From Chitinibacter bivalviorum (GTDB lineage Bacteria; Pseudomonadota; Gammaproteobacteria; Burkholderiales; Chitinibacteraceae), in NCBI RefSeq assembly GCF_013403565.1, contig NZ_CP058627.1, positions 310,001 to 374,000 of the forward strand: a DNA stretch of 64,000 nucleotides. Direction: 5' to 3'. The notes beneath the pieces are model-generated. The model was not told the origin of the DNA and did not search any database. It worked only from the letters and a program-made list of their open reading frames with translations. Shown in pieces: positions 1 to 64,000 of the stretch; positions within the stretch are counted from its first letter, which is position 1; every line of letters starts with the position of its first letter. The translations under genes and the position numbers were made by a program.

Positions 1-1
1 C

Positions 2-337
2 TTTACTATTTCCAGTGGCGTATATTTGATTTCTCCGGTAGTTGATGGGGCGAGATATTTGTATGCCCAAAATGTTTTTTTACTATTGTCTGTGATTCCA
101 TTGGTTTCAGTGGTGGGGTCTGTATATATTAATTTTCTTCTGTTGGCTAATTTGACAAGGTTAGTTTTCTATTGTTTTTTTGTTGGTTTTTTTGTGAATT
201 TTGCAAGTTATTTTCTTATTAAGAATATTGGCGGCTTGTATAGCCCTGCGTTGGCATCGGTTTGCGCATATTCCACAATAACACTGTTGATTGTTATTTG
301 TTATTATTTTTCAAATAAAACGAGGAGGGAAAATTAA
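2..337 (+). CDS. wzx: O-antigen flippase (Wzx-like), C-terminal part only
   Basis: The reading frame is already open at the left edge of the window, so this is the last 111 codons of a longer gene. The visible part is very hydrophobic and forms about three membrane-spanning segments ending in a basic tail (KTRREN). That fits the C-terminus of a polysaccharide flippase of the MATE/MOP superfamily, which moves lipid-linked O units across the inner membrane. The assignment rests on hydrophobicity and position directly upstream of glycosyltransferase and polymerase genes; no diagnostic motif is visible. The DNA is strongly AT-rich. It is followed after 2 bases by the next gene, with the ribosome binding site for that gene (GAGGAGGG) inside this one, so the two are probably co-transcribed. 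Confidence 0.65.
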   Translation, partial: FTISSGVYLISPVVDGARYLYAQNVFLLLSVIPLVSVVGSVYINFLLLANLTRLVFYCFFVGFFVNFASYFLIKNIGGLYSPALASVCAYSTITLLIVICYYFSNKTRREN

Positions 338-339
338 TT

Positions 340-1596
340 GTGAGAGTATTAATAATAAATTACTACTATCGCCCGATGACTAATGCACATGCGTATCGAT
401 GGAGTGAAATAGCGGATTTTTTGGCTGCAGAAGGTCATTATATTGAGGTTGTTACAAGTCGATGTACTGGCAATTTCGTAGAATTGGATGTTGATGCCAC
501 TCTCAAAATTAACAGGGTAGGTTTTGGTGCAAATAATACTGATGTAAGTGTCGCAAATAATAAAAAATCTAAATATGATTTTTTCATTCGTCTTGCAAGA
601 AGGATTTATCGAAAGGTTTACTGGCCTGATGCTCGTTGGCATTGGGTTTTATATCTAATAAAGTACGCGTTTTCTGCGAAAAATAAAAATTTTGATTTGA
701 TTGTGAGCTATTATCCATTTATGTCGAGTCATATAATGGGGGCTTTATTGAAATTTCTTAAAAAAGATGCTGTTGTGTGGATTTCCGATTATGGTGATCC
801 ATTTTCAGTGTCAAATACAATGCCTCCAAATAACTTTGCAATTTATAGTGCCCTTAATCACTGGCTGGAGAAATTGATAATCAATAACTCTGACTGTGTA
901 ACATTTACAAATAGTGAGACAAGAGATACATACAGTCGTGTGTTTGGTGGAGGGGGTAAATTAAGTGTAGTACCTCATTTGGTAGATTTAGATAAATATT
1001 ATTCAACTGCTTTTGTGAGTAAAGAGGAAAAACCAATTAATGTTGTATATACTGGTGGCTTTCATAAATCTATTAGGGAGCCTTATGACTTAATAGATAT
1101 TATGGAGGTGTTGGAAAAAGATACCCCTTCCAATTGTACCTTGACATTGTATGGACCAGATAACGGATTTTCCCTCGATCAGACAGGTATTGCTAATATT
1201 TTATACGCTGGAGAAATTAGTCGCAGAGATGTTATTGGTGTAATGAAAACTGCAGATGTTCTTGTAAATGTTGAAAATAAGAATTGCATGATGACTCCTA
1301 GTAAAATTGTTGAATATATTGCGACTGGGAGGCCAATTATAAATCTTGGGGATGCTGGAAAACATACCCCCCTACTTGTAGAATATGCAAAGATTGGGTA
1401 TGCATTAAATTTAAGTGTGAAAGATGGCCCTGTGATTAATGCTTTTCGTATTAAAGAGTTTTTAGCGCAATCAACGATGTTGACCTGTCCAATTAGTGTG
1501 GTAAAAAATATTTTAAAATTTAATAGAATAGAAGAGGTTTCTTCTACATATTTGAATTTATATGAGGAAAGGAGGCGGGGGGGTGGATTACGTTAA
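340..1596 (+). CDS. GT4 family glycosyltransferase
   Basis: A 418-residue protein starting at GTG, preceded by a good ribosome binding site (GAGGAGGG at about 322-329). The N-terminal fold begins with the usual GT-B strand (MRVLIINYYY). Near residue 318 is PSKIVEYIATGRP, the nucleotide-sugar binding region of GT4 retaining transferases. It probably adds one sugar of the O-antigen unit at the cytoplasmic face of the inner membrane; donor and acceptor cannot be told from sequence. Base composition is AT-rich like its neighbours. The last codons (RRRGGGLR) overlap the ribosome binding site, a G7 tract and the GTG start of the polymerase gene, so length changes in that tract would also alter this C-terminus. 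Confidence 0.85.
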   Translation: MRVLIINYYYRPMTNAHAYRWSEIADFLAAEGHYIEVVTSRCTGNFVELDVDATLKINRVGFGANNTDVSVANNKKSKYDFFIRLARRIYRKVYWPDARWHWVLYLIKYAFSAKNKNFDLIVSYYPFMSSHIMGALLKFLKKDAVVWISDYGDPFSVSNTMPPNNFAIYSALNHWLEKLIINNSDCVTFTNSETRDTYSRVFGGGGKLSVVPHLVDLDKYYSTAFVSKEEKPINVVYTGGFHKSIREPYDLIDIMEVLEKDTPSNCTLTLYGPDNGFSLDQTGIANILYAGEISRRDVIGVMKTADVLVNVENKNCMMTPSKIVEYIATGRPIINLGDAGKHTPLLVEYAKIGYALNLSVKDGPVINAFRIKEFLAQSTMLTCPISVVKNILKFNRIEEVSSTYLNLYEERRRGGGLR

Positions 1597-2851
1597 GTTA
1601 TTTATTGCGATATTGTCTTTTGCTATTGTTCTTTGTAGTTGGTCTAGCAATAAAGATTTGTTTTCTCCTGTTAAGATTTATATGCTGTACTCGGTGTTTT
1701 TTTATTCTGGCATATATGTTAATGAAGTTCAATGGCAAACTTTGTTTTGCTATTTGCTTACTATTTTATCTGTTGCTGTTTGCTTGTATTTTGAGCCGAA
1801 ATTTAATGTGGAAAGTTTAAGCTCGAGTCATGTGTTGAATTGCAATAAAGTCTATGGCTTTATTTGGTTTTTAACAATTCCAGGAATTGTGGCAAAGTGT
1901 TATTTAATATATTTGTCTGGCGGTTTGGCTGAGTATATCTCGTCTCTTGTTTTTAGGGTCCGTGATTGGGCGGGATTGGGGCCTGTTACACTTTTATTTG
2001 GCATTGTTCCTGCTTTAAATTTGCTATACTTTAATTTTATTTTTATGGATACTCATAGAACAAAAACTAAAGTTTTTTTATATGGTGTTCATTTTTGTGT
2101 TTTTTTATCTATTGGTTTACTTACAGGATCTCGCTCTTTTATTGCAACGATTATTTTTGGTCAAGTTTTAAGTTATAATTATATTGTTAGGCCAGTTAAA
2201 ATAAAGTGGGCCGCTATTGCTTTTGTTGGAATTTCTCTATTTGCCGGGGTACTGGGCGCTATTCGTGATGACTTTGGAAGCGTGGCAACAACAGGTGATC
2301 TTGATTTTGATAAAAAACTTGAATCAACCCATACAACGTATGGAATCATTCCTTTGGAGATAATTTTTTCAACAAATGTTGAGGAATTACAGCTTGGTGC
2401 GACATATTTAACGGTGTTTACTAACTTGATTCCTCGAGTTTTATATCCTTCAAAGCCAAACACTGGTGGGGTTGTATTTACTGAGGTTTATGCTGGAAAT
2501 CAACTCCAAGGGCTATCTAATTTGGCAACTGGATCTATTACTGAGGGAGTAATGAATTTTGGTTTATTGGGCGGAGTTTTTTTTGGGGTTTTGATAAACT
2601 TATTGCTATTTATTGTGGGTTGTATTTTTTATAGGTTGATGGTTTTAAATAAAGGTTTAAAGTCATTTTTGGCTGTTAACGTTATTTTATATTTTTACCT
2701 TGTAATTGCTGTTTCGCGTTTTTCTTATTCGGAATTTACGGATGTTGTACTTACAACGTTAACTTCCGCATTGTTTCCTGTGTGGTTGGTCTATTTGTGG
2801 GTAAAATATAGAGGAAATGGAATTGTTCGTGGAAAAGTCTGTAATAATTAA
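1583..2851 (+). CDS. wzy: O-antigen polymerase (Wzy-like)
   Basis: A 422-residue integral membrane protein with about ten or more hydrophobic segments and a long loop between residues about 200 and 310, the layout expected of Wzy/oligosaccharide repeat unit polymerases, which join O units in the periplasm. Sequence conservation in this family is very low, so the call depends on topology and context. I chose the GTG at 1583 and not the ATG at 1562, because AAAGGAGG at 1568-1575 sits seven bases before the GTG, and the codons in between would only encode the Shine-Dalgarno and G tract. The gene overlaps the upstream glycosyltransferase by 14 bases. The DNA is very AT-rich. Confidence 0.8.
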   Translation: MDYVKLFIAILSFAIVLCSWSSNKDLFSPVKIYMLYSVFFYSGIYVNEVQWQTLFCYLLTILSVAVCLYFEPKFNVESLSSSHVLNCNKVYGFIWFLTIPGIVAKCYLIYLSGGLAEYISSLVFRVRDWAGLGPVTLLFGIVPALNLLYFNFIFMDTHRTKTKVFLYGVHFCVFLSIGLLTGSRSFIATIIFGQVLSYNYIVRPVKIKWAAIAFVGISLFAGVLGAIRDDFGSVATTGDLDFDKKLESTHTTYGIIPLEIIFSTNVEELQLGATYLTVFTNLIPRVLYPSKPNTGGVVFTEVYAGNQLQGLSNLATGSITEGVMNFGLLGGVFFGVLINLLLFIVGCIFYRLMVLNKGLKSFLAVNVILYFYLVIAVSRFSYSEFTDVVLTTLTSALFPVWLVYLWVKYRGNGIVRGKVCNN

Positions 2852-3968
2852 TGCAAGTAATTTAAATGTTGGTGGGGGGGCTCAATATGCAGCCTCAATA
2901 ATAAATGAGATTGTGAATTCATCATCCTCTAGTGTTAGTGCTATTATCGTAAGTAGTGCGGTTAATCAGCAAGTCAAAATTCCAAAAAATTGGGAGGGGC
3001 GTGTTATTGAGGTGCCAATTTCACCAAATAGAGTTATGGCTTTTCAGTCAAGGAAAAAAATTCAAGAGATTATTGATGCGTACTCTCCAGATGTTTTTGT
3101 TACAATTTTTGGGCCCACTTATTGGAGGCCAAAAAATGTTATTCATCTAGTAGGATTTGCACAGGGATGGCTTATATATGATAATAGTGCTGCACTAAAG
3201 TTAATGCCTTTTTGGATGGCGCTAAAAAGGAGATTGCTGAATATTTTGCAAAAAAAATCGTTCGTTCGAAACTCGGATTATTTTTTTACTGAAACTATTG
3301 ATTCTGCAAATCGATTGAGTGAAAAGTTTAAAGTTTCCCCTTGTAAAATATCTGTTGTTGAAAACACTGCTTCAGAGTATTTTAGAATTAAAGAAATGGA
3401 TGATTCTAAAGTAATAGCAAAAAATATCCCAAGGGAGGTTGGTGATGTTATTTTATTGACAGTAGCTGTGCCGTACCCACATAAAAATTTATCTATTATA
3501 AATGATTTGGTGAGGCTACTTCCCTGTAATTATAAGTTTGTTGTTACTGTTTCTTCTGCGGATTATGATCGAATCTTTAATAGAAATGATGGACGAATAA
3601 TTAATATTGGTCCTGTTAAAAATAGTGAATGTCCCTCAATTTATGATCAATGTGATGGTGTATTTTTGCCGTCTCTTATTGAATGCTTTAGCTGTAATTA
3701 CCCAGAGGCCTTTGCTAGTAAAAAAATTATACTAACATCTAAACTTGGTTTTGCTACAGGGGTTTGTAAAGAAGCAGCTTTTTATTTTAATCCTCTGGAT
3801 GCGAGGGATGTTGCAAGTACGATTGAACGTGCCTTTTTAGATTCAGCATTGATGAAGGAGAAAATAGATATTGGATTTGATATTCTGCATCAGTTACCTA
3901 CGCCGACCGAGAGAATGGAAAAGTTAATTGCAGTTGCTTTGAGGTGCACTATAAGTAGTGTTGCATAA
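2829..3968 (+). CDS. GT4 family glycosyltransferase
   Basis: A roughly 379-residue glycosyltransferase with the N-terminal phrase INASNLNVGGGAQYA, the glycine-rich loop common in GT4 enzymes, and a C-terminal ECFSCNYPEA stretch at the place of the E-x7-E donor-binding motif. It likely adds a sugar to the O unit. The start is uncertain: GAGGAA at 2811-2816 could serve ATG 2817 (too close), TTG 2823 or GTG 2829. The last gives the best fit to family N-termini. All three overlap the end of wzy, which stops at 2851. A run of seven G at 2874-2880 encodes part of the glycine loop, in otherwise AT-rich DNA; a slip there would frameshift the gene after about 16-20 codons. Confidence 0.83.
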   Translation: MEKSVIINASNLNVGGGAQYAASIINEIVNSSSSSVSAIIVSSAVNQQVKIPKNWEGRVIEVPISPNRVMAFQSRKKIQEIIDAYSPDVFVTIFGPTYWRPKNVIHLVGFAQGWLIYDNSAALKLMPFWMALKRRLLNILQKKSFVRNSDYFFTETIDSANRLSEKFKVSPCKISVVENTASEYFRIKEMDDSKVIAKNIPREVGDVILLTVAVPYPHKNLSIINDLVRLLPCNYKFVVTVSSADYDRIFNRNDGRIINIGPVKNSECPSIYDQCDGVFLPSLIECFSCNYPEAFASKKIILTSKLGFATGVCKEAAFYFNPLDARDVASTIERAFLDSALMKEKIDIGFDILHQLPTPTERMEKLIAVALRCTISSVA

Positions 3969-4172
3969 ATCACTGGAAAAAATGCAATTTATCTTTCATA
4001 GTAGGCGGTTGTTTATTGGCTGCGCTACGGATGTGGGGAAGTATTTTTAATTTAGTTGCAAGGGACTGCTTGGGGGGCGGGGGCGGTGCTTTATTAAAAA
4101 TATAAAATAAAATTTTAATCCTTACTTTGTGTTTGCATTTTGGTTGAATTAATTTTTATGTGTGTTTAATTT
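3969..4172. other. AT-rich gap between two glycosyltransferase genes
   Basis: About 200 bases without a convincing gene, the only long gap inside the glycosyltransferase block. It contains a G6-C-G5 stretch near 4071-4083 followed by an A/T-rich tract. Only very short open frames are present. It may carry an internal promoter or mark a recombination joint, but nothing definite can be read. Confidence 0.4.
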
Positions 4173-5417
4173 ATGAAAATATTATTGGTTTCTCAGTATT
4201 TTTATCCGGAATCCTTTATTATTAATGATATTGTTCGTACCCTTGTTTTTCAAGGCCATTCTGTTAGTGTTGCTACGGGGAAGCCGAATTATCCAGATGG
4301 TAATATTTATCCTGGATACAGTGAGAAAAAATTCACGAAAGATTGGTTTTTTTCTTGTGTTCCGGTGTATCGAGCACCGCTAAGACCCCGCATGAATTCT
4401 GGGGCGAAAAATTTATTTTTAAATTATTTTTCCTTCGTTATTAATGGTATTCGTTTTTTTCCTAATGCAGTTAAAAATGAAAACTTTGATGTTGTGCTAG
4501 TTTTTGCAATGTCCCCTATTACTGCGGCTCTTCCTGCAATTTATCTTAAATGGAAGTTTGGGAAGCATCTTGCTGTTTGGATTCAGGATCTTTGGCCTGA
4601 AAGTTTGAGTGCCACTGGATTTGTTAAAAATAAATGGGCGTTGCGATTGGTTGGTTGCATGGTTCGTGCTATTTACGCGTTCACAGATACTTTATTAGTC
4701 CAGTCTCGAGCTTTTTATGAACCTGTGGCACGTTATGCAAAACCTAGTAAAATAATTTACTACCCTAATTCATATCTTGAATTGCCTATAAATGAAACAC
4801 CTTCAACATTAATTCCAGCAGAGCTGTTATCTGTACTTAATGGGGGGTTTTGTTTGGTTTTTGCTGGTAACTTAGGCACAGCCCAATCGTTGGAAACCTT
4901 GGTTCAAGTCTCCGAAAGATTAAAGTATTTGAGTGAATTTAGGCTGATATTGGTGGGCAGTGGCAGCATGCTTAGCTGGATTGAAGAGCAAAAAGTACTA
5001 AAGAAATTGGATAATTTGGTTCTTGCTGGGCGGTTTCCTTCTTCCGAAATGCCACAAATTTTTAGTCGGGCCGCTGGGTTGTTGGTTACATTAAAGCGAG
5101 AGGAAATATTTGCCTATACGATTCCTAGTAAGGTTCAAGCTTACCTTGCAGCAGGACGTCCGGTGATTGCAGCGCTCGATGGTGAAGGTGCTCGTGTTAT
5201 TGAGGAGGCTAATGCTGGCTTGACTTGCCCGGCAGAAGATGTAGATGGGTTGGTTCGATGTATTGAAACGCTCTTTCAAATGTCGCCTCTTGAGCGTGAA
5301 AAGCTTGGTCAATCTGGGCGGAATTATTTTTTAAAGCATTTTGAGATGGGGCGCCAATGCCAACGCTTAGTGGAAATTTTAGAAAGTCAAATTAATAAAA
5401 AAGGATCAGAAAAATGA
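4173..5417 (+). CDS. wbuB: GT4 glycosyltransferase, WbuB-like (amino-deoxy-L-hexose transferase)
   Basis: A 414-residue GT4 protein. The N-terminus (MKILLVSQYFYPE), the AVWIQDLWPES stretch near residue 133 and IPSKVQAYLAAGRP near residue 317 match the WbuB/FucNAc-transferase type of enzyme, which adds L-FucNAc or a related 2-acetamido-2,6-dideoxy-L-hexose to the lipid-linked O unit. The next three genes make exactly such a donor, which supports the call. Its stop overlaps the start of the next gene (ATGA at 5414-5417), so the two are translationally coupled. GC content begins to rise within this gene towards the value of the rest of the window. Confidence 0.78.
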   Translation: MKILLVSQYFYPESFIINDIVRTLVFQGHSVSVATGKPNYPDGNIYPGYSEKKFTKDWFFSCVPVYRAPLRPRMNSGAKNLFLNYFSFVINGIRFFPNAVKNENFDVVLVFAMSPITAALPAIYLKWKFGKHLAVWIQDLWPESLSATGFVKNKWALRLVGCMVRAIYAFTDTLLVQSRAFYEPVARYAKPSKIIYYPNSYLELPINETPSTLIPAELLSVLNGGFCLVFAGNLGTAQSLETLVQVSERLKYLSEFRLILVGSGSMLSWIEEQKVLKKLDNLVLAGRFPSSEMPQIFSRAAGLLVTLKREEIFAYTIPSKVQAYLAAGRPVIAALDGEGARVIEEANAGLTCPAEDVDGLVRCIETLFQMSPLEREKLGQSGRNYFLKHFEMGRQCQRLVEILESQINKKGSEK

Positions 5418-6271
5418 AAATATTGGTATTAGGCGTGACTGGAATGCTCGGAAGTGCTGTGTTTCAATCTTTCTCTAATGATCCGCGCTATCAAGCATGG
5501 GGTACATTACGTAATGCACGCGGGTTAAGTCATTTTTCTAAGCAATTACATGAACAATTGATTTGTAATATTGATGCGCTTGATCAGGATGCATTAGTCC
5601 GTGTGCTTGATCGTGTTCGCCCAAATGTTGTGATTAACTGTGTCGGCTTAATTAAGCAACTTGCTGATGCAAAGGACCCGCTTTCTGCTTTACCAACTAA
5701 CGCTATGCTGCCACATAGACTGGCAAAACTGTGTGGGTTGGTGGGAGCTCGTCTGATTCATATAAGCACAGACTGTGTGTTTTCTGGCTCTAAGGGGGAC
5801 TATGTTGAGGCTGATATCTCAGATGCAGAAGATTTATACGGGAAATCAAAGTACATTGGTGAACTTCATGATGTTCCCCATGCAATCACAATGCGTACAT
5901 CAATCATTGGACATGAGATGGGGTCAAATAGTTCTTTGATTGATTGGTTTCTTGCTCAGAATGGCAGTGTTAAAGGCTATGAAAAAGCGATTTTCTCTGG
6001 ATTTCCTACTGTAGAGCTAGCGCGGATAATGAAAAACTATGTAATTCCAAATCCTAGTCTGTATGGTTTATATCATGTGTCGGCAGATCCAATTGACAAA
6101 TTATCATTGTTGAAATTGGTTGCTAATGAATATAAAAAGAAGATAGATATTATTCCTGATTCTATCGTATGTATTGATCGTTCTTTGAATTCTACACGCT
6201 TTCGTCAGGCTACTGGATATGTGCCGCCAGCTTGGCCGGATCTTGTCAAAATGATGCATGGGCATTGTTAA
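5414..6271 (+). CDS. RmlD-like SDR reductase for a UDP-2-acetamido-2,6-dideoxy-L-hexose
   Basis: A 285-residue short-chain dehydrogenase of the dTDP-4-dehydrorhamnose reductase (RmlD) type, with the NAD(P) loop GVTGMLGSAV at the N-terminus, ISTDCVFSG near residue 119 and the catalytic YGKSK near residue 142. Placed between a WbuB-like transferase and FnlA/2-epimerase genes, it should reduce the 4-keto intermediate of the UDP-L-sugar pathway. In the L-FucNAc pathway this step is done by WbjC/CapF/FnlB enzymes of about 370 residues carrying an extra C-terminal cupin domain. This protein is short and has no such domain, which is the pattern known for RmlD-like WbvR in the UDP-L-QuiNAc pathway. 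The product is therefore more likely L-QuiNAc (inference). Confidence 0.8.
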   Translation: MKILVLGVTGMLGSAVFQSFSNDPRYQAWGTLRNARGLSHFSKQLHEQLICNIDALDQDALVRVLDRVRPNVVINCVGLIKQLADAKDPLSALPTNAMLPHRLAKLCGLVGARLIHISTDCVFSGSKGDYVEADISDAEDLYGKSKYIGELHDVPHAITMRTSIIGHEMGSNSSLIDWFLAQNGSVKGYEKAIFSGFPTVELARIMKNYVIPNPSLYGLYHVSADPIDKLSLLKLVANEYKKKIDIIPDSIVCIDRSLNSTRFRQATGYVPPAWPDLVKMMHGHC

Positions 6272-6301
6272 TTTTTAATTTTTCGAGTTTGGTGATAATT
6301 T

Positions 6302-7312
6302 ATGTTTGAAAACAAAGTTTTGATGATTACGGGTGGCACTGGTTCATTTGGTAATACAGTGCTGAAGCGTTTTCTTGATACCAACGTTAAGGAAATCCGA
6401 GTATTTAGTCGCGATGAAAAGAAGCAAGAAGATATGCGCATCGCCTTGGCTAATGACAAAGTGAAATTTTATATTGGTGATGTACGTGATTACAGTAGTG
6501 TTGCACAAGCAATGGTTGGAGTTGATTATATTTTTCATGCAGCAGCGTTAAAGCAGGTACCTTCATGTGAGTTTTATCCAATGGAGGCCGTGAAAACTAA
6601 TGTAATAGGTACAGATAATGTCCTAAGTGCGGCAATTGCCAATGGTGTAAAACGTGTAGTGGTTCTAAGCACTGATAAAGCTGTTTATCCGATCAATGCT
6701 ATGGGAATTTCAAAAGCAATGTCGGAAAAATTGATGGTTGCTAAATCCCGGATGATTCCAGGAGCTGGTCCCGTGATCTGTGCAACTAGATATGGAAATG
6801 TGATGGCTTCGCGTGGTTCGGTAATTCCACTGTTTATCAGTCAACTAAAGAGTGGTGAGCCGCTGACGGTTACTGATCCAAATATGACGCGTTTTCTAAT
6901 GTCGCTTGAGGATTCCGTTGATTTGGTATTGCACGCTTTCGAGCATGCAGAGCAGGGAGACATCTTTGTGCAAAAAGCGCCAGCTTCAACGGTTGAGGAT
7001 CTTGCTCAAGCACTAAAAGAGCTGTTTTCAAGTGAAAACCCCGTTCGAGTTATTGGCACTCGGCATGGTGAAAAGTTGTATGAGTCGCTTATTTCTAGAG
7101 AGGAGATGGCTAAAGCCGAAGATATGGGGCGCTATTACCGAATTCCCGCAGATAATCGTGATCTTAATTACAAGAAATTTTTTGTTGAAGGTGAACAGCA
7201 GATTTCAGAATTGGATGATTATACCTCTCACAATACTGAGCGTTTGAATATTCAGGGTATTAAAAATGTATTGTTGAAATTGGATTACATTCAGGAGCAG
7301 CTTAATGCTTAA
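6302..7312 (+). CDS. fnlA: UDP-GlcNAc 4,6-dehydratase / C5(3)-epimerase (FnlA/WbjB/CapE type)
   Basis: A 336-residue extended SDR enzyme that converts UDP-D-GlcNAc to 4-keto-6-deoxy-L sugars, the first committed step toward UDP-L-FucNAc or UDP-L-QuiNAc. The NAD loop GGTGSFGN is at residues 10-17, followed by VFSRDEKKQEDMR, highly typical of FnlA/WbjB/CapE. The catalytic region reads STDKAVYPINAMGISKAMSE, so the usual SDR tyrosine position before K is Met, as in the polysaccharide_synt_2 family. It is preceded by a 30-base gap after the reductase gene and overlaps the 2-epimerase gene by 8 bases, forming one operon. Confidence 0.92.
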   Translation: MFENKVLMITGGTGSFGNTVLKRFLDTNVKEIRVFSRDEKKQEDMRIALANDKVKFYIGDVRDYSSVAQAMVGVDYIFHAAALKQVPSCEFYPMEAVKTNVIGTDNVLSAAIANGVKRVVVLSTDKAVYPINAMGISKAMSEKLMVAKSRMIPGAGPVICATRYGNVMASRGSVIPLFISQLKSGEPLTVTDPNMTRFLMSLEDSVDLVLHAFEHAEQGDIFVQKAPASTVEDLAQALKELFSSENPVRVIGTRHGEKLYESLISREEMAKAEDMGRYYRIPADNRDLNYKKFFVEGEQQISELDDYTSHNTERLNIQGIKNVLLKLDYIQEQLNA

Positions 7313-8432
7313 AGTTATGACACTGGTAGGTACGCGACCAGAGCTGATTAAAATGAGTCGTGTGATTACTGAGCTTGATAAACAAGTTCAGCATGTTTTG
7401 GTGCATTCTGGGCAAAATTATGATTTTGAACTAAATCAAGTTTTTTTCGATGATCTTGAAATTCGTAAGCCGGATTACTTTTTGGGTGCTGTTGGTGAGA
7501 CAGCAGCGAAAACGATTGCGGAAGTGATTTCTAAGTCTGATGAGATTTTTGATAGGGAGAAGCCTGACGCACTGTTATTGTATGGTGATACAAATACATG
7601 CTTGGCCGTTATCGCTGCTAAACGTAGGAAAATTCCAGTCTTTCATATGGAGGCCGGAAATCGTTGTTTCGATCAACGAGTTCCAGAGGAATTGAATCGT
7701 AAGGTACTCGACCATCTGAGTGATATAAATATGGTACTCACTGAGCACGCTCGTCGCTATTTGATTGCAGAGGGTATTCGCCCAGAAACAATTATCAAGA
7801 CGGGCTCACATATGGAGGAAGTCTTAGATTATTACATGCCGCGTATTCAGGCTTCGGATGTACTGCGACGAGAGAGCTTGATTGAGGGAAAATTCTTCAT
7901 CATTAGTACGCATCGAGAAGAAAATGTAGATACCCCTGAGAATCTACGTGATCTATTAGAAACTTTGCGAGCACTTGCTGATAACTACCAATATCCAATT
8001 ATTGTTTCAACGCATCCTAGAACACGAAAACGTTTAGAGGAGTTGGGTGAATCTTTGGATCACCCCTTGATCCGTTTTGTTAAACCATTTGGTTTGCTGG
8101 ATTACATCAAACTACAAATGGAAGCATTCTGCATACTTTCTGATAGTGGAACCATCACGGAAGAAGCGTCTCTGCTGAGTCTCCCCGCAATTACAATTAG
8201 AAATGCTCACGAGCGGCCAGAAGGGATGGACGAAGGTACATTAATCATGAGTGGACTGAAAAAGGAGCGTGTGCTTGATGCTGTACGTGTAGTGACAACT
8301 CAGCATGATCGTTCTCAGCGTATGATCCCTATCGTAAAGGACTATCAGGGCGGGCCGGTATCACAACAGATCGTTAGAGTTGTGCTTAGTTACACTGATT
8401 ATATTAATCGTACTGTTTGGTCAAAAAACTAA
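7305..8432 (+). CDS. wecB: Non-hydrolysing UDP-HexNAc 2-epimerase (WecB family, FnlC/WbjD/WbvD-like)
   Basis: A 375-residue cytoplasmic epimerase with VGTRPELIKMS at the N-terminus, HSGQNYDFELN near residue 36 and MEAGNRCFDQRVPEE near residue 115, the hallmarks of the WecB family. Next to an FnlA-type dehydratase and a 4-reductase, it should catalyse the last step, C-2 epimerisation to the final UDP-L-deoxyaminosugar, and not the housekeeping UDP-ManNAc reaction. The start lies inside the end of the preceding gene. Sequence style is closest to FnlC/CapG/WbjD by eye. Confidence 0.88.
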   Translation: MLKVMTLVGTRPELIKMSRVITELDKQVQHVLVHSGQNYDFELNQVFFDDLEIRKPDYFLGAVGETAAKTIAEVISKSDEIFDREKPDALLLYGDTNTCLAVIAAKRRKIPVFHMEAGNRCFDQRVPEELNRKVLDHLSDINMVLTEHARRYLIAEGIRPETIIKTGSHMEEVLDYYMPRIQASDVLRRESLIEGKFFIISTHREENVDTPENLRDLLETLRALADNYQYPIIVSTHPRTRKRLEELGESLDHPLIRFVKPFGLLDYIKLQMEAFCILSDSGTITEEASLLSLPAITIRNAHERPEGMDEGTLIMSGLKKERVLDAVRVVTTQHDRSQRMIPIVKDYQGGPVSQQIVRVVLSYTDYINRTVWSKN

Positions 8433-8450
8433 GTAATTTCGAGGTAATGA

Positions 8451-9413
8451 ATGCGTATTTTGTTGACCGGCGCGTCCGGCTTTGTTGGGCAAGCATTACT
8501 AGACAGAATGCTCGTTTCAGGTGACCTTGAGCTGATCGCTGCGATACGTAAACCAGTGGCGCAGCTTCCTTCTGGTGTTACTGGCATACATATCGGTGGA
8601 ATTGAGGGCGATACTGATTGGAGATTTGCATTAGAGGGGGTGGACTATGTGATTCATTGCGCCGCTCGCGCGCATGTGATGAACGATACTTCTCCTGATC
8701 CACTGGCCGAGTTTCGCAAGGTAAATGTAGAGGGGACATTGAATTTGGCAAGGCAAGCCTTGGCCGTTGGAGTTCGCCGGTTTGTTTTTATTAGCTCAAT
8801 TGGCGTTAATGGTAATAGCACAACTTCTCCATTTTCTGAAAATGACAAACCAAATCCTGTTGAGCCTTATGCAATTTCAAAATTTGAAACTGAACTTGGC
8901 TTGCAGAAATTAGTGATAGGCACTGAAATGGAGTTGGTTATTATTCGTCCACCATTAGTGTATGGGCCAAATGCGCCAGGTAATTTTGGTCGATTAATTC
9001 GTACAGTTGCAAAAGGGCTTCCTTTGCCTTTAGGCGCAATTCAAAACAAGCGTAGTCTAGTATCACTGGATAATCTTGTTGATTTGATCTGGACTTGTAT
9101 CATCCATCCAGCAGCTGCTAATCAGGTTTTCCTCGTGGGGGATGGTGAGGATTTGTCGACGACAGAATTGTTGCAACGCATGGCAAAAGCACTGGGCGTG
9201 TCCAGCCGCTTGATTCCGGTGCCGATGAAGGCGTTGAAATTCTGGGCTGGATTATTGGGAAAAGCCGATATGGCACAACGATTGTGTGGTTCTTTACAGG
9301 TGGATATTTCCAAGGCTCGTGCAGTGTTGGGTTGGACGCCTCCTGTTAGTGTTGATAAGGCGTTGCATAAGACGGCTCAGGACTTTTTAGCGCGCCAGCG
9401 TGACCGATCATGA
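8451..9413 (+). CDS. NAD-dependent epimerase/dehydratase, WbpV-like UDP-QuiNAc 4-reductase
   Basis: A 320-residue extended SDR with GASGFVGQ at residues 7-14 and the catalytic YAISKFE near residue 142. Proteins of this type sit beside the initiating phosphoglycosyl transferase and a WbpM-type 4,6-dehydratase in many O-antigen clusters, where WbpV/WreQ reduces UDP-4-keto-6-deoxy-D-GlcNAc to UDP-D-QuiNAc. Exactly that neighbourhood follows here, so the same role is inferred; a UDP-glucose 4-epimerase-like activity cannot be excluded from sequence alone. The ribosome binding site (GAGG at 8441-8444) and ATG are clear. The preceding gene ends 18 bases upstream. Confidence 0.8.
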   Translation: MRILLTGASGFVGQALLDRMLVSGDLELIAAIRKPVAQLPSGVTGIHIGGIEGDTDWRFALEGVDYVIHCAARAHVMNDTSPDPLAEFRKVNVEGTLNLARQALAVGVRRFVFISSIGVNGNSTTSPFSENDKPNPVEPYAISKFETELGLQKLVIGTEMELVIIRPPLVYGPNAPGNFGRLIRTVAKGLPLPLGAIQNKRSLVSLDNLVDLIWTCIIHPAAANQVFLVGDGEDLSTTELLQRMAKALGVSSRLIPVPMKALKFWAGLLGKADMAQRLCGSLQVDISKARAVLGWTPPVSVDKALHKTAQDFLARQRDRS

Positions 9414-9605
9414 GTTAATGAGGAATGCAATACTATTTGCTAAACATAAACATGTGTTGCTTTGTATTGTTCCTTGTGTAACGCTTTCGTCCAGATACCC
9501 GCCTATGCTTGTTCCTGTGCGACAAGTTACGCTTTTGTAACTCTTTGGGCTGCCCAGTTGTTAAGATTGCTAGAAATTGATTAGGTTATTGGATTAGGTT
9601 ATTGC

Positions 9606-10169
9606 ATGTTGAAACGTAGTTTTGATTTTTTATTGGCTTTGATTCTGCTTTTGGCATTTCTTATTCCTATTTTGCTAGTCGCAATTTTAGTTAAGCTAAC
9701 TTCTAAAGGACCCGCTTTGTATTGGTCTGATCGCGTAGGTGTTCTGAATAAAATTTTCAAAATGCCAAAATTTCGTTCAATGCGGATTAATACACCAGCG
9801 GTGGCGACGCATTTATTGGCCGATCCCAAAGCGTGCCTAACGCCCATTGGTGGTTTTTTGCGCAAATCCAGCTTGGATGAGCTACCACAGTTGTGGTGTA
9901 TTTTGATCGGCGATATGAGTTTTGTTGGGCCACGCCCCGCTTTGTTTAATCAGGATGATCTTATTGCGCTGCGTACCGAAAAAGGTGTGCATGAATTAGT
10001 CCCCGGCCTGACAGGCTGGGCGCAAATTAATGGCCGTGATGAGTTGCCAATTCCTGTTAAAGTTGGCTTTGATGTTGAGTATCTACAGCGCAGGTCTTTT
10101 TTGTTTGATCTGAAAATAATGTTATTAACTGCGTTAAAAGTTGTGCGCCGAGATGGCATTACACATTGA
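9606..10169 (+). CDS. Small polyprenyl-phosphate phosphoglycosyl transferase (PglC/WbpL-side initiating enzyme)
   Basis: A 187-residue monotopic phosphoglycosyl transferase of the bacterial sugar transferase family. It transfers a sugar-1-phosphate from a UDP-sugar to undecaprenyl phosphate, the first membrane step of O-unit assembly. A hydrophobic re-entrant helix fills residues 5-30; KFRSMR is near residue 57, the catalytic Asp-Glu pair lies in SSLDELPQ near residue 92, followed by DMSFVGPRPAL and PGLTGWAQINGR. It is the compact PglC-like form without the N-terminal membrane bundle of WbaP/WcaJ. The small size and the flanking QuiNAc-type genes suggest that UDP-D-QuiNAc or UDP-diNAcBac is the donor (inference). 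Confidence 0.9.
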   Translation: MLKRSFDFLLALILLLAFLIPILLVAILVKLTSKGPALYWSDRVGVLNKIFKMPKFRSMRINTPAVATHLLADPKACLTPIGGFLRKSSLDELPQLWCILIGDMSFVGPRPALFNQDDLIALRTEKGVHELVPGLTGWAQINGRDELPIPVKVGFDVEYLQRRSFLFDLKIMLLTALKVVRRDGITH

Positions 10170-10212
10170 TTTATGGCCTTTGACATTTTGTTGAATTGGA
10201 TTTGTCTGCCTT

Positions 10213-12114
10213 ATGTTTAGAAAAGCAATCGGTTTACCACGCACAGCCAAAAGCCTGATTATTCTGGCCGCAGATTTCGTTTTGCTCCCCGCCGCTTTAT
10301 GGGCGGCCATCGCTTTGCGTATGGATGATTGGTCGTATCCGCGGCAATTTGCTTGGTGGGTTTTTTTGCTGCCTTCGCTTATTGCAACTCCTATCTTTAT
10401 TAAGCTTGGTCTGTATAGAGCTGTTATTCGCTACATCGAGGATCGGGCAGTCATAACAATTGCTAGTGCAGTTTCTTTAGCAACACTCGGCTTTATTACC
10501 TCCTTGCAACTATTTCAAGTCATGGGTGTGCCGCGGGGGTCATTACTGATCTTCTGGCTATTGGCCATGGCTATCATTATCAGTAGTCGCTTTGTTGCAC
10601 GAGCGATTTTGCGCCGCTTGGCACCGCTGTCAATGGAGCGCAAATCCGTGTTGATTTACGGTGCGGGTAGTGCAGGACGTCAATTGGCGGTCGCGCTCCG
10701 TACTGGGCAAGAATATGAGCCGGTGGGTTTTGTGGATGATGCGCGTGACCAGCAGGGTTTGCAGATTGGCGGTTTACGTGTACTTAGTAACGCCCAGATG
10801 CTCAATCAAATTGAAGCGGGAAATATCGATCAAGTATTACTGGCGATTCCATCTGCGCCACGTTCACGCCAGATCGAACTTGTTAATCAGCTTGAGCCCT
10901 TGGCAGTAGAAGTCCGGATCTTACCGGGGATGGCTGATTTGGTGAGCGGCGAGGTACGGCTCGCAGATGCACGTGAAGTCGGGGTTGACGAGCTTTTAGG
11001 ACGTGAGCCAGTGCCACCAAATAAGGAGTTACTGGCTAGAAACATCGCAGGCAAAGTCGTAATGGTAACGGGGGCTGGCGGTTCGATTGGCTCTGAGTTA
11101 TGTCGTCAAATTATCAAAAATCAGCCTGTCGCGTTGGTTTTATATGAATTATCTGAGTTCGCGCTGTATTCCATCGAGCAAGAGCTTAGTCATATGATTC
11201 GCGAGCAGGCGTTGCCTATTGCCGTTCATCCTGTGTTGGGGTCCGTGCAAAATGGCATGCGCTTGGCGGCGATTATGGCTCGCTATCAGGTTCAGACGGT
11301 TTATCACGCCGCGGCATATAAACATGTCCCTTTGGTTGAGTTTAATATCACAGAGGGTATTTTAAATAATGCTTTTGGCACCCGTTCAGCTGCGGCTGCG
11401 GCGATTGAGGCAGGTGTTGAATCGTTTGTGCTCATTTCCACCGATAAAGCGGTTCGTCCGACCAATGTAATGGGGGCGAGCAAGCGGATGGCAGAGTTGG
11501 CGTTGCAGGCGTATGCCCTCGACCCTACTGTTAAAACTCGATTTAGTATGGTGCGTTTTGGCAATGTACTGGGTTCTAGTGGCTCAGTTGTGCCACTATT
11601 TCGCAAGCAAATTGCGGCTGGTGGCCCCGTAAAGGTAACGCATCCAGAGATCAATCGCTTTTTTATGACGATTCCGGAGGCATCGCAACTGGTGATTCAG
11701 GCTGGTGCGATGGGGGGGAACGGCGAAGTATTTGTGCTTGATATGGGCTCGCCTGTGCGTATTGTTGATTTGGCACGACGCATGATTCACCTCAGTGGTT
11801 ATCGGGTTCGCGATGATGCCAATCCAAATGGAGATATTGCAATCGAGTTTTCAGGTTTACGCCCCGGTGAAAAGCTCTACGAAGAATTATTGATCGGCGA
11901 TAATGTCAGCGGCACTGAACATCCACGCATTATGAAGGCCAATGAGAGCTGTTTAACGTTGGACGAGCTTGAGCAAGTGATTGCCGACTTGGGGGTGGCC
12001 TGCGTGGCTAACGATTCACGCACAATTATCGAGATTTTACAACGCTGCGTCTCGGGTTTTAAACCCGATCAAGATGTGCGCGATCATTTGTATGAATTTT
12101 CTGATCATTTATAA
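10213..12114 (+). CDS. wbpM: WbpM/FlaA1-type UDP-GlcNAc 4,6-dehydratase, membrane-bound
   Basis: A 633-residue protein with about four N-terminal membrane helices (residues about 15-135), a first Rossmann-like domain with YGAGSAGRQL near residue 150, and the catalytic SDR domain with TGAGGSIGSELCR near residue 290 and STDKAVRPTNVMGASK near residue 415. Met replaces the catalytic Tyr, as in WbpM/PglF. It makes UDP-4-keto-6-deoxy-D-GlcNAc, the precursor of QuiNAc, FucNAc and bacillosamine. The gene closes the O-antigen cluster; a long perfect hairpin of the 49-bp element family follows directly after its stop codon. Confidence 0.92.
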   Translation: MFRKAIGLPRTAKSLIILAADFVLLPAALWAAIALRMDDWSYPRQFAWWVFLLPSLIATPIFIKLGLYRAVIRYIEDRAVITIASAVSLATLGFITSLQLFQVMGVPRGSLLIFWLLAMAIIISSRFVARAILRRLAPLSMERKSVLIYGAGSAGRQLAVALRTGQEYEPVGFVDDARDQQGLQIGGLRVLSNAQMLNQIEAGNIDQVLLAIPSAPRSRQIELVNQLEPLAVEVRILPGMADLVSGEVRLADAREVGVDELLGREPVPPNKELLARNIAGKVVMVTGAGGSIGSELCRQIIKNQPVALVLYELSEFALYSIEQELSHMIREQALPIAVHPVLGSVQNGMRLAAIMARYQVQTVYHAAAYKHVPLVEFNITEGILNNAFGTRSAAAAAIEAGVESFVLISTDKAVRPTNVMGASKRMAELALQAYALDPTVKTRFSMVRFGNVLGSSGSVVPLFRKQIAAGGPVKVTHPEINRFFMTIPEASQLVIQAGAMGGNGEVFVLDMGSPVRIVDLARRMIHLSGYRVRDDANPNGDIAIEFSGLRPGEKLYEELLIGDNVSGTEHPRIMKANESCLTLDELEQVIADLGVACVANDSRTIIEILQRCVSGFKPDQDVRDHLYEFSDHL

Positions 12115-12115
12115 G

Positions 12116-12164
12116 TGGTATTTCAATGCAGACCTTTCCTAGAGAGGTCTGCATTGAAATACTC
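12116..12164. repeat. 49-bp palindromic element, copy 1 (perfect hairpin between wbpM and rng)
   Basis: Exactly 49 bases, with an 18-base perfect inverted repeat (12118-12135 against 12145-12162) and a 9-base loop. It fills the whole space between two convergent genes; its last base is the first base of the complement of the rng TAG stop. It shares length and end bases (GGTATT ... AATAC) with seven other copies but has a different, fully paired middle. No T-run follows, so it is not a standard intrinsic terminator, though it may still act as one for both genes. Confidence 0.7.
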
Positions 12165-13615
12165 TAGACGAGTACTACATCAAACTGTTCCTGCGTGTAC
12201 GCGCTTTCTACCTGTAGGTAAATGGGTTTGCCAATGAAGTCCACGAGTTGGGCCAAGTTGGCAGACTCTTCATCCAAGAACATATCAATCACCGATTGCG
12301 ATGCCAGGATGCGATATTCGCTGGCATTGAATTGTTTCGCTTCACGTAAAATCTCGCGCAAAATTTCGTAGCAAATTGTTTGCGGTGTTTTCACTTCGCC
12401 GCGACCTTGGCAGGTTGGGCAGGGTTCGCACAGGATGTGAGCGAGTGATTCGCGCGTGCGTTTGCGCGTGATTTCAATCAAGCCTAGGCTGGTGAAACTG
12501 CTGACGGTGATTTTGGTGCGATCGCGTGCCAACGCTTTTTTGAGCTCGGCCATTACCGCTAATTTGTGCTCTTCATTATCCATATCGATAAAATCGACAA
12601 TAATAATGCCGCCTAAATTGCGCAGCCGTAGCTGCCGTGCGATGACTTGGGTGGCTTCCAAATTGGTTTTGAAGATCGTATCGTCAAAAGAGCGCGTGCC
12701 AACAAAACCCCCCGTATTGACGTCGACCGTCGTCATTGCTTCGGTCTGGTCGATAATTAAGTAACCACCGAATTTTAGGTTCACACGCCGACTCATGGCG
12801 CGCTCGATTTCGGCTTCAACGCCATACAATTCAAATAATGGGCGCTCACCAGCGTAGTGCTGAATTTTGGGTAATACATCAGACACGAAACGCGCAGCAA
12901 ATTGGGTCATGCGAGCGAAGTTTTCGCGACTATCGACAAATACGGTTTCGATTTCTTCGGTTACCATGTCGCGTAATACGCGCAATTGCAGCGATAAGTC
13001 TTGAAATAACAGCGATTTGGCGGGCTTGGTTTGGGCGCTTTGTTTGATGTCGGCCCAAATCAGGTTGAGATAATCAATGTCAGCGCGCAACTCATCATCG
13101 CTAGCATGATCGGCATTGGTGCGGATGATGTAGCCGCAATGCTCACCGGGCAGCAGGCTTTCCATGCGTTTTCGTAATTGGTCGCGTTCGGCGTCGTCGC
13201 CAATGCGCTGTGAAATACCAATATGATTGTCTTGCGGCAAGAAAACTAAAAAACGGCCGGCAATGCTGATTTGGGTCGAAAGTCGTGCCCCTTTGGTGCC
13301 GATCGGGTCTTTAATGACTTGCACCATGACCGCTTGGCCTTCATGCAAAATACGTTCGATGCGCTGCGGCTCGTTTGGGTTTTGGCGCTGCTGAATGACA
13401 TCGGCGATATGCAGAAAAGCGGCGCGCTCTAGGCCGATTTCGATAAAGGCGCTCTGCATGCCGGGCAGCACTCGTTTTACCATCCCCAAATAAATATTGC
13501 CGACCAAGCCGCGATGCGCGGTGCGCTCGATATGAATATCTTGCACAACGGCGTCTTCAATGGTGGCAACGCGGGTTTCTTGGGGCGTGATGTTTACGAG
13601 AATCTGCTCTTTCAT
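12164..13615 (-). CDS. rng: Ribonuclease G
   Basis: A 483-residue RNase E/G family endoribonuclease, which trims the 5' end of 16S rRNA and degrades some mRNAs. It lacks the C-terminal scaffold of RNase E, so its length fits RNase G. The start MKEQILVNITPQETRVA is typical; an S1 RNA-binding domain follows (about residues 38-125). VDVNTGGFVG and IVDFIDMDNEEH carry the metal-binding acidic residues, and CPTCQGRGE near residue 405 is the zinc-link. It starts 21 bases after the end of holA on the same strand. Confidence 0.95.
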   Translation of the reverse strand: MKEQILVNITPQETRVATIEDAVVQDIHIERTAHRGLVGNIYLGMVKRVLPGMQSAFIEIGLERAAFLHIADVIQQRQNPNEPQRIERILHEGQAVMVQVIKDPIGTKGARLSTQISIAGRFLVFLPQDNHIGISQRIGDDAERDQLRKRMESLLPGEHCGYIIRTNADHASDDELRADIDYLNLIWADIKQSAQTKPAKSLLFQDLSLQLRVLRDMVTEEIETVFVDSRENFARMTQFAARFVSDVLPKIQHYAGERPLFELYGVEAEIERAMSRRVNLKFGGYLIIDQTEAMTTVDVNTGGFVGTRSFDDTIFKTNLEATQVIARQLRLRNLGGIIIVDFIDMDNEEHKLAVMAELKKALARDRTKITVSSFTSLGLIEITRKRTRESLAHILCEPCPTCQGRGEVKTPQTICYEILREILREAKQFNASEYRILASQSVIDMFLDEESANLAQLVDFIGKPIYLQVESAYTQEQFDVVLV

Positions 13616-13636
13616 ATTCGGTTTTTTCTTTCAGAG

Positions 13637-14656
13637 TCAGCGTCGTGCTGGTTTGGGGTTAATAAGTAGTAGGGCGAGGTCGGTCAGCTCATGCCATACA
13701 TCACCATCGCCGATGCCTTTGATCAGGCCATCAATTTTGCGCGCGTGTTGTAGGGCACTTTTTAGTCTTTTTGCATTGACGCGCTCAGCGGCACGCTCAA
13801 TCAAGCGCTGTTTATTGCCCCAGATGCGCATCTCTTTTATGAGTTGAGCCGCGGGAGTGCCGCGCGAACGGCCTTGGGCAAATTTATAGAGTGTGCGGGT
13901 TTCTTCTGCCAGCGCCCAGAGCACCAATACCGCTGATTCGCCTTCAGCGCGCAGGCCTTCAATCATATGGCAAATACGGGCGGCATCGCCCGTTAATACG
14001 GCTTCGCCAAGGCTGAAAACATCGTATCGCGCGACGTTGGCAACAGCCGCTTCCAGATCTGCGAGGCTGAGTTCGCCTTTGGGGTGGAGCAGAGCGAGTT
14101 TCTGGATTTCTTGATGCGCGGCGAGCAAATTGCCTTCGACGCGTTCAACCAGCCATTCCATCGCATCGCTGGCCAAGCTTTGGCCTTGTGCTGCCAGACG
14201 TTGATTGATCCAGCTGGGCAGGGCACTGCGTTCAATCAGCTTGGCTTCGATCACTTCGCCCACTTTCGCGAGCGCCTGCATCCATTTACTATTCAGCGCC
14301 GTTTTGTCCAGTTTGGGTAAGGTGATAATGGTGAGTATGTCGCTGGGGATATTGTTCGTAAAGGCTTCCAGTGCCTTACCCCCTTCAATGCCGGGTTTGC
14401 CATTGGGGATGCGCAATTCAAGTAGGCGCAACTCGGCAAATAGCGACATCGATGCGCCGCTGGCTGTGAGTTGCGACCACTGAAAGTGCGCCGCATTCTC
14501 GACCGTCAATACTTCGCGTTCGCTAAAGCCCGCTTGGCGCGCGGCATCGCGAATCTGTTGTGCCGCTTCAAGTGCAAGCAGGGCTTCATCGCCATGAATC
14601 ACATACAGCGGGGCTAATCCGCGCTGTAGTGATTTGGGGAGTTCGTCCGGACGCAT
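13637..14656 (-). CDS. holA: DNA polymerase III subunit delta
   Basis: A 339-residue HolA protein. The delta subunit opens the beta sliding clamp within the clamp-loader complex. The N-terminus (MRPDELPKSLQRGLAPLYVIHGDE) and the motif GDEALL fit the family, as does the C-terminal helical collar domain with LIERAAERVNAKRL. The Walker motifs of the related tau subunit are absent, as expected for delta. The ATG overlaps the stop of lptE by one base (TAATG), the standard lptE-holA coupling in proteobacteria. Confidence 0.95.
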   Translation of the reverse strand: MRPDELPKSLQRGLAPLYVIHGDEALLALEAAQQIRDAARQAGFSEREVLTVENAAHFQWSQLTASGASMSLFAELRLLELRIPNGKPGIEGGKALEAFTNNIPSDILTIITLPKLDKTALNSKWMQALAKVGEVIEAKLIERSALPSWINQRLAAQGQSLASDAMEWLVERVEGNLLAAHQEIQKLALLHPKGELSLADLEAAVANVARYDVFSLGEAVLTGDAARICHMIEGLRAEGESAVLVLWALAEETRTLYKFAQGRSRGTPAAQLIKEMRIWGNKQRLIERAAERVNAKRLKSALQHARKIDGLIKGIGDGDVWHELTDLALLLINPKPARR

Positions 14657-15195
14657 TACTGGGCAGCAACGCCTGAAGCTGAAGAAGCGGCAGGAGTATT
14701 CGCTGTCTGATTTTTTTTCGCTGCCGAGTTGATTCGACGGATCATTTGCGAAGCGCCATCACGCTGCATTTCTTTGATCAGGTTGGCCTCTTCGCTTTCT
14801 TTCGATAATACGCTGCTTTCATCCCACGAGAGATTGCGTTGTAGCGTAAGGACATTGTCATCGAGCAAGGTTTCACCCGCTTTGAAGGCGCTAAAGCGGA
14901 TGCGGTAGTAAATGCGGTACTCTGCAACTTGACCATTATTATTTACGCTAAGGACCTGTTTGTCGCTGGTTTCGCTCACGATCTGAATTTTAATTTCAGG
15001 ATTTTGACTCGTGAGATTAACTTTCAGTAGCGTGAGTAATTTGCTGAGTTCTTGACCAGTGCCGCCATTGCCAATGACCTGAGCACTAGCAAATAGTGGT
15101 TTTGCGTTGGGCCCTTGACCGCGTAAATGAAAGCCACACGCCATCAAGCTCAAGCTGAGTATGGCGGCAAGTAGTGTTCTAAAGGTCAAAGGCAT
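14656..15195 (-). CDS. lptE: LPS assembly lipoprotein LptE
   Basis: A 179-residue outer membrane lipoprotein that plugs LptD during insertion of lipopolysaccharide. A signal peptide ends in the lipobox LMAC followed by GFHLRGQG, the conserved start of mature LptE. The C-terminal RDGASQMIRRI region is also typical, then a low-complexity Ala/Ser/Thr tail. The ribosome binding site GGAG lies just before the ATG. The order leuS-lptE-holA matches the conserved proteobacterial arrangement, and the lptCAB genes of the same machine are found further along the window. Confidence 0.93.
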   Translation of the reverse strand: MPLTFRTLLAAILSLSLMACGFHLRGQGPNAKPLFASAQVIGNGGTGQELSKLLTLLKVNLTSQNPEIKIQIVSETSDKQVLSVNNNGQVAEYRIYYRIRFSAFKAGETLLDDNVLTLQRNLSWDESSVLSKESEEANLIKEMQRDGASQMIRRINSAAKKNQTANTPAASSASGVAAQ

Positions 15196-15222
15196 ACTTT
15201 CTCCAACATATTATTTGTCAGT

Positions 15223-15263
15223 GTCATTCAGCAGGCATGAGCTTGCCCAAGCTGCTGAATGAC
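15223..15263. other. Stem-loop between leuS and lptE
   Basis: An 11-base inverted repeat (GTCATTCAGCA at 15223-15233 against TGCTGAATGAC at 15253-15263) lies just downstream of the leuS stop on the minus strand. No T-run follows, so it may be an mRNA-processing or attenuating hairpin within the leuS-lptE-holA transcript and not a full terminator. Confidence 0.5.
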
Positions 15264-15271
15264 GCTAGGTC

Positions 15272-17950
<2,679 letters not shown>

Positions 17951-18001
17951 CTAAAGCACTGCGGCGGCGGCATAAAGAAAACAACGTTCATACCGATATG
18001 C

Positions 18002-18030
18002 TTGTTAATGAAATATTTGCCCTCTATGCT
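18002..18030 (+). promoter_or_regulatory. Possible sigma-70 promoter for the first pilin-like gene
   Basis: TTGTTA at 18002-18007 and TATGCT at 18025-18030 are separated by 17 bases, about 50 bases before the pilin start at 18082. The match is moderate and untested. Confidence 0.4.
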
Positions 18031-18081
18031 TACAAGCAATGGCTAATATTCGCAATGCCAGTTCGCAATTGAGAGGTCGAG

Positions 18082-18690
18082 ATGAAAAATAAACAACAAG
18101 GTTTTACGCTGGTTGAGCTGGCGATTGTATTAGTCATTATTGGCCTGATTTTGGGGATGGCCTTTAAGGGTAAGGACCTGATCGATGGCGCCAAAGTCAA
18201 AAATATGCAGGCGCAGTACAATAAAATTGTCGCTGCTTTTAATATCTACTACGAGAAATACGGCAACTACCCTGGTGATGGTTGTACTGTTGCAACCACT
18301 CCAGCAGAAGGCGGCGCGGCAACGTGTAGTGCACCAGGAACGCGCAATGGATTGTTAAATACTGCAGATGAAGTAGCTGCTTCTATGCGCTTATTGCAAA
18401 ACGCTAATATTCTTACCAATGCTGATATCCAAAGCGTATTTGGGCAACCGTGGGTGATGTCAAATTCCGCTGACACCGTGGCGAATTTCGCCGCAAATAC
18501 GAATTACATAACTTTAACCAGCACTAATACGGCCGCTGCCGATATTCGATTTGTCTGCGCTTTGGATCGATTGATGGATGATGGTGCGCCGGATAAAGGT
18601 ATTGTTCGAAGTGGTGGGGTTTATTCGGCCACTGCGGATTGTTGGTCATTGTCTGGGCAGGTCTCAATGGGTATTCGTGTGTTGCCTTAA
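18082..18690 (+). CDS. Type IV pilin-like protein 1 of 3
   Basis: A 202-residue protein with a short basic leader and the prepilin peptidase site G|FTLVELAIVLVIIGL, where cleavage after Gly gives N-methylated Phe and the first 25 residues form the pilin assembly helix. The rest is a globular periplasmic domain with YEKYGNYPGDGC near residue 56 and a C-terminal CALDRLMDDG ... DCWSLSGQ signature, four Cys in all or more. These two C-terminal motifs recur in the next two genes. It is not a standard PilA or a named minor pilin that I recognise. The ribosome binding site is GAGAGG and the gene has its own terminator downstream. Confidence 0.85.
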   Translation: MKNKQQGFTLVELAIVLVIIGLILGMAFKGKDLIDGAKVKNMQAQYNKIVAAFNIYYEKYGNYPGDGCTVATTPAEGGAATCSAPGTRNGLLNTADEVAASMRLLQNANILTNADIQSVFGQPWVMSNSADTVANFAANTNYITLTSTNTAAADIRFVCALDRLMDDGAPDKGIVRSGGVYSATADCWSLSGQVSMGIRVLP

Positions 18691-18708
18691 TAATTCATGG
18701 TTGCAGTG

Positions 18709-18738
18709 AAAATACCCCTTGCTCAAGGGGTATTTTTT
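18709..18738 (+). terminator. Intrinsic terminator after pilin-like gene 1
   Basis: An inverted repeat (AAAATACCCCTT, loop GCTC, AAGGGGTATTTTTTT) ends in seven T. It should stop or attenuate transcription between pilin 1 and pilin 2, so the second and third genes may be expressed less or by read-through. Confidence 0.85.
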
Positions 18739-18750
18739 TAGGGGGTAGGT

Positions 18751-19347
18751 ATGAAGCAAAAAGGCTTTACGCTAGTTGAGTTGGCGATTGTGTTGGTGAT
18801 TATTGGTCTGATTTTGGGCATGGCGTTTAAGGGGAAAGACCTGATCGACGGCGCCAAGGTCAAAAACATGCAGGCGCAGTACAATAAAATTGTCGCTGGC
18901 ATCAATATCTTTTATGAGAAATATGGGTTCTACCCTGGTGACGGCTGTCCAAGCGCAACGCCAGCGTCAGTTGCTGCTTGCAATGGTACCCGCAATGGGT
19001 TGATTGATAATGGCAATGAAGCTGCCGCCTTCTGGGTATTGCTGATTGATGTCACCAATATCCTGCAAAGTACCGATCGACGTAGTGTGCTGGGGCAGGA
19101 TTGGACGGTTTGGAATCGCTCAAATGCTTTGTGGCTGGATTTTCAGGGCGCGGCCAATGCCGATATGCGCTTTATTTGCGCTTTAGATCGTTTGATGGAT
19201 GATGGCAGTTCGAATACGGGTATTGTGCGTGATGGTGACCCAGCAACGACGCCTCCGTATGCCTCAACGAGCAATACCTATACCACCGCCAGTGATTGTT
19301 GGAGTTTGTCGGGTCAGGCGAATGTATTGATGAAAGTGATGCCATAA
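18751..19347 (+). CDS. Type IV pilin-like protein 2 of 3
   Basis: A 198-residue paralogue of the preceding gene. After the leader MKQKG the first 55 or so residues are almost identical to pilin 1 (FTLVELAIVLVIIGLILG and the stretch LIDGAKVKNMQAQYNKIV), while the middle differs. The motifs YEKYGFYPGDGC, RFICALDRLMDDG and DCWSLSGQ are kept. It has its own ribosome binding site (AGGGGG) just after the terminator. High N-terminal identity at the DNA level suggests recent duplication or gene conversion between the copies. Confidence 0.85.
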   Translation: MKQKGFTLVELAIVLVIIGLILGMAFKGKDLIDGAKVKNMQAQYNKIVAGINIFYEKYGFYPGDGCPSATPASVAACNGTRNGLIDNGNEAAAFWVLLIDVTNILQSTDRRSVLGQDWTVWNRSNALWLDFQGAANADMRFICALDRLMDDGSSNTGIVRDGDPATTPPYASTSNTYTTASDCWSLSGQANVLMKVMP

Positions 19348-19361
19348 GGGTGAGTTGCAAA

Positions 19362-19991
19362 ATGAAATTAAAGCAGTCAGGTTTTACTTTGGTCGAGCTG
19401 GCGATTGTGCTGGTGATTATTGGTCTAATTTTGGGAATGGCGTTTAAGGGGAAAGATCTGATCGACGGTGCCAAAGTGAAAAACCTTCAGGTGCAATACA
19501 ATAAAATCATTTCTGGGATCAATATTTTCTATGAGAAATATGGCTTTTTCCCCGGGGATGGTTGTGTGAACGCTTCGCCTGCATCGGTGGCGGAATGCAT
19601 GCCTGGTGGTGCAGGTTATAGCGCGGCGAATCGCAATGGGCGCTTAACGGGTAATGAGCAGGCCGCTTTTTGGGTGTTGTTGATTGATCGCACTAATATT
19701 TTGCAATCAGCAGATCGCCGCAGTGTCTTTGGTCAGGATTGGGGCTTGTGGGATGGCACTTTATCGGCGGGCGGTGCGGTCGCCAAAGCGGGAACTTGGC
19801 TGGATTTGCCCGGGGTGCCGCAGTCAGATCCGCGTCTGGTGTGTGCGCTCGATCGAGCGATGGATGACGGGGTGTGGAATACCGGTAGTATGAGAACGAA
19901 TGGTGATCCCGCGGCTATCAATTACATTGCCACCACTGACTGCTGGTCTTTATCAGGGCAAAGTAATTTTCATATGGTGGTATTGCCCTGA
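19362..19991 (+). CDS. Type IV pilin-like protein 3 of 3
   Basis: A 209-residue paralogue with the same prepilin helix (SG|FTLVELAIVLVIIGL) and the motifs YEKYGFFPGDGC, LVCALDRAMDDG and DCWSLSGQ. It is closer to copy 2 in the middle part (NILQS.DRRSV.GQDW). I placed the start at ATG 19362; the frame is open further upstream, but the extra residues would run before the prepilin leader and overlap gene 2. The last four codons (VLP and stop) lie inside a copy of the 49-bp element. All three proteins end in V-L/M-P. Confidence 0.85.
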   Translation: MKLKQSGFTLVELAIVLVIIGLILGMAFKGKDLIDGAKVKNLQVQYNKIISGINIFYEKYGFFPGDGCVNASPASVAECMPGGAGYSAANRNGRLTGNEQAAFWVLLIDRTNILQSADRRSVFGQDWGLWDGTLSAGGAVAKAGTWLDLPGVPQSDPRLVCALDRAMDDGVWNTGSMRTNGDPAAINYIATTDCWSLSGQSNFHMVVLP

Positions 19992-20026
19992 AATCTAGAT
20001 GCTGAATGGGGTTTGACTTAATACCT
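19978..20026. repeat. 49-bp palindromic element, copy 2 (over the pilin 3 stop codon)
   Basis: Begins TGGTATTGCCCTGAA and ends GGGGTTTGACTTAATACCT, 49 bases in all, matching the family arms. It overlaps the last 14 bases of pilin gene 3 and lies between that gene and convergent hda. Confidence 0.65.
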
Positions 20027-20695
20027 AGGTGTAGTATTTTGCTTGAGGCTGTCGCGCAGTAGGCTGAGTGTCACCTGCTTTTGTCGCGACAGCGCCAACT
20101 GATTGAGCTGTTCCAGTTGGAAATAGAGGCTGGGTAAATCGCGTGCGGCGTGATTGAGTAAGTATTCGCCCAAGTCATGCTGTAGCTCAAACCCAAGATG
20201 GCGAGAGCGGCGTTGTAATGCGGCAATTTTATCTTCGTCTGACAGTGATTTGAGCTGATACACCAAGCCCCAGCCCAGTCGGGTCGTTAAATCATCACGT
20301 AAGGCCAGCAGCATCGGGGGCAAAGTGCCGCTCACCAAAATCCGTCCGCCGCCTTCACGTAGCGTATTGTAATGATCAAACAGCGCGATTTGCTGCTCGG
20401 CATCGAGGCTTTCCACGTTATCGACCAATAATGCGGCATTGCCTTCAATCTGCTGGGGTAGCATTTCTTCGCGCGCATTCACAAAGTAGACTGGGTTGGT
20501 GTGATCTAATTTGGCTTCGCTCGCGCTCAAAAGATGGCTTTTACCCGCGCCACTTTCGCCCCAGATATACAAGGCGCGCACGTCACCCTGCGCCCACTCC
20601 CCAAGTTGAAAGAGCAGTTCGGCGTTTTCTCCGCGCACAAAATCATCAAATGTGCGTGGGGCGGGTAACAATAAATCTAAAAGTAATTGCTTCAT
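20018..20695 (-). CDS. hda: DnaA regulatory inactivator Hda
   Basis: A 225-residue AAA+ protein related to DnaA domain III, without the DnaA DNA-binding domain. With the beta clamp, Hda stimulates ATP hydrolysis by DnaA to prevent over-initiation. The Walker A loop [11 protein letters not shown] is near residue 45. A clamp-binding sequence is expected at the very N-terminus ([11 protein letters not shown]). The gene is divergent from purM, as in several betaproteobacteria. Its stop region is within the end of the 49-bp element. Confidence 0.9.
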
Positions 20696-20777
20696 TTAGG
20701 TGCGTTGCGAGCAAGAAATCACGTTGTGTGCCTTATCGGGCGAGTAAGAGGGCGGGTCTTGGCATTAAAGGCTTGCT

Positions 20778-20807
20778 TTGACATCGATTTAATCCGAAAA
20801 CTAAGAT
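20778..20807 (+). promoter_or_regulatory. Possible sigma-70 promoter for purM
   Basis: A perfect -35 box TTGACA (20778-20783) and TAAGAT (20802-20807) are 18 bases apart, about 90 bases before the chosen purM start. Confidence 0.45.
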
Positions 20808-20899
20808 CAACAGACGCGGCTAAATGCGATAAAATGCCACGTTTAGCAGATCTGGCGCTTATTTTAACCTACAGCGCCGCCCACTACGAGGCCTTTCCC

Positions 20900-21949
20900 G
20901 TGAGCGACCAAAATCTCAAGCAAAGTCTGAGCTACCGCGATGCCGGTGTTGATATCGACGCTGGTGACCAGCTCGTTGAAAATATTAAACCATTTGCCAA
21001 GCGCACAATGCGTCCCGAAGTGCTCGGTGGCATCGGTGGTTTTGGTGCGCTGGTTGAAATCAGCAAGAAATTTAAAGAGCCAGTTCTTGTTTCCGGCACT
21101 GATGGTGTGGGTACTAAATTGAAATTGGCATTCGAGTTGAATCGCCACGACACCGTGGGTATCGACTTGGTGGGCATGAGCGTGAACGATATCTTGGTGC
21201 AAGGCGCCGAGCCATTGTTCTTCCTCGATTATTTTGCCTGCGGCAAACTGGACGTCGATAGCGCGACTGAAGTGATCAAAGGCATTGCAGCAGGTTGCGA
21301 GCAAGCGGGTTGCGCATTAACTGGCGGCGAAACGGCTGAAATGCCAGGCATGTACCCAGTGGGTGAATACGATTTGGCTGGCTTTGCAGTTGGCGTGGTT
21401 GAAAAATCTAAAGTGATTACCGGCCAAGACATCAAAGCGGGCGACGTAGTGCTCGGTTTGGCATCGAACGGCGCGCATTCGAATGGCTACTCATTGATTC
21501 GCAAAATCTTGCATCTTGCTGATGCCGATTACGCGGCTGAATTTGATGGTGGTAAGAGCTTGGGTGACGTCGTTATGGCGCCAACACGTATTTATGTGAA
21601 GCCGCTGTTGAAACTCATGGAAACTATGACGGTCAAAGGCATGGCGCACATCACTGGTGGCGGCATTACTGAAAATGTACCACGTGTATTGCCAGAAAAT
21701 GTCGTGGCGCAAATTGATGGCGCTAGCTGGACGATGCCAAAGTTGTTCCAATGGTTGCAGGCGCAAGGCAATGTAGCGCAACAAGAAATGTACAAAACAT
21801 TTAACTGTGGCGTAGGTATGGTTGTCATCATGGCCGCTGAAGATGCTGCTGCTGCGACTGCGTTGCTGCAAGCTGAAGGTGAAACTGTGTACCAGCTCGG
21901 CGTTGTTCGCGCTCGTGTGGGTGATGAGCACCAGACCCAAGTCGCATAA
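20900..21949 (+). CDS. purM: Phosphoribosylformylglycinamidine cyclo-ligase
   Basis: A 349-residue AIR synthetase, the fifth step of purine synthesis: ATP-dependent closure of the imidazole ring. [18 protein letters not shown] at the N-terminus, [14 protein letters not shown] and [14 protein letters not shown] are family signatures. The GTG at 20900 gives the normal N-terminus ([14 protein letters not shown]); upstream in-frame codons encode nothing conserved. It is followed by a terminator, then by purN on the same strand. Confidence 0.96.
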
Positions 21950-21963
21950 TTGACGTTAGTCTG

Positions 21964-21999
21964 AAAAAGGCGAGGTCAATGACCTCGCTTTTTGTTTTT
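21964..21999 (+). terminator. Intrinsic terminator after purM
   Basis: AAAAAGGCGAGGTCA and TGACCTCGCTTTTTG form a strong GC stem followed by a T-rich tract. Confidence 0.85.
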
Positions 22000-22022
22000 A
22001 TAGACTCGCAAATACCAAGATA

Positions 22023-22071
22023 AGGTATTGCTCTGAATATATTTTGGTATATGGGCTTGACGCATATACCC
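22023..22071. repeat. 49-bp palindromic element, copy 3 (upstream of purN)
   Basis: AGGTATTGCTCTGAA at the left, GGGCTTGACGCATATACCC at the right, 49 bases. It lies after the purM terminator and ends 14 bases before the purN start codon, so it would be in or next to the purN leader and could affect its expression. Confidence 0.8.
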
Positions 22072-22085
22072 TCATGGATTGATGC

Positions 22086-22721
22086 ATGAAGAACGTTGTT
22101 ATTCTGATTTCCGGCCGTGGCAGTAATATGCAATCGATTGTGAATGCCCAGATTGCTGGCGCACATATCGCCGCGGTGATTTCCAATCGCCCAGATGCGG
22201 CGGGTTTGGCGTGGGCGGCTGAGCGCGGCATTCAAACAGCAGTGCTCGATCATAAGCAATTTGCCGATCGGGAAAGCTTTGATGGCGCTTTGGTTGAGCT
22301 GATCGATGCTTATGCGCCTGATTTGGTCGTGCTGGCGGGCTTTATGCGCATTTTGACGGCTGGGTTTGTCAATCACTACGCCAATCGATTGATCAATGTT
22401 CACCCGTCCTTGTTGCCTGCATTTACCGGCTTGAATACGCATCAACGTGCGATTGACGAGGGCGTGAAACTGGCAGGTTGTACCGTGCATTTTGTGACGG
22501 CGGAGCTCGATCATGGCCCAATCATCGCGCAAGCTGCGGTGCCTGTGCTTGATCAAGATACGGCGGACACTTTGGCTGCACGCATTTTGGTGCATGAACA
22601 TCAGCTTTATCCGCAAGCGGTGGCATGGTTTGTGGCTGGGCAACTGCGTATAGCTGCGGGCAAGGTGAGTTTGCTGCAAACCGCAAGTGATCAACCATTT
22701 ATTCAAAGCCCGACTTGCTAA
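22086..22721 (+). CDS. purN: Phosphoribosylglycinamide formyltransferase
   Basis: A 211-residue GAR transformylase, using 10-formyl-THF in the third step of purine synthesis. SGRGSNMQS near residue 10, the catalytic INVHPSLLPAF (Asn-His) near residue 105, and HFVTAELDHGPII near residue 137 (catalytic Asp) are all present. The ribosome binding site is weak, and the 49-bp element ends just upstream. The DUF3108 gene begins one base after the stop codon. Confidence 0.96.
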   Translation: MKNVVILISGRGSNMQSIVNAQIAGAHIAAVISNRPDAAGLAWAAERGIQTAVLDHKQFADRESFDGALVELIDAYAPDLVVLAGFMRILTAGFVNHYANRLINVHPSLLPAFTGLNTHQRAIDEGVKLAGCTVHFVTAELDHGPIIAQAAVPVLDQDTADTLAARILVHEHQLYPQAVAWFVAGQLRIAAGKVSLLQTASDQPFIQSPTC

Positions 22722-22722
22722 G

Positions 22723-23919
22723 ATGAAAGCAGTGCGCTGGTTTTTTTGGTCGGCTTTATTGCTTTCGCTCGTGCTGCATGTAGTCGCAGTACTGGGTGAG
22801 CCAGTCTATTTATGGATGACTGAAACCAAAAAAGAAGAACCTAAGGCCAAAGAAACCAAGCGTAAATTGCAAAGCCAACAATTAGCCGAAGACGACCCGC
22901 TCACCGAGCTCAAAAACGTCAAACCGGCCGAAAAGCAGGTGGTGTTTTTGCAGGTCGAGCCGTTGACGCAGCCTGCACCGAAGCCCGTCAAAGCATCGGC
23001 ACCAAAGCGAAAACGGCTTGCGAGTACCGTGTTGGCCAGCGCTCCAGTAGCAAGTGCGCCCGCCGTGGCCAGTGAAGCGGCGCTTGCAGCACAGATGGCC
23101 TCTGCAACCGCGAGTGCACCGCTGGTGCAAAATGCGCTTGCTACTAGTGCTTCGAGTGCATCAAGTGCTACTGCGATCATTGCCTCTGCGCCAAATAGCA
23201 TGAGTGCCAGCCGAGTTGCACGTGCGAGTGGCCCATCGGCCGCAACCAAGATCAATCACAGTGCTGCCCAGCGTTTCCCTAAGGAAGTGCAGATTGAATA
23301 TCGCTATGCGGTGGTGACCGCCTATTTGAATTGGAAGCTAAGCAATAATGCTTACGATTTAGAGCTGAAAGTGCTTCCGATGGGCGTGCGTTTTATTAGC
23401 CGTGGTCGGATCGGTAAAGAAGGGGTGATGCCGGAGTATTTTGCTGATATTTCCAATGGACCAGATGTACCCAAAAACGAAGTTAAGTTTGATTGGGCGA
23501 CCATGCAGGCAACCATCAATAATAAAGGTCAGATCACCGTTGAATCATTTGAGCCCGGCGATCAAGATGTGATGTCGGCCGCGTTGCATTTGGCGCTGAT
23601 GGGCGGGGCGCAGCCTGAATACGAAATGTCGGTTTTTACGGGCAAAAAGCGTTACACCCATGTTCACTACGCCATTAAAGGTGAAGCACCGATTAAAGTG
23701 GGTGAGCATGAAATGACCGCCTTGCTGATGGCAGCAAAAGGCAATAGCAATCAAGCCGATTTCTGGCTGGCGCCCGATTGGAATAATCTACCAGTTCGGA
23801 TGATTATTCATACCGAAAAGTATGGCCGCTTTGATTTATCGGCCTACAATCTAAGCCTAGATGGGAAAAAAGTATTAGAGACGATTGATCCGGGGGCGCG
23901 GCAGCAGCCACGCCGATGA
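22723..23919 (+). CDS. DUF3108 domain protein with TonB-like N-terminus
   Basis: A 398-residue protein with one N-terminal membrane helix (residues about 5-30), a Lys/Glu-rich segment, then about 100 residues rich in Ala, Ser and Pro with recurring ASAP units, and from about residue 190 a DUF3108 domain (VQIEYRYAVVTAYLNW, then a beta-rich C-terminus). DUF3108 proteins are periplasmic with unknown function. The N-terminal anchor plus flexible linker resembles TonB layout and would let the domain reach across the periplasm. The start ATG 22723 is two bases after the purN stop; an in-frame GTG at 22687 would overlap purN and is less likely. Confidence 0.8.
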   Translation: MKAVRWFFWSALLLSLVLHVVAVLGEPVYLWMTETKKEEPKAKETKRKLQSQQLAEDDPLTELKNVKPAEKQVVFLQVEPLTQPAPKPVKASAPKRKRLASTVLASAPVASAPAVASEAALAAQMASATASAPLVQNALATSASSASSATAIIASAPNSMSASRVARASGPSAATKINHSAAQRFPKEVQIEYRYAVVTAYLNWKLSNNAYDLELKVLPMGVRFISRGRIGKEGVMPEYFADISNGPDVPKNEVKFDWATMQATINNKGQITVESFEPGDQDVMSAALHLALMGGAQPEYEMSVFTGKKRYTHVHYAIKGEAPIKVGEHEMTALLMAAKGNSNQADFWLAPDWNNLPVRMIIHTEKYGRFDLSAYNLSLDGKKVLETIDPGARQQPRR

Positions 23920-24041
23920 TCAGTTGGAAAAATGATGTCCATATCAGGTTCGCATGAGCGGGCGATGGGCAGGAAAACGCAATTGCACTCATGCAATTGC
24001 TCCGGCAACACAAGTTGGCGGATTGAATAAAGAGAGTATGT

Positions 24042-25385
24042 ATGACACCAAAGCAATTATCCGCCACTTTAGATATTTTGAATTCTGCGCTCGGCTTTAA
24101 TGCGCCTGCCGATGCGGTTGTTTCGCGCCATTTTCGTGAAAACAAGGACTTAGGCCCAAAAGATCGTGCGGTCATTGCCGAGACCGTGTTTGGCATTTTG
24201 CGCCACTTGCCACAGCTTGAATGGTTGGCGGGTAGTACGAATGAACGCTTAGCAAGTACCCGTGAATTATTGTTGGCGTTTTTTACGCGAATCAAGCATT
24301 TGAATGTCCGTGAGTTGCCATCGGTGTTTACCGATGAAGACAAGGAGCGCGCCGGTGCCATGAAGGGTATGGCGCTACGAGACGCGCCACTCAACGTTCG
24401 CGCAGCCATGCCCCAGTGGTTGGTGGATGCCATGCTCGCCGAAGGCAAAGACGAAGCCGCCATTTTGGCGATGGGTCAAGCCATGCTGCAGGCCGCGCCG
24501 CTCGATATCCGCGTGAATGGGATTAAAGCTAAGCGTGATGCCGTTGCATCCGAATTAAAAGCCGTTGGCGATATTAATACGACCCCAACACCCTATTCGC
24601 CATGGGGCTTGCGGGTTGAAGGCAAGCCCGCGATTAATAAATACAAATGCTTTATTGAAGGTCGCGTTGAAGTACAAGATGAAGGTAGTCAATTGTTGGG
24701 CCTGTTGTCTGGTGCGAAACGTGGCCAAATGGTGACTGATTTCTGCGCAGGTGCGGGTGGCAAAACCTTGCTACTGGGCGCAATGATGCAAAACACGGGC
24801 CGCTTGTATGCCTTTGATGTGTCGGAAAAGCGTCTCGCTAATTTGAAACCACGTTTAGCACGCTCTGGTTTGTCCAATGTGAATCCGCAATTGATTGCGT
24901 CAGAAACGGATCAAAAAATCAAACGTCTAGCCGGCAAAATGGATGTGGTACTGGTGGATTCGCCTTGTTCGGGAATGGGCACTTTACGCCGCAATCCTGA
25001 CCTGAAAATGCGCCAGTCAGCGCAAAGCGTTGCGGAATTAAATGAGAAACAACGCGCTATTTTGAAGTCAGCGGCACGACTGGTGAAAAATGGTGGTCGT
25101 TTGGTGTATGCGACATGCAGTTTCTTGCAAAGCGAAAATCAGGGTATTGTGCGCGAATTTCTGGCGGCTCATCCAGATTTTCAATTGCTGGATGCGCGTG
25201 AGCTGTTGGCCAAAGAGCGAGTAGAGATTGAATTGGCGGATGAGTTTTTGCAACTAACACCACAACAACATCAAACCGATGCCTTCTTTGCTGCTGTATT
25301 GCAGCGGCTGAGTGTAGAAAAAGTCAAAGCGCAGGAAGAGTCGGCGATGTTGTCTGCCGAAGATGAAGCGAGCGAAGAAGTCTAA
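24042..25385 (+). CDS. RsmB/NOP family RNA (cytosine-C5) methyltransferase
   Basis: A 447-residue SAM-dependent methyltransferase. An N-terminal NusB-like helical region is followed by the Rossmann domain with FCAGAGGKTLLLGA near residue 228, the motif IV DSPCSGMGTLRRNPDLK near residue 306 and the catalytic TCS of motif VI (YATCSFLQSEN) near residue 354. It likely makes m5C in rRNA. It may be the m5C967 enzyme RsmB, but several NOP paralogues share these motifs and the first 150 residues are not the classic Fmu sequence, so I leave out the symbol. A terminator shared with sspB follows. Confidence 0.85.
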   Translation: MTPKQLSATLDILNSALGFNAPADAVVSRHFRENKDLGPKDRAVIAETVFGILRHLPQLEWLAGSTNERLASTRELLLAFFTRIKHLNVRELPSVFTDEDKERAGAMKGMALRDAPLNVRAAMPQWLVDAMLAEGKDEAAILAMGQAMLQAAPLDIRVNGIKAKRDAVASELKAVGDINTTPTPYSPWGLRVEGKPAINKYKCFIEGRVEVQDEGSQLLGLLSGAKRGQMVTDFCAGAGGKTLLLGAMMQNTGRLYAFDVSEKRLANLKPRLARSGLSNVNPQLIASETDQKIKRLAGKMDVVLVDSPCSGMGTLRRNPDLKMRQSAQSVAELNEKQRAILKSAARLVKNGGRLVYATCSFLQSENQGIVREFLAAHPDFQLLDARELLAKERVEIELADEFLQLTPQQHQTDAFFAAVLQRLSVEKVKAQEESAMLSAEDEASEEV

Positions 25386-25401
25386 TTCGTTGGGCTTTAT
25401 G

Positions 25402-25437
25402 AAAAAACCCGCTGTAATGAGCGGGTTTTTTTTATTT
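25402..25437. terminator. Bidirectional terminator between the methyltransferase gene and sspB
   Basis: AAAAAACCCGCT, loop GTAATG, AGCGGGTTTTTTTT. Runs of A and T on both sides allow termination from both convergent genes. Confidence 0.85.
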
Positions 25438-25461
25438 TGGGCAATCGGATCATTGCTGAGC

Positions 25462-25884
25462 CTATTTCACCACGCGTAATTGCGGGCGACCGCTTGGGCG
25501 AGGAGGGGGCTCTTGCGGCGGTTCATCTGGGTGATTGCTAGATTCCGGTGCGCTTTCTGGTTCGCCATCCACGCCTTCATATTCAAAACCCATGCCTTCG
25601 CCATTTTCACGCGAGAAGATTGAAATGATCGCGCCTACGGGAATCTCAATATCGCGGGAAACGCCATTAAAGCGTGCTGAGAAGCTCACAAAGTCATTGG
25701 CTATGACGAGATTGCGACACGCGTTGTAGCTGACATTCAAGACAATTTCGCCGCCTTTTACATATTCCATCGGCACATGCATTTTGCCACGCACGGCCAC
25801 GACGATGTAGGGCGTGAAGCCTTGGTCGGAACACCACTCGTGAATGGCGCGTAATAAGTACGGTTTGGTCGATACAGTTTGCAT
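25462..25884 (-). CDS. sspB: ClpXP protease specificity-enhancing factor SspB
   Basis: A 140-residue adaptor that tethers ssrA-tagged proteins to ClpXP. The folded substrate-binding domain (STKPYLLRAIHEWCSDQGFTP) covers the first 110 residues, followed by a flexible Pro/Glu-rich linker and a short basic C-terminal ClpX-binding tail ending in LRVVK. sspA lies upstream on the same strand with a terminator-like hairpin in between. Confidence 0.94.
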   Translation of the reverse strand: MQTVSTKPYLLRAIHEWCSDQGFTPYIVVAVRGKMHVPMEYVKGGEIVLNVSYNACRNLVIANDFVSFSARFNGVSRDIEIPVGAIISIFSRENGEGMGFEYEGVDGEPESAPESSNHPDEPPQEPPPRPSGRPQLRVVK

Positions 25885-25964
25885 GGTCGGCCCCGCAAAA
25901 AATAATATGTTTCTATTGTAGCAGGCTTACATTACTTTGATGTAGCAGCCACGGCACAAAGCGA

Positions 25965-25986
25965 AAGACCCCTGCAAAGGGGTCTT
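25965..25986 (-). terminator. Hairpin between sspA and sspB
   Basis: AAGACCCC and GGGGTCTT pair around TGCAAA, followed on the minus strand by a short T tract. Probably a partial terminator within the sspA-sspB transcript. Confidence 0.6.
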
Positions 25987-25995
25987 GGATGTTGC

Positions 25996-26601
25996 TTATT
26001 TGCGCATTGCTTTTTCATTGGCGGTCAATGAATCGATAAATGCTTCACGGCTAAATAGACGTTCAGCGTATTTCATCACAGGCACCAGGCCTTTGGTGAC
26101 TTCAATGCCGTAGTGTTCAAAGCGCCACAGCAGTGGTGCAATTGCAACGTCCAGCATTGAGAACTCTTCACCCATAATGAATTTTTGCTTGGTAAAGATC
26201 GGAGCAATTTGCGTCAAATTATCGCGAATAGCGACACGTGCTGCTTCAACCGCGGTTTTCTTCGCGCTGCTGTCTTCCAGTGTTTTAACGTGGATGAATA
26301 ATTCACGCTCCAGATTAAACAGCATCAAGCGTGCGCGGGCGCGCATCACTGGATCTGCTGGCATCAATTGTGGGTGCGGGAAGCGTTCATCAATGTATTC
26401 GTTGATGATGTTTGACTCATACAGCTGCAAATCACGCTCAACCAAGACAGGTACTTCGTTGTACGGATTCATAATGGCCAAGTCTTCTGGCTTGCTGTGG
26501 ATATCCACGTCCAGAATCTCAAAATCCATGCCTTTTTCAAATAGCACAATACGGCAGCGGTGACTAAATGGGCAGGAAGTACCAGAGTACAACTTCATCA
26601 T
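25996..26601 (-). CDS. sspA: Stringent starvation protein A
   Basis: A 201-residue glutathione S-transferase-like protein that binds RNA polymerase and promotes stress and stationary-phase gene expression. YSGTSCPFSHRCRIVLFEKGM is the N-terminal thioredoxin-fold signature and NEVPVLVERDLQLYESNIINEY follows. The start is the first of two adjacent ATG codons (26601 and 26598), with AAGGA about 9 bases before; the upstream in-frame extension is not conserved. As in other betaproteobacteria it lies downstream of the petABC operon. Confidence 0.94.
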   Translation of the reverse strand: MMKLYSGTSCPFSHRCRIVLFEKGMDFEILDVDIHSKPEDLAIMNPYNEVPVLVERDLQLYESNIINEYIDERFPHPQLMPADPVMRARARLMLFNLERELFIHVKTLEDSSAKKTAVEAARVAIRDNLTQIAPIFTKQKFIMGEEFSMLDVAIAPLLWRFEHYGIEVTKGLVPVMKYAERLFSREAFIDSLTANEKAMRK

Positions 26602-26758
26602 GGCGTTTAAGTCCTTTGTGGGTTGTAAAACAATAGCCGCAATTGTAATGATATTGCAGTGCAATAGCTATAAAAACACCGATAAGATATTGATTTGTAA
26701 TGGATAATTGTCTGTTTGTTGGTTGGGGGCTGTTGCGGGGCTTGTTCAGCGACTTGTG

Positions 26759-26807
26759 GGGTATTGGCCTGAAGTGATTGTGCTTGAAGGTATTTAGGCA
26801 TATACCC
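26759..26807. repeat. 49-bp palindromic element, copy 4 (between petC and sspA)
   Basis: GGGTATTGGCCTGAA at the left, GGTATTTAGGCATATACCC at the right. It sits directly downstream of the petABC terminator and upstream of sspA. Confidence 0.8.
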
Positions 26808-26814
26808 ATAGAAA

Positions 26815-26843
26815 TAAAAAAGGGCGGAGAATCCGCCCTTTTG
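26815..26843 (-). terminator. Intrinsic terminator of the petABC operon
   Basis: On the minus strand AAAAGGGCGGA, loop TTC, TCCGCCCTTTTTTATTT follows the petC stop. Confidence 0.85.
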
Positions 26844-26858
26844 CTGAGTTACGCGATC

Positions 26859-27617
26859 TTAATGCACATCACGCCAAAATTCTTTCTTTAGCAAGTAAGT
26901 GATCGGGATCAGGAACAAGATCAAGAACAGTAAAACGCCATAACCAATTTGTTCGCGTTTTACTTGAGCTGGTTCAGCCATGAATGACAGGTAGTTCACC
27001 AAGTCACCTACACGTTGATCGTATTCGTGATTATCGAACGTGCCATTTTCTGCGCCGCGAGTCAAAGTGCCTGGTTTAACCAGTTTGAGCGTTTTTTCTG
27101 CGTGAGGGCCTTCGCCTTTCACTTCAAGAATTTGTTCGCCCTGCAATTGCCACAGTACATGTGGCATACCGACTTTATCAAATACCAAGTTGTTCCAGCC
27201 CGTTGGACGAGTTTCATCACGGTAGAACGAACGCAGGTAAGTGTATAGCCAATCTGTGCCACGCGAACGCGCAATCAAGCTCAGATCAGGCGGTGTGGCG
27301 CCGAACCAAGCTTTGCCATCTTTAGCTGCCATCGCTACTTTCATTTGATCGCCCACTTTATCGGTGGTGAACATCAAGTTAGCTTTGATCTGAGCTTCGG
27401 TTAGGCCAATGTCCTGCAGGCGGTTGTAACGCATTACAGCCGCACCGTGACAAGATAAGCAGTAGTTCACAAAAGTTTGCGCGCCACGCTGCAGGCTTTC
27501 TGCATTGCTTGGATCAATCGGTGCTTTGTCCAAATGAACGCCTTCGCTGGCAGCGAAGCTTTGGCCAGCTAAAGCCAAAGAGGCAATGGCGAGGAGGCTA
27601 GCGAGTGTTTTTTTCAT
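26859..27617 (-). CDS. petC: Cytochrome c1 of the bc1 complex
   Basis: A 252-residue haem protein. The signal peptide ends near QSFAAS; haem c is bound at CLSCH near residue 50, and a C-terminal membrane helix (GVLLFLILFLIPITYLL) anchors it in the inner membrane. It passes electrons from the Rieske protein to periplasmic cytochrome c. The start at 27617 follows a clear ribosome binding site (AAGGAGA). It is ten bases downstream of petB in the operon petA-petB-petC. Confidence 0.96.
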   Translation of the reverse strand: MKKTLASLLAIASLALAGQSFAASEGVHLDKAPIDPSNAESLQRGAQTFVNYCLSCHGAAVMRYNRLQDIGLTEAQIKANLMFTTDKVGDQMKVAMAAKDGKAWFGATPPDLSLIARSRGTDWLYTYLRSFYRDETRPTGWNNLVFDKVGMPHVLWQLQGEQILEVKGEGPHAEKTLKLVKPGTLTRGAENGTFDNHEYDQRVGDLVNYLSFMAEPAQVKREQIGYGVLLFLILFLIPITYLLKKEFWRDVH

Positions 27618-27627
27618 GGCTGTCTCC

Positions 27628-28986
27628 TTAAACCAGATTTGCAAAGAGGTATGCGCCGCCAATTGCAATGGCAACATAAACCAGGAACATCATTTGCTGT
27701 TTGCTCGTTGAGAACGTCACACGCTCAGGTACTGGCGTGCAAGGCTTCTCGTTCTTGGTATAGAAAGGCATACCCAAGAAGAAAGCAAAATAGATAAATG
27801 ACAGAATCTGAGCAATCACGGTGCGAACATTGGTCGATGGCATTGCGCCCAAGATACCCAGGCCGATGAATGCAATCAGGAACAGCACCAACATCACTTT
27901 GAAGCTCGTTGGACGATAACGGATCGATTTGATCGGTGAACGATCAAGCCATGGCAGGAAGGCGATCAGTACCACTGCACCGCCCATACCCAATACGCCC
28001 CAAACTTGGGTGCCAAGGAACGATGGAATCGCACGCAAAATCGCGTAGAACGGTGTGAAGTACCAAACTGGAGCAATGTGCGGTGGTGTTTTCAGCGCAT
28101 CAGCTGGGTCGAAGTTTGGATGCTCCAAGAAGAAGCCGCCCATTTCTGGTTTGAAGAACAAGATCGCGCAGAACACAGCCAAGAACACCGCTACGCCGAA
28201 AATGTCTTTAACGGTGTAGTAGGGGTGGAATGGAATCCCATCACGTGGGATGTGTGTCACTGGATCTTTGTTTTTCTTGATTTCAACGCCATCTGGGTTG
28301 TTAGAACCCACTTCGTGCAATGCAACCAAGTGAGCAACAACCAGCGCCAGCAATACCAAAGGTACAGCAATCACGTGCAGCGCAAAGAAGCGGTTCAGCG
28401 TTGCATCAGAGACCACGAAGTCACCACGAATCAGCACTGACAGGTCAGGACCAATCACTGGAATTGATGCAAACAAGTTCACAATAACCTGAGCGCCCCA
28501 GAATGACATTTGGCCCCAAGGCAGCAAGTAGCCCAAGAAAGCTTCAGCCATCAAGATCAGGAAGATCAAGGTACCAAATACCCAAACCAGTTCACGTGGT
28601 TGTTTGTATGAGCCGTAGATCAAGCCACGGAACATATGCAGATACACCACAACGAAGAACATCGATGCACCTGTTGAGTGCATGTAGCGGATGATCCAGC
28701 CACCTGCCACATCACGCATGATGTATTCAACCGATGCAAAGGCCACCGAAATATTGGTACCAGGGATCAAGTTGCCATCTGGCTTGTAGTTCATGGTCAG
28801 GAAAATGCCGGTGACGATCTGGATAACCAGAACCAGCATGGCCAATGAGCCGAAGAAGTACCAGAAGTTAAAGTTTTTTGGTGCGTAGTATTCGGAAACG
28901 TGTGCTTTCCAGGTGCTGGTGAGCGGGAAACGCTCATCCACCCAGCCAAGTACCTTTTCCGGTAAACCTTGTTGTTGATTGCTCAT
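27628..28986 (-). CDS. petB: Cytochrome b of the bc1 complex
   Basis: A 452-residue protein with eight membrane helices and the two b haems between helices B and D (His in RYMHSTGAS and HVIAVPLVLL regions). The quinol-oxidation loop reads APVWYF, so the usual PEWY is PVWY, which I know from other betaproteobacteria. It oxidises ubiquinol and drives the Q cycle. Its ATG lies 11 bases after the petA stop. Confidence 0.97.
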   Translation of the reverse strand: MSNQQQGLPEKVLGWVDERFPLTSTWKAHVSEYYAPKNFNFWYFFGSLAMLVLVIQIVTGIFLTMNYKPDGNLIPGTNISVAFASVEYIMRDVAGGWIIRYMHSTGASMFFVVVYLHMFRGLIYGSYKQPRELVWVFGTLIFLILMAEAFLGYLLPWGQMSFWGAQVIVNLFASIPVIGPDLSVLIRGDFVVSDATLNRFFALHVIAVPLVLLALVVAHLVALHEVGSNNPDGVEIKKNKDPVTHIPRDGIPFHPYYTVKDIFGVAVFLAVFCAILFFKPEMGGFFLEHPNFDPADALKTPPHIAPVWYFTPFYAILRAIPSFLGTQVWGVLGMGGAVVLIAFLPWLDRSPIKSIRYRPTSFKVMLVLFLIAFIGLGILGAMPSTNVRTVIAQILSFIYFAFFLGMPFYTKNEKPCTPVPERVTFSTSKQQMMFLVYVAIAIGGAYLFANLV

Positions 28987-28997
28987 GACTTAGCCCC

Positions 28998-29582
28998 TTA
29001 TTTGTCTTCGCCGACCAGAATGGTTGCGTCGGTGAGGTATTTGTGCGGAGGGATAACCAAGTTGACTGGTGCTGGTACGCCGGTAAAGACGCGACCCGCC
29101 AAGTCGAACTTGGAGCCATGACATGGGCAGTAAAAGCCACCCACCCAATCCGGACCCAAATCAGCAGGCGCCAAGTCAGGACGGAAAGTTGGCGAACAGC
29201 CCAAGTGAGTACAAACACCCGTTGCAACCCAGATTTCAGGTTTAATCGAGCGAGTTGCGTTATGGCAATACTCTGGTTGTTCACTGGCATTAGACTTTGG
29301 ATCTACGAGTTTAGGATCGTTTTTCGCTAAGTCTTTCAGCATCTCTGGGGTGCGTTTTACCACCCAAACAGGTTTGCCGCGCCATTCGACGGTAATTTTT
29401 TGGCCTAGCTCGAGTTTGCTGATGTCCACTTCAACAGGGGCACCCGCTGCTTTTGCGCGCTCGGAAGGAAAGAAGCTGGCGACGAACGGAATCGCCACAC
29501 CAGCTGTCGCAACAGCGCCTACTGCGCTGGAAGCGACGACTAAAAATCGCCGCTTGCTATTATCTATTTGCTGCTCACTCAT
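28998..29582 (-). CDS. petA: Rieske iron-sulfur subunit of the bc1 complex
   Basis: A 194-residue protein. The N-terminus carries a Tat-like twin-arginine (SKRRFLVV) before a single membrane helix. The [2Fe-2S] cluster boxes are CTHLGC near residue 130 and CPCHGS near residue 154. It accepts electrons from quinol at cytochrome b and passes them to cytochrome c1. I chose ATG 29582; the frame is open 15 codons further up but without conserved residues. Confidence 0.96.
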
Positions 29583-29710
29583 AACCCAATCCCTGATTTG
29601 TAGGAACGCAATATCGGAAACCGCCAAATTCTACCCGAAAGCACCATGGAACTTAAAGCGCATTGAGGCGTCTTAGCGACCATTTTGAAAAATAAAGTTC
29701 AAAAGCGAGT

Positions 29711-30145
29711 CTAATTGGTGACGTAGCGCGCTAATTCTTCATTTAATTTATCGGCAACACTCAAGGTAATGTCTTCTACTTTTTCATTTTTGCTTGAAGG
29801 GTAGCTGATTTGATAAACACGCGCGGTTAATTTCCAACCTTGCGGTGTTTGCATCAATGAATACTGAATTCTAGCCTCGGTCGGAATATTCGCTTTAGTG
29901 ACCGCCGACATAAATTCAATTTGATTGGCTGAGCGTGACCGTATTTTCATGCCTTTGCTGCTACGGTAACGAATGATGTCTTCCATGATGGTTTTATTGC
30001 TGCGGCCGACAATGGTTGCGCTCGGATAACTTGGTTGCACATTTACGACAGGTTTGGTGGGCTCGGGCGGGGACTGCGTTGCGCAGCCGACGCACAGAAA
30101 GCTCAAAATACCCATTGTGAGCAGTGAGGTGAAATTCAATTTCAT
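29711..30145 (-). CDS. Small lipoprotein of unknown function
   Basis: A 144-residue protein with a signal peptide ending in LCVGC, a probable lipoprotein cleavage site (Cys at the -3 position makes it slightly unusual). The mature part has a short Pro-rich region, then a mixed alpha/beta domain containing SNKTIMEDIIRYRSSKGMKIRSR. I recognise no family. Its ATG overlaps the stop of the NIF3 gene (ATGA at 30142-30145), so the two are co-translated. Confidence 0.75.
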   Translation of the reverse strand: MKLNFTSLLTMGILSFLCVGCATQSPPEPTKPVVNVQPSYPSATIVGRSNKTIMEDIIRYRSSKGMKIRSRSANQIEFMSAVTKANIPTEARIQYSLMQTPQGWKLTARVYQISYPSSKNEKVEDITLSVADKLNEELARYVTN

Positions 30146-30894
30146 ACGGGGTTATCCAAATCAAGGTGGATGTGCTCAAGGCCAAATTCTTCAGCCAGAT
30201 GTTTACCTAGTGCAGCAATACCATAACGTTCGGTCGCATGATGGCCCGCTGCAATATAAGCAACGCCGCTTTCATTGGCTAAGTGCGTAACAAATTCGGA
30301 GGCTTCGCCGGTAATAAAGCAGTCAATATTCATATTGCTGGCTTCGCGGAAATAGCTTTGTGCGCCGCCGGTGCACCAGGCGACATTGCGAATGGTTTTA
30401 TTCATATCGCCGAGCGTTAATGCTGGCCGTTTTAGTTGCAAGCCTATGTGCTGGCTAAAGGTGTCTAGTGACATTGGGACGGGCAATTCGCCCAGCCATG
30501 CCAATTCTTGCTCGCCAAAGCGAGCCGTGCCAATCAGGCCGAGTTTTTGCGCCAATTGCGCATTATTGCCCAACGTTTCATGAGCATCGAGTGGCAAGTG
30601 GTAGCCAAACAAATTGACATCGTTGAGTAGTAATTTGGCAATGCGTTGTTTTTTGGTGCGGGTGATGGTGGGGTCTTCACCTTTCCAGAAATAGCCATGA
30701 TGAACCAAGATCGCGTCGGCACCTTGCTCGATGGCTGCTTCAATCAAGGCGAGCGAGGCGGTGACACCCGTCACAATTTTACTAATCTGTTCACGCCCTT
30801 CGACTTGTAGGCCATTTGGGGCGTAATCTTTGAATCGTGTCACTGCAAGCAGTTGTCCGATATAATTTTCTAACTCTTGACGTTGAATTGGCAT
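30142..30894 (-). CDS. NIF3/YbgI family dinuclear-metal protein
   Basis: A 250-residue Nif3-like protein. The family forms toroidal hexamers with two metals per subunit; VHHGYFWKGE near residue 65 and the C-terminal GHHATERYGI provide metal-binding His residues. NGLQVEG near residue 26 is another family mark. Its function is uncertain; GTP cyclohydrolase-like and metallochaperone roles have been proposed for relatives. The start ATG 30894 is divergent from, and only 15 bases away from, the protease gene start, leaving almost no room for promoters outside coding DNA. Confidence 0.9.
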   Translation of the reverse strand: MPIQRQELENYIGQLLAVTRFKDYAPNGLQVEGREQISKIVTGVTASLALIEAAIEQGADAILVHHGYFWKGEDPTITRTKKQRIAKLLLNDVNLFGYHLPLDAHETLGNNAQLAQKLGLIGTARFGEQELAWLGELPVPMSLDTFSQHIGLQLKRPALTLGDMNKTIRNVAWCTGGAQSYFREASNMNIDCFITGEASEFVTHLANESGVAYIAAGHHATERYGIAALGKHLAEEFGLEHIHLDLDNPV

Positions 30895-30909
30895 AAAGAT
30901 AAACGCACT

Positions 30910-32070
30910 ATGAAAAAACTTTGGCTCATTTTCGCACAAACCACCACGATCGGTCTGGCGATCTGGTTTTTAGTGACTTTACTTAAGCCCGAATGGCGTA
31001 TGCCAGTTGCACCGCCAACGCCGGTGGTTACTCTCAAACAAACTCAGGCCGTAGCCTCTGCCCCCGCAGAGTTTTCCTACAGTCAGGCCGCGAAAAAAGC
31101 CAAGCCCTCGGTGGTGAATATTTATACCGCGCAAGAAGCGCGCCAAGTGCGCAACCCTTTCTTGAATGATCCTGTGTTGCGGAAATTTTTTGGCGAACGT
31201 GGACAAGGCGGCAGGGGTGATGAGGCGCAACGACCGTCAAGTTTGGGCTCTGGCGTCTTGGTCTCTGAGCAAGGGTATATTGTTACAAACAATCATGTTG
31301 TTGAAGCCGCCGACGAAATTGAAGTGGCCTTGGCAGATGGGCGCACTGCTTCGGCCAAATTGATCGGTAGCGACCCTGACACCGATATTGCTGTGATTAA
31401 AATTGATTTACCCAATTTGCCAGCGATCAGCTTTGCTGATGTTGAAAAATTGGAAATCGGTGATGTGGTCTTGGCTATTGGTAATCCATTTGGCGTCGGT
31501 CAGACGGTGACGATGGGGATTATTTCCGCTTTAGGCCGTTCCGAGTTGGGCATCAACACCTTTGAAAATTTCATTCAAACTGACGCTGCGATCAATCCTG
31601 GTAATTCGGGTGGGGCATTGGTCGATGCGCGCGGTAATCTGATTGGGATAAATACCGCGATTTATTCCAAAACTGGTGGCTCTTTGGGAATTGGTTTTGC
31701 GATTCCGGCGACCACGGTGAAGCAAATTATGGAAGCGCTGATTAAAGACGGCAGCGTAACGCGCGGTTGGCTTGGCGTTGAAGTGCAAGATTTGACTGCC
31801 GATTTGGCTACGTCGCTAGGGGTAAAAGACGTCAAAGGCAGTTTGATTGCCGGCGTGGTGCGCAATGGCCCGGCGGCTAATGCTGGCGTTCGACCCGGCG
31901 ATCTCTTACTGAGCATCGATGGCAAAGAGGTCACTAACTCGGCCAAAATGCTCGATATTATCGCCGCCCTTAAACCTGAGCAGTCAGTGCCGATGGTGTA
32001 TGTGCGACAAGGACAGCAAGTCGAGACGACAGTTCAGGTCGGTAAACGCCCTAAGTTTAACCGTCGTTAG
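30910..32070 (+). CDS. DegS/HtrA-like periplasmic serine protease with one PDZ domain
   Basis: A 386-residue protein with an N-terminal membrane anchor (residues about 5-24), a trypsin-like domain and a single C-terminal PDZ domain. The catalytic triad can be seen: His129 (NNHVVEA), Asp159 (DTDIAVIK) and Ser233 (GNSGGA). One anchor and one PDZ domain fit DegS/AlgW, which cut anti-sigma factor RseA/MucA; a general quality-control role is also possible. A copy of the 49-bp element follows its stop after two bases. Confidence 0.88.
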   Translation: MKKLWLIFAQTTTIGLAIWFLVTLLKPEWRMPVAPPTPVVTLKQTQAVASAPAEFSYSQAAKKAKPSVVNIYTAQEARQVRNPFLNDPVLRKFFGERGQGGRGDEAQRPSSLGSGVLVSEQGYIVTNNHVVEAADEIEVALADGRTASAKLIGSDPDTDIAVIKIDLPNLPAISFADVEKLEIGDVVLAIGNPFGVGQTVTMGIISALGRSELGINTFENFIQTDAAINPGNSGGALVDARGNLIGINTAIYSKTGGSLGIGFAIPATTVKQIMEALIKDGSVTRGWLGVEVQDLTADLATSLGVKDVKGSLIAGVVRNGPAANAGVRPGDLLLSIDGKEVTNSAKMLDIIAALKPEQSVPMVYVRQGQQVETTVQVGKRPKFNRR

Positions 32071-32072
32071 TG

Positions 32073-32121
32073 GGGTATTTGCTTTAATATGTTGCTGGAT
32101 TTTTACTTGGGGTCTATACGG
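32073..32121. repeat. 49-bp palindromic element, copy 5 (degenerate, after the DegS-like gene)
   Basis: GGGTATTTGCTTTAA at the left, and ATACGG in place of ATACCC at the right, at the same 49-base spacing. It lies between convergent genes and is flanked by TG on both sides. It is the least conserved accepted copy. Confidence 0.5.
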
Positions 32122-32273
32122 TGCGGGGGTATTCAGCTCGCTGACTTCGAAACTATTTGTTCGCGGCGGTGCTGCCGCTTGTTGCTCAAAAAGTGCAAAA
32201 GCATAGGCTGATTGTATTGCAGCGATTCAACAGAAACCGACAAGGGATGCTCTGCGGCTGGAGCGAAGCATGG

Positions 32274-34244
32274 TTAATTGCCTTGCAGCAGTAAGATTTC
32301 TGCCGCCGCTAGGTCTTCCTGTTCGCCAAGTAATACTACGACATCGCCATTTTGCAGCTGATAATCTTGGCTTGGTTGTACAGCCGGCTGATTACGTCGT
32401 CGGATACTGCGTACTTCGACGCGCAATTGTTCTAGCTTTAATTCACCGATGGTATAGCCGATAGCATAGGCATTTTGCGTCAGCTGTACGGTATGCAGGC
32501 GAGGTTGGTGGCGGTCACCATCCTCGTTTTCTTCGTGTATCCCGCGGTAAAATCCGCGTATGAGCTGATAACGTGCTTCGCGTACTTCACGGATGCGACG
32601 CACGACTTTATTGAGCGGAACGCCCAATAACATCATGGTGTGTGAGGCCAGCATCAGCGAGCCTTCCATGATTTCTGCGACCACTTCAGCCGCGCCAGCG
32701 TTTTTGAGTAAATCAATATCGCTATCGTCTTGCGTGCGCACAATCACCGGCAGCTCTGGCCGCAATTGGTGTACGACTTCTAAAATTTTCATCGCAGAAT
32801 GGGTTTCTGCATAGGTCACAATCAAGGCGCGGGCGCGCATTAGACCCGCCGCGATCAGTACCTCGCGTTTGGCGGCGTCGCCAAAAACCACCGATTCACC
32901 CGCTGCACCCGCTTCGCGGACCATTTCTGGGTCGAGATCGAGCGCAAAAAAAGTGATATTTTCCGCGTGTAAAATGCGACCTAATGACTGACCACTGCGG
33001 CCGTAACCGCACAGAATCACGTGCCCGCTATTGGCCATGCTACGCACGGCGATCTGGTGCAAATTGGCTGCCAGATTCATCCATTCCGAGCTGGCTAGGC
33101 GCAATACCAATTTGTCGGAGTGCTGAATTAAGAATGGCGTGATCATCATCGAAACAATAATCGCCGCGATCGTGCTTTGTAGCAGAGTTGCGGGCATGAG
33201 ATGCTGTCCCGCAGCCAAGGCGAGCAAAACAAAGGCAAATTCTCCGCCTTGCCCAAGTGCAAAACCCGTGCGCCATGAAGTGCCTGCCGAGTTGCCAAAT
33301 AGACGTGCCAGCCCCGCAATAACCAAAACTTTGATTGGGCCGAGCACCATGACGAGGCCCAAAATTAAAGGCCATTGTGTTTGTAGAATCGCAAAATTCA
33401 GATTCATGCCCACGGTGACAAAAAATAGACCCAGCAGTAAATCGCGGAAAGGTCGGATGTCGTCTTCGACTTGATAGCGATATTCTGTTTCGGCAATCAA
33501 CATGCCGGCTAAAAACGCGCCCAAGGCCAAAGAAAGCCCCGCTAATTCAGTCATCCAGGCGATGCCCAGCGTCGTGAGCAAAATATTGAGCATGAATAAT
33601 TCGCTGGAGTGCTGGCGAGCAACCAAATTAAACCAAGGGCGCATTAATTTTTGGCCTAGCCACAGCAGTAATGTCAGGACTGCAATGATTTTGAGTGCGG
33701 CAAAGCCCAATGAAGCGGCTAATTGTTCGGCTGGTTGGCTCAAAACGGGGATCATAATCAGGAACGGCACAACGGCCAGATCTTGAAATAGCAAAATCCC
33801 AAAAGCATTCTGCCCATGGGGCGCATTTAATTCGTTGCGATCGGTGAGTAATTTGGACACCATGGCGGTTGATGACATGGCCATGGCCGCCCCTAAAGCC
33901 AAGCCCACTTGCCAGCTTAAACCGAGCAGCATGACGCCGCCGCCCACCAAGGCGAGTACACTCAATACTTGGCTCAGGCCAAGGCCAAATACAATGCGGC
34001 GCATGGCCTTGAGTTTGGCCAGATTAAATTCCAGCCCCAAGGTAAACATCAGAAATACGACGCCAAACTCAGCTAGGTGAATCGCTTCCTCACTGGAAGG
34101 AATGATCCCTAGGGCATGTGGGCCAATAAAAATACCAATCACCAAATAGCCGAGCATCGGTGGTAGCTTGATTTTGCGGCACAGTACGACCGTTAATACG
34201 GCGGTCGCCAATAAAAAGAGAAGATTTTTTAAAATTGAATCCAT
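32274..34244 (-). CDS. CPA2 family potassium:proton antiporter (KefB/KefC-like)
   Basis: A 656-residue protein: about 12 membrane helices (residues 1-380), then an RCK/TrkA-N nucleotide-binding domain starting at HVILCGYGRSGQSLGRIL near residue 407, and a TrkA-C domain near the C-terminus (GYTIGELKLEQLRVEVRSI). Such proteins export K+ or exchange Na+/K+ with protons under control of NAD(H) or glutathione adducts. The exact ion and the Kef versus RosB/YbaL subgroup cannot be fixed. It ends at 32274, about 150 bases from the repeat element, and is divergent from kdsD. Confidence 0.88.
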   Translation of the reverse strand: MDSILKNLLFLLATAVLTVVLCRKIKLPPMLGYLVIGIFIGPHALGIIPSSEEAIHLAEFGVVFLMFTLGLEFNLAKLKAMRRIVFGLGLSQVLSVLALVGGGVMLLGLSWQVGLALGAAMAMSSTAMVSKLLTDRNELNAPHGQNAFGILLFQDLAVVPFLIMIPVLSQPAEQLAASLGFAALKIIAVLTLLLWLGQKLMRPWFNLVARQHSSELFMLNILLTTLGIAWMTELAGLSLALGAFLAGMLIAETEYRYQVEDDIRPFRDLLLGLFFVTVGMNLNFAILQTQWPLILGLVMVLGPIKVLVIAGLARLFGNSAGTSWRTGFALGQGGEFAFVLLALAAGQHLMPATLLQSTIAAIIVSMMITPFLIQHSDKLVLRLASSEWMNLAANLHQIAVRSMANSGHVILCGYGRSGQSLGRILHAENITFFALDLDPEMVREAGAAGESVVFGDAAKREVLIAAGLMRARALIVTYAETHSAMKILEVVHQLRPELPVIVRTQDDSDIDLLKNAGAAEVVAEIMEGSLMLASHTMMLLGVPLNKVVRRIREVREARYQLIRGFYRGIHEENEDGDRHQPRLHTVQLTQNAYAIGYTIGELKLEQLRVEVRSIRRRNQPAVQPSQDYQLQNGDVVVLLGEQEDLAAAEILLLQGN

Positions 34245-34442
34245 GCTGCGCGAGAGTGCCCTGTGGGGTAAGTGCTTTTAGTTTAGCTGTTTCAATGTGA
34301 TAAATTGGGACGAGTGCTGCAAAACAGCAGATTGTTTGATGTAAGTATAACCGAAGCAAATGCTATTTATACCGCGCCGCTGTTACATCGCGCCGCGCTC
34401 TTTTATAATCCAGTCTCAATTTTTCCTAGCGATGCCTTGTTC

Positions 34443-35408
34443 ATGCAAAGTGCACATCAAACTGCTCGTCGTGTTTTGGCCATGGAAGCAGCAGCCATCG
34501 AAGCGATCGGCGCTCGTCTGGATGATGGTTTGTTTGAGCAGGCCTGCCAGCTTGTCCTTGCTTGCCAAGGGCGAGTGGTCGTTATGGGAATGGGTAAATC
34601 AGGTCATATTGCGCGCAAAATTGCCGCCACCATGGCCAGTACCGGTACCCCTGCTATTTTTGTCCACCCCGGTGAAGCTGCACATGGTGATTTGGGGATG
34701 ATTACGCGCCAAGATATGGTGCTGATATTGTCCAACTCGGGTGAAAGCGATGAAGTGCTGGCTATCCTGCCTAGCTTAAAGCGCCTTGCAGTGCCGATTA
34801 TCTCGATGACGGGCGCGCCACAATCGACTTTAGCGCAAGAGGCGAATGTGCATTTGGACGCTGGCGTGGCCGAAGAGGCTTGCCCACTGAATTTGGCGCC
34901 GACTGCGAGTACGACGGCGGCCTTGGCGCTCGGGGATGCGCTGGCTGTGGCCTTGCTGGAGGCTCGGGGTTTTCAGGCCGATGATTTTGCCTTGTCGCAT
35001 CCGGGCGGAAGCTTAGGGCGTCGTCTGTTGGTGCATGTGCGTGATTTGATGCATGCGGGAGATAAGCTGCCTGTCGTGCAGGAAACCATGCCTTTGCGTG
35101 ATGCCTTGCTGGAAATTAGTCGCAAAGGCTTGGGCATGACTGCGGTAGTGGATGCGGCTGGCCAATTGCAAGGCGTGTATACCGATGGTGATTTACGCCG
35201 CACTTTGGATCGCGATGTAGACCTACGCGCAACCAAGGTGTCTGAGGTGATGACACGTAATCCTGCTACCATAGAGGCTCAGCGCTTGGCGGCGGAGGCG
35301 GCTGCAGTGATGGAAGGGCGCAGAATTAATGGCTTGCTGGTGCTAGAAAATGGTCAGCTGGTCGGTGCTTTGAATATGCACGATTTATTAAAGGCTAGGG
35401 TGGTTTGA
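34443..35408 (+). CDS. kdsD: Arabinose-5-phosphate isomerase
   Basis: A 321-residue enzyme of KDO synthesis converting ribulose 5-phosphate to arabinose 5-phosphate. An N-terminal SIS domain (GMGKSGHIARKIAATMASTG, SNSGESDE, LNLAPTASTT) is followed by two CBS domains in the C-terminal 130 residues. I took ATG 34443 (MQSAHQTARRVL), the normal family start. It heads the kdsD-kdsC-lptC-lptA-lptB-rpoN run, with a 49-bp element between it and kdsC. Confidence 0.95.
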   Translation: MQSAHQTARRVLAMEAAAIEAIGARLDDGLFEQACQLVLACQGRVVVMGMGKSGHIARKIAATMASTGTPAIFVHPGEAAHGDLGMITRQDMVLILSNSGESDEVLAILPSLKRLAVPIISMTGAPQSTLAQEANVHLDAGVAEEACPLNLAPTASTTAALALGDALAVALLEARGFQADDFALSHPGGSLGRRLLVHVRDLMHAGDKLPVVQETMPLRDALLEISRKGLGMTAVVDAAGQLQGVYTDGDLRRTLDRDVDLRATKVSEVMTRNPATIEAQRLAAEAAAVMEGRRINGLLVLENGQLVGALNMHDLLKARVV

Positions 35409-35410
35409 TT

Positions 35411-35459
35411 GGGTATGTCCCCCAAATCATTTTAGGCATTGGATTTGAATGATATACCC
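35411..35459. repeat. 49-bp palindromic element, copy 6 (between kdsD and kdsC)
   Basis: GGGTATGTCCCCCAAATC at the left pairs well with GGATTTGAATGATATACCC at the right. It begins two bases after the kdsD stop and ends 17 bases before kdsC, inside a probable operon. Confidence 0.78.
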
Positions 35460-35476
35460 CATGTGGGTGGTAAATA

Positions 35477-35992
35477 ATGACAGAACGCGCAAAAACAGTA
35501 AAATTGATGATCTTTGACGTTGACGGTGTGATGACCGACGGCGGCTTGTACTTTTCCGATTCTGGCGAAGAAATGAAAGCGTTCAATTCGCTCGATGGCC
35601 ATGGCATGAAAATGTTGCAAAACAGCGGTGTTAAATTGGCCATTATTACGGGGCGCACGTCGCGCTTACTGGAGCACCGTACCCGTAATTTGGGGATCGA
35701 TTACGTTTACCAAGGTGCGCACGATAAATTGGCGTCTTTTCAGGCTTTGATTGCAAAAGTTGGCGTCACGGCCGAAGAGTGCGGCTATATGGGCGATGAT
35801 GTGATTGATTTGCCTGTCATGCGCCGCGTGGCATTTGCGGCCTCGGTACCCGCTGCGCCTGAATTGGTGCAACAGAACGCCCACTATGTCACGGGCCGTC
35901 AGGGTGGACATGGTGCAGTACGTGAAGTGTGTGAATTAATCATGGCAAGCCAAGGCACGCTGGATGCCGCTTTGGCACCGTATTTGCAATAG
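35477..35992 (+). CDS. kdsC: KDO 8-phosphate phosphatase
   Basis: A 171-residue C0-type HAD phosphatase lacking a cap domain, which acts as a tetramer on KDO 8-P. The nucleophile motif FDVDGVMTDGG is at residues 13-23, ITGRTS near 58 and GDDVIDLPVM near 111. The preceding kdsD and following lptCAB place it in the lipopolysaccharide operon. Confidence 0.96.
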   Translation: MTERAKTVKLMIFDVDGVMTDGGLYFSDSGEEMKAFNSLDGHGMKMLQNSGVKLAIITGRTSRLLEHRTRNLGIDYVYQGAHDKLASFQALIAKVGVTAEECGYMGDDVIDLPVMRRVAFAASVPAAPELVQQNAHYVTGRQGGHGAVREVCELIMASQGTLDAALAPYLQ

Positions 35993-36001
35993 GGCCAGAT
36001 T

Positions 36002-36604
36002 TTGCGCAGTTTAACCATATTGACCTTGCCGCTGATGTTGCTGTTGATGGTCGGCGCTCTGATCTGGTCATTGAGTCGGGTGGCGATGGATGCGGCGGTG
36101 GAAGAGAAAACCGACCCTAATTTGCCTGATTTATTTGCGACGCATGGTGTTTTGATGCGTTACGATGAAATGGGCAGCAAGCGTTCCGAACTGATTGCCA
36201 GTGAAGTCACGCATATTCCAACGCAAGATACGATGCTGTTTACCCAGCCCAAGCTGATCCAAACCGAGCCAGGAAAACCGACTATTACGGTAGTTGGTGT
36301 GCGTGGGAAAAGCATTTTGAAGGCGTCTCAGGTCTGGTTTTATGATGAAACGACCTTGCGCCGTGCGCCTTTTGGCGAGCAAGCTGAATTAATTGTGCAC
36401 GGGCGTGACATTCGAATCGATCAAGGTACACAGCAAGCCCATTCCGATGCCCCTGTGGTGGCCGATATGGGCCCGCATCATGCCGAAGCAGTGGGTTTTG
36501 TCGCGGATAATGTCGCACAAACCTTAGTTCTTAAATCTCAAGTAAAGATGACCTATGTTCCGACCGCTCGTATTGCCCTTGTTGGCTCTGCTCCTCGTCA
36601 ATAA
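36002..36604 (+). CDS. lptC: LPS export protein LptC
   Basis: A 200-residue single-pass inner membrane protein (helix at residues about 5-25) with a periplasmic beta-jellyroll domain that passes lipopolysaccharide from LptBFG to LptA. The start is a TTG at 36002; no ATG or GTG gives a suitable N-terminus. The 3' end overlaps lptA by 50 bases in another frame, an unusually long but plausible overlap in this operon. Confidence 0.9.
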   Translation: MRSLTILTLPLMLLLMVGALIWSLSRVAMDAAVEEKTDPNLPDLFATHGVLMRYDEMGSKRSELIASEVTHIPTQDTMLFTQPKLIQTEPGKPTITVVGVRGKSILKASQVWFYDETTLRRAPFGEQAELIVHGRDIRIDQGTQQAHSDAPVVADMGPHHAEAVGFVADNVAQTLVLKSQVKMTYVPTARIALVGSAPRQ

Positions 36605-37049
36605 CGCTGGCGCTGAAACGGCTGACCGTGAAAAGCCGATGAATATCACGGCTGATAATTGCAGCTTGGATCAAAAAACACAGCAAAGTGTCTGCGTCGG
36701 CAACGTGGTTGTGACGCAGGGTACGCTGGTGCTGCGCGCTGATAAGTTAACGACTCGGCAAGATGAAAAAGGTAATCAATTTGCTCAAGGCGAAGGGCGT
36801 CCTGTCCGCTTTAAGCAAAAGCTGGATACGGGTGAAATGCTCGACGCTGAATCTCTGCGTTTTGATTATGACGGCGGTAAAGGCCTGATGACCTTGATCG
36901 ACAAGGCTTGGGTGAAGCGCAATCAAGATATGGTGGTAGGTGATACCATTACCTACGACATGAACACCGAATACTACCAAGCGCAAAGTAAAACAGGTGG
37001 TCGTGTCAACATTACCCTGATGCCGAAAAAGAAAGAAGCCAGTAAATGA
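36555..37049 (+). CDS. lptA: LPS transport periplasmic protein LptA
   Basis: A 164-residue protein with a signal peptide ending near NNAGAE and one OstA/LptA beta-jellyroll ([13 protein letters not shown] ... [17 protein letters not shown]). LptA units form the bridge across the periplasm between LptC and LptD. The C-terminus is short and basic (MPKKKEASK). The stop overlaps the lptB start (ATGA). Confidence 0.95.
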
Positions 37050-37768
37050 CCACTTTAAAAGCGCAGCATTTACAAAAAAGTTATAAAAAGCGCACCGTTG
37101 TGCGCGATGTCTCGCTCGAAGTCAGCAGCGGTGAAGTCGTTGGTTTGTTGGGCCCTAATGGTGCCGGTAAAACGACGAGTTTTTACATGATTGTCGGCCT
37201 GGTCAAAATGGATCAGGGCATGATCGAGCTCGATGGCGTTGATGTCAGCCAATTACCGATTCATAAACGGGCGCGCTTGGGCTTGGGGTATTTGCCGCAA
37301 GAGGCGTCGATCTTCCGCAAAATGACGGTGGCCGAAAACATCAAAGCGGTTTTGGAGTTGCATTACAGCGATAAAACTGAAATCAACGATAGGCTTGATT
37401 TACTGCTACATGATTTGCACGTCGCACATTTGCGCGATAGCAATGCCATGAGCCTCTCAGGTGGTGAGCGCCGTCGGGTAGAAATCGCCCGCGCCTTGGC
37501 GTCTAATCCGCAGTTTGTCTTGCTGGATGAACCCTTCGCTGGGGTAGACCCAATTGCGGTGATCGATATCCAACGTATTATTGGCTTTCTCAAAGAGCGG
37601 GGCATTGGGGTACTGATTACCGATCACAACGTTCGCGAAACGCTGGGTATTTGTGATCGTGCCTATATCATTTCAGAAGGTGCGGTATTGACCGCTGGAA
37701 AACCCGCTGAAATCGTCAATAATGAAGAAGTTCGCCGCGTTTATCTGGGTGAACACTTCCGCATGTAG
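37046..37768 (+). CDS. lptB: LPS export ABC transporter ATPase LptB
   Basis: A 240-residue ABC ATPase powering lipopolysaccharide extraction. Walker [10 protein letters not shown] near residue 37, the Q-loop region [13 protein letters not shown], signature LSGGERRR near residue 141 and Walker [13 protein letters not shown] near 161 are all complete. rpoN follows after 22 bases, the conserved order in proteobacteria. Confidence 0.97.
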
Positions 37769-37790
37769 TTTTTTTGCCGTAGCTGGATAT

Positions 37791-39179
37791 ATGAAGCAAT
37801 CCCTGCAGCTGCGCATGTCGCAGCAGCTCAATTTAACGCCCCAATTACAGCAGTCGATTAAGCTGCTGCAACTCTCCACGCTTGAATTTAATCAGGAATT
37901 AGATCAGTACTTAGCCGACAATCCATTACTCGAGCGTGACGAGCCTGAGGGCGATGCGGGCGAAGTGATCGAGTCTGTTACCGAGTCCAATGATACCGCT
38001 TCCGAAGAACTGGATGGATTGCGCTGGGACGATGTAAAAAGCGGCGCATCATTTGATGATGATGACGAGCATGACCCTACGCTGCGAGTGCCCATCGAGC
38101 TATCGTTGCGCGATCATCTGCTGGCCCAGGCTCGCCTGCTGGGTATTAGCGAGCGCGACCATGCCTTGCTTTCGCTTTTAATCGAGGCACTTGATGAAGA
38201 CGGTTTACTGACCCAAAGCTTGGAAGAAATTTTCGAGCAACTACCTGCCGATTTAATTGCCGATTTGGAATTGGAACCCGAGGAGTTACTCACTGCACAT
38301 CAGTATTTAATGCAGTTAGAACCATTAGGTGTCGGAGCTCGAACGCTTTCGGAATGCTTATTGCTTCAGCTCAAGGTTTACCCTGAGTCAGAGGTGCTAA
38401 ATTTAGCTAAACGCTTGATTGAATCTAGTCTTGAATTGCTGGCGCTACGCGATTACACCAAGCTCAAAAAGTTATTGCATTGTGACGAAGAGCAATTACG
38501 TCAGGCGCAGCAATTGATACGGACACTCAATCCACGTCCCGCCGCCAATTGGGGGGGCGAAACGACCCGTTATGTCGTGCCTGATGTGTTAGTGCAAAAA
38601 TTACGTGGTCGTTGGACTGTGAAATTGAATCAGGCGGCCCAACCTAAATTAAAAGTCAATGAAATCTACGCCAAATTGTTGCAAGGGGATGCTGGTGATA
38701 GTTTGGCTGGGCAATTGCAAGAAGCTAGGTGGTTGATTAAAAGCATAGAACAGCGGGGTAGTACGATTTTACGAGTGGCTCAAGCCATTGTCGCGCGGCA
38801 GCAAGCATTTTTTGAATATGGTGAAGTGGCGATGAAGCCACTCGTGTTACGCGACATTGCTGAAGAACTAGATTTACATGAGTCGACAATTTCACGTGTG
38901 ACAACGCAAAAATTTATGCTGACACCACGTGGGGTTTTGGAGTACAAATACTTCTTCGGCAGTCATGTTGAAAACGAAAGTGGTGGTGAAAACTCGGCCA
39001 CTTCGATCAAAGCTTTGATCAAACAACTGGTGCAGCAAGAAAATCCGAAGAAACCATTATCGGATAGTGCTATAACAGAAGAACTCGCAAGGCAAGGTGT
39101 CGCAGTAGCGCGGCGCACCGTGGCCAAGTATCGGGAGGCGTTAAATATAGCGCCTGCCAGTCAGCGCAAAAGCCTGTAA
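37791..39179 (+). CDS. rpoN: RNA polymerase sigma-54 factor
   Basis: A 462-residue sigma-54. The Gln/Leu-rich region I (LRMSQQLNLTPQLQQSIKLL) interacts with enhancer-binding proteins, an acidic region II follows, and the RpoN box ARRTVAKYRE that recognises the -24 element is near residue 445. The start at 37791 gives the conserved MKQSLQLRMSQQ; an in-frame ATG at 37722 lies inside lptB. The window also encodes the activator NtrC. Confidence 0.97.
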   Translation: MKQSLQLRMSQQLNLTPQLQQSIKLLQLSTLEFNQELDQYLADNPLLERDEPEGDAGEVIESVTESNDTASEELDGLRWDDVKSGASFDDDDEHDPTLRVPIELSLRDHLLAQARLLGISERDHALLSLLIEALDEDGLLTQSLEEIFEQLPADLIADLELEPEELLTAHQYLMQLEPLGVGARTLSECLLLQLKVYPESEVLNLAKRLIESSLELLALRDYTKLKKLLHCDEEQLRQAQQLIRTLNPRPAANWGGETTRYVVPDVLVQKLRGRWTVKLNQAAQPKLKVNEIYAKLLQGDAGDSLAGQLQEARWLIKSIEQRGSTILRVAQAIVARQQAFFEYGEVAMKPLVLRDIAEELDLHESTISRVTTQKFMLTPRGVLEYKYFFGSHVENESGGENSATSIKALIKQLVQQENPKKPLSDSAITEELARQGVAVARRTVAKYREALNIAPASQRKSL

Positions 39180-39206
39180 AGGCTATCAAAACGAAGGAGC
39201 AATAAT

Positions 39207-39533
39207 ATGAACCTCAACATCAGCGGTCATCATCTTGAAGTTACTCCAGCAATCCGTGAGTATGTCACTAGCAAAATCGAACGCGTTGTTCGTCATTTCG
39301 ACAATGTGATTGATGCGACGGTGATTCTTTCGGTAGATAAATTACAGCACAAAGCCGAGGTCACAGTGCATGTGAGCGGCAAAGACATTCACGTTGAAGC
39401 GATTGAGGAAGATTTGTATGCCGCAATTGACGTTCTGATGGATAAATTGGATCGTCAAGTGGTTAAACACAAAGAAAAACAAACAGCACATCGTGGCGAA
39501 GCACTCAAACACCAAGCGGTGGTTGAAGAATAA
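39207..39533 (+). CDS. hpf: Ribosome hibernation promoting factor (short HPF)
   Basis: A 108-residue protein of the HPF/YfiA family that binds the 30S subunit and inactivates ribosomes in stationary phase. [24 protein letters not shown] is the family start; it lacks the long-form C-terminal dimerisation domain. It stands between rpoN and ptsN, as in many proteobacteria, and has an AAGGAG ribosome binding site. A terminator follows. Confidence 0.95.
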
Positions 39534-39552
39534 TTCGTTGCGTAGGCAATAC

Positions 39553-39587
39553 AACGGGAACGCCGCGAGTCGTTCCCGTTTTTGTTT
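39553..39587 (+). terminator. Intrinsic terminator after hpf
   Basis: AACGGGAACG and CGTTCCCGTT pair around an 8-base loop, followed by TTTGTTT. Confidence 0.82.
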
Positions 39588-39637
39588 CCGGGGAAGGCAA
39601 GTACAATACCCCGACCATAAGGACCGCGATTGAGACC

Positions 39638-40111
39638 ATGAGCCTGATTACCAAAATTCTGCCGACCAGCAATGTTTTTTTAGATCTGGACGTCGGAAGT
39701 AAAAAACGCGTTTTCGAACATGTAGGTATCGTGTTTGAAAATAGCCATGGCATTGCGCGCAGCGTGATTTTTGATAGCCTGTTTGCCCGTGAAAAACTCG
39801 GCTCAACAGGTCTTGGGCAGGGCGTAGCGATTCCGCATGGTCGTATTAAAGGCTTAAAAGAAGCGACCGGTGCTTTTGTTCGCCTTAGTACGCCGATTCC
39901 ATTTGATGCACCTGATGGCAAACCTGTGTCATTGATTTTTGTTTTGCTCGTTCCGGCCAATGCGACCGACCTGCATTTGCAAATTTTGTCTGAATTGGCA
40001 CAACTCTTTTCCGATAAGCAATTGCGCGAAGAACTCAATACCCTGCCCGAACCACATCAGGTATGGGAGCGGATCGCCAATTGGGAGCCCTACGGTTCCG
40101 AGATCGCTTAA
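39638..40111 (+). CDS. ptsN: Nitrogen-regulatory PTS EIIA protein
   Basis: A 157-residue EIIA-Ntr domain protein. The phosphorylated histidine is His68 in GVAIPHGRI. In relatives the phosphorylation state controls potassium transport and other targets. Located between hpf and hprK. No EI-Ntr or NPr gene is present in the window. Confidence 0.94.
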   Translation: MSLITKILPTSNVFLDLDVGSKKRVFEHVGIVFENSHGIARSVIFDSLFAREKLGSTGLGQGVAIPHGRIKGLKEATGAFVRLSTPIPFDAPDGKPVSLIFVLLVPANATDLHLQILSELAQLFSDKQLREELNTLPEPHQVWERIANWEPYGSEIA

Positions 40112-40190
40112 TTTGCTTGGGCTGGACGGAAAAATGCTGGCTCGTTACTATTGAAGCCTGCCTATCAGGCAGCCTGTTCATGAGAGCCTT

Positions 40191-41135
40191 ATGCCACAAA
40201 TCACTGCCCGCCAATTATTCATCGATAATGCCGAAAAACTGCGCCTCACTTGGGTGGCAGGGCAGTCTGGGGCGAATAATCTGTTATCCAACGACGCTAG
40301 CGAACAAAAACCTTCGCTATCGCTGGTTGGTCACTTAAATTTCGTTCACCCCAACCGTATTCAAGTCCTTGGTATTGCCGAGGTCGCTTACCTCAATGAT
40401 TTATCGCCCGATGTACAGCTAAGCAGCCTTAATCAACTGTTTGCCAGCGAAATGGCCGCGATGATTGTGGCTAATGGCCAGATCGTACCCGCTGCTCTGC
40501 ATGATGCTGCCGAGCGTCACCATGTACCCTTACTGACGAGCCCAGAGCAATCCCCATATTTAATGGAGGTATTGCGCTACTATCTAAGCAAGGCTTTGGC
40601 TGTATCAACACACCTACATGGGGTATTTTTAGATGTGCTGGAAGTCGGCGTACTGCTCACGGGTGAGTCGTCGATGGGTAAATCAGAGTTGGCACTGGAG
40701 TTGATTTCGCGCGGCCATGGCTTGGTTGCTGATGATGTGGTGGAAGTTTATCGCACCAACCCTGAAACTTTGGAAGGGCGTTGCCCGCCGATGCTGCGCG
40801 ATTTTCTGGAAGTGCGCGGGATTGGTGTATTGAATATTCGAACCATTTTCGGCGAAACCGCGGTTCGCCCCAAAAAAACGCTGAAATTGATTATCCATCT
40901 GGCCAAAGCAGGTGGGGAGTCGATGGCGCCAGTCGATCGATTGCAAATGCAGGCGGCAACCCAAGCCATTTTGGATGTGCCGATTCGTAAGCTTGTCATC
41001 CCCGTTGCCGCAGGTCGCAATCTGGCGGTTTTGGTTGAATCTGCCGTGCGAAACTATATTTTGCAGCTGCGTGGGATTGATTCAACGCGTGAGTTTATCG
41101 AGCGACACCAGAAATTTATGGAGATGGGTGAATAA
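40191..41135 (+). CDS. hprK: HPr kinase/phosphorylase
   Basis: A 314-residue bifunctional enzyme that phosphorylates HPr/NPr on serine or removes the phosphate. The P-loop GESSMGKS is at residues 158-165, followed by [10 protein letters not shown] and the HprK signature region around [15 protein letters not shown]. The N-terminal HprK domain is complete. Its stop overlaps the rapZ start by one base. Confidence 0.95.
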
Positions 41136-41995
41136 TGTCTGGCTCACCTCATCAGCAAGTTGTGATTTTATCGGGCATGTCGGGGGCGGGTAAGTCTGTG
41201 GCCTTGCGTGCGCTGGAAGATTTAGGCTATTACTGCCTCGATAATCTGCCTGCGCCTTTATTGCCACAAGCGGTTTCCATGCTCGATCGTGATGGCTACC
41301 CAAAGGTGGCCATCGCTATTGATGCGCGCAGTGCGCATAATCTGACGTCGTTCCCTGAGCATCTGGATGCTTTATTGCAATTGGGCATGGATGTGCGTTT
41401 ATTGTTCGTGGAAGCGAACGATGAAACCATTATTAAACGCTACTCGGAAAGTCGTCGCAGCCATCCACTGTCAAATGGCCAGCTCACAGTATCGGAGTGC
41501 ATTGCCATGGAACGCGAGGTGTTGGGCGATATTCGCGAGCTCGGGCATTGTATGGATACTAGTGGCTTATCTGCGTCACAATTACGGATTTGGATTCGTG
41601 ATTTTATTGCATCCGATCGCGCTAAGTTGACCTTGATCTTCCAGTCATTTGGCTTCAAACATGGCATTCCGCTGGATGCTGACTTTGTCTTTGACGCGCG
41701 TTGTTTGCCCAATCCCTATTACGATCCGGCGCTGCGCCCATTGACGGGTATGGACAAGCCTGTGGCGGATTTTCTGATGCGCCAAGCAAGCGTTGGCCCC
41801 TATCTGACGCATATTCTGGGCTTTCTGGAGCGCTGGTTGCCCGAGTTCGAGCGCGATCAACGTAGCTATGTGACGGTAGCCATTGGCTGCACAGGCGGAC
41901 AGCATCGTTCGGTCTATTTGGCCGAAGAGTTGCGGCGGCATTTTGCCCGTTCGCGTCAGGTCTTGTTGCGCCATCGCGAGCAGCATGCTCGCTGA
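41135..41995 (+). CDS. rapZ: RNase adapter protein RapZ
   Basis: A 286-residue P-loop protein (GMSGAGKS at residues 14-21) with the C-terminal sugar-phosphate-binding signature GCTGGQHRSVYLAE. In enterobacteria RapZ directs RNase E to small RNA GlmZ and so controls GlcN-6-P synthesis; in this lineage the role is inferred. It overlaps hprK by one base and the next small gene by 11 bases. Confidence 0.95.
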   Translation: MSGSPHQQVVILSGMSGAGKSVALRALEDLGYYCLDNLPAPLLPQAVSMLDRDGYPKVAIAIDARSAHNLTSFPEHLDALLQLGMDVRLLFVEANDETIIKRYSESRRSHPLSNGQLTVSECIAMEREVLGDIRELGHCMDTSGLSASQLRIWIRDFIASDRAKLTLIFQSFGFKHGIPLDADFVFDARCLPNPYYDPALRPLTGMDKPVADFLMRQASVGPYLTHILGFLERWLPEFERDQRSYVTVAIGCTGGQHRSVYLAEELRRHFARSRQVLLRHREQHAR

Positions 41996-42368
41996 TTCTT
42001 GGCGTCTGCTCAAATGGGGTGATGCCCTTTGTATTGTCGTTTTGCTTGCAGCGTGGTTGCTGATTACGGTTTGGAGCTGGTCGCAACCTCAAGCGACGCG
42101 AGTTCGTATCTATCAGGCGGGTAAAGTGTTTGCCGAGCTTGATTTACAAGCGTCCCATACCCTGCATGTCACGGGGCCATTGGGCGATACCGTCATTGAG
42201 GTCGCAACGGGTCGGGCTCGTATCGTTCGTGACCCTAGCCCACGCCAATATTGCGTGCAGGCTGGTTGGCTGCAACAAGCGGGGCAAAGCGCCATTTGTC
42301 TACCCAATCAAACCAGTATCGAGCTCATCGGCAATCAACCTCGCCCTTATGACAGCCTCAGTTACTAA
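41985..42368 (+). CDS. NusG domain II-containing small membrane protein
   Basis: A 127-residue protein with one N-terminal membrane helix (GDALCIVVLLAAWLLITVW) and an extracytoplasmic domain of the NusG_II family (VRIYQAGKVFAELDL ... GRARIVRDPSPRQYCVQAGWL). The Cys-containing SPRQYC...ICLPN pattern is family-typical. Function is unknown; such genes are commonly next to a Gx transporter gene and flavin-related genes. It overlaps rapZ by 11 bases and the next gene by 20 bases, so tight translational coupling is likely. Confidence 0.82.
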   Translation: MLADSWRLLKWGDALCIVVLLAAWLLITVWSWSQPQATRVRIYQAGKVFAELDLQASHTLHVTGPLGDTVIEVATGRARIVRDPSPRQYCVQAGWLQQAGQSAICLPNQTSIELIGNQPRPYDSLSY

Positions 42369-42912
42369 TTCGCCCTCACAACATGCGCTGCGAGTGCAGC
42401 CTAGCGATGCGTATATTGCGCGTCTTGCCGCGTATGCCATCGTTTTGGCCGTGCTGGAATCAGGTATTCCATCGCCAATTCCGGGCGTCAAGCCGGGTTT
42501 GGCCAATATTGTGACTTTGATCGCCTTAGAGCGCATGGGCTGGCGAGCGGCTGCTTGGGTGAGTTTGCTGCGGATTTTTGGTTCCAGCATTGTCTTGGGG
42601 GGGATTTTCTCGCCTGGCTTTGCGCTGAGTTTATCGGGTGGTATCGCCAGTTTGCTGGTGCTGGCATTGTGCCAATATCTGCCGCGCCGACATTTCGGTT
42701 GGGTGACGATTTCCCTGCTGTCAGCCTTGGGGCATACGGCGGGGCAATTGCTATTGGCACGACTTTGGCTTATCCCGCACAATGGGATTGTCTATTTAAT
42801 CCCGCTGCTGGCTGGCATGGCCTTGGTGTTTGGCTTTGTTAATGGCGTGATTACCGAACGATTATTACGCGCTTATCCTGAGCGGCATAAAGTGTCTGCG
42901 GAGCAATTATGA
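42349..42912 (+). CDS. Gx transporter family membrane protein (heptaprenyl diphosphate synthase component I-like)
   Basis: A 187-residue integral membrane protein with about five helices, containing ESGIPSPIPGVKPGLANIVTLIAL near residue 38, the signature of the Gx/HepS-I-like family. Despite the old name it looks like an ECF-type substrate-binding membrane protein. It overlaps the NusG-II gene by 20 bases and ubiX by 4 (ATGA). Substrate unknown; the ubiX neighbour makes a flavin- or prenyl-linked role conceivable (inference). Confidence 0.82.
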   Translation: MTASVTNSPSQHALRVQPSDAYIARLAAYAIVLAVLESGIPSPIPGVKPGLANIVTLIALERMGWRAAAWVSLLRIFGSSIVLGGIFSPGFALSLSGGIASLLVLALCQYLPRRHFGWVTISLLSALGHTAGQLLLARLWLIPHNGIVYLIPLLAGMALVFGFVNGVITERLLRAYPERHKVSAEQL

Positions 42913-43514
42913 GTAAAACCATCACACTGGCCTTTACCGGCGCATCAGGCTTGCCGTACGGGATACGCACTTTGGAGTGCTTACTGGCCGCAGGTTGCAA
43001 GGTGCGCTTGGTGTACACGCAAGTGGCGCAAATTGTGGCTAAGCAAGAGTTAGATCTAAATTGGCCATCGCGCGCCGCCGATTTGGCCGAAAAACTCCGC
43101 GAGCAATATCAGTTGGCTGATCCTGAGCAGCTGCAAGTCTATGGCCAGCAAGAATGGTTTGCGCCGATGGCTTCGGGCAGCAATCCGGGCGATGGCATGA
43201 TTGTGGTGCCTTGTACCATGGGCGCACTCTCTGCGATTGCCAATGGCGCGTCGGATAATCTGCTGGAGCGTGCTGCGGATGTGATGATTAAGGAGCGAAA
43301 AACACTGATTATCGTGCCACGCGAAACGCCATTCTCCGCGATTCATTTGGAAAATATGCTCAAGCTGGCGCGGCTAGGGGTGGTGATTTTGCCGCCTAAT
43401 CCGGGTTTTTATCATCACCCAACGCAGGTGAGTGATTTGGTCGATTTTGTTGTGGCAAGAATTTTGGATCAGCTTGATGTGCCGCATGAGCTGATGAAAC
43501 GCTGGGGTGAGTAG
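42909..43514 (+). CDS. ubiX: Flavin prenyltransferase UbiX
   Basis: A 201-residue flavoprotein that attaches a dimethylallyl unit to FMN, giving the cofactor of UbiD decarboxylase in ubiquinone synthesis. AFTGASGLPYGIRTLECL at the N-terminus, VVPCTMGALSAIANG near residue 99 and VPRETPFSAIHLENM near residue 137 are diagnostic. Its TAG stop supplies the first G of the next 49-bp element. Confidence 0.95.
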   Translation: MSKTITLAFTGASGLPYGIRTLECLLAAGCKVRLVYTQVAQIVAKQELDLNWPSRAADLAEKLREQYQLADPEQLQVYGQQEWFAPMASGSNPGDGMIVVPCTMGALSAIANGASDNLLERAADVMIKERKTLIIVPRETPFSAIHLENMLKLARLGVVILPPNPGFYHHPTQVSDLVDFVVARILDQLDVPHELMKRWGE

Positions 43515-43562
43515 GGTATTGGTCTGAATGTATTTATTTTATTTGGCTTAGAAGTAATACCC
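43514..43562. repeat. 49-bp palindromic element, copy 7 (between ubiX and the MATE gene)
   Basis: GGGTATTGGTCTGAA at the left, TGGCTTAGAAGTAATACCC at the right, TA on both outer sides. It exactly fills the space between two convergent genes: its first base is the last base of the ubiX TAG and its last base belongs to the MATE stop codon. Confidence 0.82.
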
Positions 43563-44911
43563 TAGTGAGTATTTAAATGCTTGAGGCTGACGCGCCTAAA
43601 TAGCCACAATAAAGACAGCGCAGCGAACGTGAGCGCGATGACCAGCGCGATCCAAAATCCCTGCGCGCCATGCGCCGCAATTGGCCCAATGCCAAACGCT
43701 AGTGCATAACCCAGCGGCAAGCCGATCACCCAGAATGCCGTCATATGCAGCAACATTGGCAGCCGTGTGGCTTGATAACCGCGCAAAATCCCGCTGGCCA
43801 CGACCTGCGTGGCATCTGAAAACTGGAATATCCCCGCCAGTACTAGCAATTGCGTCGCTAGCGCCAATACCGCGATGTCTTGGGTATACAAGCGTGCAAT
43901 CTGCGCGCCAAAAATCATCGTAATCGCCGCACCGATTCCCGCAACGATCAGCCCCAAACGGACGCCATTTTGACCAATCAAGCGGGCTTGTTGCCAATTT
44001 CCAGCGCCTGCCGCATGGCCGACGCGCACTGTGAGCGCAGTGCTAATGGCCATCGGAATCATAAATAGCAAAGAGGCAAAATTAAGCGCAACCTGATGAG
44101 CCGCCACGGCAGTCGTGCCCAAGCGGGCAATCAACAGGGCGATCAGGCTAAAGGCGCTCACTTCAATAAAGAACATAATGCCTATGGGTATACCAAGCTT
44201 TGCCAATTGCCATTGGGCATTCCAGTTGATACCCCTTAATTTATCGAAGGGGTGCGTCCCGCGATAAATGGGGGCGTAGCAAATCCAAACGAACCACATC
44301 AATGCGCTCACCCACATGCAAAAAGCCGTGGCCCAACCGCAACCAACTGCCCCCAAGGCGGGAAAGCCCAAATGGCCGTAAATCAAAATCCAGTTCGCGG
44401 GAATATTGAGCGCTAATGCGATCAGGGAAATGATCATCATCGGCTTGGTTTGATTGAGCGCCGAGCTATAGCCATATAGGACGCGCGACACAGCGAGCGC
44501 AGGCAAACCCCAGCTAACGGCGGATAAAAAACGTCCTGCTTTATCCGCCACTTCACTGGCTAGGCCAAGATGGTTAAACACCGGCAATACCGCATGCGCA
44601 ATCAGGATCGCGACCGTACCGGCCAACAAAGCCTGATAAAGCGCCTGCTGAGTCAACATGGGCAACGCGTCACGCTGATTGGCGCCGACCTTGGCCGAGG
44701 CCAGTGGGCTAATCGCGAGCAGTAAACCCATTAAGGTGACAATCAGTGTGGTCCAGATCGAGGCGCCAACCGATACCGCCGCTAAATCCGCCGCCGAAAC
44801 ATGGCCAGCCATCACCGCATCGACAAAAGCTGTGCCAGTTTGGGCGAGCTGACCCACCATAATGGGCCAAGCCAGCACTAAGGTGGCTTTGGCGTCTTTA
44901 AGTAAGGGCAT
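43562..44911 (-). CDS. MATE family efflux transporter (NorM-like)
   Basis: A 449-residue protein with twelve predicted membrane helices in two MatE repeats; the N-terminus (LVLAWPIMVGQLAQTGTAFVDAVMAGHVSAADLAAVSVG) is typical of NorM-type drug/Na+ or H+ antiporters. It may export cationic drugs. Six bases upstream lies the end of a small unknown gene on the same strand. Confidence 0.9.
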   Translation of the reverse strand: MPLLKDAKATLVLAWPIMVGQLAQTGTAFVDAVMAGHVSAADLAAVSVGASIWTTLIVTLMGLLLAISPLASAKVGANQRDALPMLTQQALYQALLAGTVAILIAHAVLPVFNHLGLASEVADKAGRFLSAVSWGLPALAVSRVLYGYSSALNQTKPMMIISLIALALNIPANWILIYGHLGFPALGAVGCGWATAFCMWVSALMWFVWICYAPIYRGTHPFDKLRGINWNAQWQLAKLGIPIGIMFFIEVSAFSLIALLIARLGTTAVAAHQVALNFASLLFMIPMAISTALTVRVGHAAGAGNWQQARLIGQNGVRLGLIVAGIGAAITMIFGAQIARLYTQDIAVLALATQLLVLAGIFQFSDATQVVASGILRGYQATRLPMLLHMTAFWVIGLPLGYALAFGIGPIAAHGAQGFWIALVIALTFAALSLLWLFRRVSLKHLNTH

Positions 44912-44917
44912 AAAGTC

Positions 44918-45226
44918 CTATTGATCAGATGAATAATGCCCAACGGCAGGTTCAAAATGCGCTAATAAATCAGCAAAGCGTCTTTGAAACAGCAAGGCTT
45001 CTTCCAAGCTCAAATCAAAAATCACCAAGCTGCCATCGGGCATGTTTTGGCTGGGGAGTGAAAAAACACTGGCCGCAGCAAAAGCCAATTGCAAACGATG
45101 CGGCGCAATCTGTGGTGCGCAGCGTAGCAGTAAACGATTACGGTTGCGCCAATGCAGGCTGAGATGAAAGCGGGTTTGTGGGCGAGTAGGGCTGGTCACG
45201 GTAGGTAATTCTAGGCAATCGTACAT
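44918..45226 (-). CDS. Hypothetical protein, 102 residues
   Basis: A small soluble protein starting MYDCLELP with a good ribosome binding site (TGGAG eight bases before ATG 45226). The sequence has a beta-like central part (RFHLSLHWRNRNRLLLRC) and an acidic helical end (LEEALLFQRRFADLLAHF). I recognise no family. It is six bases upstream of the MATE gene and probably co-transcribed with it. Confidence 0.65.
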   Translation of the reverse strand: MYDCLELPTVTSPTRPQTRFHLSLHWRNRNRLLLRCAPQIAPHRLQLAFAAASVFSLPSQNMPDGSLVIFDLSLEEALLFQRRFADLLAHFEPAVGHYSSDQ

Positions 45227-45513
45227 GGGCAAACTCCAAATGGATTTGCCGGTAAAGCCAACTGGGCCTTACCGACGCTTTAGCGGTATTTCGACTGCGC
45301 CCCGCAAGTTGTCGATTAATAGGCGCATAGTGCTTATTTACTTTGAATTGTTTAATTGACCCAAAAACAAAAAAGCCACGGCGAGCGTGGCTGATGTTTC
45401 GGCACGCTTTAGCAGATTATTTAAAGCGCCCTGCAAGCTGTTTCAACTCAGCGCTTGGAAATGATTCTGCGCCGCAAAATCGGCGCGGTCAAGATACAGA
45501 ATTACCCGTACAT
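45227..45513. other. Gene-free gap with terminator and a possible gene remnant
   Basis: About 290 bases between two minus-strand genes. It includes a small hairpin near 45249-45275, a clear minus-strand terminator at 45366-45392 and, upstream of that, a short open frame that looks like the last codons of a chemotaxis receptor gene (see findings). The promoter of the 102-residue gene should lie at the left end. Confidence 0.5.
45366..45392 (-). terminator. Intrinsic terminator on the minus strand
   Basis: On the minus strand AGCCACG, loop CTCGC, CGTGGCTTTTTTG. It lies about 120 bases beyond the dtd stop and may originally have served a gene now lost. Confidence 0.83.
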
Positions 45514-45966
45514 TTACTCCGGATTTTTCGAGTCAAGCCAAATGGTGACGGGGCCATCATTGGTGAGTGTCACTTTCATATCGGCACCAAATTGCCCGGT
45601 CGGCACCGCTTGGCCGATTTTTTGGCTCAGCGCCGCGACAAAAGCATTAAACATGGGCTCGCTCACCGCGCCTGGCGCTGCAGCGCTCCAGCTTGGGCGA
45701 TTGCCTTTTTTATTGCTGGCATACAGCGTGAATTGACTCACAGCCAAGGCTTGACCTTGCGTATCGAGCAAAGAGAGATTCATCACATCGTTGGCGTCAG
45801 AAAAAATCCGCAGATTGGCTATTTTATTGACCAGCCATTGAATATCAGCCTCGCTGTCTTCATGCGTGACGCCGACCAGTAGCAGCAAGCCCGCGCCAAT
45901 TTGACCGACGATTTGCTCGGCCACCACGACGTTCGCGTGGCTAACCCTTTGTACTAATACCCGCAT
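45514..45966 (-). CDS. dtd: D-aminoacyl-tRNA deacylase
   Basis: A 150-residue enzyme hydrolysing D-aminoacyl-tRNAs. The active-site motifs SQFTLYA near residue 77 and [11 protein letters not shown] near residue 136 (NxGPVT) are complete and [13 protein letters not shown] is the normal start. Its ATG overlaps the stop of the upstream small gene by one base, so it is translationally coupled with it. Confidence 0.95.
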
Positions 45967-46337
45967 TACCGTACCGCAAGTGAGGAAAGTTGACCGGGTT
46001 CGCTGGCAACTAAAGTGCGCTGAAATGAGCCTGTTTGATCCAACGATTGCATCCCCAGTGCCAGACGTTCGCGCAAAGTGGCAGCTTCACGCGGCACGAG
46101 CTGTTGCAGGCGAGCCAAGTCACGCATCAAGTGGCGCATAAAAACGGGGAGTCCATCGCTGTTTTCTAAGTGAACGTCCAGCAGCCTTGCCATGCCAGAC
46201 ATCAGCGCCATTTCGACCCGCAAAGACACGTCATCGCGTTGGCGCATCACGTTTTCAATTTCGGCTTTTTTGGCCGCGTCGAGCAGAATGGGGTTAGTGA
46301 ATTTGCGCATGGTCATCGTTTTGGAGTTATTTGGCAT
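45966..46337 (-). CDS. Hypothetical protein, small paralogue A
   Basis: A roughly 123-residue soluble, mainly helical protein without membrane segments. The core [26 protein letters not shown] and [23 protein letters not shown] is also present, with changes, in the next gene on the same strand (46547-46933), and both end in LS-LAVR. I recognise no family. Starts at 46337, 46316 or 46310 are possible; I used the longest ATG. It is coupled to dtd. Confidence 0.72.
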
Positions 46338-46546
46338 TGCCAGCAAAATAAAGGTCAGGCTTTGTTAGCTGGTGTGAAGATTATATGAAACTTAATACCT
46401 GTCAGTCATAATATTTTAACTGCTAACCGATTAATGGCATTGTCATTGGTAATGGTCGGGTAAGCTATACGGCATTTCGCTAATAAAAAATGGCCAGAAT
46501 GATATCTGGCCTAGTCGCTATCGAACTTGCTGTGCCCTATGTCTTG

Positions 46547-46933
46547 CTAGCGCACGGCAAGGTTAGAGAGATGTGGTTTGGGCGAGTCGTTGAGCTTGCC
46601 TTGGAAGGGCTCTTGGACTGTCGTGGTTTGCATCCGATCAACGATCAGTCGTTCACGCAACATAAGCGCTTCACGCGGCGCTGTGCGGTACAGTTGTTTG
46701 AGGTCGCGAATAATCTGATTGATCATCGGATGGCGCTTAGCGTGATTTAACTCGTGGTTACGCAGTTGCAACGCTAGGCCGTTCATTCTTACCATTTCAA
46801 TGCGCAGTGATAGCTCGTCGCGGCAGCAAAAGAGTGCGTCGAGCTGCTTTTTTCTTGTGATTTCGAGCTGCTCAACTTGGATGTGTAACGGAAAGGACGG
46901 TTTTTTCTCGCTGGAAGGTCGTGCCAGATTCAT
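46547..46933 (-). CDS. Hypothetical protein, small paralogue B
   Basis: A 128-residue helical protein with basic N-terminus, paralogous to the preceding gene: CRDELSLRIEMVRMNGLALQLRNHEL, IRDLKQLYRTAPREALMLRERLIV and the C-terminal LSNLAVR line up. No known domain is recognised. Charged helices with the PREA..LRERL motif could mediate protein or nucleic-acid contacts, but this is a guess. The gene starts about 177 bases from divergent asd. A gap of 209 bases separates it from paralogue A. Confidence 0.72.
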   Translation of the reverse strand: MNLARPSSEKKPSFPLHIQVEQLEITRKKQLDALFCCRDELSLRIEMVRMNGLALQLRNHELNHAKRHPMINQIIRDLKQLYRTAPREALMLRERLIVDRMQTTTVQEPFQGKLNDSPKPHLSNLAVR

Positions 46934-47110
46934 GATTTTTAAAGACTTATTTCGCGCTTGATATGATCGCCGCTCATCGATTACTCGAAAAAATGACGAT
47001 GTATTATTTTGGGCGCGAATTGTTACCTACAAGTCTCTAGCCAGCAATGCGGATTTTCTCTAATATCAAGGGCTTGCTGTTCGTATTTTGTAATCGATAA
47101 GGAAAACATA

Positions 47111-48217
47111 ATGAAGCGGGTAGGTTTAGTCGGTTGGCGCGGTATGGTGGGCTCGGTCCTGATGCAACGTATGCAGGAAGAGAAAGATTTTGACGTGATT
47201 GATCCCGTCTTCTTCACCACATCGCAAGCAGGTCAAGCAGCACCTAATTTCGGTAAAGATGCTGGCACCTTGAAAGACGCTAACGATATTGCTGAATTGA
47301 GCAAGATGGATGTCATCATCTCTTGCCAAGGCGGCGACTACACGACCGCGATTTTCCCAAAACTACGCGCTAGCGGCTGGGAAGGCTACTGGATTGATGC
47401 AGCGTCGACGCTGCGCATGGAAGACGACGCTGTCATTATCCTCGACCCAGTGAATGACGATGTGATCCAAGGCGCTTTGGCTAAAGGCGTGAAAAACTAC
47501 ATCGGCGGCAACTGTACCAACTCGATCATGTTGATGGGTATGGGCGGCTTGTTCAAAGCCGGTTTAGTTGACTGGGTATCGTCAATGACTTACCAAGCAG
47601 CATCCGGCGGCGGTGCGAATCACATGCGCGAATTGCTCAAAGGTATGGGCGTGGTTTACAACTCGGTGGCCGATGAGTTGGCAACGCCATCGTCGGCGAT
47701 TCTGGAAATCGACAAAAAAGTTGCCCACACGATTTCTAACGACGTACCGACTGAATTCTTCGGCGCGCCATTGGCGGGCGGCTTGATCCCTTGGATCGAC
47801 AAACAACTCGACAACGGCCAATCGAAAGAAGAGTGGAAAGGCCAAGCCGAAGTGAACAAGATCCTTGGTACGGACGCAACGATTCCTGTTGATGGCTTGT
47901 GCGTGCGCATCGGCGCAATGCGTTGCCACAGCTTGGCTTTGACGATCAAACTGAAACGCGATCTGCCATTGGCTGAAATCGAAGCCATCATCAAATCGGG
48001 CAATGATTGGGTGAAATGGGTGCCAAATGATCGCGAAATCAGCGTGAAAGAATTGATCCCAGCGCAAATCACCGGCAAGCTCGACATCGGCGTAGGCCGT
48101 GTTCGCAAATTGAATATGGGCCCAGAGTACATCAGCGCATTCGTGATCGGCGACCAATTGCTGTGGGGCGCTGCTGAACCACTGCGTCGTATGCTGCGGA
48201 TCTTGTTGGCAAAATAA
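47111..48217 (+). CDS. asd: Aspartate-semialdehyde dehydrogenase
   Basis: A 368-residue NADPH enzyme converting aspartyl phosphate to the semialdehyde for lysine, threonine, methionine and cell-wall [18 protein letters not shown] is the cofactor loop; the catalytic Cys135 is in GGNCTNS, the position and motif of the gammaproteobacterial type. I start at ATG 47111 with AAGGA 8-9 bases upstream; the longer frame is not conserved. Confidence 0.97.
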
Positions 48218-48237
48218 TCAATCATCATTGATTGAAT

Positions 48238-48268
48238 AAAAAAAGGGATGCTGCTGCATCCCTTTTTT
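48238..48268 (+). terminator. Intrinsic terminator after asd
   Basis: AAAAAGGGATGC, loop TGCT, GCATCCCTTTTTT. A runs on the left suggest it also works for the convergent ETF-QO gene. Confidence 0.88.
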
Positions 48269-48271
48269 ATT

Positions 48272-48320
48272 GGGTATTGCTCTGAAATCAAATTGCGAAA
48301 AGGATTTCAGAGTAATACCT
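48272..48320. repeat. 49-bp palindromic element, copy 8 (between asd and the ETF-QO gene)
   Basis: GGGTATTGCTCTGAAATC at the left pairs with GATTTCAGAGTAATACC at the right with one mismatch, making a 17-base stem. It starts three bases after the asd terminator and ends 17 bases before the ETF-QO stop. Confidence 0.85.
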
Positions 48321-48337
48321 GCAATAGTGGGCGCTAC

Positions 48338-49993
48338 TTACATACCGGTATACATCGGCCCGCCGCTGCCCTCGGGGACGACCCAATGGATATTTTGCTG
48401 CGGATCTTTAATGTCACAGGTTTTGCAGTGCAGGCAGTTTTGCGCGTTGATTTGCAATTTTTGCTCGCCTTGTAACTCGACAATCTCATACACCCCAGCC
48501 GGGCAGTAACGGCTTTCTGGGCTGGCGTATTCATTCAGATTACAAATAATCGGCACTGCTTCATCGCGCAGTTGTAAATGGCTAGGCTGATCGTGTTCGT
48601 GCGAGACATTGGCCAGTGTGAGCGAATCGAGCTTGCTGAACGTCAGTACGCCATCAGGTTTGGGATACTTAATCGGCGTAACGGTGTTTGCTGGGCGCAA
48701 TGTGGCGTTGTCGGGCGTGGTGCTGCGCAAAGTCCATGGCGTTTTAATGCCAAAGCGCGCCAGCCATAATTCAAAACCGGCATACATCGTGCCGCCCAAA
48801 GTACCGAATTTGGATAGCGCAGGTTTCACATTACGCACCGATTCCAGCTCGGCCCAGACCGGGGACGCGGCTAGTTTGGCGCTGTAGCTGCTCAATTCAT
48901 CATTGCTGCGACCGGCCGCCAGCGCTTCAACCACGGCTTCAGCGGCGTAAATGCCGGAAAACATCGCGTTGTGTGTGCCTTTGATGCGGGGGAAGTTGAG
49001 CAAGCCTGCGCTACAGCCCATCAGCACACCGCCGGGGAAGGTCAATTTGGGTAATGATTGAAAGCCGCCTTCGGCAATGGCGCGCGCACCGTAAGCGATG
49101 CGCTTCGCGCCTTTAAATAGACCACGAATTTTGGGATGCGTTTTAAAGCGCTGTAGCTCATCAAATGGCGACAAATAAGGGTTTTGGTAATTCAGGTGCA
49201 CGACATAACCGACGGCGACCTGATTATTCGGTAAATGATAGATAAACGCGCCGCCGCTGGTGTTGTTGTCGAGCGGCCAGCCTTGCGCATGTTGAACTTT
49301 ACCGAGCTGATGCTGTTCCGGCGCAACTTGCCATACTTCTTTGACACCGAGGCCATAGTGCTGCGGATCGGCGTCTTTGCGTAAATCAAATTTAGCCTCT
49401 AAATCGCCCGCTAAGGAGCCACGTGCGCCTTCGGCAAATAGCGTGTACTTAGCAATAATCTCAATCCCACGCGCAAAATCGGCTTTGGGTTTGCCGTTTT
49501 TGGCAATGCCCATATCGCCAGTGGCGACGCCGCGCACCGCGCCCTTCGGATCATTCTCGTTATAAAGTACTTCGGCAGCCGCAAAGCCGGGGTAAATTTC
49601 CACACCGAGGCTTTCCGCTTGCTCAGCCAGCCAAGCGCACACTTCACCAAGGCGCACGATAAAACAGCCTTCATTATGCAATTGCGATGGCAAGAGCATT
49701 TGTGGCATGGGGTAGGCACTGTCTTCGTCGAGGATAAAAAACTCATCGCTGGTGACTGCGGTAGCGAGCTTGGGCGCTTGTTGTTGCCAATCTGGCAAAA
49801 GTTGATTCAGGGCGATCGGGTCGATCACAGCGCCGGACAAGATATGCGCGCCGACCTGTGCGCCTTTTTCCAGAATACAGACAGAAAGATCAGCATTGAG
49901 CTGCTTGAGTTTGATCGCCGCCGCCAAGCCTGACGGGCCTGCGCCCACGATAACGACGTCGTATTCCATTTGATCGCGCTGCAGATCGCTCAT
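48338..49993 (-). CDS. Electron transfer flavoprotein-ubiquinone oxidoreductase
   Basis: A 551-residue membrane-associated flavoprotein passing electrons from ETF to ubiquinone. The FAD loop VVIVGAGPSGLAAAI is near residue 14 and the C-terminal [4Fe-4S] ferredoxin-like site reads CLHCKTCDIKDP near residue 522, followed by WVVPEGSGGPMY. The start has AAGGA upstream. It is divergent from etfBA, whose product is its electron donor. Confidence 0.96.
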   Translation of the reverse strand: MSDLQRDQMEYDVVIVGAGPSGLAAAIKLKQLNADLSVCILEKGAQVGAHILSGAVIDPIALNQLLPDWQQQAPKLATAVTSDEFFILDEDSAYPMPQMLLPSQLHNEGCFIVRLGEVCAWLAEQAESLGVEIYPGFAAAEVLYNENDPKGAVRGVATGDMGIAKNGKPKADFARGIEIIAKYTLFAEGARGSLAGDLEAKFDLRKDADPQHYGLGVKEVWQVAPEQHQLGKVQHAQGWPLDNNTSGGAFIYHLPNNQVAVGYVVHLNYQNPYLSPFDELQRFKTHPKIRGLFKGAKRIAYGARAIAEGGFQSLPKLTFPGGVLMGCSAGLLNFPRIKGTHNAMFSGIYAAEAVVEALAAGRSNDELSSYSAKLAASPVWAELESVRNVKPALSKFGTLGGTMYAGFELWLARFGIKTPWTLRSTTPDNATLRPANTVTPIKYPKPDGVLTFSKLDSLTLANVSHEHDQPSHLQLRDEAVPIICNLNEYASPESRYCPAGVYEIVELQGEQKLQINAQNCLHCKTCDIKDPQQNIHWVVPEGSGGPMYTGM

Positions 49994-50049
49994 GACTAAT
50001 CCTTATACCGATAGCTGTAAAAATTCTATATCTACTGAGTAGATTAAAG

Positions 50050-50078
50050 TTGTTAAGTTTTGTTAATTTACTTATATT
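50050..50078 (+). promoter_or_regulatory. Possible sigma-70 promoter for etfBA
   Basis: TTGTTA at 50050-50055 and TATATT at 50073-50078 are 17 bases apart in an AT-rich divergent region, about 75 bases before etfB. Confidence 0.4.
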
Positions 50079-50152
50079 CTACCTTTGTTTACAATATGCC
50101 GCAAAACCAACCGAAGACTAACGGTTTTAGTCTGTGTGTGTGAGCCCTAATT

Positions 50153-50902
50153 ATGAAAATTTTGGTCAATATCAAGCGTGTGGTGGACTACCAAGTCACC
50201 GTGCGTCCAACTGCAGACGGCAAAGATGTCGAAACTGCGGGCGTTAAAATGAGTATCAATCCATTCGACGAAAACGCCCTCGAAGCGGCTGTTCGTTTGA
50301 AAGAGGCTGGTGTTGCGACTGAAGTGCTTGCGGTTGCGATTGGTGCCGCTGCAAATCAGGATGTATTGCGCCACGCCCTGGCGATGGGCGCGGATCGCGC
50401 CTTGCTGGTTGAAACTGATGCGCCAGTGCAAACACTGCAAACGGCCAAAGTTTTAAAAGCACTGGTTGAGCGCGAAGCGCCCCAACTGGTGATGACCGGT
50501 AAACAAGCCATTGACGACGATGCCGCTGAAACCGCGCAAATGCTATCTGCTTTGCTCGATTGGCCGCAAGCGACTTTTGCTTCGGACATTCAAATTGCTG
50601 ATGGTCGCGCCACCGTCGTGCGCGAGATTGATGGCGGCCAAGAAACGATTTCTTTTGCTTTGCCAGCCGTGATCAGCGCCGATTTGCGTCTGAACGAGCC
50701 GCGCTTTATTAAATTGCCCGCACTGATGATGGCGAAGAAAAAGCCGCTGGAAAATATTGCTTTGGCCGATCTGGGCAATACTGCTGCGCCAAGCTTGACG
50801 CTGCAAGCGGTGAATGAGCCGCCAGCGCGTAAAGCCGGCCGCGTATTGAATAATGTTGCTGAATTAGTTGCTGCCTTGCGCGCAGAGAAGGTGCTGCCAT
50901 GA
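50153..50902 (+). CDS. etfB: Electron transfer flavoprotein beta subunit
   Basis: A 249-residue ETF beta subunit, which binds AMP and forms the interface for acyl-CoA dehydrogenases. MKILVNIKRVVDYQVTVR and the signature region VREIDGGQETISFALPAVISADLRLNEPRF (ETF beta motif) are present. It overlaps etfA by four bases (ATGA). Confidence 0.96.
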   Translation: MKILVNIKRVVDYQVTVRPTADGKDVETAGVKMSINPFDENALEAAVRLKEAGVATEVLAVAIGAAANQDVLRHALAMGADRALLVETDAPVQTLQTAKVLKALVEREAPQLVMTGKQAIDDDAAETAQMLSALLDWPQATFASDIQIADGRATVVREIDGGQETISFALPAVISADLRLNEPRFIKLPALMMAKKKPLENIALADLGNTAAPSLTLQAVNEPPARKAGRVLNNVAELVAALRAEKVLP

Positions 50903-51837
50903 GTATTCTAGTTATTGCCGAAATCGATAGCCACGGCATTAAAGCGGCGACGCGTTCGGCCATCGCGGCTGCTGGCCAATTTGGCGAAGAAGTTCATTTG
51001 CTGCTGGCTGGATCTGATTTGGCGGGCATTGCTGCTAAAGCTAAGTCTATCAATGGCTTGAGCAAGATACTGGTGGCCGATGCTGCTGAATACGCACATG
51101 GCGTAGCGGAAAACCTAACACCATTGCTGGTGAAACTGGCTCCGAGCTACAGTACCGTCGTGGCGGCGGCTACGAGCTTTGGTAAAAACCTCTTACCACG
51201 TGCCGCAGCCTTGCTCGATGCGGCGATGGTGTCGGAAGTCACCAAGATCGTGAGCGCACGCACTTTTGTGCGCCCGATTTATGCCGGCAATTTGAATGCA
51301 ACGGTAGAAGCGCCAGCAGGTTTGGCCTTGATCACAATTCGCCCAACTGTGTTTGAAGCGGCGGCTGAAACTGGCGGCGATGCCGCGATTGAAAATATTG
51401 CCGCAACGGGTGACGCTGGGAAAACGACGTTTGTTAGCCGTGAGCTAGCCGTGTCGGATCGTCCAGAGCTCGCGACAGCGAAGGTGGTAATTTCTGGTGG
51501 CCGCTCGCTCGGTAGCAAAGAAGCTTTCCACGGCACGCTGGAGCCACTGGCGGCGCAATTGGGCGCAGCCATTGGAGCAACGCGTGCCGCAGTGGATAGC
51601 GGTATGGCGCCGAATGACTGGCAAGTCGGCCAGACGGGCACGGTGATTGCGCCTGATCTGTATATCGCCTTTGGTGTATCGGGTGCAGCCCAGCACGTGG
51701 GCGGCATTAAAGATGCCAAAGTAATCGTCGCGGTGAATACCGACCCCGATGCGCCGATTTTCCAAGTCGCTGATTATGGCCTGGTTGCTGATTTGTTTAA
51801 TGTGGTGCCTGAGCTCACCGCAGCCCTCCAGCATTAA
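50899..51837 (+). CDS. etfA: Electron transfer flavoprotein alpha subunit
   Basis: A 312-residue ETF alpha subunit carrying FAD in the C-terminal domain, with the family signature VISGGRSLGSKEAF near residue 197, GATRAAVDSGMAPNDWQVGQTG near 233 and NTDPDAPIFQVADYGLVADLF near the end. Together with etfB and the ETF-QO gene it forms a complete route from fatty-acid or amino-acid oxidation to the quinone pool. Confidence 0.97.
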   Translation: MSILVIAEIDSHGIKAATRSAIAAAGQFGEEVHLLLAGSDLAGIAAKAKSINGLSKILVADAAEYAHGVAENLTPLLVKLAPSYSTVVAAATSFGKNLLPRAAALLDAAMVSEVTKIVSARTFVRPIYAGNLNATVEAPAGLALITIRPTVFEAAAETGGDAAIENIAATGDAGKTTFVSRELAVSDRPELATAKVVISGGRSLGSKEAFHGTLEPLAAQLGAAIGATRAAVDSGMAPNDWQVGQTGTVIAPDLYIAFGVSGAAQHVGGIKDAKVIVAVNTDPDAPIFQVADYGLVADLFNVVPELTAALQH

Positions 51838-51857
51838 AACTGTTTAAGGTTAAGAAA

Positions 51858-52634
51858 ATGTCAAAGTTTGCCCATGAAACCGTCCTGACCGTACGTCACT
51901 GGAATGATTCGCTGTTTAGCTTTACGACCACACGTGATGAGTCGCTGCGTTTCGAAAACGGCCAATTCGTGATGATCGGTCTGGAAGTGGATGACAAGCC
52001 GCTGGTACGTGCCTACTCAATTGCCAGCGCCAATTATGAAGAAAACCTCGAGTTCTTCAGCATTAAAGTGCCCAATGGCCCGCTGACCTCGCGTCTGCAG
52101 CACTTAAAAGAAGGCGACAAATTGTTGGTGAGCCGCAAGCCCACTGGCACGCTGGTGCTGTCGGATTTGAAACCAGGTAAAAACTTGTACTACCTCAGTA
52201 CAGGTACTGGTTTGGCGCCATTTATGAGCTTGATTAAAGACCCAGAAGCCTACGAGCGCTTTGACAAGATCATTTTGGTGCACGGCGTGCGTACCGTGAG
52301 CGAGCTCGCTTATGCGGAATACATCCAGCACGATTTGCCAAATAACGAATACTTTGGCGATATGGTCAAAGACAAGCTGATCTACTACCCAACGGTGACG
52401 CGCGAGCCATTCCGTAATCAAGGTCGTCTGACTGATTTGTTTGAATCAGGCAAATTGACCGACGATATCGGCTTGCCACCGCTGAACCCAGAAACCGACC
52501 GGGCGATGTTGTGCGGTAGTCCAGCGATGCTGGAAGACACGTGCAAAATGCTGGATGCGCGTGGTTTCCAAGTATCGCCACGCATTGGTACACCAGGTGA
52601 TTACGTGATTGAGCGCGCATTCGTAGAGAAATAA
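51858..52634 (+). CDS. fpr: Ferredoxin--NADP(+) reductase
   Basis: A 258-residue FAD enzyme of the bacterial FNR family. RAYSIASANYEE near residue 50 binds FAD, STGTGLAPFMSLIKDPE near residue 114 binds NADP, and the C-terminus ends in VIERAFVEK, as is usual for the subclass with a C-terminal aromatic/aliphatic tail. It supplies or drains electrons for ferredoxin or flavodoxin. It is 20 bases after etfA. Confidence 0.94.
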   Translation: MSKFAHETVLTVRHWNDSLFSFTTTRDESLRFENGQFVMIGLEVDDKPLVRAYSIASANYEENLEFFSIKVPNGPLTSRLQHLKEGDKLLVSRKPTGTLVLSDLKPGKNLYYLSTGTGLAPFMSLIKDPEAYERFDKIILVHGVRTVSELAYAEYIQHDLPNNEYFGDMVKDKLIYYPTVTREPFRNQGRLTDLFESGKLTDDIGLPPLNPETDRAMLCGSPAMLEDTCKMLDARGFQVSPRIGTPGDYVIERAFVEK

Positions 52635-52671
52635 TCTTTCAAAGCTTTGCTACAGCAGCGAGTGCCATATC

Positions 52672-52699
52672 AAACCCCGCAAGCGTTGCGGGGTTTTTT
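52672..52699 (+). terminator. Intrinsic terminator after fpr
   Basis: AACCCCGCAA, loop GC, GTTGCGGGGTTTTTTC. Confidence 0.85.
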
Positions 52700-52730
52700 C
52701 TTGTGTTGTAGCTGCGTAGCCTCACAACGA

Positions 52731-52751
52731 TTGCGTTTGCGCTAAACGCAA
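52731..52751. repeat. Palindrome upstream of the STAS gene
   Basis: TTGCGTTT and AAACGCAA around GCGCT, a perfect 8-base inverted repeat 50 bases before the STAS start. It has no T-run and could be an operator or a structured leader. Confidence 0.45.
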
Positions 52752-52802
52752 GCGCTGACTAGACTTTGACCTGAACGCATCTTTTAGGAATTGGGGCAGG
52801 GC

Positions 52803-53102
52803 ATGCAAACTCAAATCAGTTTTGATCAGGGCCGCGGTCGTATCACTATGACGGGCAATTTTACGTTTGAATCACATCGTGAATTCAAACAAGCAAGCAC
52901 TAGCGTGTTGGAACATCCTGGCTTAAATGAGATTGAACTGGATTTCGCGGCAGTGGATTATATGGATTCGGCCGCTTTGGGCATGTTGCTGCTCCTGAAT
53001 GAACGCGCGAGTGGTCGCAAAGTGACTTTGATCCATTGCAAAGGCACGGTGAAGTCGGTGTTGGATATCGCCAATTTTGGCAAGATTTTTGAAATTCGCT
53101 AA
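52803..53102 (+). CDS. STAS domain protein (anti-sigma factor antagonist type)
   Basis: A 99-residue single STAS domain. The conserved phosphorylation region DYMDSAALGMLLLL near residue 50 contains the serine that is phosphorylated in SpoIIAA-like proteins, and IANFGKIFEI closes the fold. Such proteins switch partner anti-sigma/kinase proteins on and off; no partner gene is in the window. The ATG at 52803 follows a G-rich ribosome binding site. Confidence 0.88.
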   Translation: MQTQISFDQGRGRITMTGNFTFESHREFKQASTSVLEHPGLNEIELDFAAVDYMDSAALGMLLLLNERASGRKVTLIHCKGTVKSVLDIANFGKIFEIR

Positions 53103-53117
53103 TCGATGTGTGCAAAA

Positions 53118-53145
53118 TAAAAACCGGCCTAGGCCGGTTTTTTTA
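53118..53145. terminator. Bidirectional terminator between the STAS gene and ntrC
   Basis: A perfect palindrome AAAACCGGCCTAGGCCGG followed by T7 on the plus strand and by TTTTATTTT on the minus strand. Confidence 0.87.
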
Positions 53146-53155
53146 TGGGTAATGA

Positions 53156-54553
53156 TTAGATTTGTTCGTCAATGCCCAATTCTTGGATTTTTCTAGTCAG
53201 GGTATTACGTCCCCAGCCCAATAATTCAGAGGCTTCTATTCGCTTACCCCCAGTGTGTATGAGCGCGGCCTCAATCACCGCCCGCTCAAACATTGGCATG
53301 ATTTCATCCAAAATGCGTGTATCGCCCCGTGTGATGCGCAAGTTAAGCTCGTGGCTAAGGGCTTGGCGCCAATCGCCGACCGCAAGCGGTGCTTGAGCAG
53401 ATTGATCAATTAGCTCAGGCGGCAAATCAGCGGCCTCGACCACTTGGCCGGGCGCCATCACTGTAATCCAATGGCACACATTTTCTAGCTGGCGCACATT
53501 ACCCGGAAAGGCAAAGCTCGAAAGCCAGGCCATGGCCGCTTCCGATAAACGCTTGGTTTCTACGCCCAACTCTTGGGCCGACTTTTGCAAAAAGTGTTTC
53601 GCCAAAATCGGAATATCCTGACTCCGTTCGCGCAGGGAAGGTAAACGCAGCCGGATAACATTAAGACGGTGAAACAGGTCTTCGCGAAATTGGCCTGCTT
53701 TAACTCGGTCTTCCAAGTTTTGGTGGGTGGCGGCAATCACGCGCACATTGGCTTTAATCGGTTGATGGCCACCGACGCGATAGAAGAAACCATCGGATAG
53801 CACTCGCAGTAAACGGGTTTGCAGATCCAGTGGCATATCACCAATTTCATCGAGAAACAGCGTGCCGCCTTCAGCTTGCTCAAAGCGGCCGGTGCGTTTG
53901 GCATCTGCACCCGTAAATGCGCCGCGTTCGTGGCCGAATAATTCCGATTCGAGCAAATCTTTGGGAATGGCCGCGCTATTGATGGCCACAAAGGGCTTGT
54001 TGGCGCGCTGGCTATGGCGATGCAGCGCGCGGGCGACTAATTCTTTGCCGCTCCCTGATTCGCCCGTAATCATCACGGTGGCGGCTGATTGCGATAGACG
54101 CCCAATAGCACGGAATACTTCTTGCATCGCGGGCGCTTGGCCGAGCATTTCGGGTAGATTGGTCGGCGCTTCGATGCTGTCGGCCAGTTGTTCGCTTTCT
54201 TGCAGCGCGCGGCGGATTAATGCAATCGCCTGATCGACATCGAATGGCTTGGGAAGGTATTCAAATGCCCCGCCTTGAAACGCCGAAACCGCACTATCCA
54301 AGTCAGAATGCGCCGTCATGATAATGACGGGGATTTGTGGCCAATCGCGCTTAACGATGTCCAGCAGCGCCAAGCCCGACTCGCCGGGCATGCGAATATC
54401 GCTCACGATCACCTGAGGTTGTTCGATTTGCAGGCGATTGAGGGCTTCAGTTGCCGATGGAAAAGTCGCATGCGCAATTTGTTCCCGACTTAATGCCTTT
54501 TCAAAGACCCAGCGAATCGAGCGATCATCATCAATTACCCAAACTGAATTCAT
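53156..54553 (-). CDS. ntrC: Nitrogen regulation response regulator NtrC
   Basis: A 465-residue sigma-54 activator. The receiver domain has Asp52 (VSDIRMPG), the AAA+ domain has GESGSGKE and the sigma-54 contact loop GAFTGA, and the C-terminal Fis-type helix-turn-helix reads EASELLGWGRNTLTRKIQELG. It activates nitrogen-starvation genes with RpoN, whose gene is also in the window. It is three bases downstream of ntrB. Confidence 0.96.
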   Translation of the reverse strand: MNSVWVIDDDRSIRWVFEKALSREQIAHATFPSATEALNRLQIEQPQVIVSDIRMPGESGLALLDIVKRDWPQIPVIIMTAHSDLDSAVSAFQGGAFEYLPKPFDVDQAIALIRRALQESEQLADSIEAPTNLPEMLGQAPAMQEVFRAIGRLSQSAATVMITGESGSGKELVARALHRHSQRANKPFVAINSAAIPKDLLESELFGHERGAFTGADAKRTGRFEQAEGGTLFLDEIGDMPLDLQTRLLRVLSDGFFYRVGGHQPIKANVRVIAATHQNLEDRVKAGQFREDLFHRLNVIRLRLPSLRERSQDIPILAKHFLQKSAQELGVETKRLSEAAMAWLSSFAFPGNVRQLENVCHWITVMAPGQVVEAADLPPELIDQSAQAPLAVGDWRQALSHELNLRITRGDTRILDEIMPMFERAVIEAALIHTGGKRIEASELLGWGRNTLTRKIQELGIDEQI

Positions 54554-54556
54554 GGT

Positions 54557-55606
54557 TTAGTCCTGTTTTTGCCATGCATTGAGCGGCAATGTAATCGTAA
54601 ATGAAGTGAAACCGGGACGGCTTTCAAACTCGATCGTGCCGTGATGCTGGGCCACGTAGGTATGCGCTAAATGTAGGCCGATACCCGTACCGCCCGGGCG
54701 ACCTGACACCAGGGGATAAAACAAAGTTTCGGTCAGATGCTCGGGAATCCCGGGTCCGTTGTCGGTGATCTCCAATTTCAATGCTAAAGGGTAGCGACGG
54801 CGGTTGAGTGTAACTTGGCGGGCGATGCGGGTACGCAGCACGACCTCGCCAATGCCGCTCATGGCTTGAATCGCATTGCGCACAATATTCAGTACCGATT
54901 GGATCAGTTGTTCTTTATCGGCAATCAGATCGGGCAAGCTGGTGTCGTAATCACGGCGCACAGCTAATCCACTAGGGGTTTCGGCCAGCACCAAGCTGCG
55001 AACACGTTCCAATACTTCGTGAATATTGAGCTCTTTCAGTTGTGGTAGGCGATGCGGGGTCAGCAGGCGATCGAGCAGGCTTTGTAAGCGCAAGGCTTCA
55101 TCCACAATGACCTGTGTGTATTCTTTGAGCTGTGGGTCAGGTAACTCGTGGGCCAGCAATTGCGCCGCCCCACGGATGCCGCCGAGCGGATTTTTAATCT
55201 CGTGCGCCAGATTGCGAATCAGCTCGCGATTGGCTTGTTGCTGAGCTTGTAGGCGCTCTTCGTTCACGATCCGCCGTTGCTGATCAATGCGGCGAATCTC
55301 CAGCAATAATGCAGCGGCATCTGATTCGATTGGGGTGGCGTCGAGCGTGACGTACATTTCCCCTTCGCTACCAAATATGATGAGCTCATGCTCGGTAATC
55401 GAGATGTTTTGTGCCAGCGCGGCTTTGGCAGCCATGACCACGGCACTATCTTGGCCAAATGCTTGTGCCAGATAATTACCAACCACGGCGCGTAAACTAA
55501 ATAAGCTATTGGCCGTTGGATTGGCATAACAAATTAAGCCATCGTGATCGATGGCGATGACGGCTGCATCTAAAAAGTCGAGACCAGCAAATGCGGGATG
55601 ACTCAT
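54557..55606 (-). CDS. ntrB: Nitrogen regulation histidine kinase NtrB
   Basis: A 349-residue cytoplasmic sensor kinase with an N-terminal PAS domain, the phosphorylated His135 in NLAHEIKNPLGGIRGAAQLL and a C-terminal HATPase (ITDNGPGIPEH, GRPGGTGIGLHLA). No membrane segments, as expected for NtrB/GlnL, which is controlled by PII. It phosphorylates the neighbouring NtrC. No glnA is in the window. Confidence 0.95.
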   Translation of the reverse strand: MSHPAFAGLDFLDAAVIAIDHDGLICYANPTANSLFSLRAVVGNYLAQAFGQDSAVVMAAKAALAQNISITEHELIIFGSEGEMYVTLDATPIESDAAALLLEIRRIDQQRRIVNEERLQAQQQANRELIRNLAHEIKNPLGGIRGAAQLLAHELPDPQLKEYTQVIVDEALRLQSLLDRLLTPHRLPQLKELNIHEVLERVRSLVLAETPSGLAVRRDYDTSLPDLIADKEQLIQSVLNIVRNAIQAMSGIGEVVLRTRIARQVTLNRRRYPLALKLEITDNGPGIPEHLTETLFYPLVSGRPGGTGIGLHLAHTYVAQHHGTIEFESRPGFTSFTITLPLNAWQKQD

Positions 55607-55696
55607 GAGGCAACTCCAATAAGTGGGTTCGCAAGATAATGCAGCCTAAAGCAAAAGTCAGGCCAGTTTTTTATACACGAAACGGTGGTCAGATAC

Positions 55697-55730
55697 AAAA
55701 AAACGCACCTAATTGGTGCGTTTTTGCGAG
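55697..55730 (-). terminator. Intrinsic terminator after the DUF4124 gene
   Basis: On the minus strand AAAAACGCACC, loop AATTA, GGTGCGTTTTTTTG follows the stop at 55742. Confidence 0.85.
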
Positions 55731-55741
55731 GTGGTGCAGCT

Positions 55742-56236
55742 TTAGCGCACCCTTGATAATTCGGCTTGCAGTGCGGCGACGTTTTTCTCGTGCATCACAA
55801 TGGTTTCACGCAAGCGGCCGATGCGATCGAGATACATTTTCGGGTTGGCTTTCTCATCGGCACTGCGATTGGCATCGGCTTCTTGCAGGGCTTTTTTGGC
55901 GTTGCCCAGCAGAATTTGCTCGCTGGCTAACTCTTCGCTCAGAATTTGTTTGCGATTGCTATCGCGGCTTTTTTGGGTCGCGGCATCGACTTTTGGAAAA
56001 TTAACTGGCGAAGGCACGCTGACTTTATTGGTCGGGGTGCGCGTGCTATTGGCGCTGCTATTGCCACTGTCGCTGCGTCGTGGTGCCGCAGGTTCACTCA
56101 TAATGCGCACAGCCCCTTTGATGGGGGTATTGGTGAAGGTGACATTGCCACTTTCATCGACATATTTATAAATGTCGGCCCAGCTCAGCGTGGTGGCGAG
56201 CGATAGAAAAAAGGTCAAAAGCGTTTTTGCGTACAT
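55742..56236 (-). CDS. DUF4124 domain periplasmic protein
   Basis: A 164-residue protein with a signal peptide (MYAKTLLTFFLSLATTLSWA), the short DUF4124 domain directly after it (DIYKYVDESGNVTFTNTP), a Ser/Asn/Pro-rich linker, and a C-terminal charged coiled coil (residues about 95-160). DUF4124 occurs in many betaproteobacterial envelope proteins without known function. The ATG at 56236 gives a proper signal peptide; the longer frame does not. Confidence 0.85.
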   Translation of the reverse strand: MYAKTLLTFFLSLATTLSWADIYKYVDESGNVTFTNTPIKGAVRIMSEPAAPRRSDSGNSSANSTRTPTNKVSVPSPVNFPKVDAATQKSRDSNRKQILSEELASEQILLGNAKKALQEADANRSADEKANPKMYLDRIGRLRETIVMHEKNVAALQAELSRVR

Positions 56237-56273
56237 GCCCGTAAGGTAACACAGTCTGGTAGTGTGATTGAAA

Positions 56274-56564
56274 TTACTGTGCACTGGTGTCTGAATGTCC
56301 CAATGGTTTGTCGGGGGCAATGTGATCACGCACACGCTGTTTGAGTACTTTGGCTTCAGGAAAACCACCATCGGTTTTTCGATCCCAGATCAAATGCTCA
56401 TCGCAATGAATCAGGAAAATGCCACCAGTTCCTGGTTGCAAAGCGACTTCGCCTATTTCGAATGCAAAGGTGCTTAATAGTTCCTGCGCCAGCCATGCGC
56501 TGCGGAGCATCCAGTTGCACTGGGTGCAGTAATGTATGGTGATGCGTGGCTTTTCCGAAATCAA
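56274..56564 (-). CDS. Rdx (SelT/SelW/SelH) family thioredoxin-like protein
   Basis: A 96-residue protein with the redox motif CTQC in IHYCTQCNWMLRSAWLAQELL, a beta strand GTGGIFLIHCDEHLIWDRK and a conserved GGFPEAKVLKQRVRD end. Bacterial members use Cys in place of selenocysteine and their role is unknown. The start is TTG at 56564, overlapping the stop of the HAD gene (TTGA), with AAAGGA nine bases upstream; no ATG or GTG is available. Confidence 0.85.
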   Translation of the reverse strand: MISEKPRITIHYCTQCNWMLRSAWLAQELLSTFAFEIGEVALQPGTGGIFLIHCDEHLIWDRKTDGGFPEAKVLKQRVRDHIAPDKPLGHSDTSAQ

Positions 56565-57181
56565 AATTTCAATCCTTTATCACGCAGTTGCTGGGCTGTT
56601 GCGGCGGCGCTGGTGTGATGAATACCGTACCAGCCCACATTACACGCCCCTTGGGCATTGATTGCTGAGTCATCGATGAAAATCAAATCTTCCGGTTTCG
56701 CTGCGGGATGGTGTTGCAAGATGCGCTGATACATGAGGTGGTATATGGCTGGATCAGGCTTAATGATTTGTTCCTGGCCAGATACTACGATGTCGGTGAT
56801 GCGTTGCAAGAAAGGATAATGCTCCCATGCATAAGGGAAAGTTTCGTTTGACCAATTGGTGAGGCCAAAAATGGGGTATCCCGCTGACTCTAAGGCCTCG
56901 AACAAGGCCATCCCTTCAGGTAGTAAGCCGGGCAGCATTTCAGTCCAGCGCGCATAAAATGCTTCGATCAGCTCGGCATACTCGGGAAACTCTGCAATCT
57001 TGGCAGCCGTTCCATCTGTCAGCGAGCGTCCACGATCTTGCTCGATATTCCATGTGCCATTACAGACATGCTGTAAAAACCATGCGCGCTCGCTTGGGTC
57101 TGGAATGAGCTTTTGGTAGAGATAATCGGGATTCCAGTCAAACAGAACGCCGCCAAAATCGAAGACAATGATTGCTTGCAT
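56561..57181 (-). CDS. HAD family hydrolase (YihX-like)
   Basis: A 206-residue HAD-IA hydrolase with the nucleophile motif FDFGGVLFDWN at residues 7-17, GLTNWSNE near residue 105 (motif II), KPDPAIYHLM (motif III Lys) and IFIDDSAINAQGA (motif IV). Members remove phosphate from sugar phosphates such as glucose-1-phosphate or act as haloacid dehalogenases; the substrate is not known here. It is coupled to the downstream Rdx gene. Confidence 0.88.
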   Translation of the reverse strand: MQAIIVFDFGGVLFDWNPDYLYQKLIPDPSERAWFLQHVCNGTWNIEQDRGRSLTDGTAAKIAEFPEYAELIEAFYARWTEMLPGLLPEGMALFEALESAGYPIFGLTNWSNETFPYAWEHYPFLQRITDIVVSGQEQIIKPDPAIYHLMYQRILQHHPAAKPEDLIFIDDSAINAQGACNVGWYGIHHTSAAATAQQLRDKGLKF

Positions 57182-57241
57182 GGGCTTGGGCTTGAAGGCA
57201 AAACGCTATTTTATGCGATTTTAATCGTGGGGTAACGAATT

Positions 57242-58771
57242 CTAGCGCTGACTGCTGTGGTTGATGCCGGGCCGCAGATAGCTTGTGCTCATGCTGCTGG
57301 TATTGATGACGCAATTGCGACCATTGGCTTTGGCGGCATACAGTGCCTCATCAGTGCGGCTGAGTAAATCATCGAGTGTTAAATCAATGATGCTTAGGGC
57401 CGTAACGCCTAAGCTGATCGTGGCATAGACTGGGCTATTACCATCCATGACAACGGCTTGTTCGGCAATCACTTGGCGCAATTTTTCGGCCACATTGCTC
57501 GCCTGAGCGAGATCGGTTTCGGGCAGCAAAATCACAAATTCTTCGCCCCCCCAGCGGGCAAAGGTATCGATCGCGCGTAAATGCTGTACACATAGTTGGC
57601 TGATGCGTTTTAAGACTAAGTCGCCAATCAAGTGGCCGTGCTGATCGTTTACTTTTTTAAAATGATCAATGTCGAGCAAGATAATCGAGAGCGGCTGTTT
57701 GTAGCGCCGAGTACGAACTATCGCTTCAGCACAGCGTCTTTGCCATTCGCGGCGATTAGGGACTTGGGTCAGCTCATCTGTCGTTGCTAGCTCAGAGAGC
57801 AACTCATTGGCATTGATTAAGGCCTGAGTTCTGGCATTCACCTCCGCTTCTAGGTGTGCTTTGTGATTCATGACAGCATTTTGTGTTAATGCGTAATATT
57901 GGAAAGTGAGTGCGATTGAAAAAATAAAGATTTGCAAATTCAAAAAGGTTTGAATCGTACTTTCGGCGAGAAAGCCACCGTAGCCAAAATGTGTGCCCAA
58001 AATACTAATCAGGCTGATCGCTAAAATGGCTTGATTGACGCCAGGTAGGCGATGTTTAACTGCAATCATCAACATCACGGGCAAACTCAACACCAGTAAA
58101 TGCCGATCAATAAATATCGCGGCCGTCAGGATGATGCATAAACCCAACATCGCAGGCCAAATACCTTTAAGGCTAGTGTGAATGAGCTTGTTTTCCCAGT
58201 CGTAGTAAAAAGGCAAAAGCAGCAAAATGCCCGCAATATCCCCAAGCCCCAGAATACCGATGAGTTGTAGCCACTCTACGCTGGTATTGCTATTGAGAAG
58301 GCCGCTAAAGTGCCAAATGGTGGCCAGCAGCGGGGCAGAGAGCAATACTGGAATGGTGCAAACCTTGAGCCAGATTATTGGCAGAGCTTCAGGTGTAAGC
58401 CATAAAGAATCGCCATATTTCTGTCTTATTTGACGATAGAAATGCGCCGACACGAGTGCCTGCAGTGTATCGATCCCTGCGGCTAGGAGGGTGATTAGGC
58501 TAATAAATAGTGTGTCTTGGCTATAAGCGTAGTTGTATGGGAAATTAAGCAGCAGATGAGCAATAAACACAACGCCCGCACCAAGTCGCCCCAAGATCAA
58601 AATACTAAGTAATGCGATGCCAGAGGGTAGCCAGATAACGACCAAATTGGCCGATTGAATGCTGCCTAATTCAATGCATAGATAGCCTGTTGCTACATAC
58701 ATCGTTAGCAACAATAGAGCAGCCAAATAGCGAGAGTTGAATGGGCGCCAAGACATGATTGAAACTTTCAT
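57242..58771 (-). CDS. Diguanylate cyclase with MASE1-like membrane sensor domain
   Basis: A 509-residue protein. The first 300 residues form about eight to nine membrane helices with the MASE1-like pattern (TGYLCIELGSIQSANLVVIWLPSGIAL), then a GGDEF domain with the active GGEEF site (ARWGGEEFVILLPE) and an intact inhibitory RxxD site (RAID five residues earlier). It should make cyclic di-GMP in response to an unknown membrane signal. No EAL domain. The start could be 58771 or 58756; the longer frame to 58912 is not conserved. It is the last chromosomal gene before the mobile element. Confidence 0.88.
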   Translation of the reverse strand: MKVSIMSWRPFNSRYLAALLLLTMYVATGYLCIELGSIQSANLVVIWLPSGIALLSILILGRLGAGVVFIAHLLLNFPYNYAYSQDTLFISLITLLAAGIDTLQALVSAHFYRQIRQKYGDSLWLTPEALPIIWLKVCTIPVLLSAPLLATIWHFSGLLNSNTSVEWLQLIGILGLGDIAGILLLLPFYYDWENKLIHTSLKGIWPAMLGLCIILTAAIFIDRHLLVLSLPVMLMIAVKHRLPGVNQAILAISLISILGTHFGYGGFLAESTIQTFLNLQIFIFSIALTFQYYALTQNAVMNHKAHLEAEVNARTQALINANELLSELATTDELTQVPNRREWQRRCAEAIVRTRRYKQPLSIILLDIDHFKKVNDQHGHLIGDLVLKRISQLCVQHLRAIDTFARWGGEEFVILLPETDLAQASNVAEKLRQVIAEQAVVMDGNSPVYATISLGVTALSIIDLTLDDLLSRTDEALYAAKANGRNCVINTSSMSTSYLRPGINHSSQR

Positions 58772-58863
58772 GTTGATGACAAATTCTATGCAGACTTTGA
58801 ATGATTGTCTGTGCAAAGATGTAATTGAGATGAATGAGCGGTCTAGTCGCGCTGGCGGCCAAT

Positions 58864-58899
58864 AAAAAACCCGCATCAGCCAAGGCTGTATGCGGGTTT
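58864..58899 (-). terminator. Strong minus-strand terminator at the edge of the mobile element
   Basis: On the minus strand ACCCGCATACAGCC, loop TT, GGCTGATGCGGGTTTTTT with only one unpaired base in the stem. It would stop transcripts coming from the mobile element before the cyclase gene. Confidence 0.85.
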
Positions 58900-58975
58900 G
58901 GAGTAATTTCAAGCCTGCAAGCAGGCCGAAAAATTACAATGAGTAATGCACGCCTCTAGCATATATGCGGGTTTG
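58889..58975. repeat. 12-bp direct repeat around a long hairpin; possible element boundary
   Basis: TATGCGGGTTTG occurs at 58889-58900 and 58964-58975. Between them, GTAATTT...AAATTAC with inner GCCTGC-AA-GCAGGC forms an extended stem-loop (58903-58938). Direct repeats with hairpins beside a terminator are what one expects near an attachment site, but no second end is visible. Confidence 0.4.
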
Positions 58976-58988
58976 CTGGTGCTGTAGA

Positions 58989-59044
58989 AAAAACAGGGTG
59001 AAAAACAGGGTGAATCAGATCAGTTTTTTATCAAAACAGGGTAA
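58989..59044. repeat. Three direct repeats of AAAACAGGGTRAA
   Basis: AAAACAGGGTGAA at 58989-59001 and again at 59001-59013, and AAAACAGGGTAAA at 59032-59044. Same orientation, 12 and 31 bases apart. They could be protein-binding iterons for the integrase/excisionase or a replication protein of the mobile element. Confidence 0.5.
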
Positions 59045-59529
59045 ATCGCGCCCCCAATGGGCTGGGCAGGGATATGCCCGCGCTGCATTTTCCAGACAGC
59101 CATAGAGGCCACCTATCAATGCCTAGAATTCTAGCGATTTGCATGGGGGTATATTTTTAGTGCGCTCTTGGTGGGTTTCGAGTGGTTTTTCATCCAGAAC
59201 GGCTAGTTTTAGGCCGCTGGTGCTGCGTTCAATGATCATTTGATTTTTCAGTCGAATGATAGCGCCAGTGGCTCAGTGACAATCCAATTCATACCCCCCC
59301 CTATGTTTTTTTAGGAATCGTTTTTTCTTGGCTGGAGCGCGTTCACGGACGGTGGCCACCCAGAGATTTGACCCCCCCCTGGTGGTCTTGCGCTCCGGTA
59401 CATGCGGGACACCCTAGGGGCTATGATCTCTTTTAAAAAGAGAAATACAGGGGCTATATCTGCGTGAACCTCAATACCACTGCGTTTTATATGCCCATGT
59501 ACAGGGGGTGGGGCATTTGCTTTTTGTGG

Positions 59530-59556
59530 TGTTCCCAGTGTTCCCAGTGTTCCCAA
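59530..59556. repeat. Three tandem 9-mers TGTTCCCAG
   Basis: Three head-to-tail copies (the third with A in the last position) and a further TGTTCCCG at 59624-59631. On the other strand they read GGGAACAC, spaced nine bases apart. Confidence 0.6.
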
Positions 59557-59917
59557 TTGTTTAGTGCATTGATTTATATGGTTATTATTTGGGTACGTCG
59601 AATGGGTGTTGTTTTGCAGTCGGTGTTCCCGTGTCCCCACATTGGTACATCAGCACCAGCTAAAACCCCCATCTTTGCTGGGTTTAGCTTTGCGTGAACA
59701 TTTTTACTCATCAATTAACCACTGAAAACGGGGCAGAAGTGGCGCGATAATTTACGCCTATTCGCATGACAAATCAGCAGCTACTTAGATACCAGTGATG
59801 TAAAACAAATCGCGCCATTGCCCCATGCCTAGCCCTTGGGGGCGCATAAGCCCAGCCGCATAGCTGCCAATAGTAGAGAAACAAGCAGGGCGCTGCCTCC
59901 ACCGAATCCACAGCTCG

Positions 59918-60093
59918 GAAGTTGCAACTTGATCGAGCAGGGGAGCAAATCAGCCACCGCTAAAGCGATCCGTACCGGAGTTGTGACTTTTGCCGACGGG
60001 GAATAAAAACCGCACTGGCGAAGCTGTGCCAGGTGAAGTTGCAACTTGATCGAGCAGGGGAGCAAATCAGCCCCTGCTGAAGCGATCCGCTCA
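59918..60093. repeat. Three imperfect tandem repeats of about 58 bp with palindromic AAGTTGCAACTT
   Basis: Units begin at 59918, 59977 and 60035. Units 1 and 3 share 55 bases with only about four differences; unit 2 is clearly diverged but still aligns at its start (GGAGTTGTGACTT against GAAGTTGCAACTT) and at its GGGGA segment. The perfect 12-base palindrome AAGTTGCAACTT lies at 59919-59930 and 60036-60047. Just downstream of the minus-strand replication genes, these may be iterons or operators. Confidence 0.65.
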
Positions 60094-60116
60094 AACCTGA
60101 TTCGATTAATATTAGG

Positions 60117-60656
60117 CTAGGCCAGCGCCGATAGCGTTACCGTTGCCCCACGGTATAGCTCACGCCCATCATCGGCAGCACCAGCGGGGAGCGAGCCTAG
60201 GCTGATAAAGCAGGCCGTGCCGCTGCGACGATCCTGCACCCGTAGCCAGAGTAGATCAGGCCGCACCAGCCCCCAAAACTCAAATGACTGGGTAATCGGT
60301 ACTTGGTGTGCTTGCGCCATCAAGATCACCGTGCGCAGGTAGCTGGGGTCTTGCTGGGGCAATTGAGCCAGCAAAAACCGCTTATCCTCAGTAGAGCACC
60401 ATAAAGCCGCCGCGACTTCGGACACGATGTCACGCCATAGTGACGCTGTTGCTGGGCTGTGACTGGGCAGCAAAAACAAATCGCGGCATTGCTCACCATG
60501 CGCAGCTTGTGGGAGCGCAATCGCATCAGCTTCGAGCGCTGAACCGCTGGTGCTGGGTTGATAGCTTGATTCATTGGCCGACGCAAAAAAAGCCGCAAAG
60601 GCGGCCTTTTTGTCATCCACCGCTTGGCGAGCAAGGGAAGGGTTGTTATTCATCAT
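60117..60656 (-). CDS. Hypothetical protein of the mobile element, 179 residues
   Basis: A soluble protein of no family I recognise. The N-terminus (ARQAVDDKKAAFAAFF) is helical, the centre contains SLWRDIVSEVAAALWCSTEDKRFLLAQL, and the C-terminus looks beta-rich. The two adjacent ATG codons (60656, 60653) lie inside the last codons of the DUF927 gene, an overlap of 11 bases, so it is part of the same operon. It is the last gene of the visible module before the repeat region. Confidence 0.68.
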   Translation of the reverse strand: MMNNNPSLARQAVDDKKAAFAAFFASANESSYQPSTSGSALEADAIALPQAAHGEQCRDLFLLPSHSPATASLWRDIVSEVAAALWCSTEDKRFLLAQLPQQDPSYLRTVILMAQAHQVPITQSFEFWGLVRPDLLWLRVQDRRSGTACFISLGSLPAGAADDGRELYRGATVTLSALA

Positions 60657-62598
60657 CAGCCCCCAGCAAGGCTGCCGCGTTCACCATGTAGACGCGCACC
60701 TTGTCGCGGCCACTGGTGGGCAACCGTTCGGCGCGTGAAGCCCCGCCTTTCGAGTCAGGGTGCAAGATACCTAGCTCAAGCAGTAGCTTGTTCGCCCGCT
60801 TTAAATCCAGCCCCTCAAGAATGCGTGAGCGCCAGACGTTAGGAAGGACGAAGTACGTTGTTTCCGACAGCTTGGGCTGATTGGACTCGTCTATCGCGTC
60901 AATCTCCACCGTTTTGCGATAGCCGCAGTTATCAGGCCGAATGGCAGATTTTTCGTCAAAGGTTGTATTTTTCTCATCGTTCCAGCTCTGAAAACCAGAT
61001 AAGCCGTAGCGCTCAAAAAACAACTTCACTTGCCGCAGTATCGCTTTATCCTCGCCATCGCCCGCACCGCCACGCCCGTGCAGCCAATCGGCATACATCA
61101 CCCGCGCCGCAGCCCATGCCGTGCCAGTTGCCCAATCAGCGAGCCCAAGACTTGCCGCCAGCTCGCCAGCGAAGCCACATAGGGCGAAGTATTGCGCCGC
61201 ATGGCTAACTTGATTAGACGCCCCCAGCGGTATCGCCTCTCTACTGAATTTAGCCATGGCCGCATGGATTTGAGCCTTTAGCTCGATACGATCAGCACCA
61301 GCGAGCCGCGCCAGGTATTCGCGCCCGATTGAGCCATGATTAGCCGCCGCCGTTAAAGCCATGTGCTTGCACAATGCAGGCGCATCCGTGAAGCCATGCA
61401 GATCATCAAATGCACCATGCTTGCGATCCGCAGACAGGCCGATAAAGCGCACCTCTTGCCCTGCATTGATCTTGCCGCCGCCCTCTTTAATCACGCTGGC
61501 CAGATCGTTCTCACCGTTTGACAAGATGAAGCAGCGCCAGCGGGTCAGATCACGAACCCCACCCGTGTCGCGGCCACGGGCTTTGCCCTTGCCTTGTGAC
61601 AGCATATACACCATGCGCCCGACGCCCTTTGCATCGGCTTGGCTGATTTCATCGAGCAGCAGGGGAAGGTGATTAAATGCCGCCGTGGTGTATTCCAGCC
61701 CCGCAGCGGTCGCGCTCCACGTTTGGCGGTAATCCTCTGGTTTGCCATACACTGATGCCGCCAAATCGCACACGGTGCTTTTGCCTTTTTTCGATGCCCC
61801 GACGATATGAAACCCGCCCGAATCCAGCCCCGCCATGCCCATCAGCGGCGCAGCAAATGCCGCCCCCAGTGTCAGCAGCAAGAGCGGATTGCCCACCGCA
61901 TACCGTGCCACACCATCGCGCCAAGCATCTGGATAGCCAGAGGCCAGCACAGGTACTTTGAGTGAGCCGTCATAGATCAGCCATTCACCCGCATCACCAA
62001 TGACCTCGGCAGGCAGGACAAACGCCCCAGTTTCTTTAAACCAGCCCGTAGCAGGCACTAGCCGCCCCCGTGGCGCATCGCGTGCCGTTTGCAGGTATTG
62101 CACCAGCCAGCGCTTATGCTGCAATGTAAAACTTATCGCTAGCCCCATCGCGGTTAATTCGTCCAAAATGGCCGTGGACTGGTCAGACGATAGGCGCTTC
62201 CACGGTATCGTGTGCTCTTTGATATTGCCGTCCATATCTTGCAGCTCGACCCGCACAGCCCATTCCAGATCGTCCACATCGCGCACCTGTGCCACCACTT
62301 TAAGGTGCTCACTTAGCCACACATCACCACCATCACCCGCGCCATCGTCCGATTGATCGGGCACAAACCACACCCCGCGACTATTGAGCTTAAAGCTACC
62401 GCCGCTAACCTTCGGAGTAGTGCGCTTGCGGGGCTTTTTACCACTTGCACCCTTGGTTGCAAGTGGCGCTGGTGCTGCATCATTGGCCACCTGTTCGGCT
62501 TTGGCGTTGAGTGGTGTGGCACTGGCTGGGTTTTTGAGCAATTCAAGATCAGCCCCCAGCTTGGCTGCATCACCCGAATCAACAGATACTGAAGTCAT
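60646..62598 (-). CDS. DUF927 domain ATPase/helicase-like protein
   Basis: A 650-residue protein with a Lys/Ala-rich N-terminus of about 100 residues, the DUF927 domain (GVWFVPDQSD onward) and a P-loop GASKKGKS near residue 272 followed by LPLLLDEISQAD as Walker B. DUF927 proteins accompany toprim primases in phages, satellites and integrative elements and are thought to act as replicative helicases or loaders. Both flanking genes overlap it (TAATG upstream, 11 bases downstream). Confidence 0.9.
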   Translation of the reverse strand: MTSVSVDSGDAAKLGADLELLKNPASATPLNAKAEQVANDAAPAPLATKGASGKKPRKRTTPKVSGGSFKLNSRGVWFVPDQSDDGAGDGGDVWLSEHLKVVAQVRDVDDLEWAVRVELQDMDGNIKEHTIPWKRLSSDQSTAILDELTAMGLAISFTLQHKRWLVQYLQTARDAPRGRLVPATGWFKETGAFVLPAEVIGDAGEWLIYDGSLKVPVLASGYPDAWRDGVARYAVGNPLLLLTLGAAFAAPLMGMAGLDSGGFHIVGASKKGKSTVCDLAASVYGKPEDYRQTWSATAAGLEYTTAAFNHLPLLLDEISQADAKGVGRMVYMLSQGKGKARGRDTGGVRDLTRWRCFILSNGENDLASVIKEGGGKINAGQEVRFIGLSADRKHGAFDDLHGFTDAPALCKHMALTAAANHGSIGREYLARLAGADRIELKAQIHAAMAKFSREAIPLGASNQVSHAAQYFALCGFAGELAASLGLADWATGTAWAAARVMYADWLHGRGGAGDGEDKAILRQVKLFFERYGLSGFQSWNDEKNTTFDEKSAIRPDNCGYRKTVEIDAIDESNQPKLSETTYFVLPNVWRSRILEGLDLKRANKLLLELGILHPDSKGGASRAERLPTSGRDKVRVYMVNAAALLGADDE

Positions 62599-62909
62599 TA
62601 ATGAGCCCCGCCTTTATTTTGCTGTTCAGTTTTTGCGGTTTCGATTAATCGAGCCCTAAGCACCGCAGCCACTACCGCCAAGCCTGCGATTCCCTCTCTT
62701 AGCTCGCCTGCATCGAGCATTCCGCACATGGCGAGGCCTTCAAATAGCGATTCGAGCGCACCCATTTGTGTTTGGTGTAGGTTGGCCGTATTAATGCCTT
62801 TAGACACGGAACCGAGTTTGTATATATCAGCTGCTAGCAGATCGACGCCTCCCTCAAGATCCGCAAGTACAGTTTCAATAATAAAGTCGATGGAGGTTTC
62901 TTTATTCAT
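62598..62909 (-). CDS. Small helical protein of the mobile element, 103 residues
   Basis: A 103-residue acidic, helical protein (MNKETSIDFIIETVLADLEGG). I recognise no family. Located between the primase and DUF927 genes with overlaps of four bases and one base, it is probably translated with them and could be a small accessory factor of replication (inference). The ATG at 62909 has GGGGCG upstream and lies in the end of the primase gene (ATGA). Confidence 0.72.
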   Translation of the reverse strand: MNKETSIDFIIETVLADLEGGVDLLAADIYKLGSVSKGINTANLHQTQMGALESLFEGLAMCGMLDAGELREGIAGLAVVAAVLRARLIETAKTEQQNKGGAH

Positions 62910-63922
62910 CGTTGCGCCCCTTGGGTTAGCACATCGAGCCAATCACGCCCAGGTACAGACGGAAATAACACCCGCACCGTTTTACCCTCGGCAAGCAGGT
63001 TATCAGCCAATTGATTAGCGGCTTTTTGTCCGGTCTGGTTTTCGTCGTTATCCGCAAAAATCACCACATCGCGCACCAGATCAGGCAGCACCAGCGAGCC
63101 GACGCCAAAAGCCGATACACCCGCCCACACGGGCAAACCGTTGGCGCAATGCACCGCCAGCGCGGTTTCAATCCCTTCGGCCACGGCCATGCACTCAGCC
63201 GCTGGAAATAGCCGAATCGCCGCGCCTTTGGCATCGCCGGATTTTGCCGACCACTTTTTAGCGCTCGGTACTTTGGCCTTGTGGCCGTTAGCCTGTAGAT
63301 AGGTCTTGTGTAGCGCAATCGTCGTGCCGTTTGGCGCTTGGACCGCTGCCACCATCGCGGGGAAGTCACCCAGCTTGACCAAATGCCCATTGGGCTTGTC
63401 CCAATACGGTATAGATGGATTAAATCGCAAAGCCTTGGGGTAGCCGGCTAATTCAAGGCCACGGTGACGCAAATACAGCCCCACGGTGCAGCCGTTGGTA
63501 ATGGGGTGGCTACTATTCCATAGCGCCAAATTCTCGGCCTTGGCCTTTTCCCATGCTCGCCGCTGCTCGGCCTGCTCACGCGCTTGGCGCTCGGCTATGG
63601 CCGCTGCATCAGGCGCAACGGCCACGACAGCAGCACCACCCAAGCAATCGACCACAAATCGCGCCGCGCCGATAAAATCGGTTTGGCGGTAGTCAGCCAG
63701 CAGCTTGAAGCCGTCGCCACCTTCGGGGGCATGGGTATTACAGATAAAGCAGCCACGGTCATCTTTATCGGTGAAGCGGAAACGATCACGGCCACCGCAG
63801 ACAGGGCAGGCGGTATGCTTACGGGTCAGGTATTCAGCCCCGATACCAGCGGCTTGCAGAATGTCAGGCCATCTGCCAAGGGCAGCTTCTTTTAGTTTGG
63901 ATATATCAATACGATCAGCCAT
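62906..63922 (-). CDS. Toprim domain DNA primase with zinc-binding N-terminus (P4-alpha-like)
   Basis: A 338-residue primase. The zinc-binding domain CPVCGGRDRFRFTDKDDRGC--C at residues 39-61 is of the P4-type primase class. The toprim catalytic core has AVAEGIETALA near residue 233 and VVIFADNDEN near residue 281, with the expected Glu and Asp residues. There is no helicase domain in the same protein; the DUF927 protein probably supplies it. It starts ten bases after the stop of a further gene of the element. Confidence 0.9.
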   Translation of the reverse strand: MADRIDISKLKEAALGRWPDILQAAGIGAEYLTRKHTACPVCGGRDRFRFTDKDDRGCFICNTHAPEGGDGFKLLADYRQTDFIGAARFVVDCLGGAAVVAVAPDAAAIAERQAREQAEQRRAWEKAKAENLALWNSSHPITNGCTVGLYLRHRGLELAGYPKALRFNPSIPYWDKPNGHLVKLGDFPAMVAAVQAPNGTTIALHKTYLQANGHKAKVPSAKKWSAKSGDAKGAAIRLFPAAECMAVAEGIETALAVHCANGLPVWAGVSAFGVGSLVLPDLVRDVVIFADNDENQTGQKAANQLADNLLAEGKTVRVLFPSVPGRDWLDVLTQGAQR

Positions 63923-63931
63923 GATGTGCCC

Positions 63932-64000
63932 TCACAGATCGTATGCTTGTAGGTGTTCAATCGGGAAGGGGCTCACGGAAGCAAAATGCGCCAATTCGGC
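63932..64000 (-). CDS. C-terminal end of a further element gene (partial)
   Basis: Twenty-two codons ending in SPFPIEHLQAYDL and TGA are open up to the right edge of the window, in the same direction as and just before the primase gene. It is probably the tail of another gene of the mobile element. Nothing can be said about function. Confidence 0.45.
   Translation of the reverse strand, partial: AELAHFASVSPFPIEHLQAYDL

What the first reader, a model, noticed from the sequence alone, without database searches (positions are those of the whole stretch)
12116..48320. A family of dispersed 49-bp palindromic elements at gene ends
Eight copies (12116, 19978, 22023, 26759, 32073, 35411, 43514, 48272) are all exactly 49 bases long, with no insertions or deletions. 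The left arm consensus is GGGTATTGNYCTGAA, the right arm GGNTTNGANNNAATACCC; the arms are complementary and the middle 15 bases vary. All copies are at or after stop codons: five in convergent gaps, three between co-directional genes. Three follow a normal terminator directly, and the others begin within two or three bases of a stop codon, or overlap it. Fixed length with variable core suggests a defined functional or mobile unit (a tiny MITE-like element, a recombinase site, or a 3' RNA hairpin). It is not a Correia element, and I know of no matching named family.
Basis: seen in the sequence. Interest (0 to 1): 0.82.

Follow-up and report, generated by a model that had tools for sequence, protein, structure and literature searches.

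The report
Chromosome-wide 49-base mirrored DNA tag
A group of chitin-degrading bacteria carries many hundreds of copies of one rigid 49-base mirror-image DNA site, spread evenly through the chromosome and even written into genes, which looks like an address label read by an unknown protein, perhaps one at work during chromosome copying or DNA uptake.

Summary
In 1.26 Mb of this genome (genus Chitinibacter) a symmetric profile finds 304 sites against 3 in reversed sequence, about 865 per chromosome. Length is rigid: 204 facing half-site pairs at 49 bases, 5 at 50. 'At gene ends' is partly right: 117 of 304 lie inside genes. Orthologous sites in polA and valS arose by substitution, not insertion, which argues against MITE, REP or recombinase units. 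The family fills three genera: 15 of 81 relatives; no other genome among 369 of the class has more than 2 exact matches. Sites keep their places between genera and repel each other below 1.5 kb. In intergenic copies, read on the leading-strand side, G-T mispairs outnumber A-C three to one (417:140), against 1.3 beside them and in genes: a strand-specific fold tied to replication. Best guess: binding site of an unknown symmetric chromosome-maintenance protein (0.40). Close rival: an uptake signal for transformation (0.36). No binding protein was found; uptake was not testable here.

The parts
12116..12164 (.). 49-bp element, convergent gap; near-perfect inner palindrome
   Evidence: score 27.0; folds to a long hairpin, z -8.6
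14333..14381 (.). weak element inside a gene
   Evidence: score 17.6
15772..15820 (.). weak element inside a gene
   Evidence: score 16.7
   Evidence: score 23.3
19978..20026 (.). element in a convergent gap, overlapping a stop codon
   Evidence: score 28.6
22023..22071 (.). element between co-directional genes, after a terminator
   Evidence: score 38.5; terminator 21965-21993
26759..26807 (.). element between co-directional (minus) genes, after a terminator
   Evidence: score 37.6; terminator 26842-26818
27727..27775 (.). element inside a gene
   Evidence: score 19.7
32073..32121 (.). diverged element, convergent gap
   Evidence: score 17.0
35411..35459 (.). element between co-directional genes
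   Evidence: score 42.5
40567..40615 (.). weak element inside a gene
   Evidence: score 15.7
43514..43562 (.). element in a convergent gap
   Evidence: score 36.8; an element in the same gap in 5 of 5 other genomes of the genus (scores 11.4 to 35.9)
44186..44234 (.). element inside a gene
   Evidence: score 20.0; same place in 5 of 5 other genomes of the genus (13.6 to 23.7)
48272..48320 (.). element in a convergent gap, after a terminator
   Evidence: score 41.9; element at the end of the same gene in 4 of 5 other genomes of the genus (12.6 to 39.7)
51024..51072 (.). weak element inside a gene
   Evidence: score 12.1; stronger element at the same place in 5 of 5 other genomes of the genus (21.3 to 27.6)

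Best explanation
SHOWN: a lineage-specific, genome-wide DNA tag, a rigid 49-bp dyad (GGGTAT at each outer end, weaker positions at about 12, 15, 18, 20-22 and their mirrors, AT-rich centre), gained by point substitution, kept in place over a split between genera, and spaced out. Its intergenic copies also carry a strand-specific folding signature on the leading-strand sense, which is the sequence of the lagging-strand template. INFERRED: a protein complex with two-fold symmetry reads the duplex on one face of about four helical turns. MOST LIKELY FUNCTION (inferred): a chromosome-maintenance site about every 4 kb, where such a protein sits and acts in connection with replication forks (anchoring, reloading or restart after the fork passes); intergenic copies, free of coding limits, show the extra ability of the exposed single strand to refold.
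For: 304 sites against 3 in control. The whole dyad is the unit: half-sites of score 12 or more occur 449 times in elements, 85 times alone, 47 in control; 204 facing pairs at 49 bp, 5 at 50. Conserved positions about one or two helical turns apart. Few in divergent gaps (13 in 36 kb) against convergent (63 in 24 kb). Spacing: 4 neighbour distances under 500 bp against 25 expected, 26 against 57 under 1 kb, 0 of 500 gap-aware placements as low. Places kept between Chitinibacter and Deefgea: 6 of 9 intragenic sites, chance 0.03. Replication strand: weak asymmetry of the inner 37 bases agrees with GC-skew sign in 80-88% of the elements that could be oriented, against 56% (95th percentile 65%) in neighbouring DNA; leading-strand G-C and T-A skew 0.205 and 0.147 in convergent elements against 0.066 and 0.067 in convergent gaps without them; G-T to A-C pairs in leading sense 141:45 convergent, 158:41 and 75:41 co-directional (transcribed with or against the fork), 27:5 divergent, 1.31 beside the elements; A-C fewer than columns predict, z -3.1. 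Same direction in smaller samples of Deefgea (76:29) and g10 (64:27).
Against: No candidate protein. About 29 bits of information (raised by the score threshold) against about 12 bits needed for 865 sites is more than a binding site needs and fits spread by biased copying. Sites inside genes show no strand signature (GT:AC 1.27 and 1.32) though they are conserved. The strand signature could in part be a local mutation bias or, in co-directional gaps, RNA: copies transcribed against the fork have a lower ratio (1.83, whose interval reaches down to the neutral 1.31) than those transcribed with it (3.85). Leading strand is inferred from GC skew of each stretch; a few stretches are near zero.
Confidence: 0.4

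Rival explanations
1. Uptake signal of natural transformation: a self-DNA tag that makes fragments carrying it preferred for uptake, so that it accumulates by biased uptake and recombination.
For: Excess information; even spacing, which PMC7811141 calls an expected consequence of uptake-driven accumulation (passages); found in genes (117 of 304), as are 65% of Haemophilus influenzae and 35% of Neisseria gonorrhoeae uptake sequences (PMC1939737 passages); amino-acid cost accepted in valS; no site in the first 20 kb of each of contigs C2 and C3, 9.7 expected; Chitinibacter is in the same order, Neisseriales, as the Neisseriaceae; overlapping dyad pairs of DUS in Simonsiella, for which the authors suggest dimer recognition (PMC3630211 passages); ComEC in 43 of 43 family genomes.
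Against: Replication-strand signature; [quoted passage not shown] Whole dyad needed, not a single short core. No receptor: of 17 prepilins read from the own genome (22 N_methyl matches) none is well matched in both bearing genomes compared and missing in all three non-bearing ones; a FimT-like pilin is only 30-33% alike at full length in other genomes of the genus and 53-57% in two non-bearing genomes. ComEC does not discriminate. Density lower than in Haemophilus (spacing about 1 kb).
Confidence: 0.36
2. Dispersed mobile element (MITE, REP with RAYT transposase, or recombinase attachment site) spread by insertion.
For: Hundreds of copies, arms, gene-end preference; fold on the lagging-template side recalls single-strand transposons (recalled).
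Against: The polA Klenow site and the valS site show no insertion (30 and 21 genomes); inner sequence not shared between copies; Y1 transposase family absent from 5 of 15 bearing genomes; large serine recombinase in 3 of 15.
Confidence: 0.04
3. RNA element: terminator or 3' stabilising hairpin.
For: Peak just after stop codons; arms complementary beyond column composition in convergent gaps, z 4.5; stronger wobble signature in copies transcribed with the fork than against it.
Against: Sites in genes lack it, z -1.2; convergent and divergent copies and those transcribed against the fork keep the replication sense; ordinary terminators stand before three of the eight copies; 4 of 8 window copies fold no better than shuffles (19978, 22023, 32073, 35411; z from -0.66 to 0.64).
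Confidence: 0.08
4. Another sequence-level process, for instance a HIP1-like iterated palindrome kept by a methylase, repair or mutation process.
For: A clade-typical iterated palindrome exists in cyanobacteria (PMC4390886, listing and start of abstract only).
Against: HIP1 is a compact 8-mer; here two separated half-sites at a rigid distance are required.
Confidence: 0.12

Closest known systems
DNA uptake sequences: DUS (Neisseriaceae) and USS (Pasteurellaceae)
   Same: Hundreds of copies, clade-limited, in genes and between them, even spacing, stem-loops at gene ends
   Different: Rigid 49-bp dyad with both halves needed; core unlike the 12-mer DUS; replication-strand signature; uptake not shown; receptor unknown
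Dyad-arranged simDUS/kingDUS pairs of Simonsiella muelleri (PMC3630211 passages)
   Same: Abundant dyad-symmetric uptake-sequence pairs
   Different: Overlapping short sequences, not half-sites with centres about 43 bp apart
matS, parS, Noc and SlmA sites (recalled)
   Same: Palindromic chromosomal protein sites
   Different: Recalled as tens of copies of 12-16 bp; here about 865 sites over the whole chromosome
HIP1 of cyanobacteria
   Same: Iterated palindrome typical of a clade
   Different: Compact 8-mer linked to methylases
REP/BIME elements with RAYT transposases; attC and IS200/IS605 single-strand folds (recalled)
   Same: Palindromes at gene ends, single-strand folding
   Different: No insertion signature at the sites followed, no consistent Y1 transposase, rigid length

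Membership tests
DUS/USS uptake sequences | strong genome-wide over-representation in a clade | tested here: met
   304 against 3; 15 of 81 relatives, three genera
DUS/USS uptake sequences | found in genes and intergenic DNA, relatively even spacing | tested here: met
DUS/USS uptake sequences | inverted pairs or stem-loops at gene ends | tested here: inconclusive
   every element is a dyad; extra complementarity at convergent ends z 4.5
[quoted passage not shown]
   intergenic copies have a replication-strand asymmetry
DUS/USS uptake sequences | short single core (DUS with CTG core, or USS core with AT tracts) | tested here: not met
   core is GGGTAT..ATACCC at 49 bp; half-sites alone hardly enriched
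DUS/USS uptake sequences | promotes DNA uptake | not testable with these tools
   needs an uptake assay
DUS/USS uptake sequences | cognate minor-pilin receptor | tested here: inconclusive
   none of 17 prepilins specific to bearing genomes among 6 genomes compared; FimT-like pilin not supported
REP/RAYT elements | Y1 transposase of the RAYT kind in the genome | tested here: not met
   PF01797 absent in 5 of 15 bearing genomes
MITE | insertion relative to orthologous DNA | tested here: not met
   ungapped at one polA site and one valS site
Correia elements | Correia repeat sequence | not tested
   no Correia sequence was compared
Rho-independent terminators | GC-rich hairpin followed directly by a T run | tested here: not met
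   of the 8 copies the scans listed only a 5-pair stem inside 35411; separate terminators precede three copies
Known structured RNA families (Rfam) | match above gathering score | tested here: not met
   0 matches in the window
Serine-recombinase attachment sites | cognate recombinase in bearing genomes | tested here: not met
   PF07508 in 3 of 15 bearing genomes
Chromosome-organising or replication-linked protein sites | dyad read as one rigid unit, link to replication strand | tested here: met
Chromosome-organising or replication-linked protein sites | known cognate DNA-binding protein | not tested
   no proteome-wide presence/absence search was possible

The most novel reading that the evidence does not exclude
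A new kind of bacterial chromosome tag: about 865 rigid 49-bp dyads per chromosome, read as duplex by an unknown symmetric complex and able, outside genes, to fold as a single strand on the lagging-strand template, so that the system acts on both states of the site as forks pass. It is strong enough to change amino acids in an essential gene and to keep its places over genus-level divergence. I know of no intracellular bacterial site that is at once so informative, evenly spaced, dense and clade-limited.
Probability: 0.37. Interest if true: 0.93.

Novelty: new variant of a known kind. Interest (0 to 1): 0.84.

Why it matters
If it is a chromosome-protein site, it would be a dense, highly specific, genome-wide bacterial binding site with a replication-strand sense, for which I can name no precedent. 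If it is an uptake signal, it is a separate, dyad-symmetric design of self-DNA recognition outside the two families where such signals are known (PMC3630211 passage). Either way the birth of sites by base substitution can be read from orthologous genes such as valS, where 5 of 6 genomes of the genus have the site, so the force behind it can be measured.

Tried and rejected
Mobile element: opposed by ungapped orthologues at one polA site (30 of 43 family genomes read) and one valS site (21 of 43) and by patchy Y1 transposases. RNA hairpin as the main function: opposed by sites in genes without arm covariation. Serine recombinase site: not supported; tyrosine recombinases were not searched. FimT-like minor pilin as receptor: tested over 43 genomes, not supported. 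Prepilins: 17 of the own genome compared with two bearing and three non-bearing genomes; a first comparison with a pattern that missed some pilins of G029 made one PilV-like pilin look specific, a direct comparison removed that (61% alike in non-bearing G029). Viral carriage: 72 contigs with one place each, taken as chance without a formal expectation. Another spaced dyad in element-free genera: none stood out in samples of 140, 140 and 120 kb. The strand pattern first seen (13 forward, 5 reverse matches of the left-arm consensus) was set aside, then tested and found to reflect replication-strand asymmetry. Papers: four searches brought up no description of this element; the library is open-access only. 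PMC2954483 was not held and is known only through PMC7811141.

The strand results, found while checking, reverse that narrowly (0.36 and 0.40). An earlier count said g11 has 8 genomes; one search shows 7.
Full report
OBSERVATION. The window lies at C1:310001-374000 of a 3.68 Mb genome in four contigs. The pattern GGGTAT-N37-ATACCC with up to two mismatches has 911 places in the genome against 85 for the reversed pattern. I took 60 stretches of the main contig which, with the window, make 1,256,069 bp. In these, GGTAT..ATACC pairs occur 170 times at exactly one total length (47, that is 49 with the outer bases), 9 times one base longer, 4 times one base shorter, and 1.4 times on average at other lengths. 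A symmetric profile made from 169 strict matches finds 304 places at score 10 or more against 3 in the reversed sequence, which scales to about 865 on the main contig. 169 of 170 strict matches score 10 or more, so at least 134 of the 304 were not in the training set. Each of the 61 pieces has at least one site of score 12 or more; the 14 stretches at 1.0-1.8 Mb have 44, about 3.1 per 20 kb, against about 4.6 overall. By GC skew the terminus is near 1.0 Mb and the origin near 2.85 Mb.

ANATOMY. G3, T4, A5, T6 and their mirrors are nearly invariant. Inside, positions 12 (T), 15 (A), 18 (C), 20-22 (W, T, T) and their mirrors are weakly to moderately conserved, and the centre is AT-rich. Peaks at 4, 15, 35 and 46 are about one or two helical turns apart. 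Half-sites of score 12 or more occur 449 times within elements and 85 times alone, against 47 in control; facing pairs number 204 at 49 bp and 5 at 50 bp. So the two-sided unit is what is kept. Information is about 29 bits (289 sites, raised by the threshold) against about 12 bits needed for that many places (my arithmetic).

GENE CONTEXT. With a home-made gene caller (coding fraction 0.825, so some classes will be wrong), 117 of 304 sites lie inside genes, 63 in convergent gaps, 106 in co-directional gaps, 13 in divergent gaps and 5 beside an unknown neighbour. Per kb of gap: convergent 63 in 23.8 kb, co-directional 106 in 92 kb, divergent 13 in 36 kb.

NOT INSERTED. PolA was sought in the family: 43 of 43 genomes have it and 30 loci were read. 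In the Klenow-coding part a site with no gap stands in all 15 bearing genomes read (scores 5.3 to 23.0; 13 of 15 at 10 or more), while the same codons in 15 non-bearing genomes score -25 to -64. A second site in the polA linker is shared by 6 of 6 genomes of the genus; 7 of 7 Deefgea have a site in that linker at another alignment position. The linker varies in length, so it says nothing about insertion. In valS the site is in 5 of 6 genomes of the genus (24.1-26.0) and absent from the sixth, from 7 Deefgea, 2 g10 and 6 non-bearing genomes; the frame is ungapped, and Glu-Ala or Glu-Pro elsewhere reads Asp-Thr in the site. Sites are thus born by substitution, at a cost in amino acids; valS also shows that they turn over.

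DISTRIBUTION. Of 81 genomes (relatives up to order), 15 have 313-621 matches with at most one mismatch (all 6 g1, 7 g11, 2 g10) and 66 have 0-16, with controls of 0-14; the largest unexplained excess among the 66 is G057, 16 against 0. Of 369 genomes of the class G000 has 243 exact matches and no other more than 2; that draw held no other member of the family. Names: the polA site 49-mers of Chitinibacter sp. GC72, C. tainanensis and Deefgea rivuli are identical to those of G001 (g1), G003 (g1) and G024 (g11), so g1 is Chitinibacter and g11 Deefgea; four Deefgea loci carry elements, Formivibrio citricus and 73 further loci (1.48 Mb) have none of score 10 or more. g10 is unnamed, G+C about 0.61. 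A PolA tree joins g1 and g11 with support 99 and places g10 and g7 near them; one clade of g1+g10+g11 is not rejected (p-AU 0.43), so one gain with a loss in g7, or a gain after g7 left, both remain open. Samples of g11 and g10 give 205 and 185 sites per Mb with the same length; g7, g8 and g3 samples give 0, 0 and 1.

MAINTENANCE AND SPACING. In five other genomes of the genus the gap of 43514 has an element in 5 of 5, the intragenic 44186 and 51024 in 5 of 5 each, and the gene end of 48272 in 4 of 5. Between Chitinibacter and Deefgea 6 of 9 intragenic sites and 5 of 13 gene-end cases are kept (chance 0.03 and 0.07); with g10, 1 of 2 and 3 of 6; with the non-bearing g7, 0 of 4 (a gap with two scored genes counts twice). 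Neighbours keep apart: no distance under 244 bp, 4 under 500 bp against 25 in placements that keep the gap classes, 26 against 57 under 1 kb, 53 against 85 under 1.5 kb, 0 of 500 placements as low; large distances and count variance do not differ significantly from the null. The first 20 kb of contigs C2 and C3 have no site (9.7 expected); the first 10 kb of C4 have two, the same 49-mers as at C1:1430065 + 3.7-4.1 kb.

FOLD AND STRAND. Arms pair beyond what their columns explain in convergent gaps (z 4.5), weakly in co-directional and divergent gaps (z 2.3, 2.0) and not inside genes (z -1.2). Without orientation G-T pairs are not in excess. Oriented on the leading strand (sign of GC skew of each stretch), all 187 intergenic copies have 417 G-T against 140 A-C pairs; A-C is below the column expectation (168, z -3.1) and Watson-Crick above it (1127 against 998, z 6.3). 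By class: convergent 141:45, co-directional transcribed with the fork 158:41, against it 75:41, divergent 27:5; inside genes 125:95 and 109:86; 49-mers beside the elements 1469:1122, ratio 1.31. 9 of 25 mirror pairs are asymmetric at p below 0.001 in convergent and co-directional copies, 1 of 25 in genes. Samples of Deefgea and g10 agree (76:29, 64:27). A stem on the leading-strand sense, that is on the lagging-strand template, would tolerate G-T and not A-C. Transcription adds to it (3.85 with, 1.83 against the fork) but does not reverse it. A local mutation bias cannot be excluded; the bias of surrounding DNA is too small to explain it.

MECHANISM. Shown: a DNA-level, two-sided, length-rigid tag under selection or drive, with a replication-strand fold outside genes. 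Inferred: a complex with two-fold symmetry reads it. Two uses compete. Chromosome maintenance linked to replication: symmetry, rigid spacing, scarcity in divergent gaps, strand signature. Uptake signal: excess information, even spacing, amino-acid cost, absence from two small contigs, same order as the Neisseriaceae, ComEC in 43 of 43 genomes, and the likeness to what passages of PMC7811141, PMC1939737 and PMC3630211 say of USS and DUS. History is a caution: Karlin read the even spacing of uptake sequences as a sign of a replication, repair or compaction role (cited in PMC1939737), and the same paper argues from absent orientation bias against it; here such a bias is present. The missing piece is the protein. 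Prepilins and a FimT-like pilin (FimT and ComN as DNA receptors: PMC8897410 passages, and PMC12616744 abstract) gave no bearing-specific receptor.

WHAT REMAINS OPEN. The reader of the tag, occupancy in vivo, competence of these bacteria, the identity of g10, whether g7 lost the system, and why sites in genes lack the fold yet persist.

Noticed in passing
window 18082-19991: Three tandem prepilin-like genes (N-terminal methylation motif) with elements at two of their ends (18669, 19978).
   Followed up: partly
window 1-5400: Reading frames with low codon-usage score by my gene caller and no element of score 10 or more before 12116; may be acquired DNA.
   Followed up: no
window 12116-12164: This copy is far more palindromic than the others (14 of 14 inner pairs tested) and may double as a hairpin.
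   Followed up: partly
L457 (G000:C4) 297 and 704; L072 3715 and 4123: The same two 49-mers stand in contig C4 and in the main contig, so C4 begins with a copy of a chromosomal piece (duplication or assembly matter).
   Followed up: no
L097, L056, L083, L081, L105: Sites sit in or beside genes that I recognise by eye from the protein start as polA, recC, recB, a photolyase, uvrA and valS; a bias to genome maintenance genes was not tested.
   Followed up: no
L252 14437 (G035, non-bearing): An orthologous codon stretch in a genome without the tag scores 6.8 and looks like a site before its last substitutions, so some sites may have grown from favourable coding sequence.
   Followed up: no
G003, G005, G036, G015, G014 against G000, G040, G023, G021, G029: Two alternative FimT-like minor-pilin groups seem to alternate within the family independently of its tree.
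   Followed up: partly
G057 (same order): 16 matches of the pattern against 0 in control, the largest excess outside the three bearing genera; not looked at.
   Followed up: no
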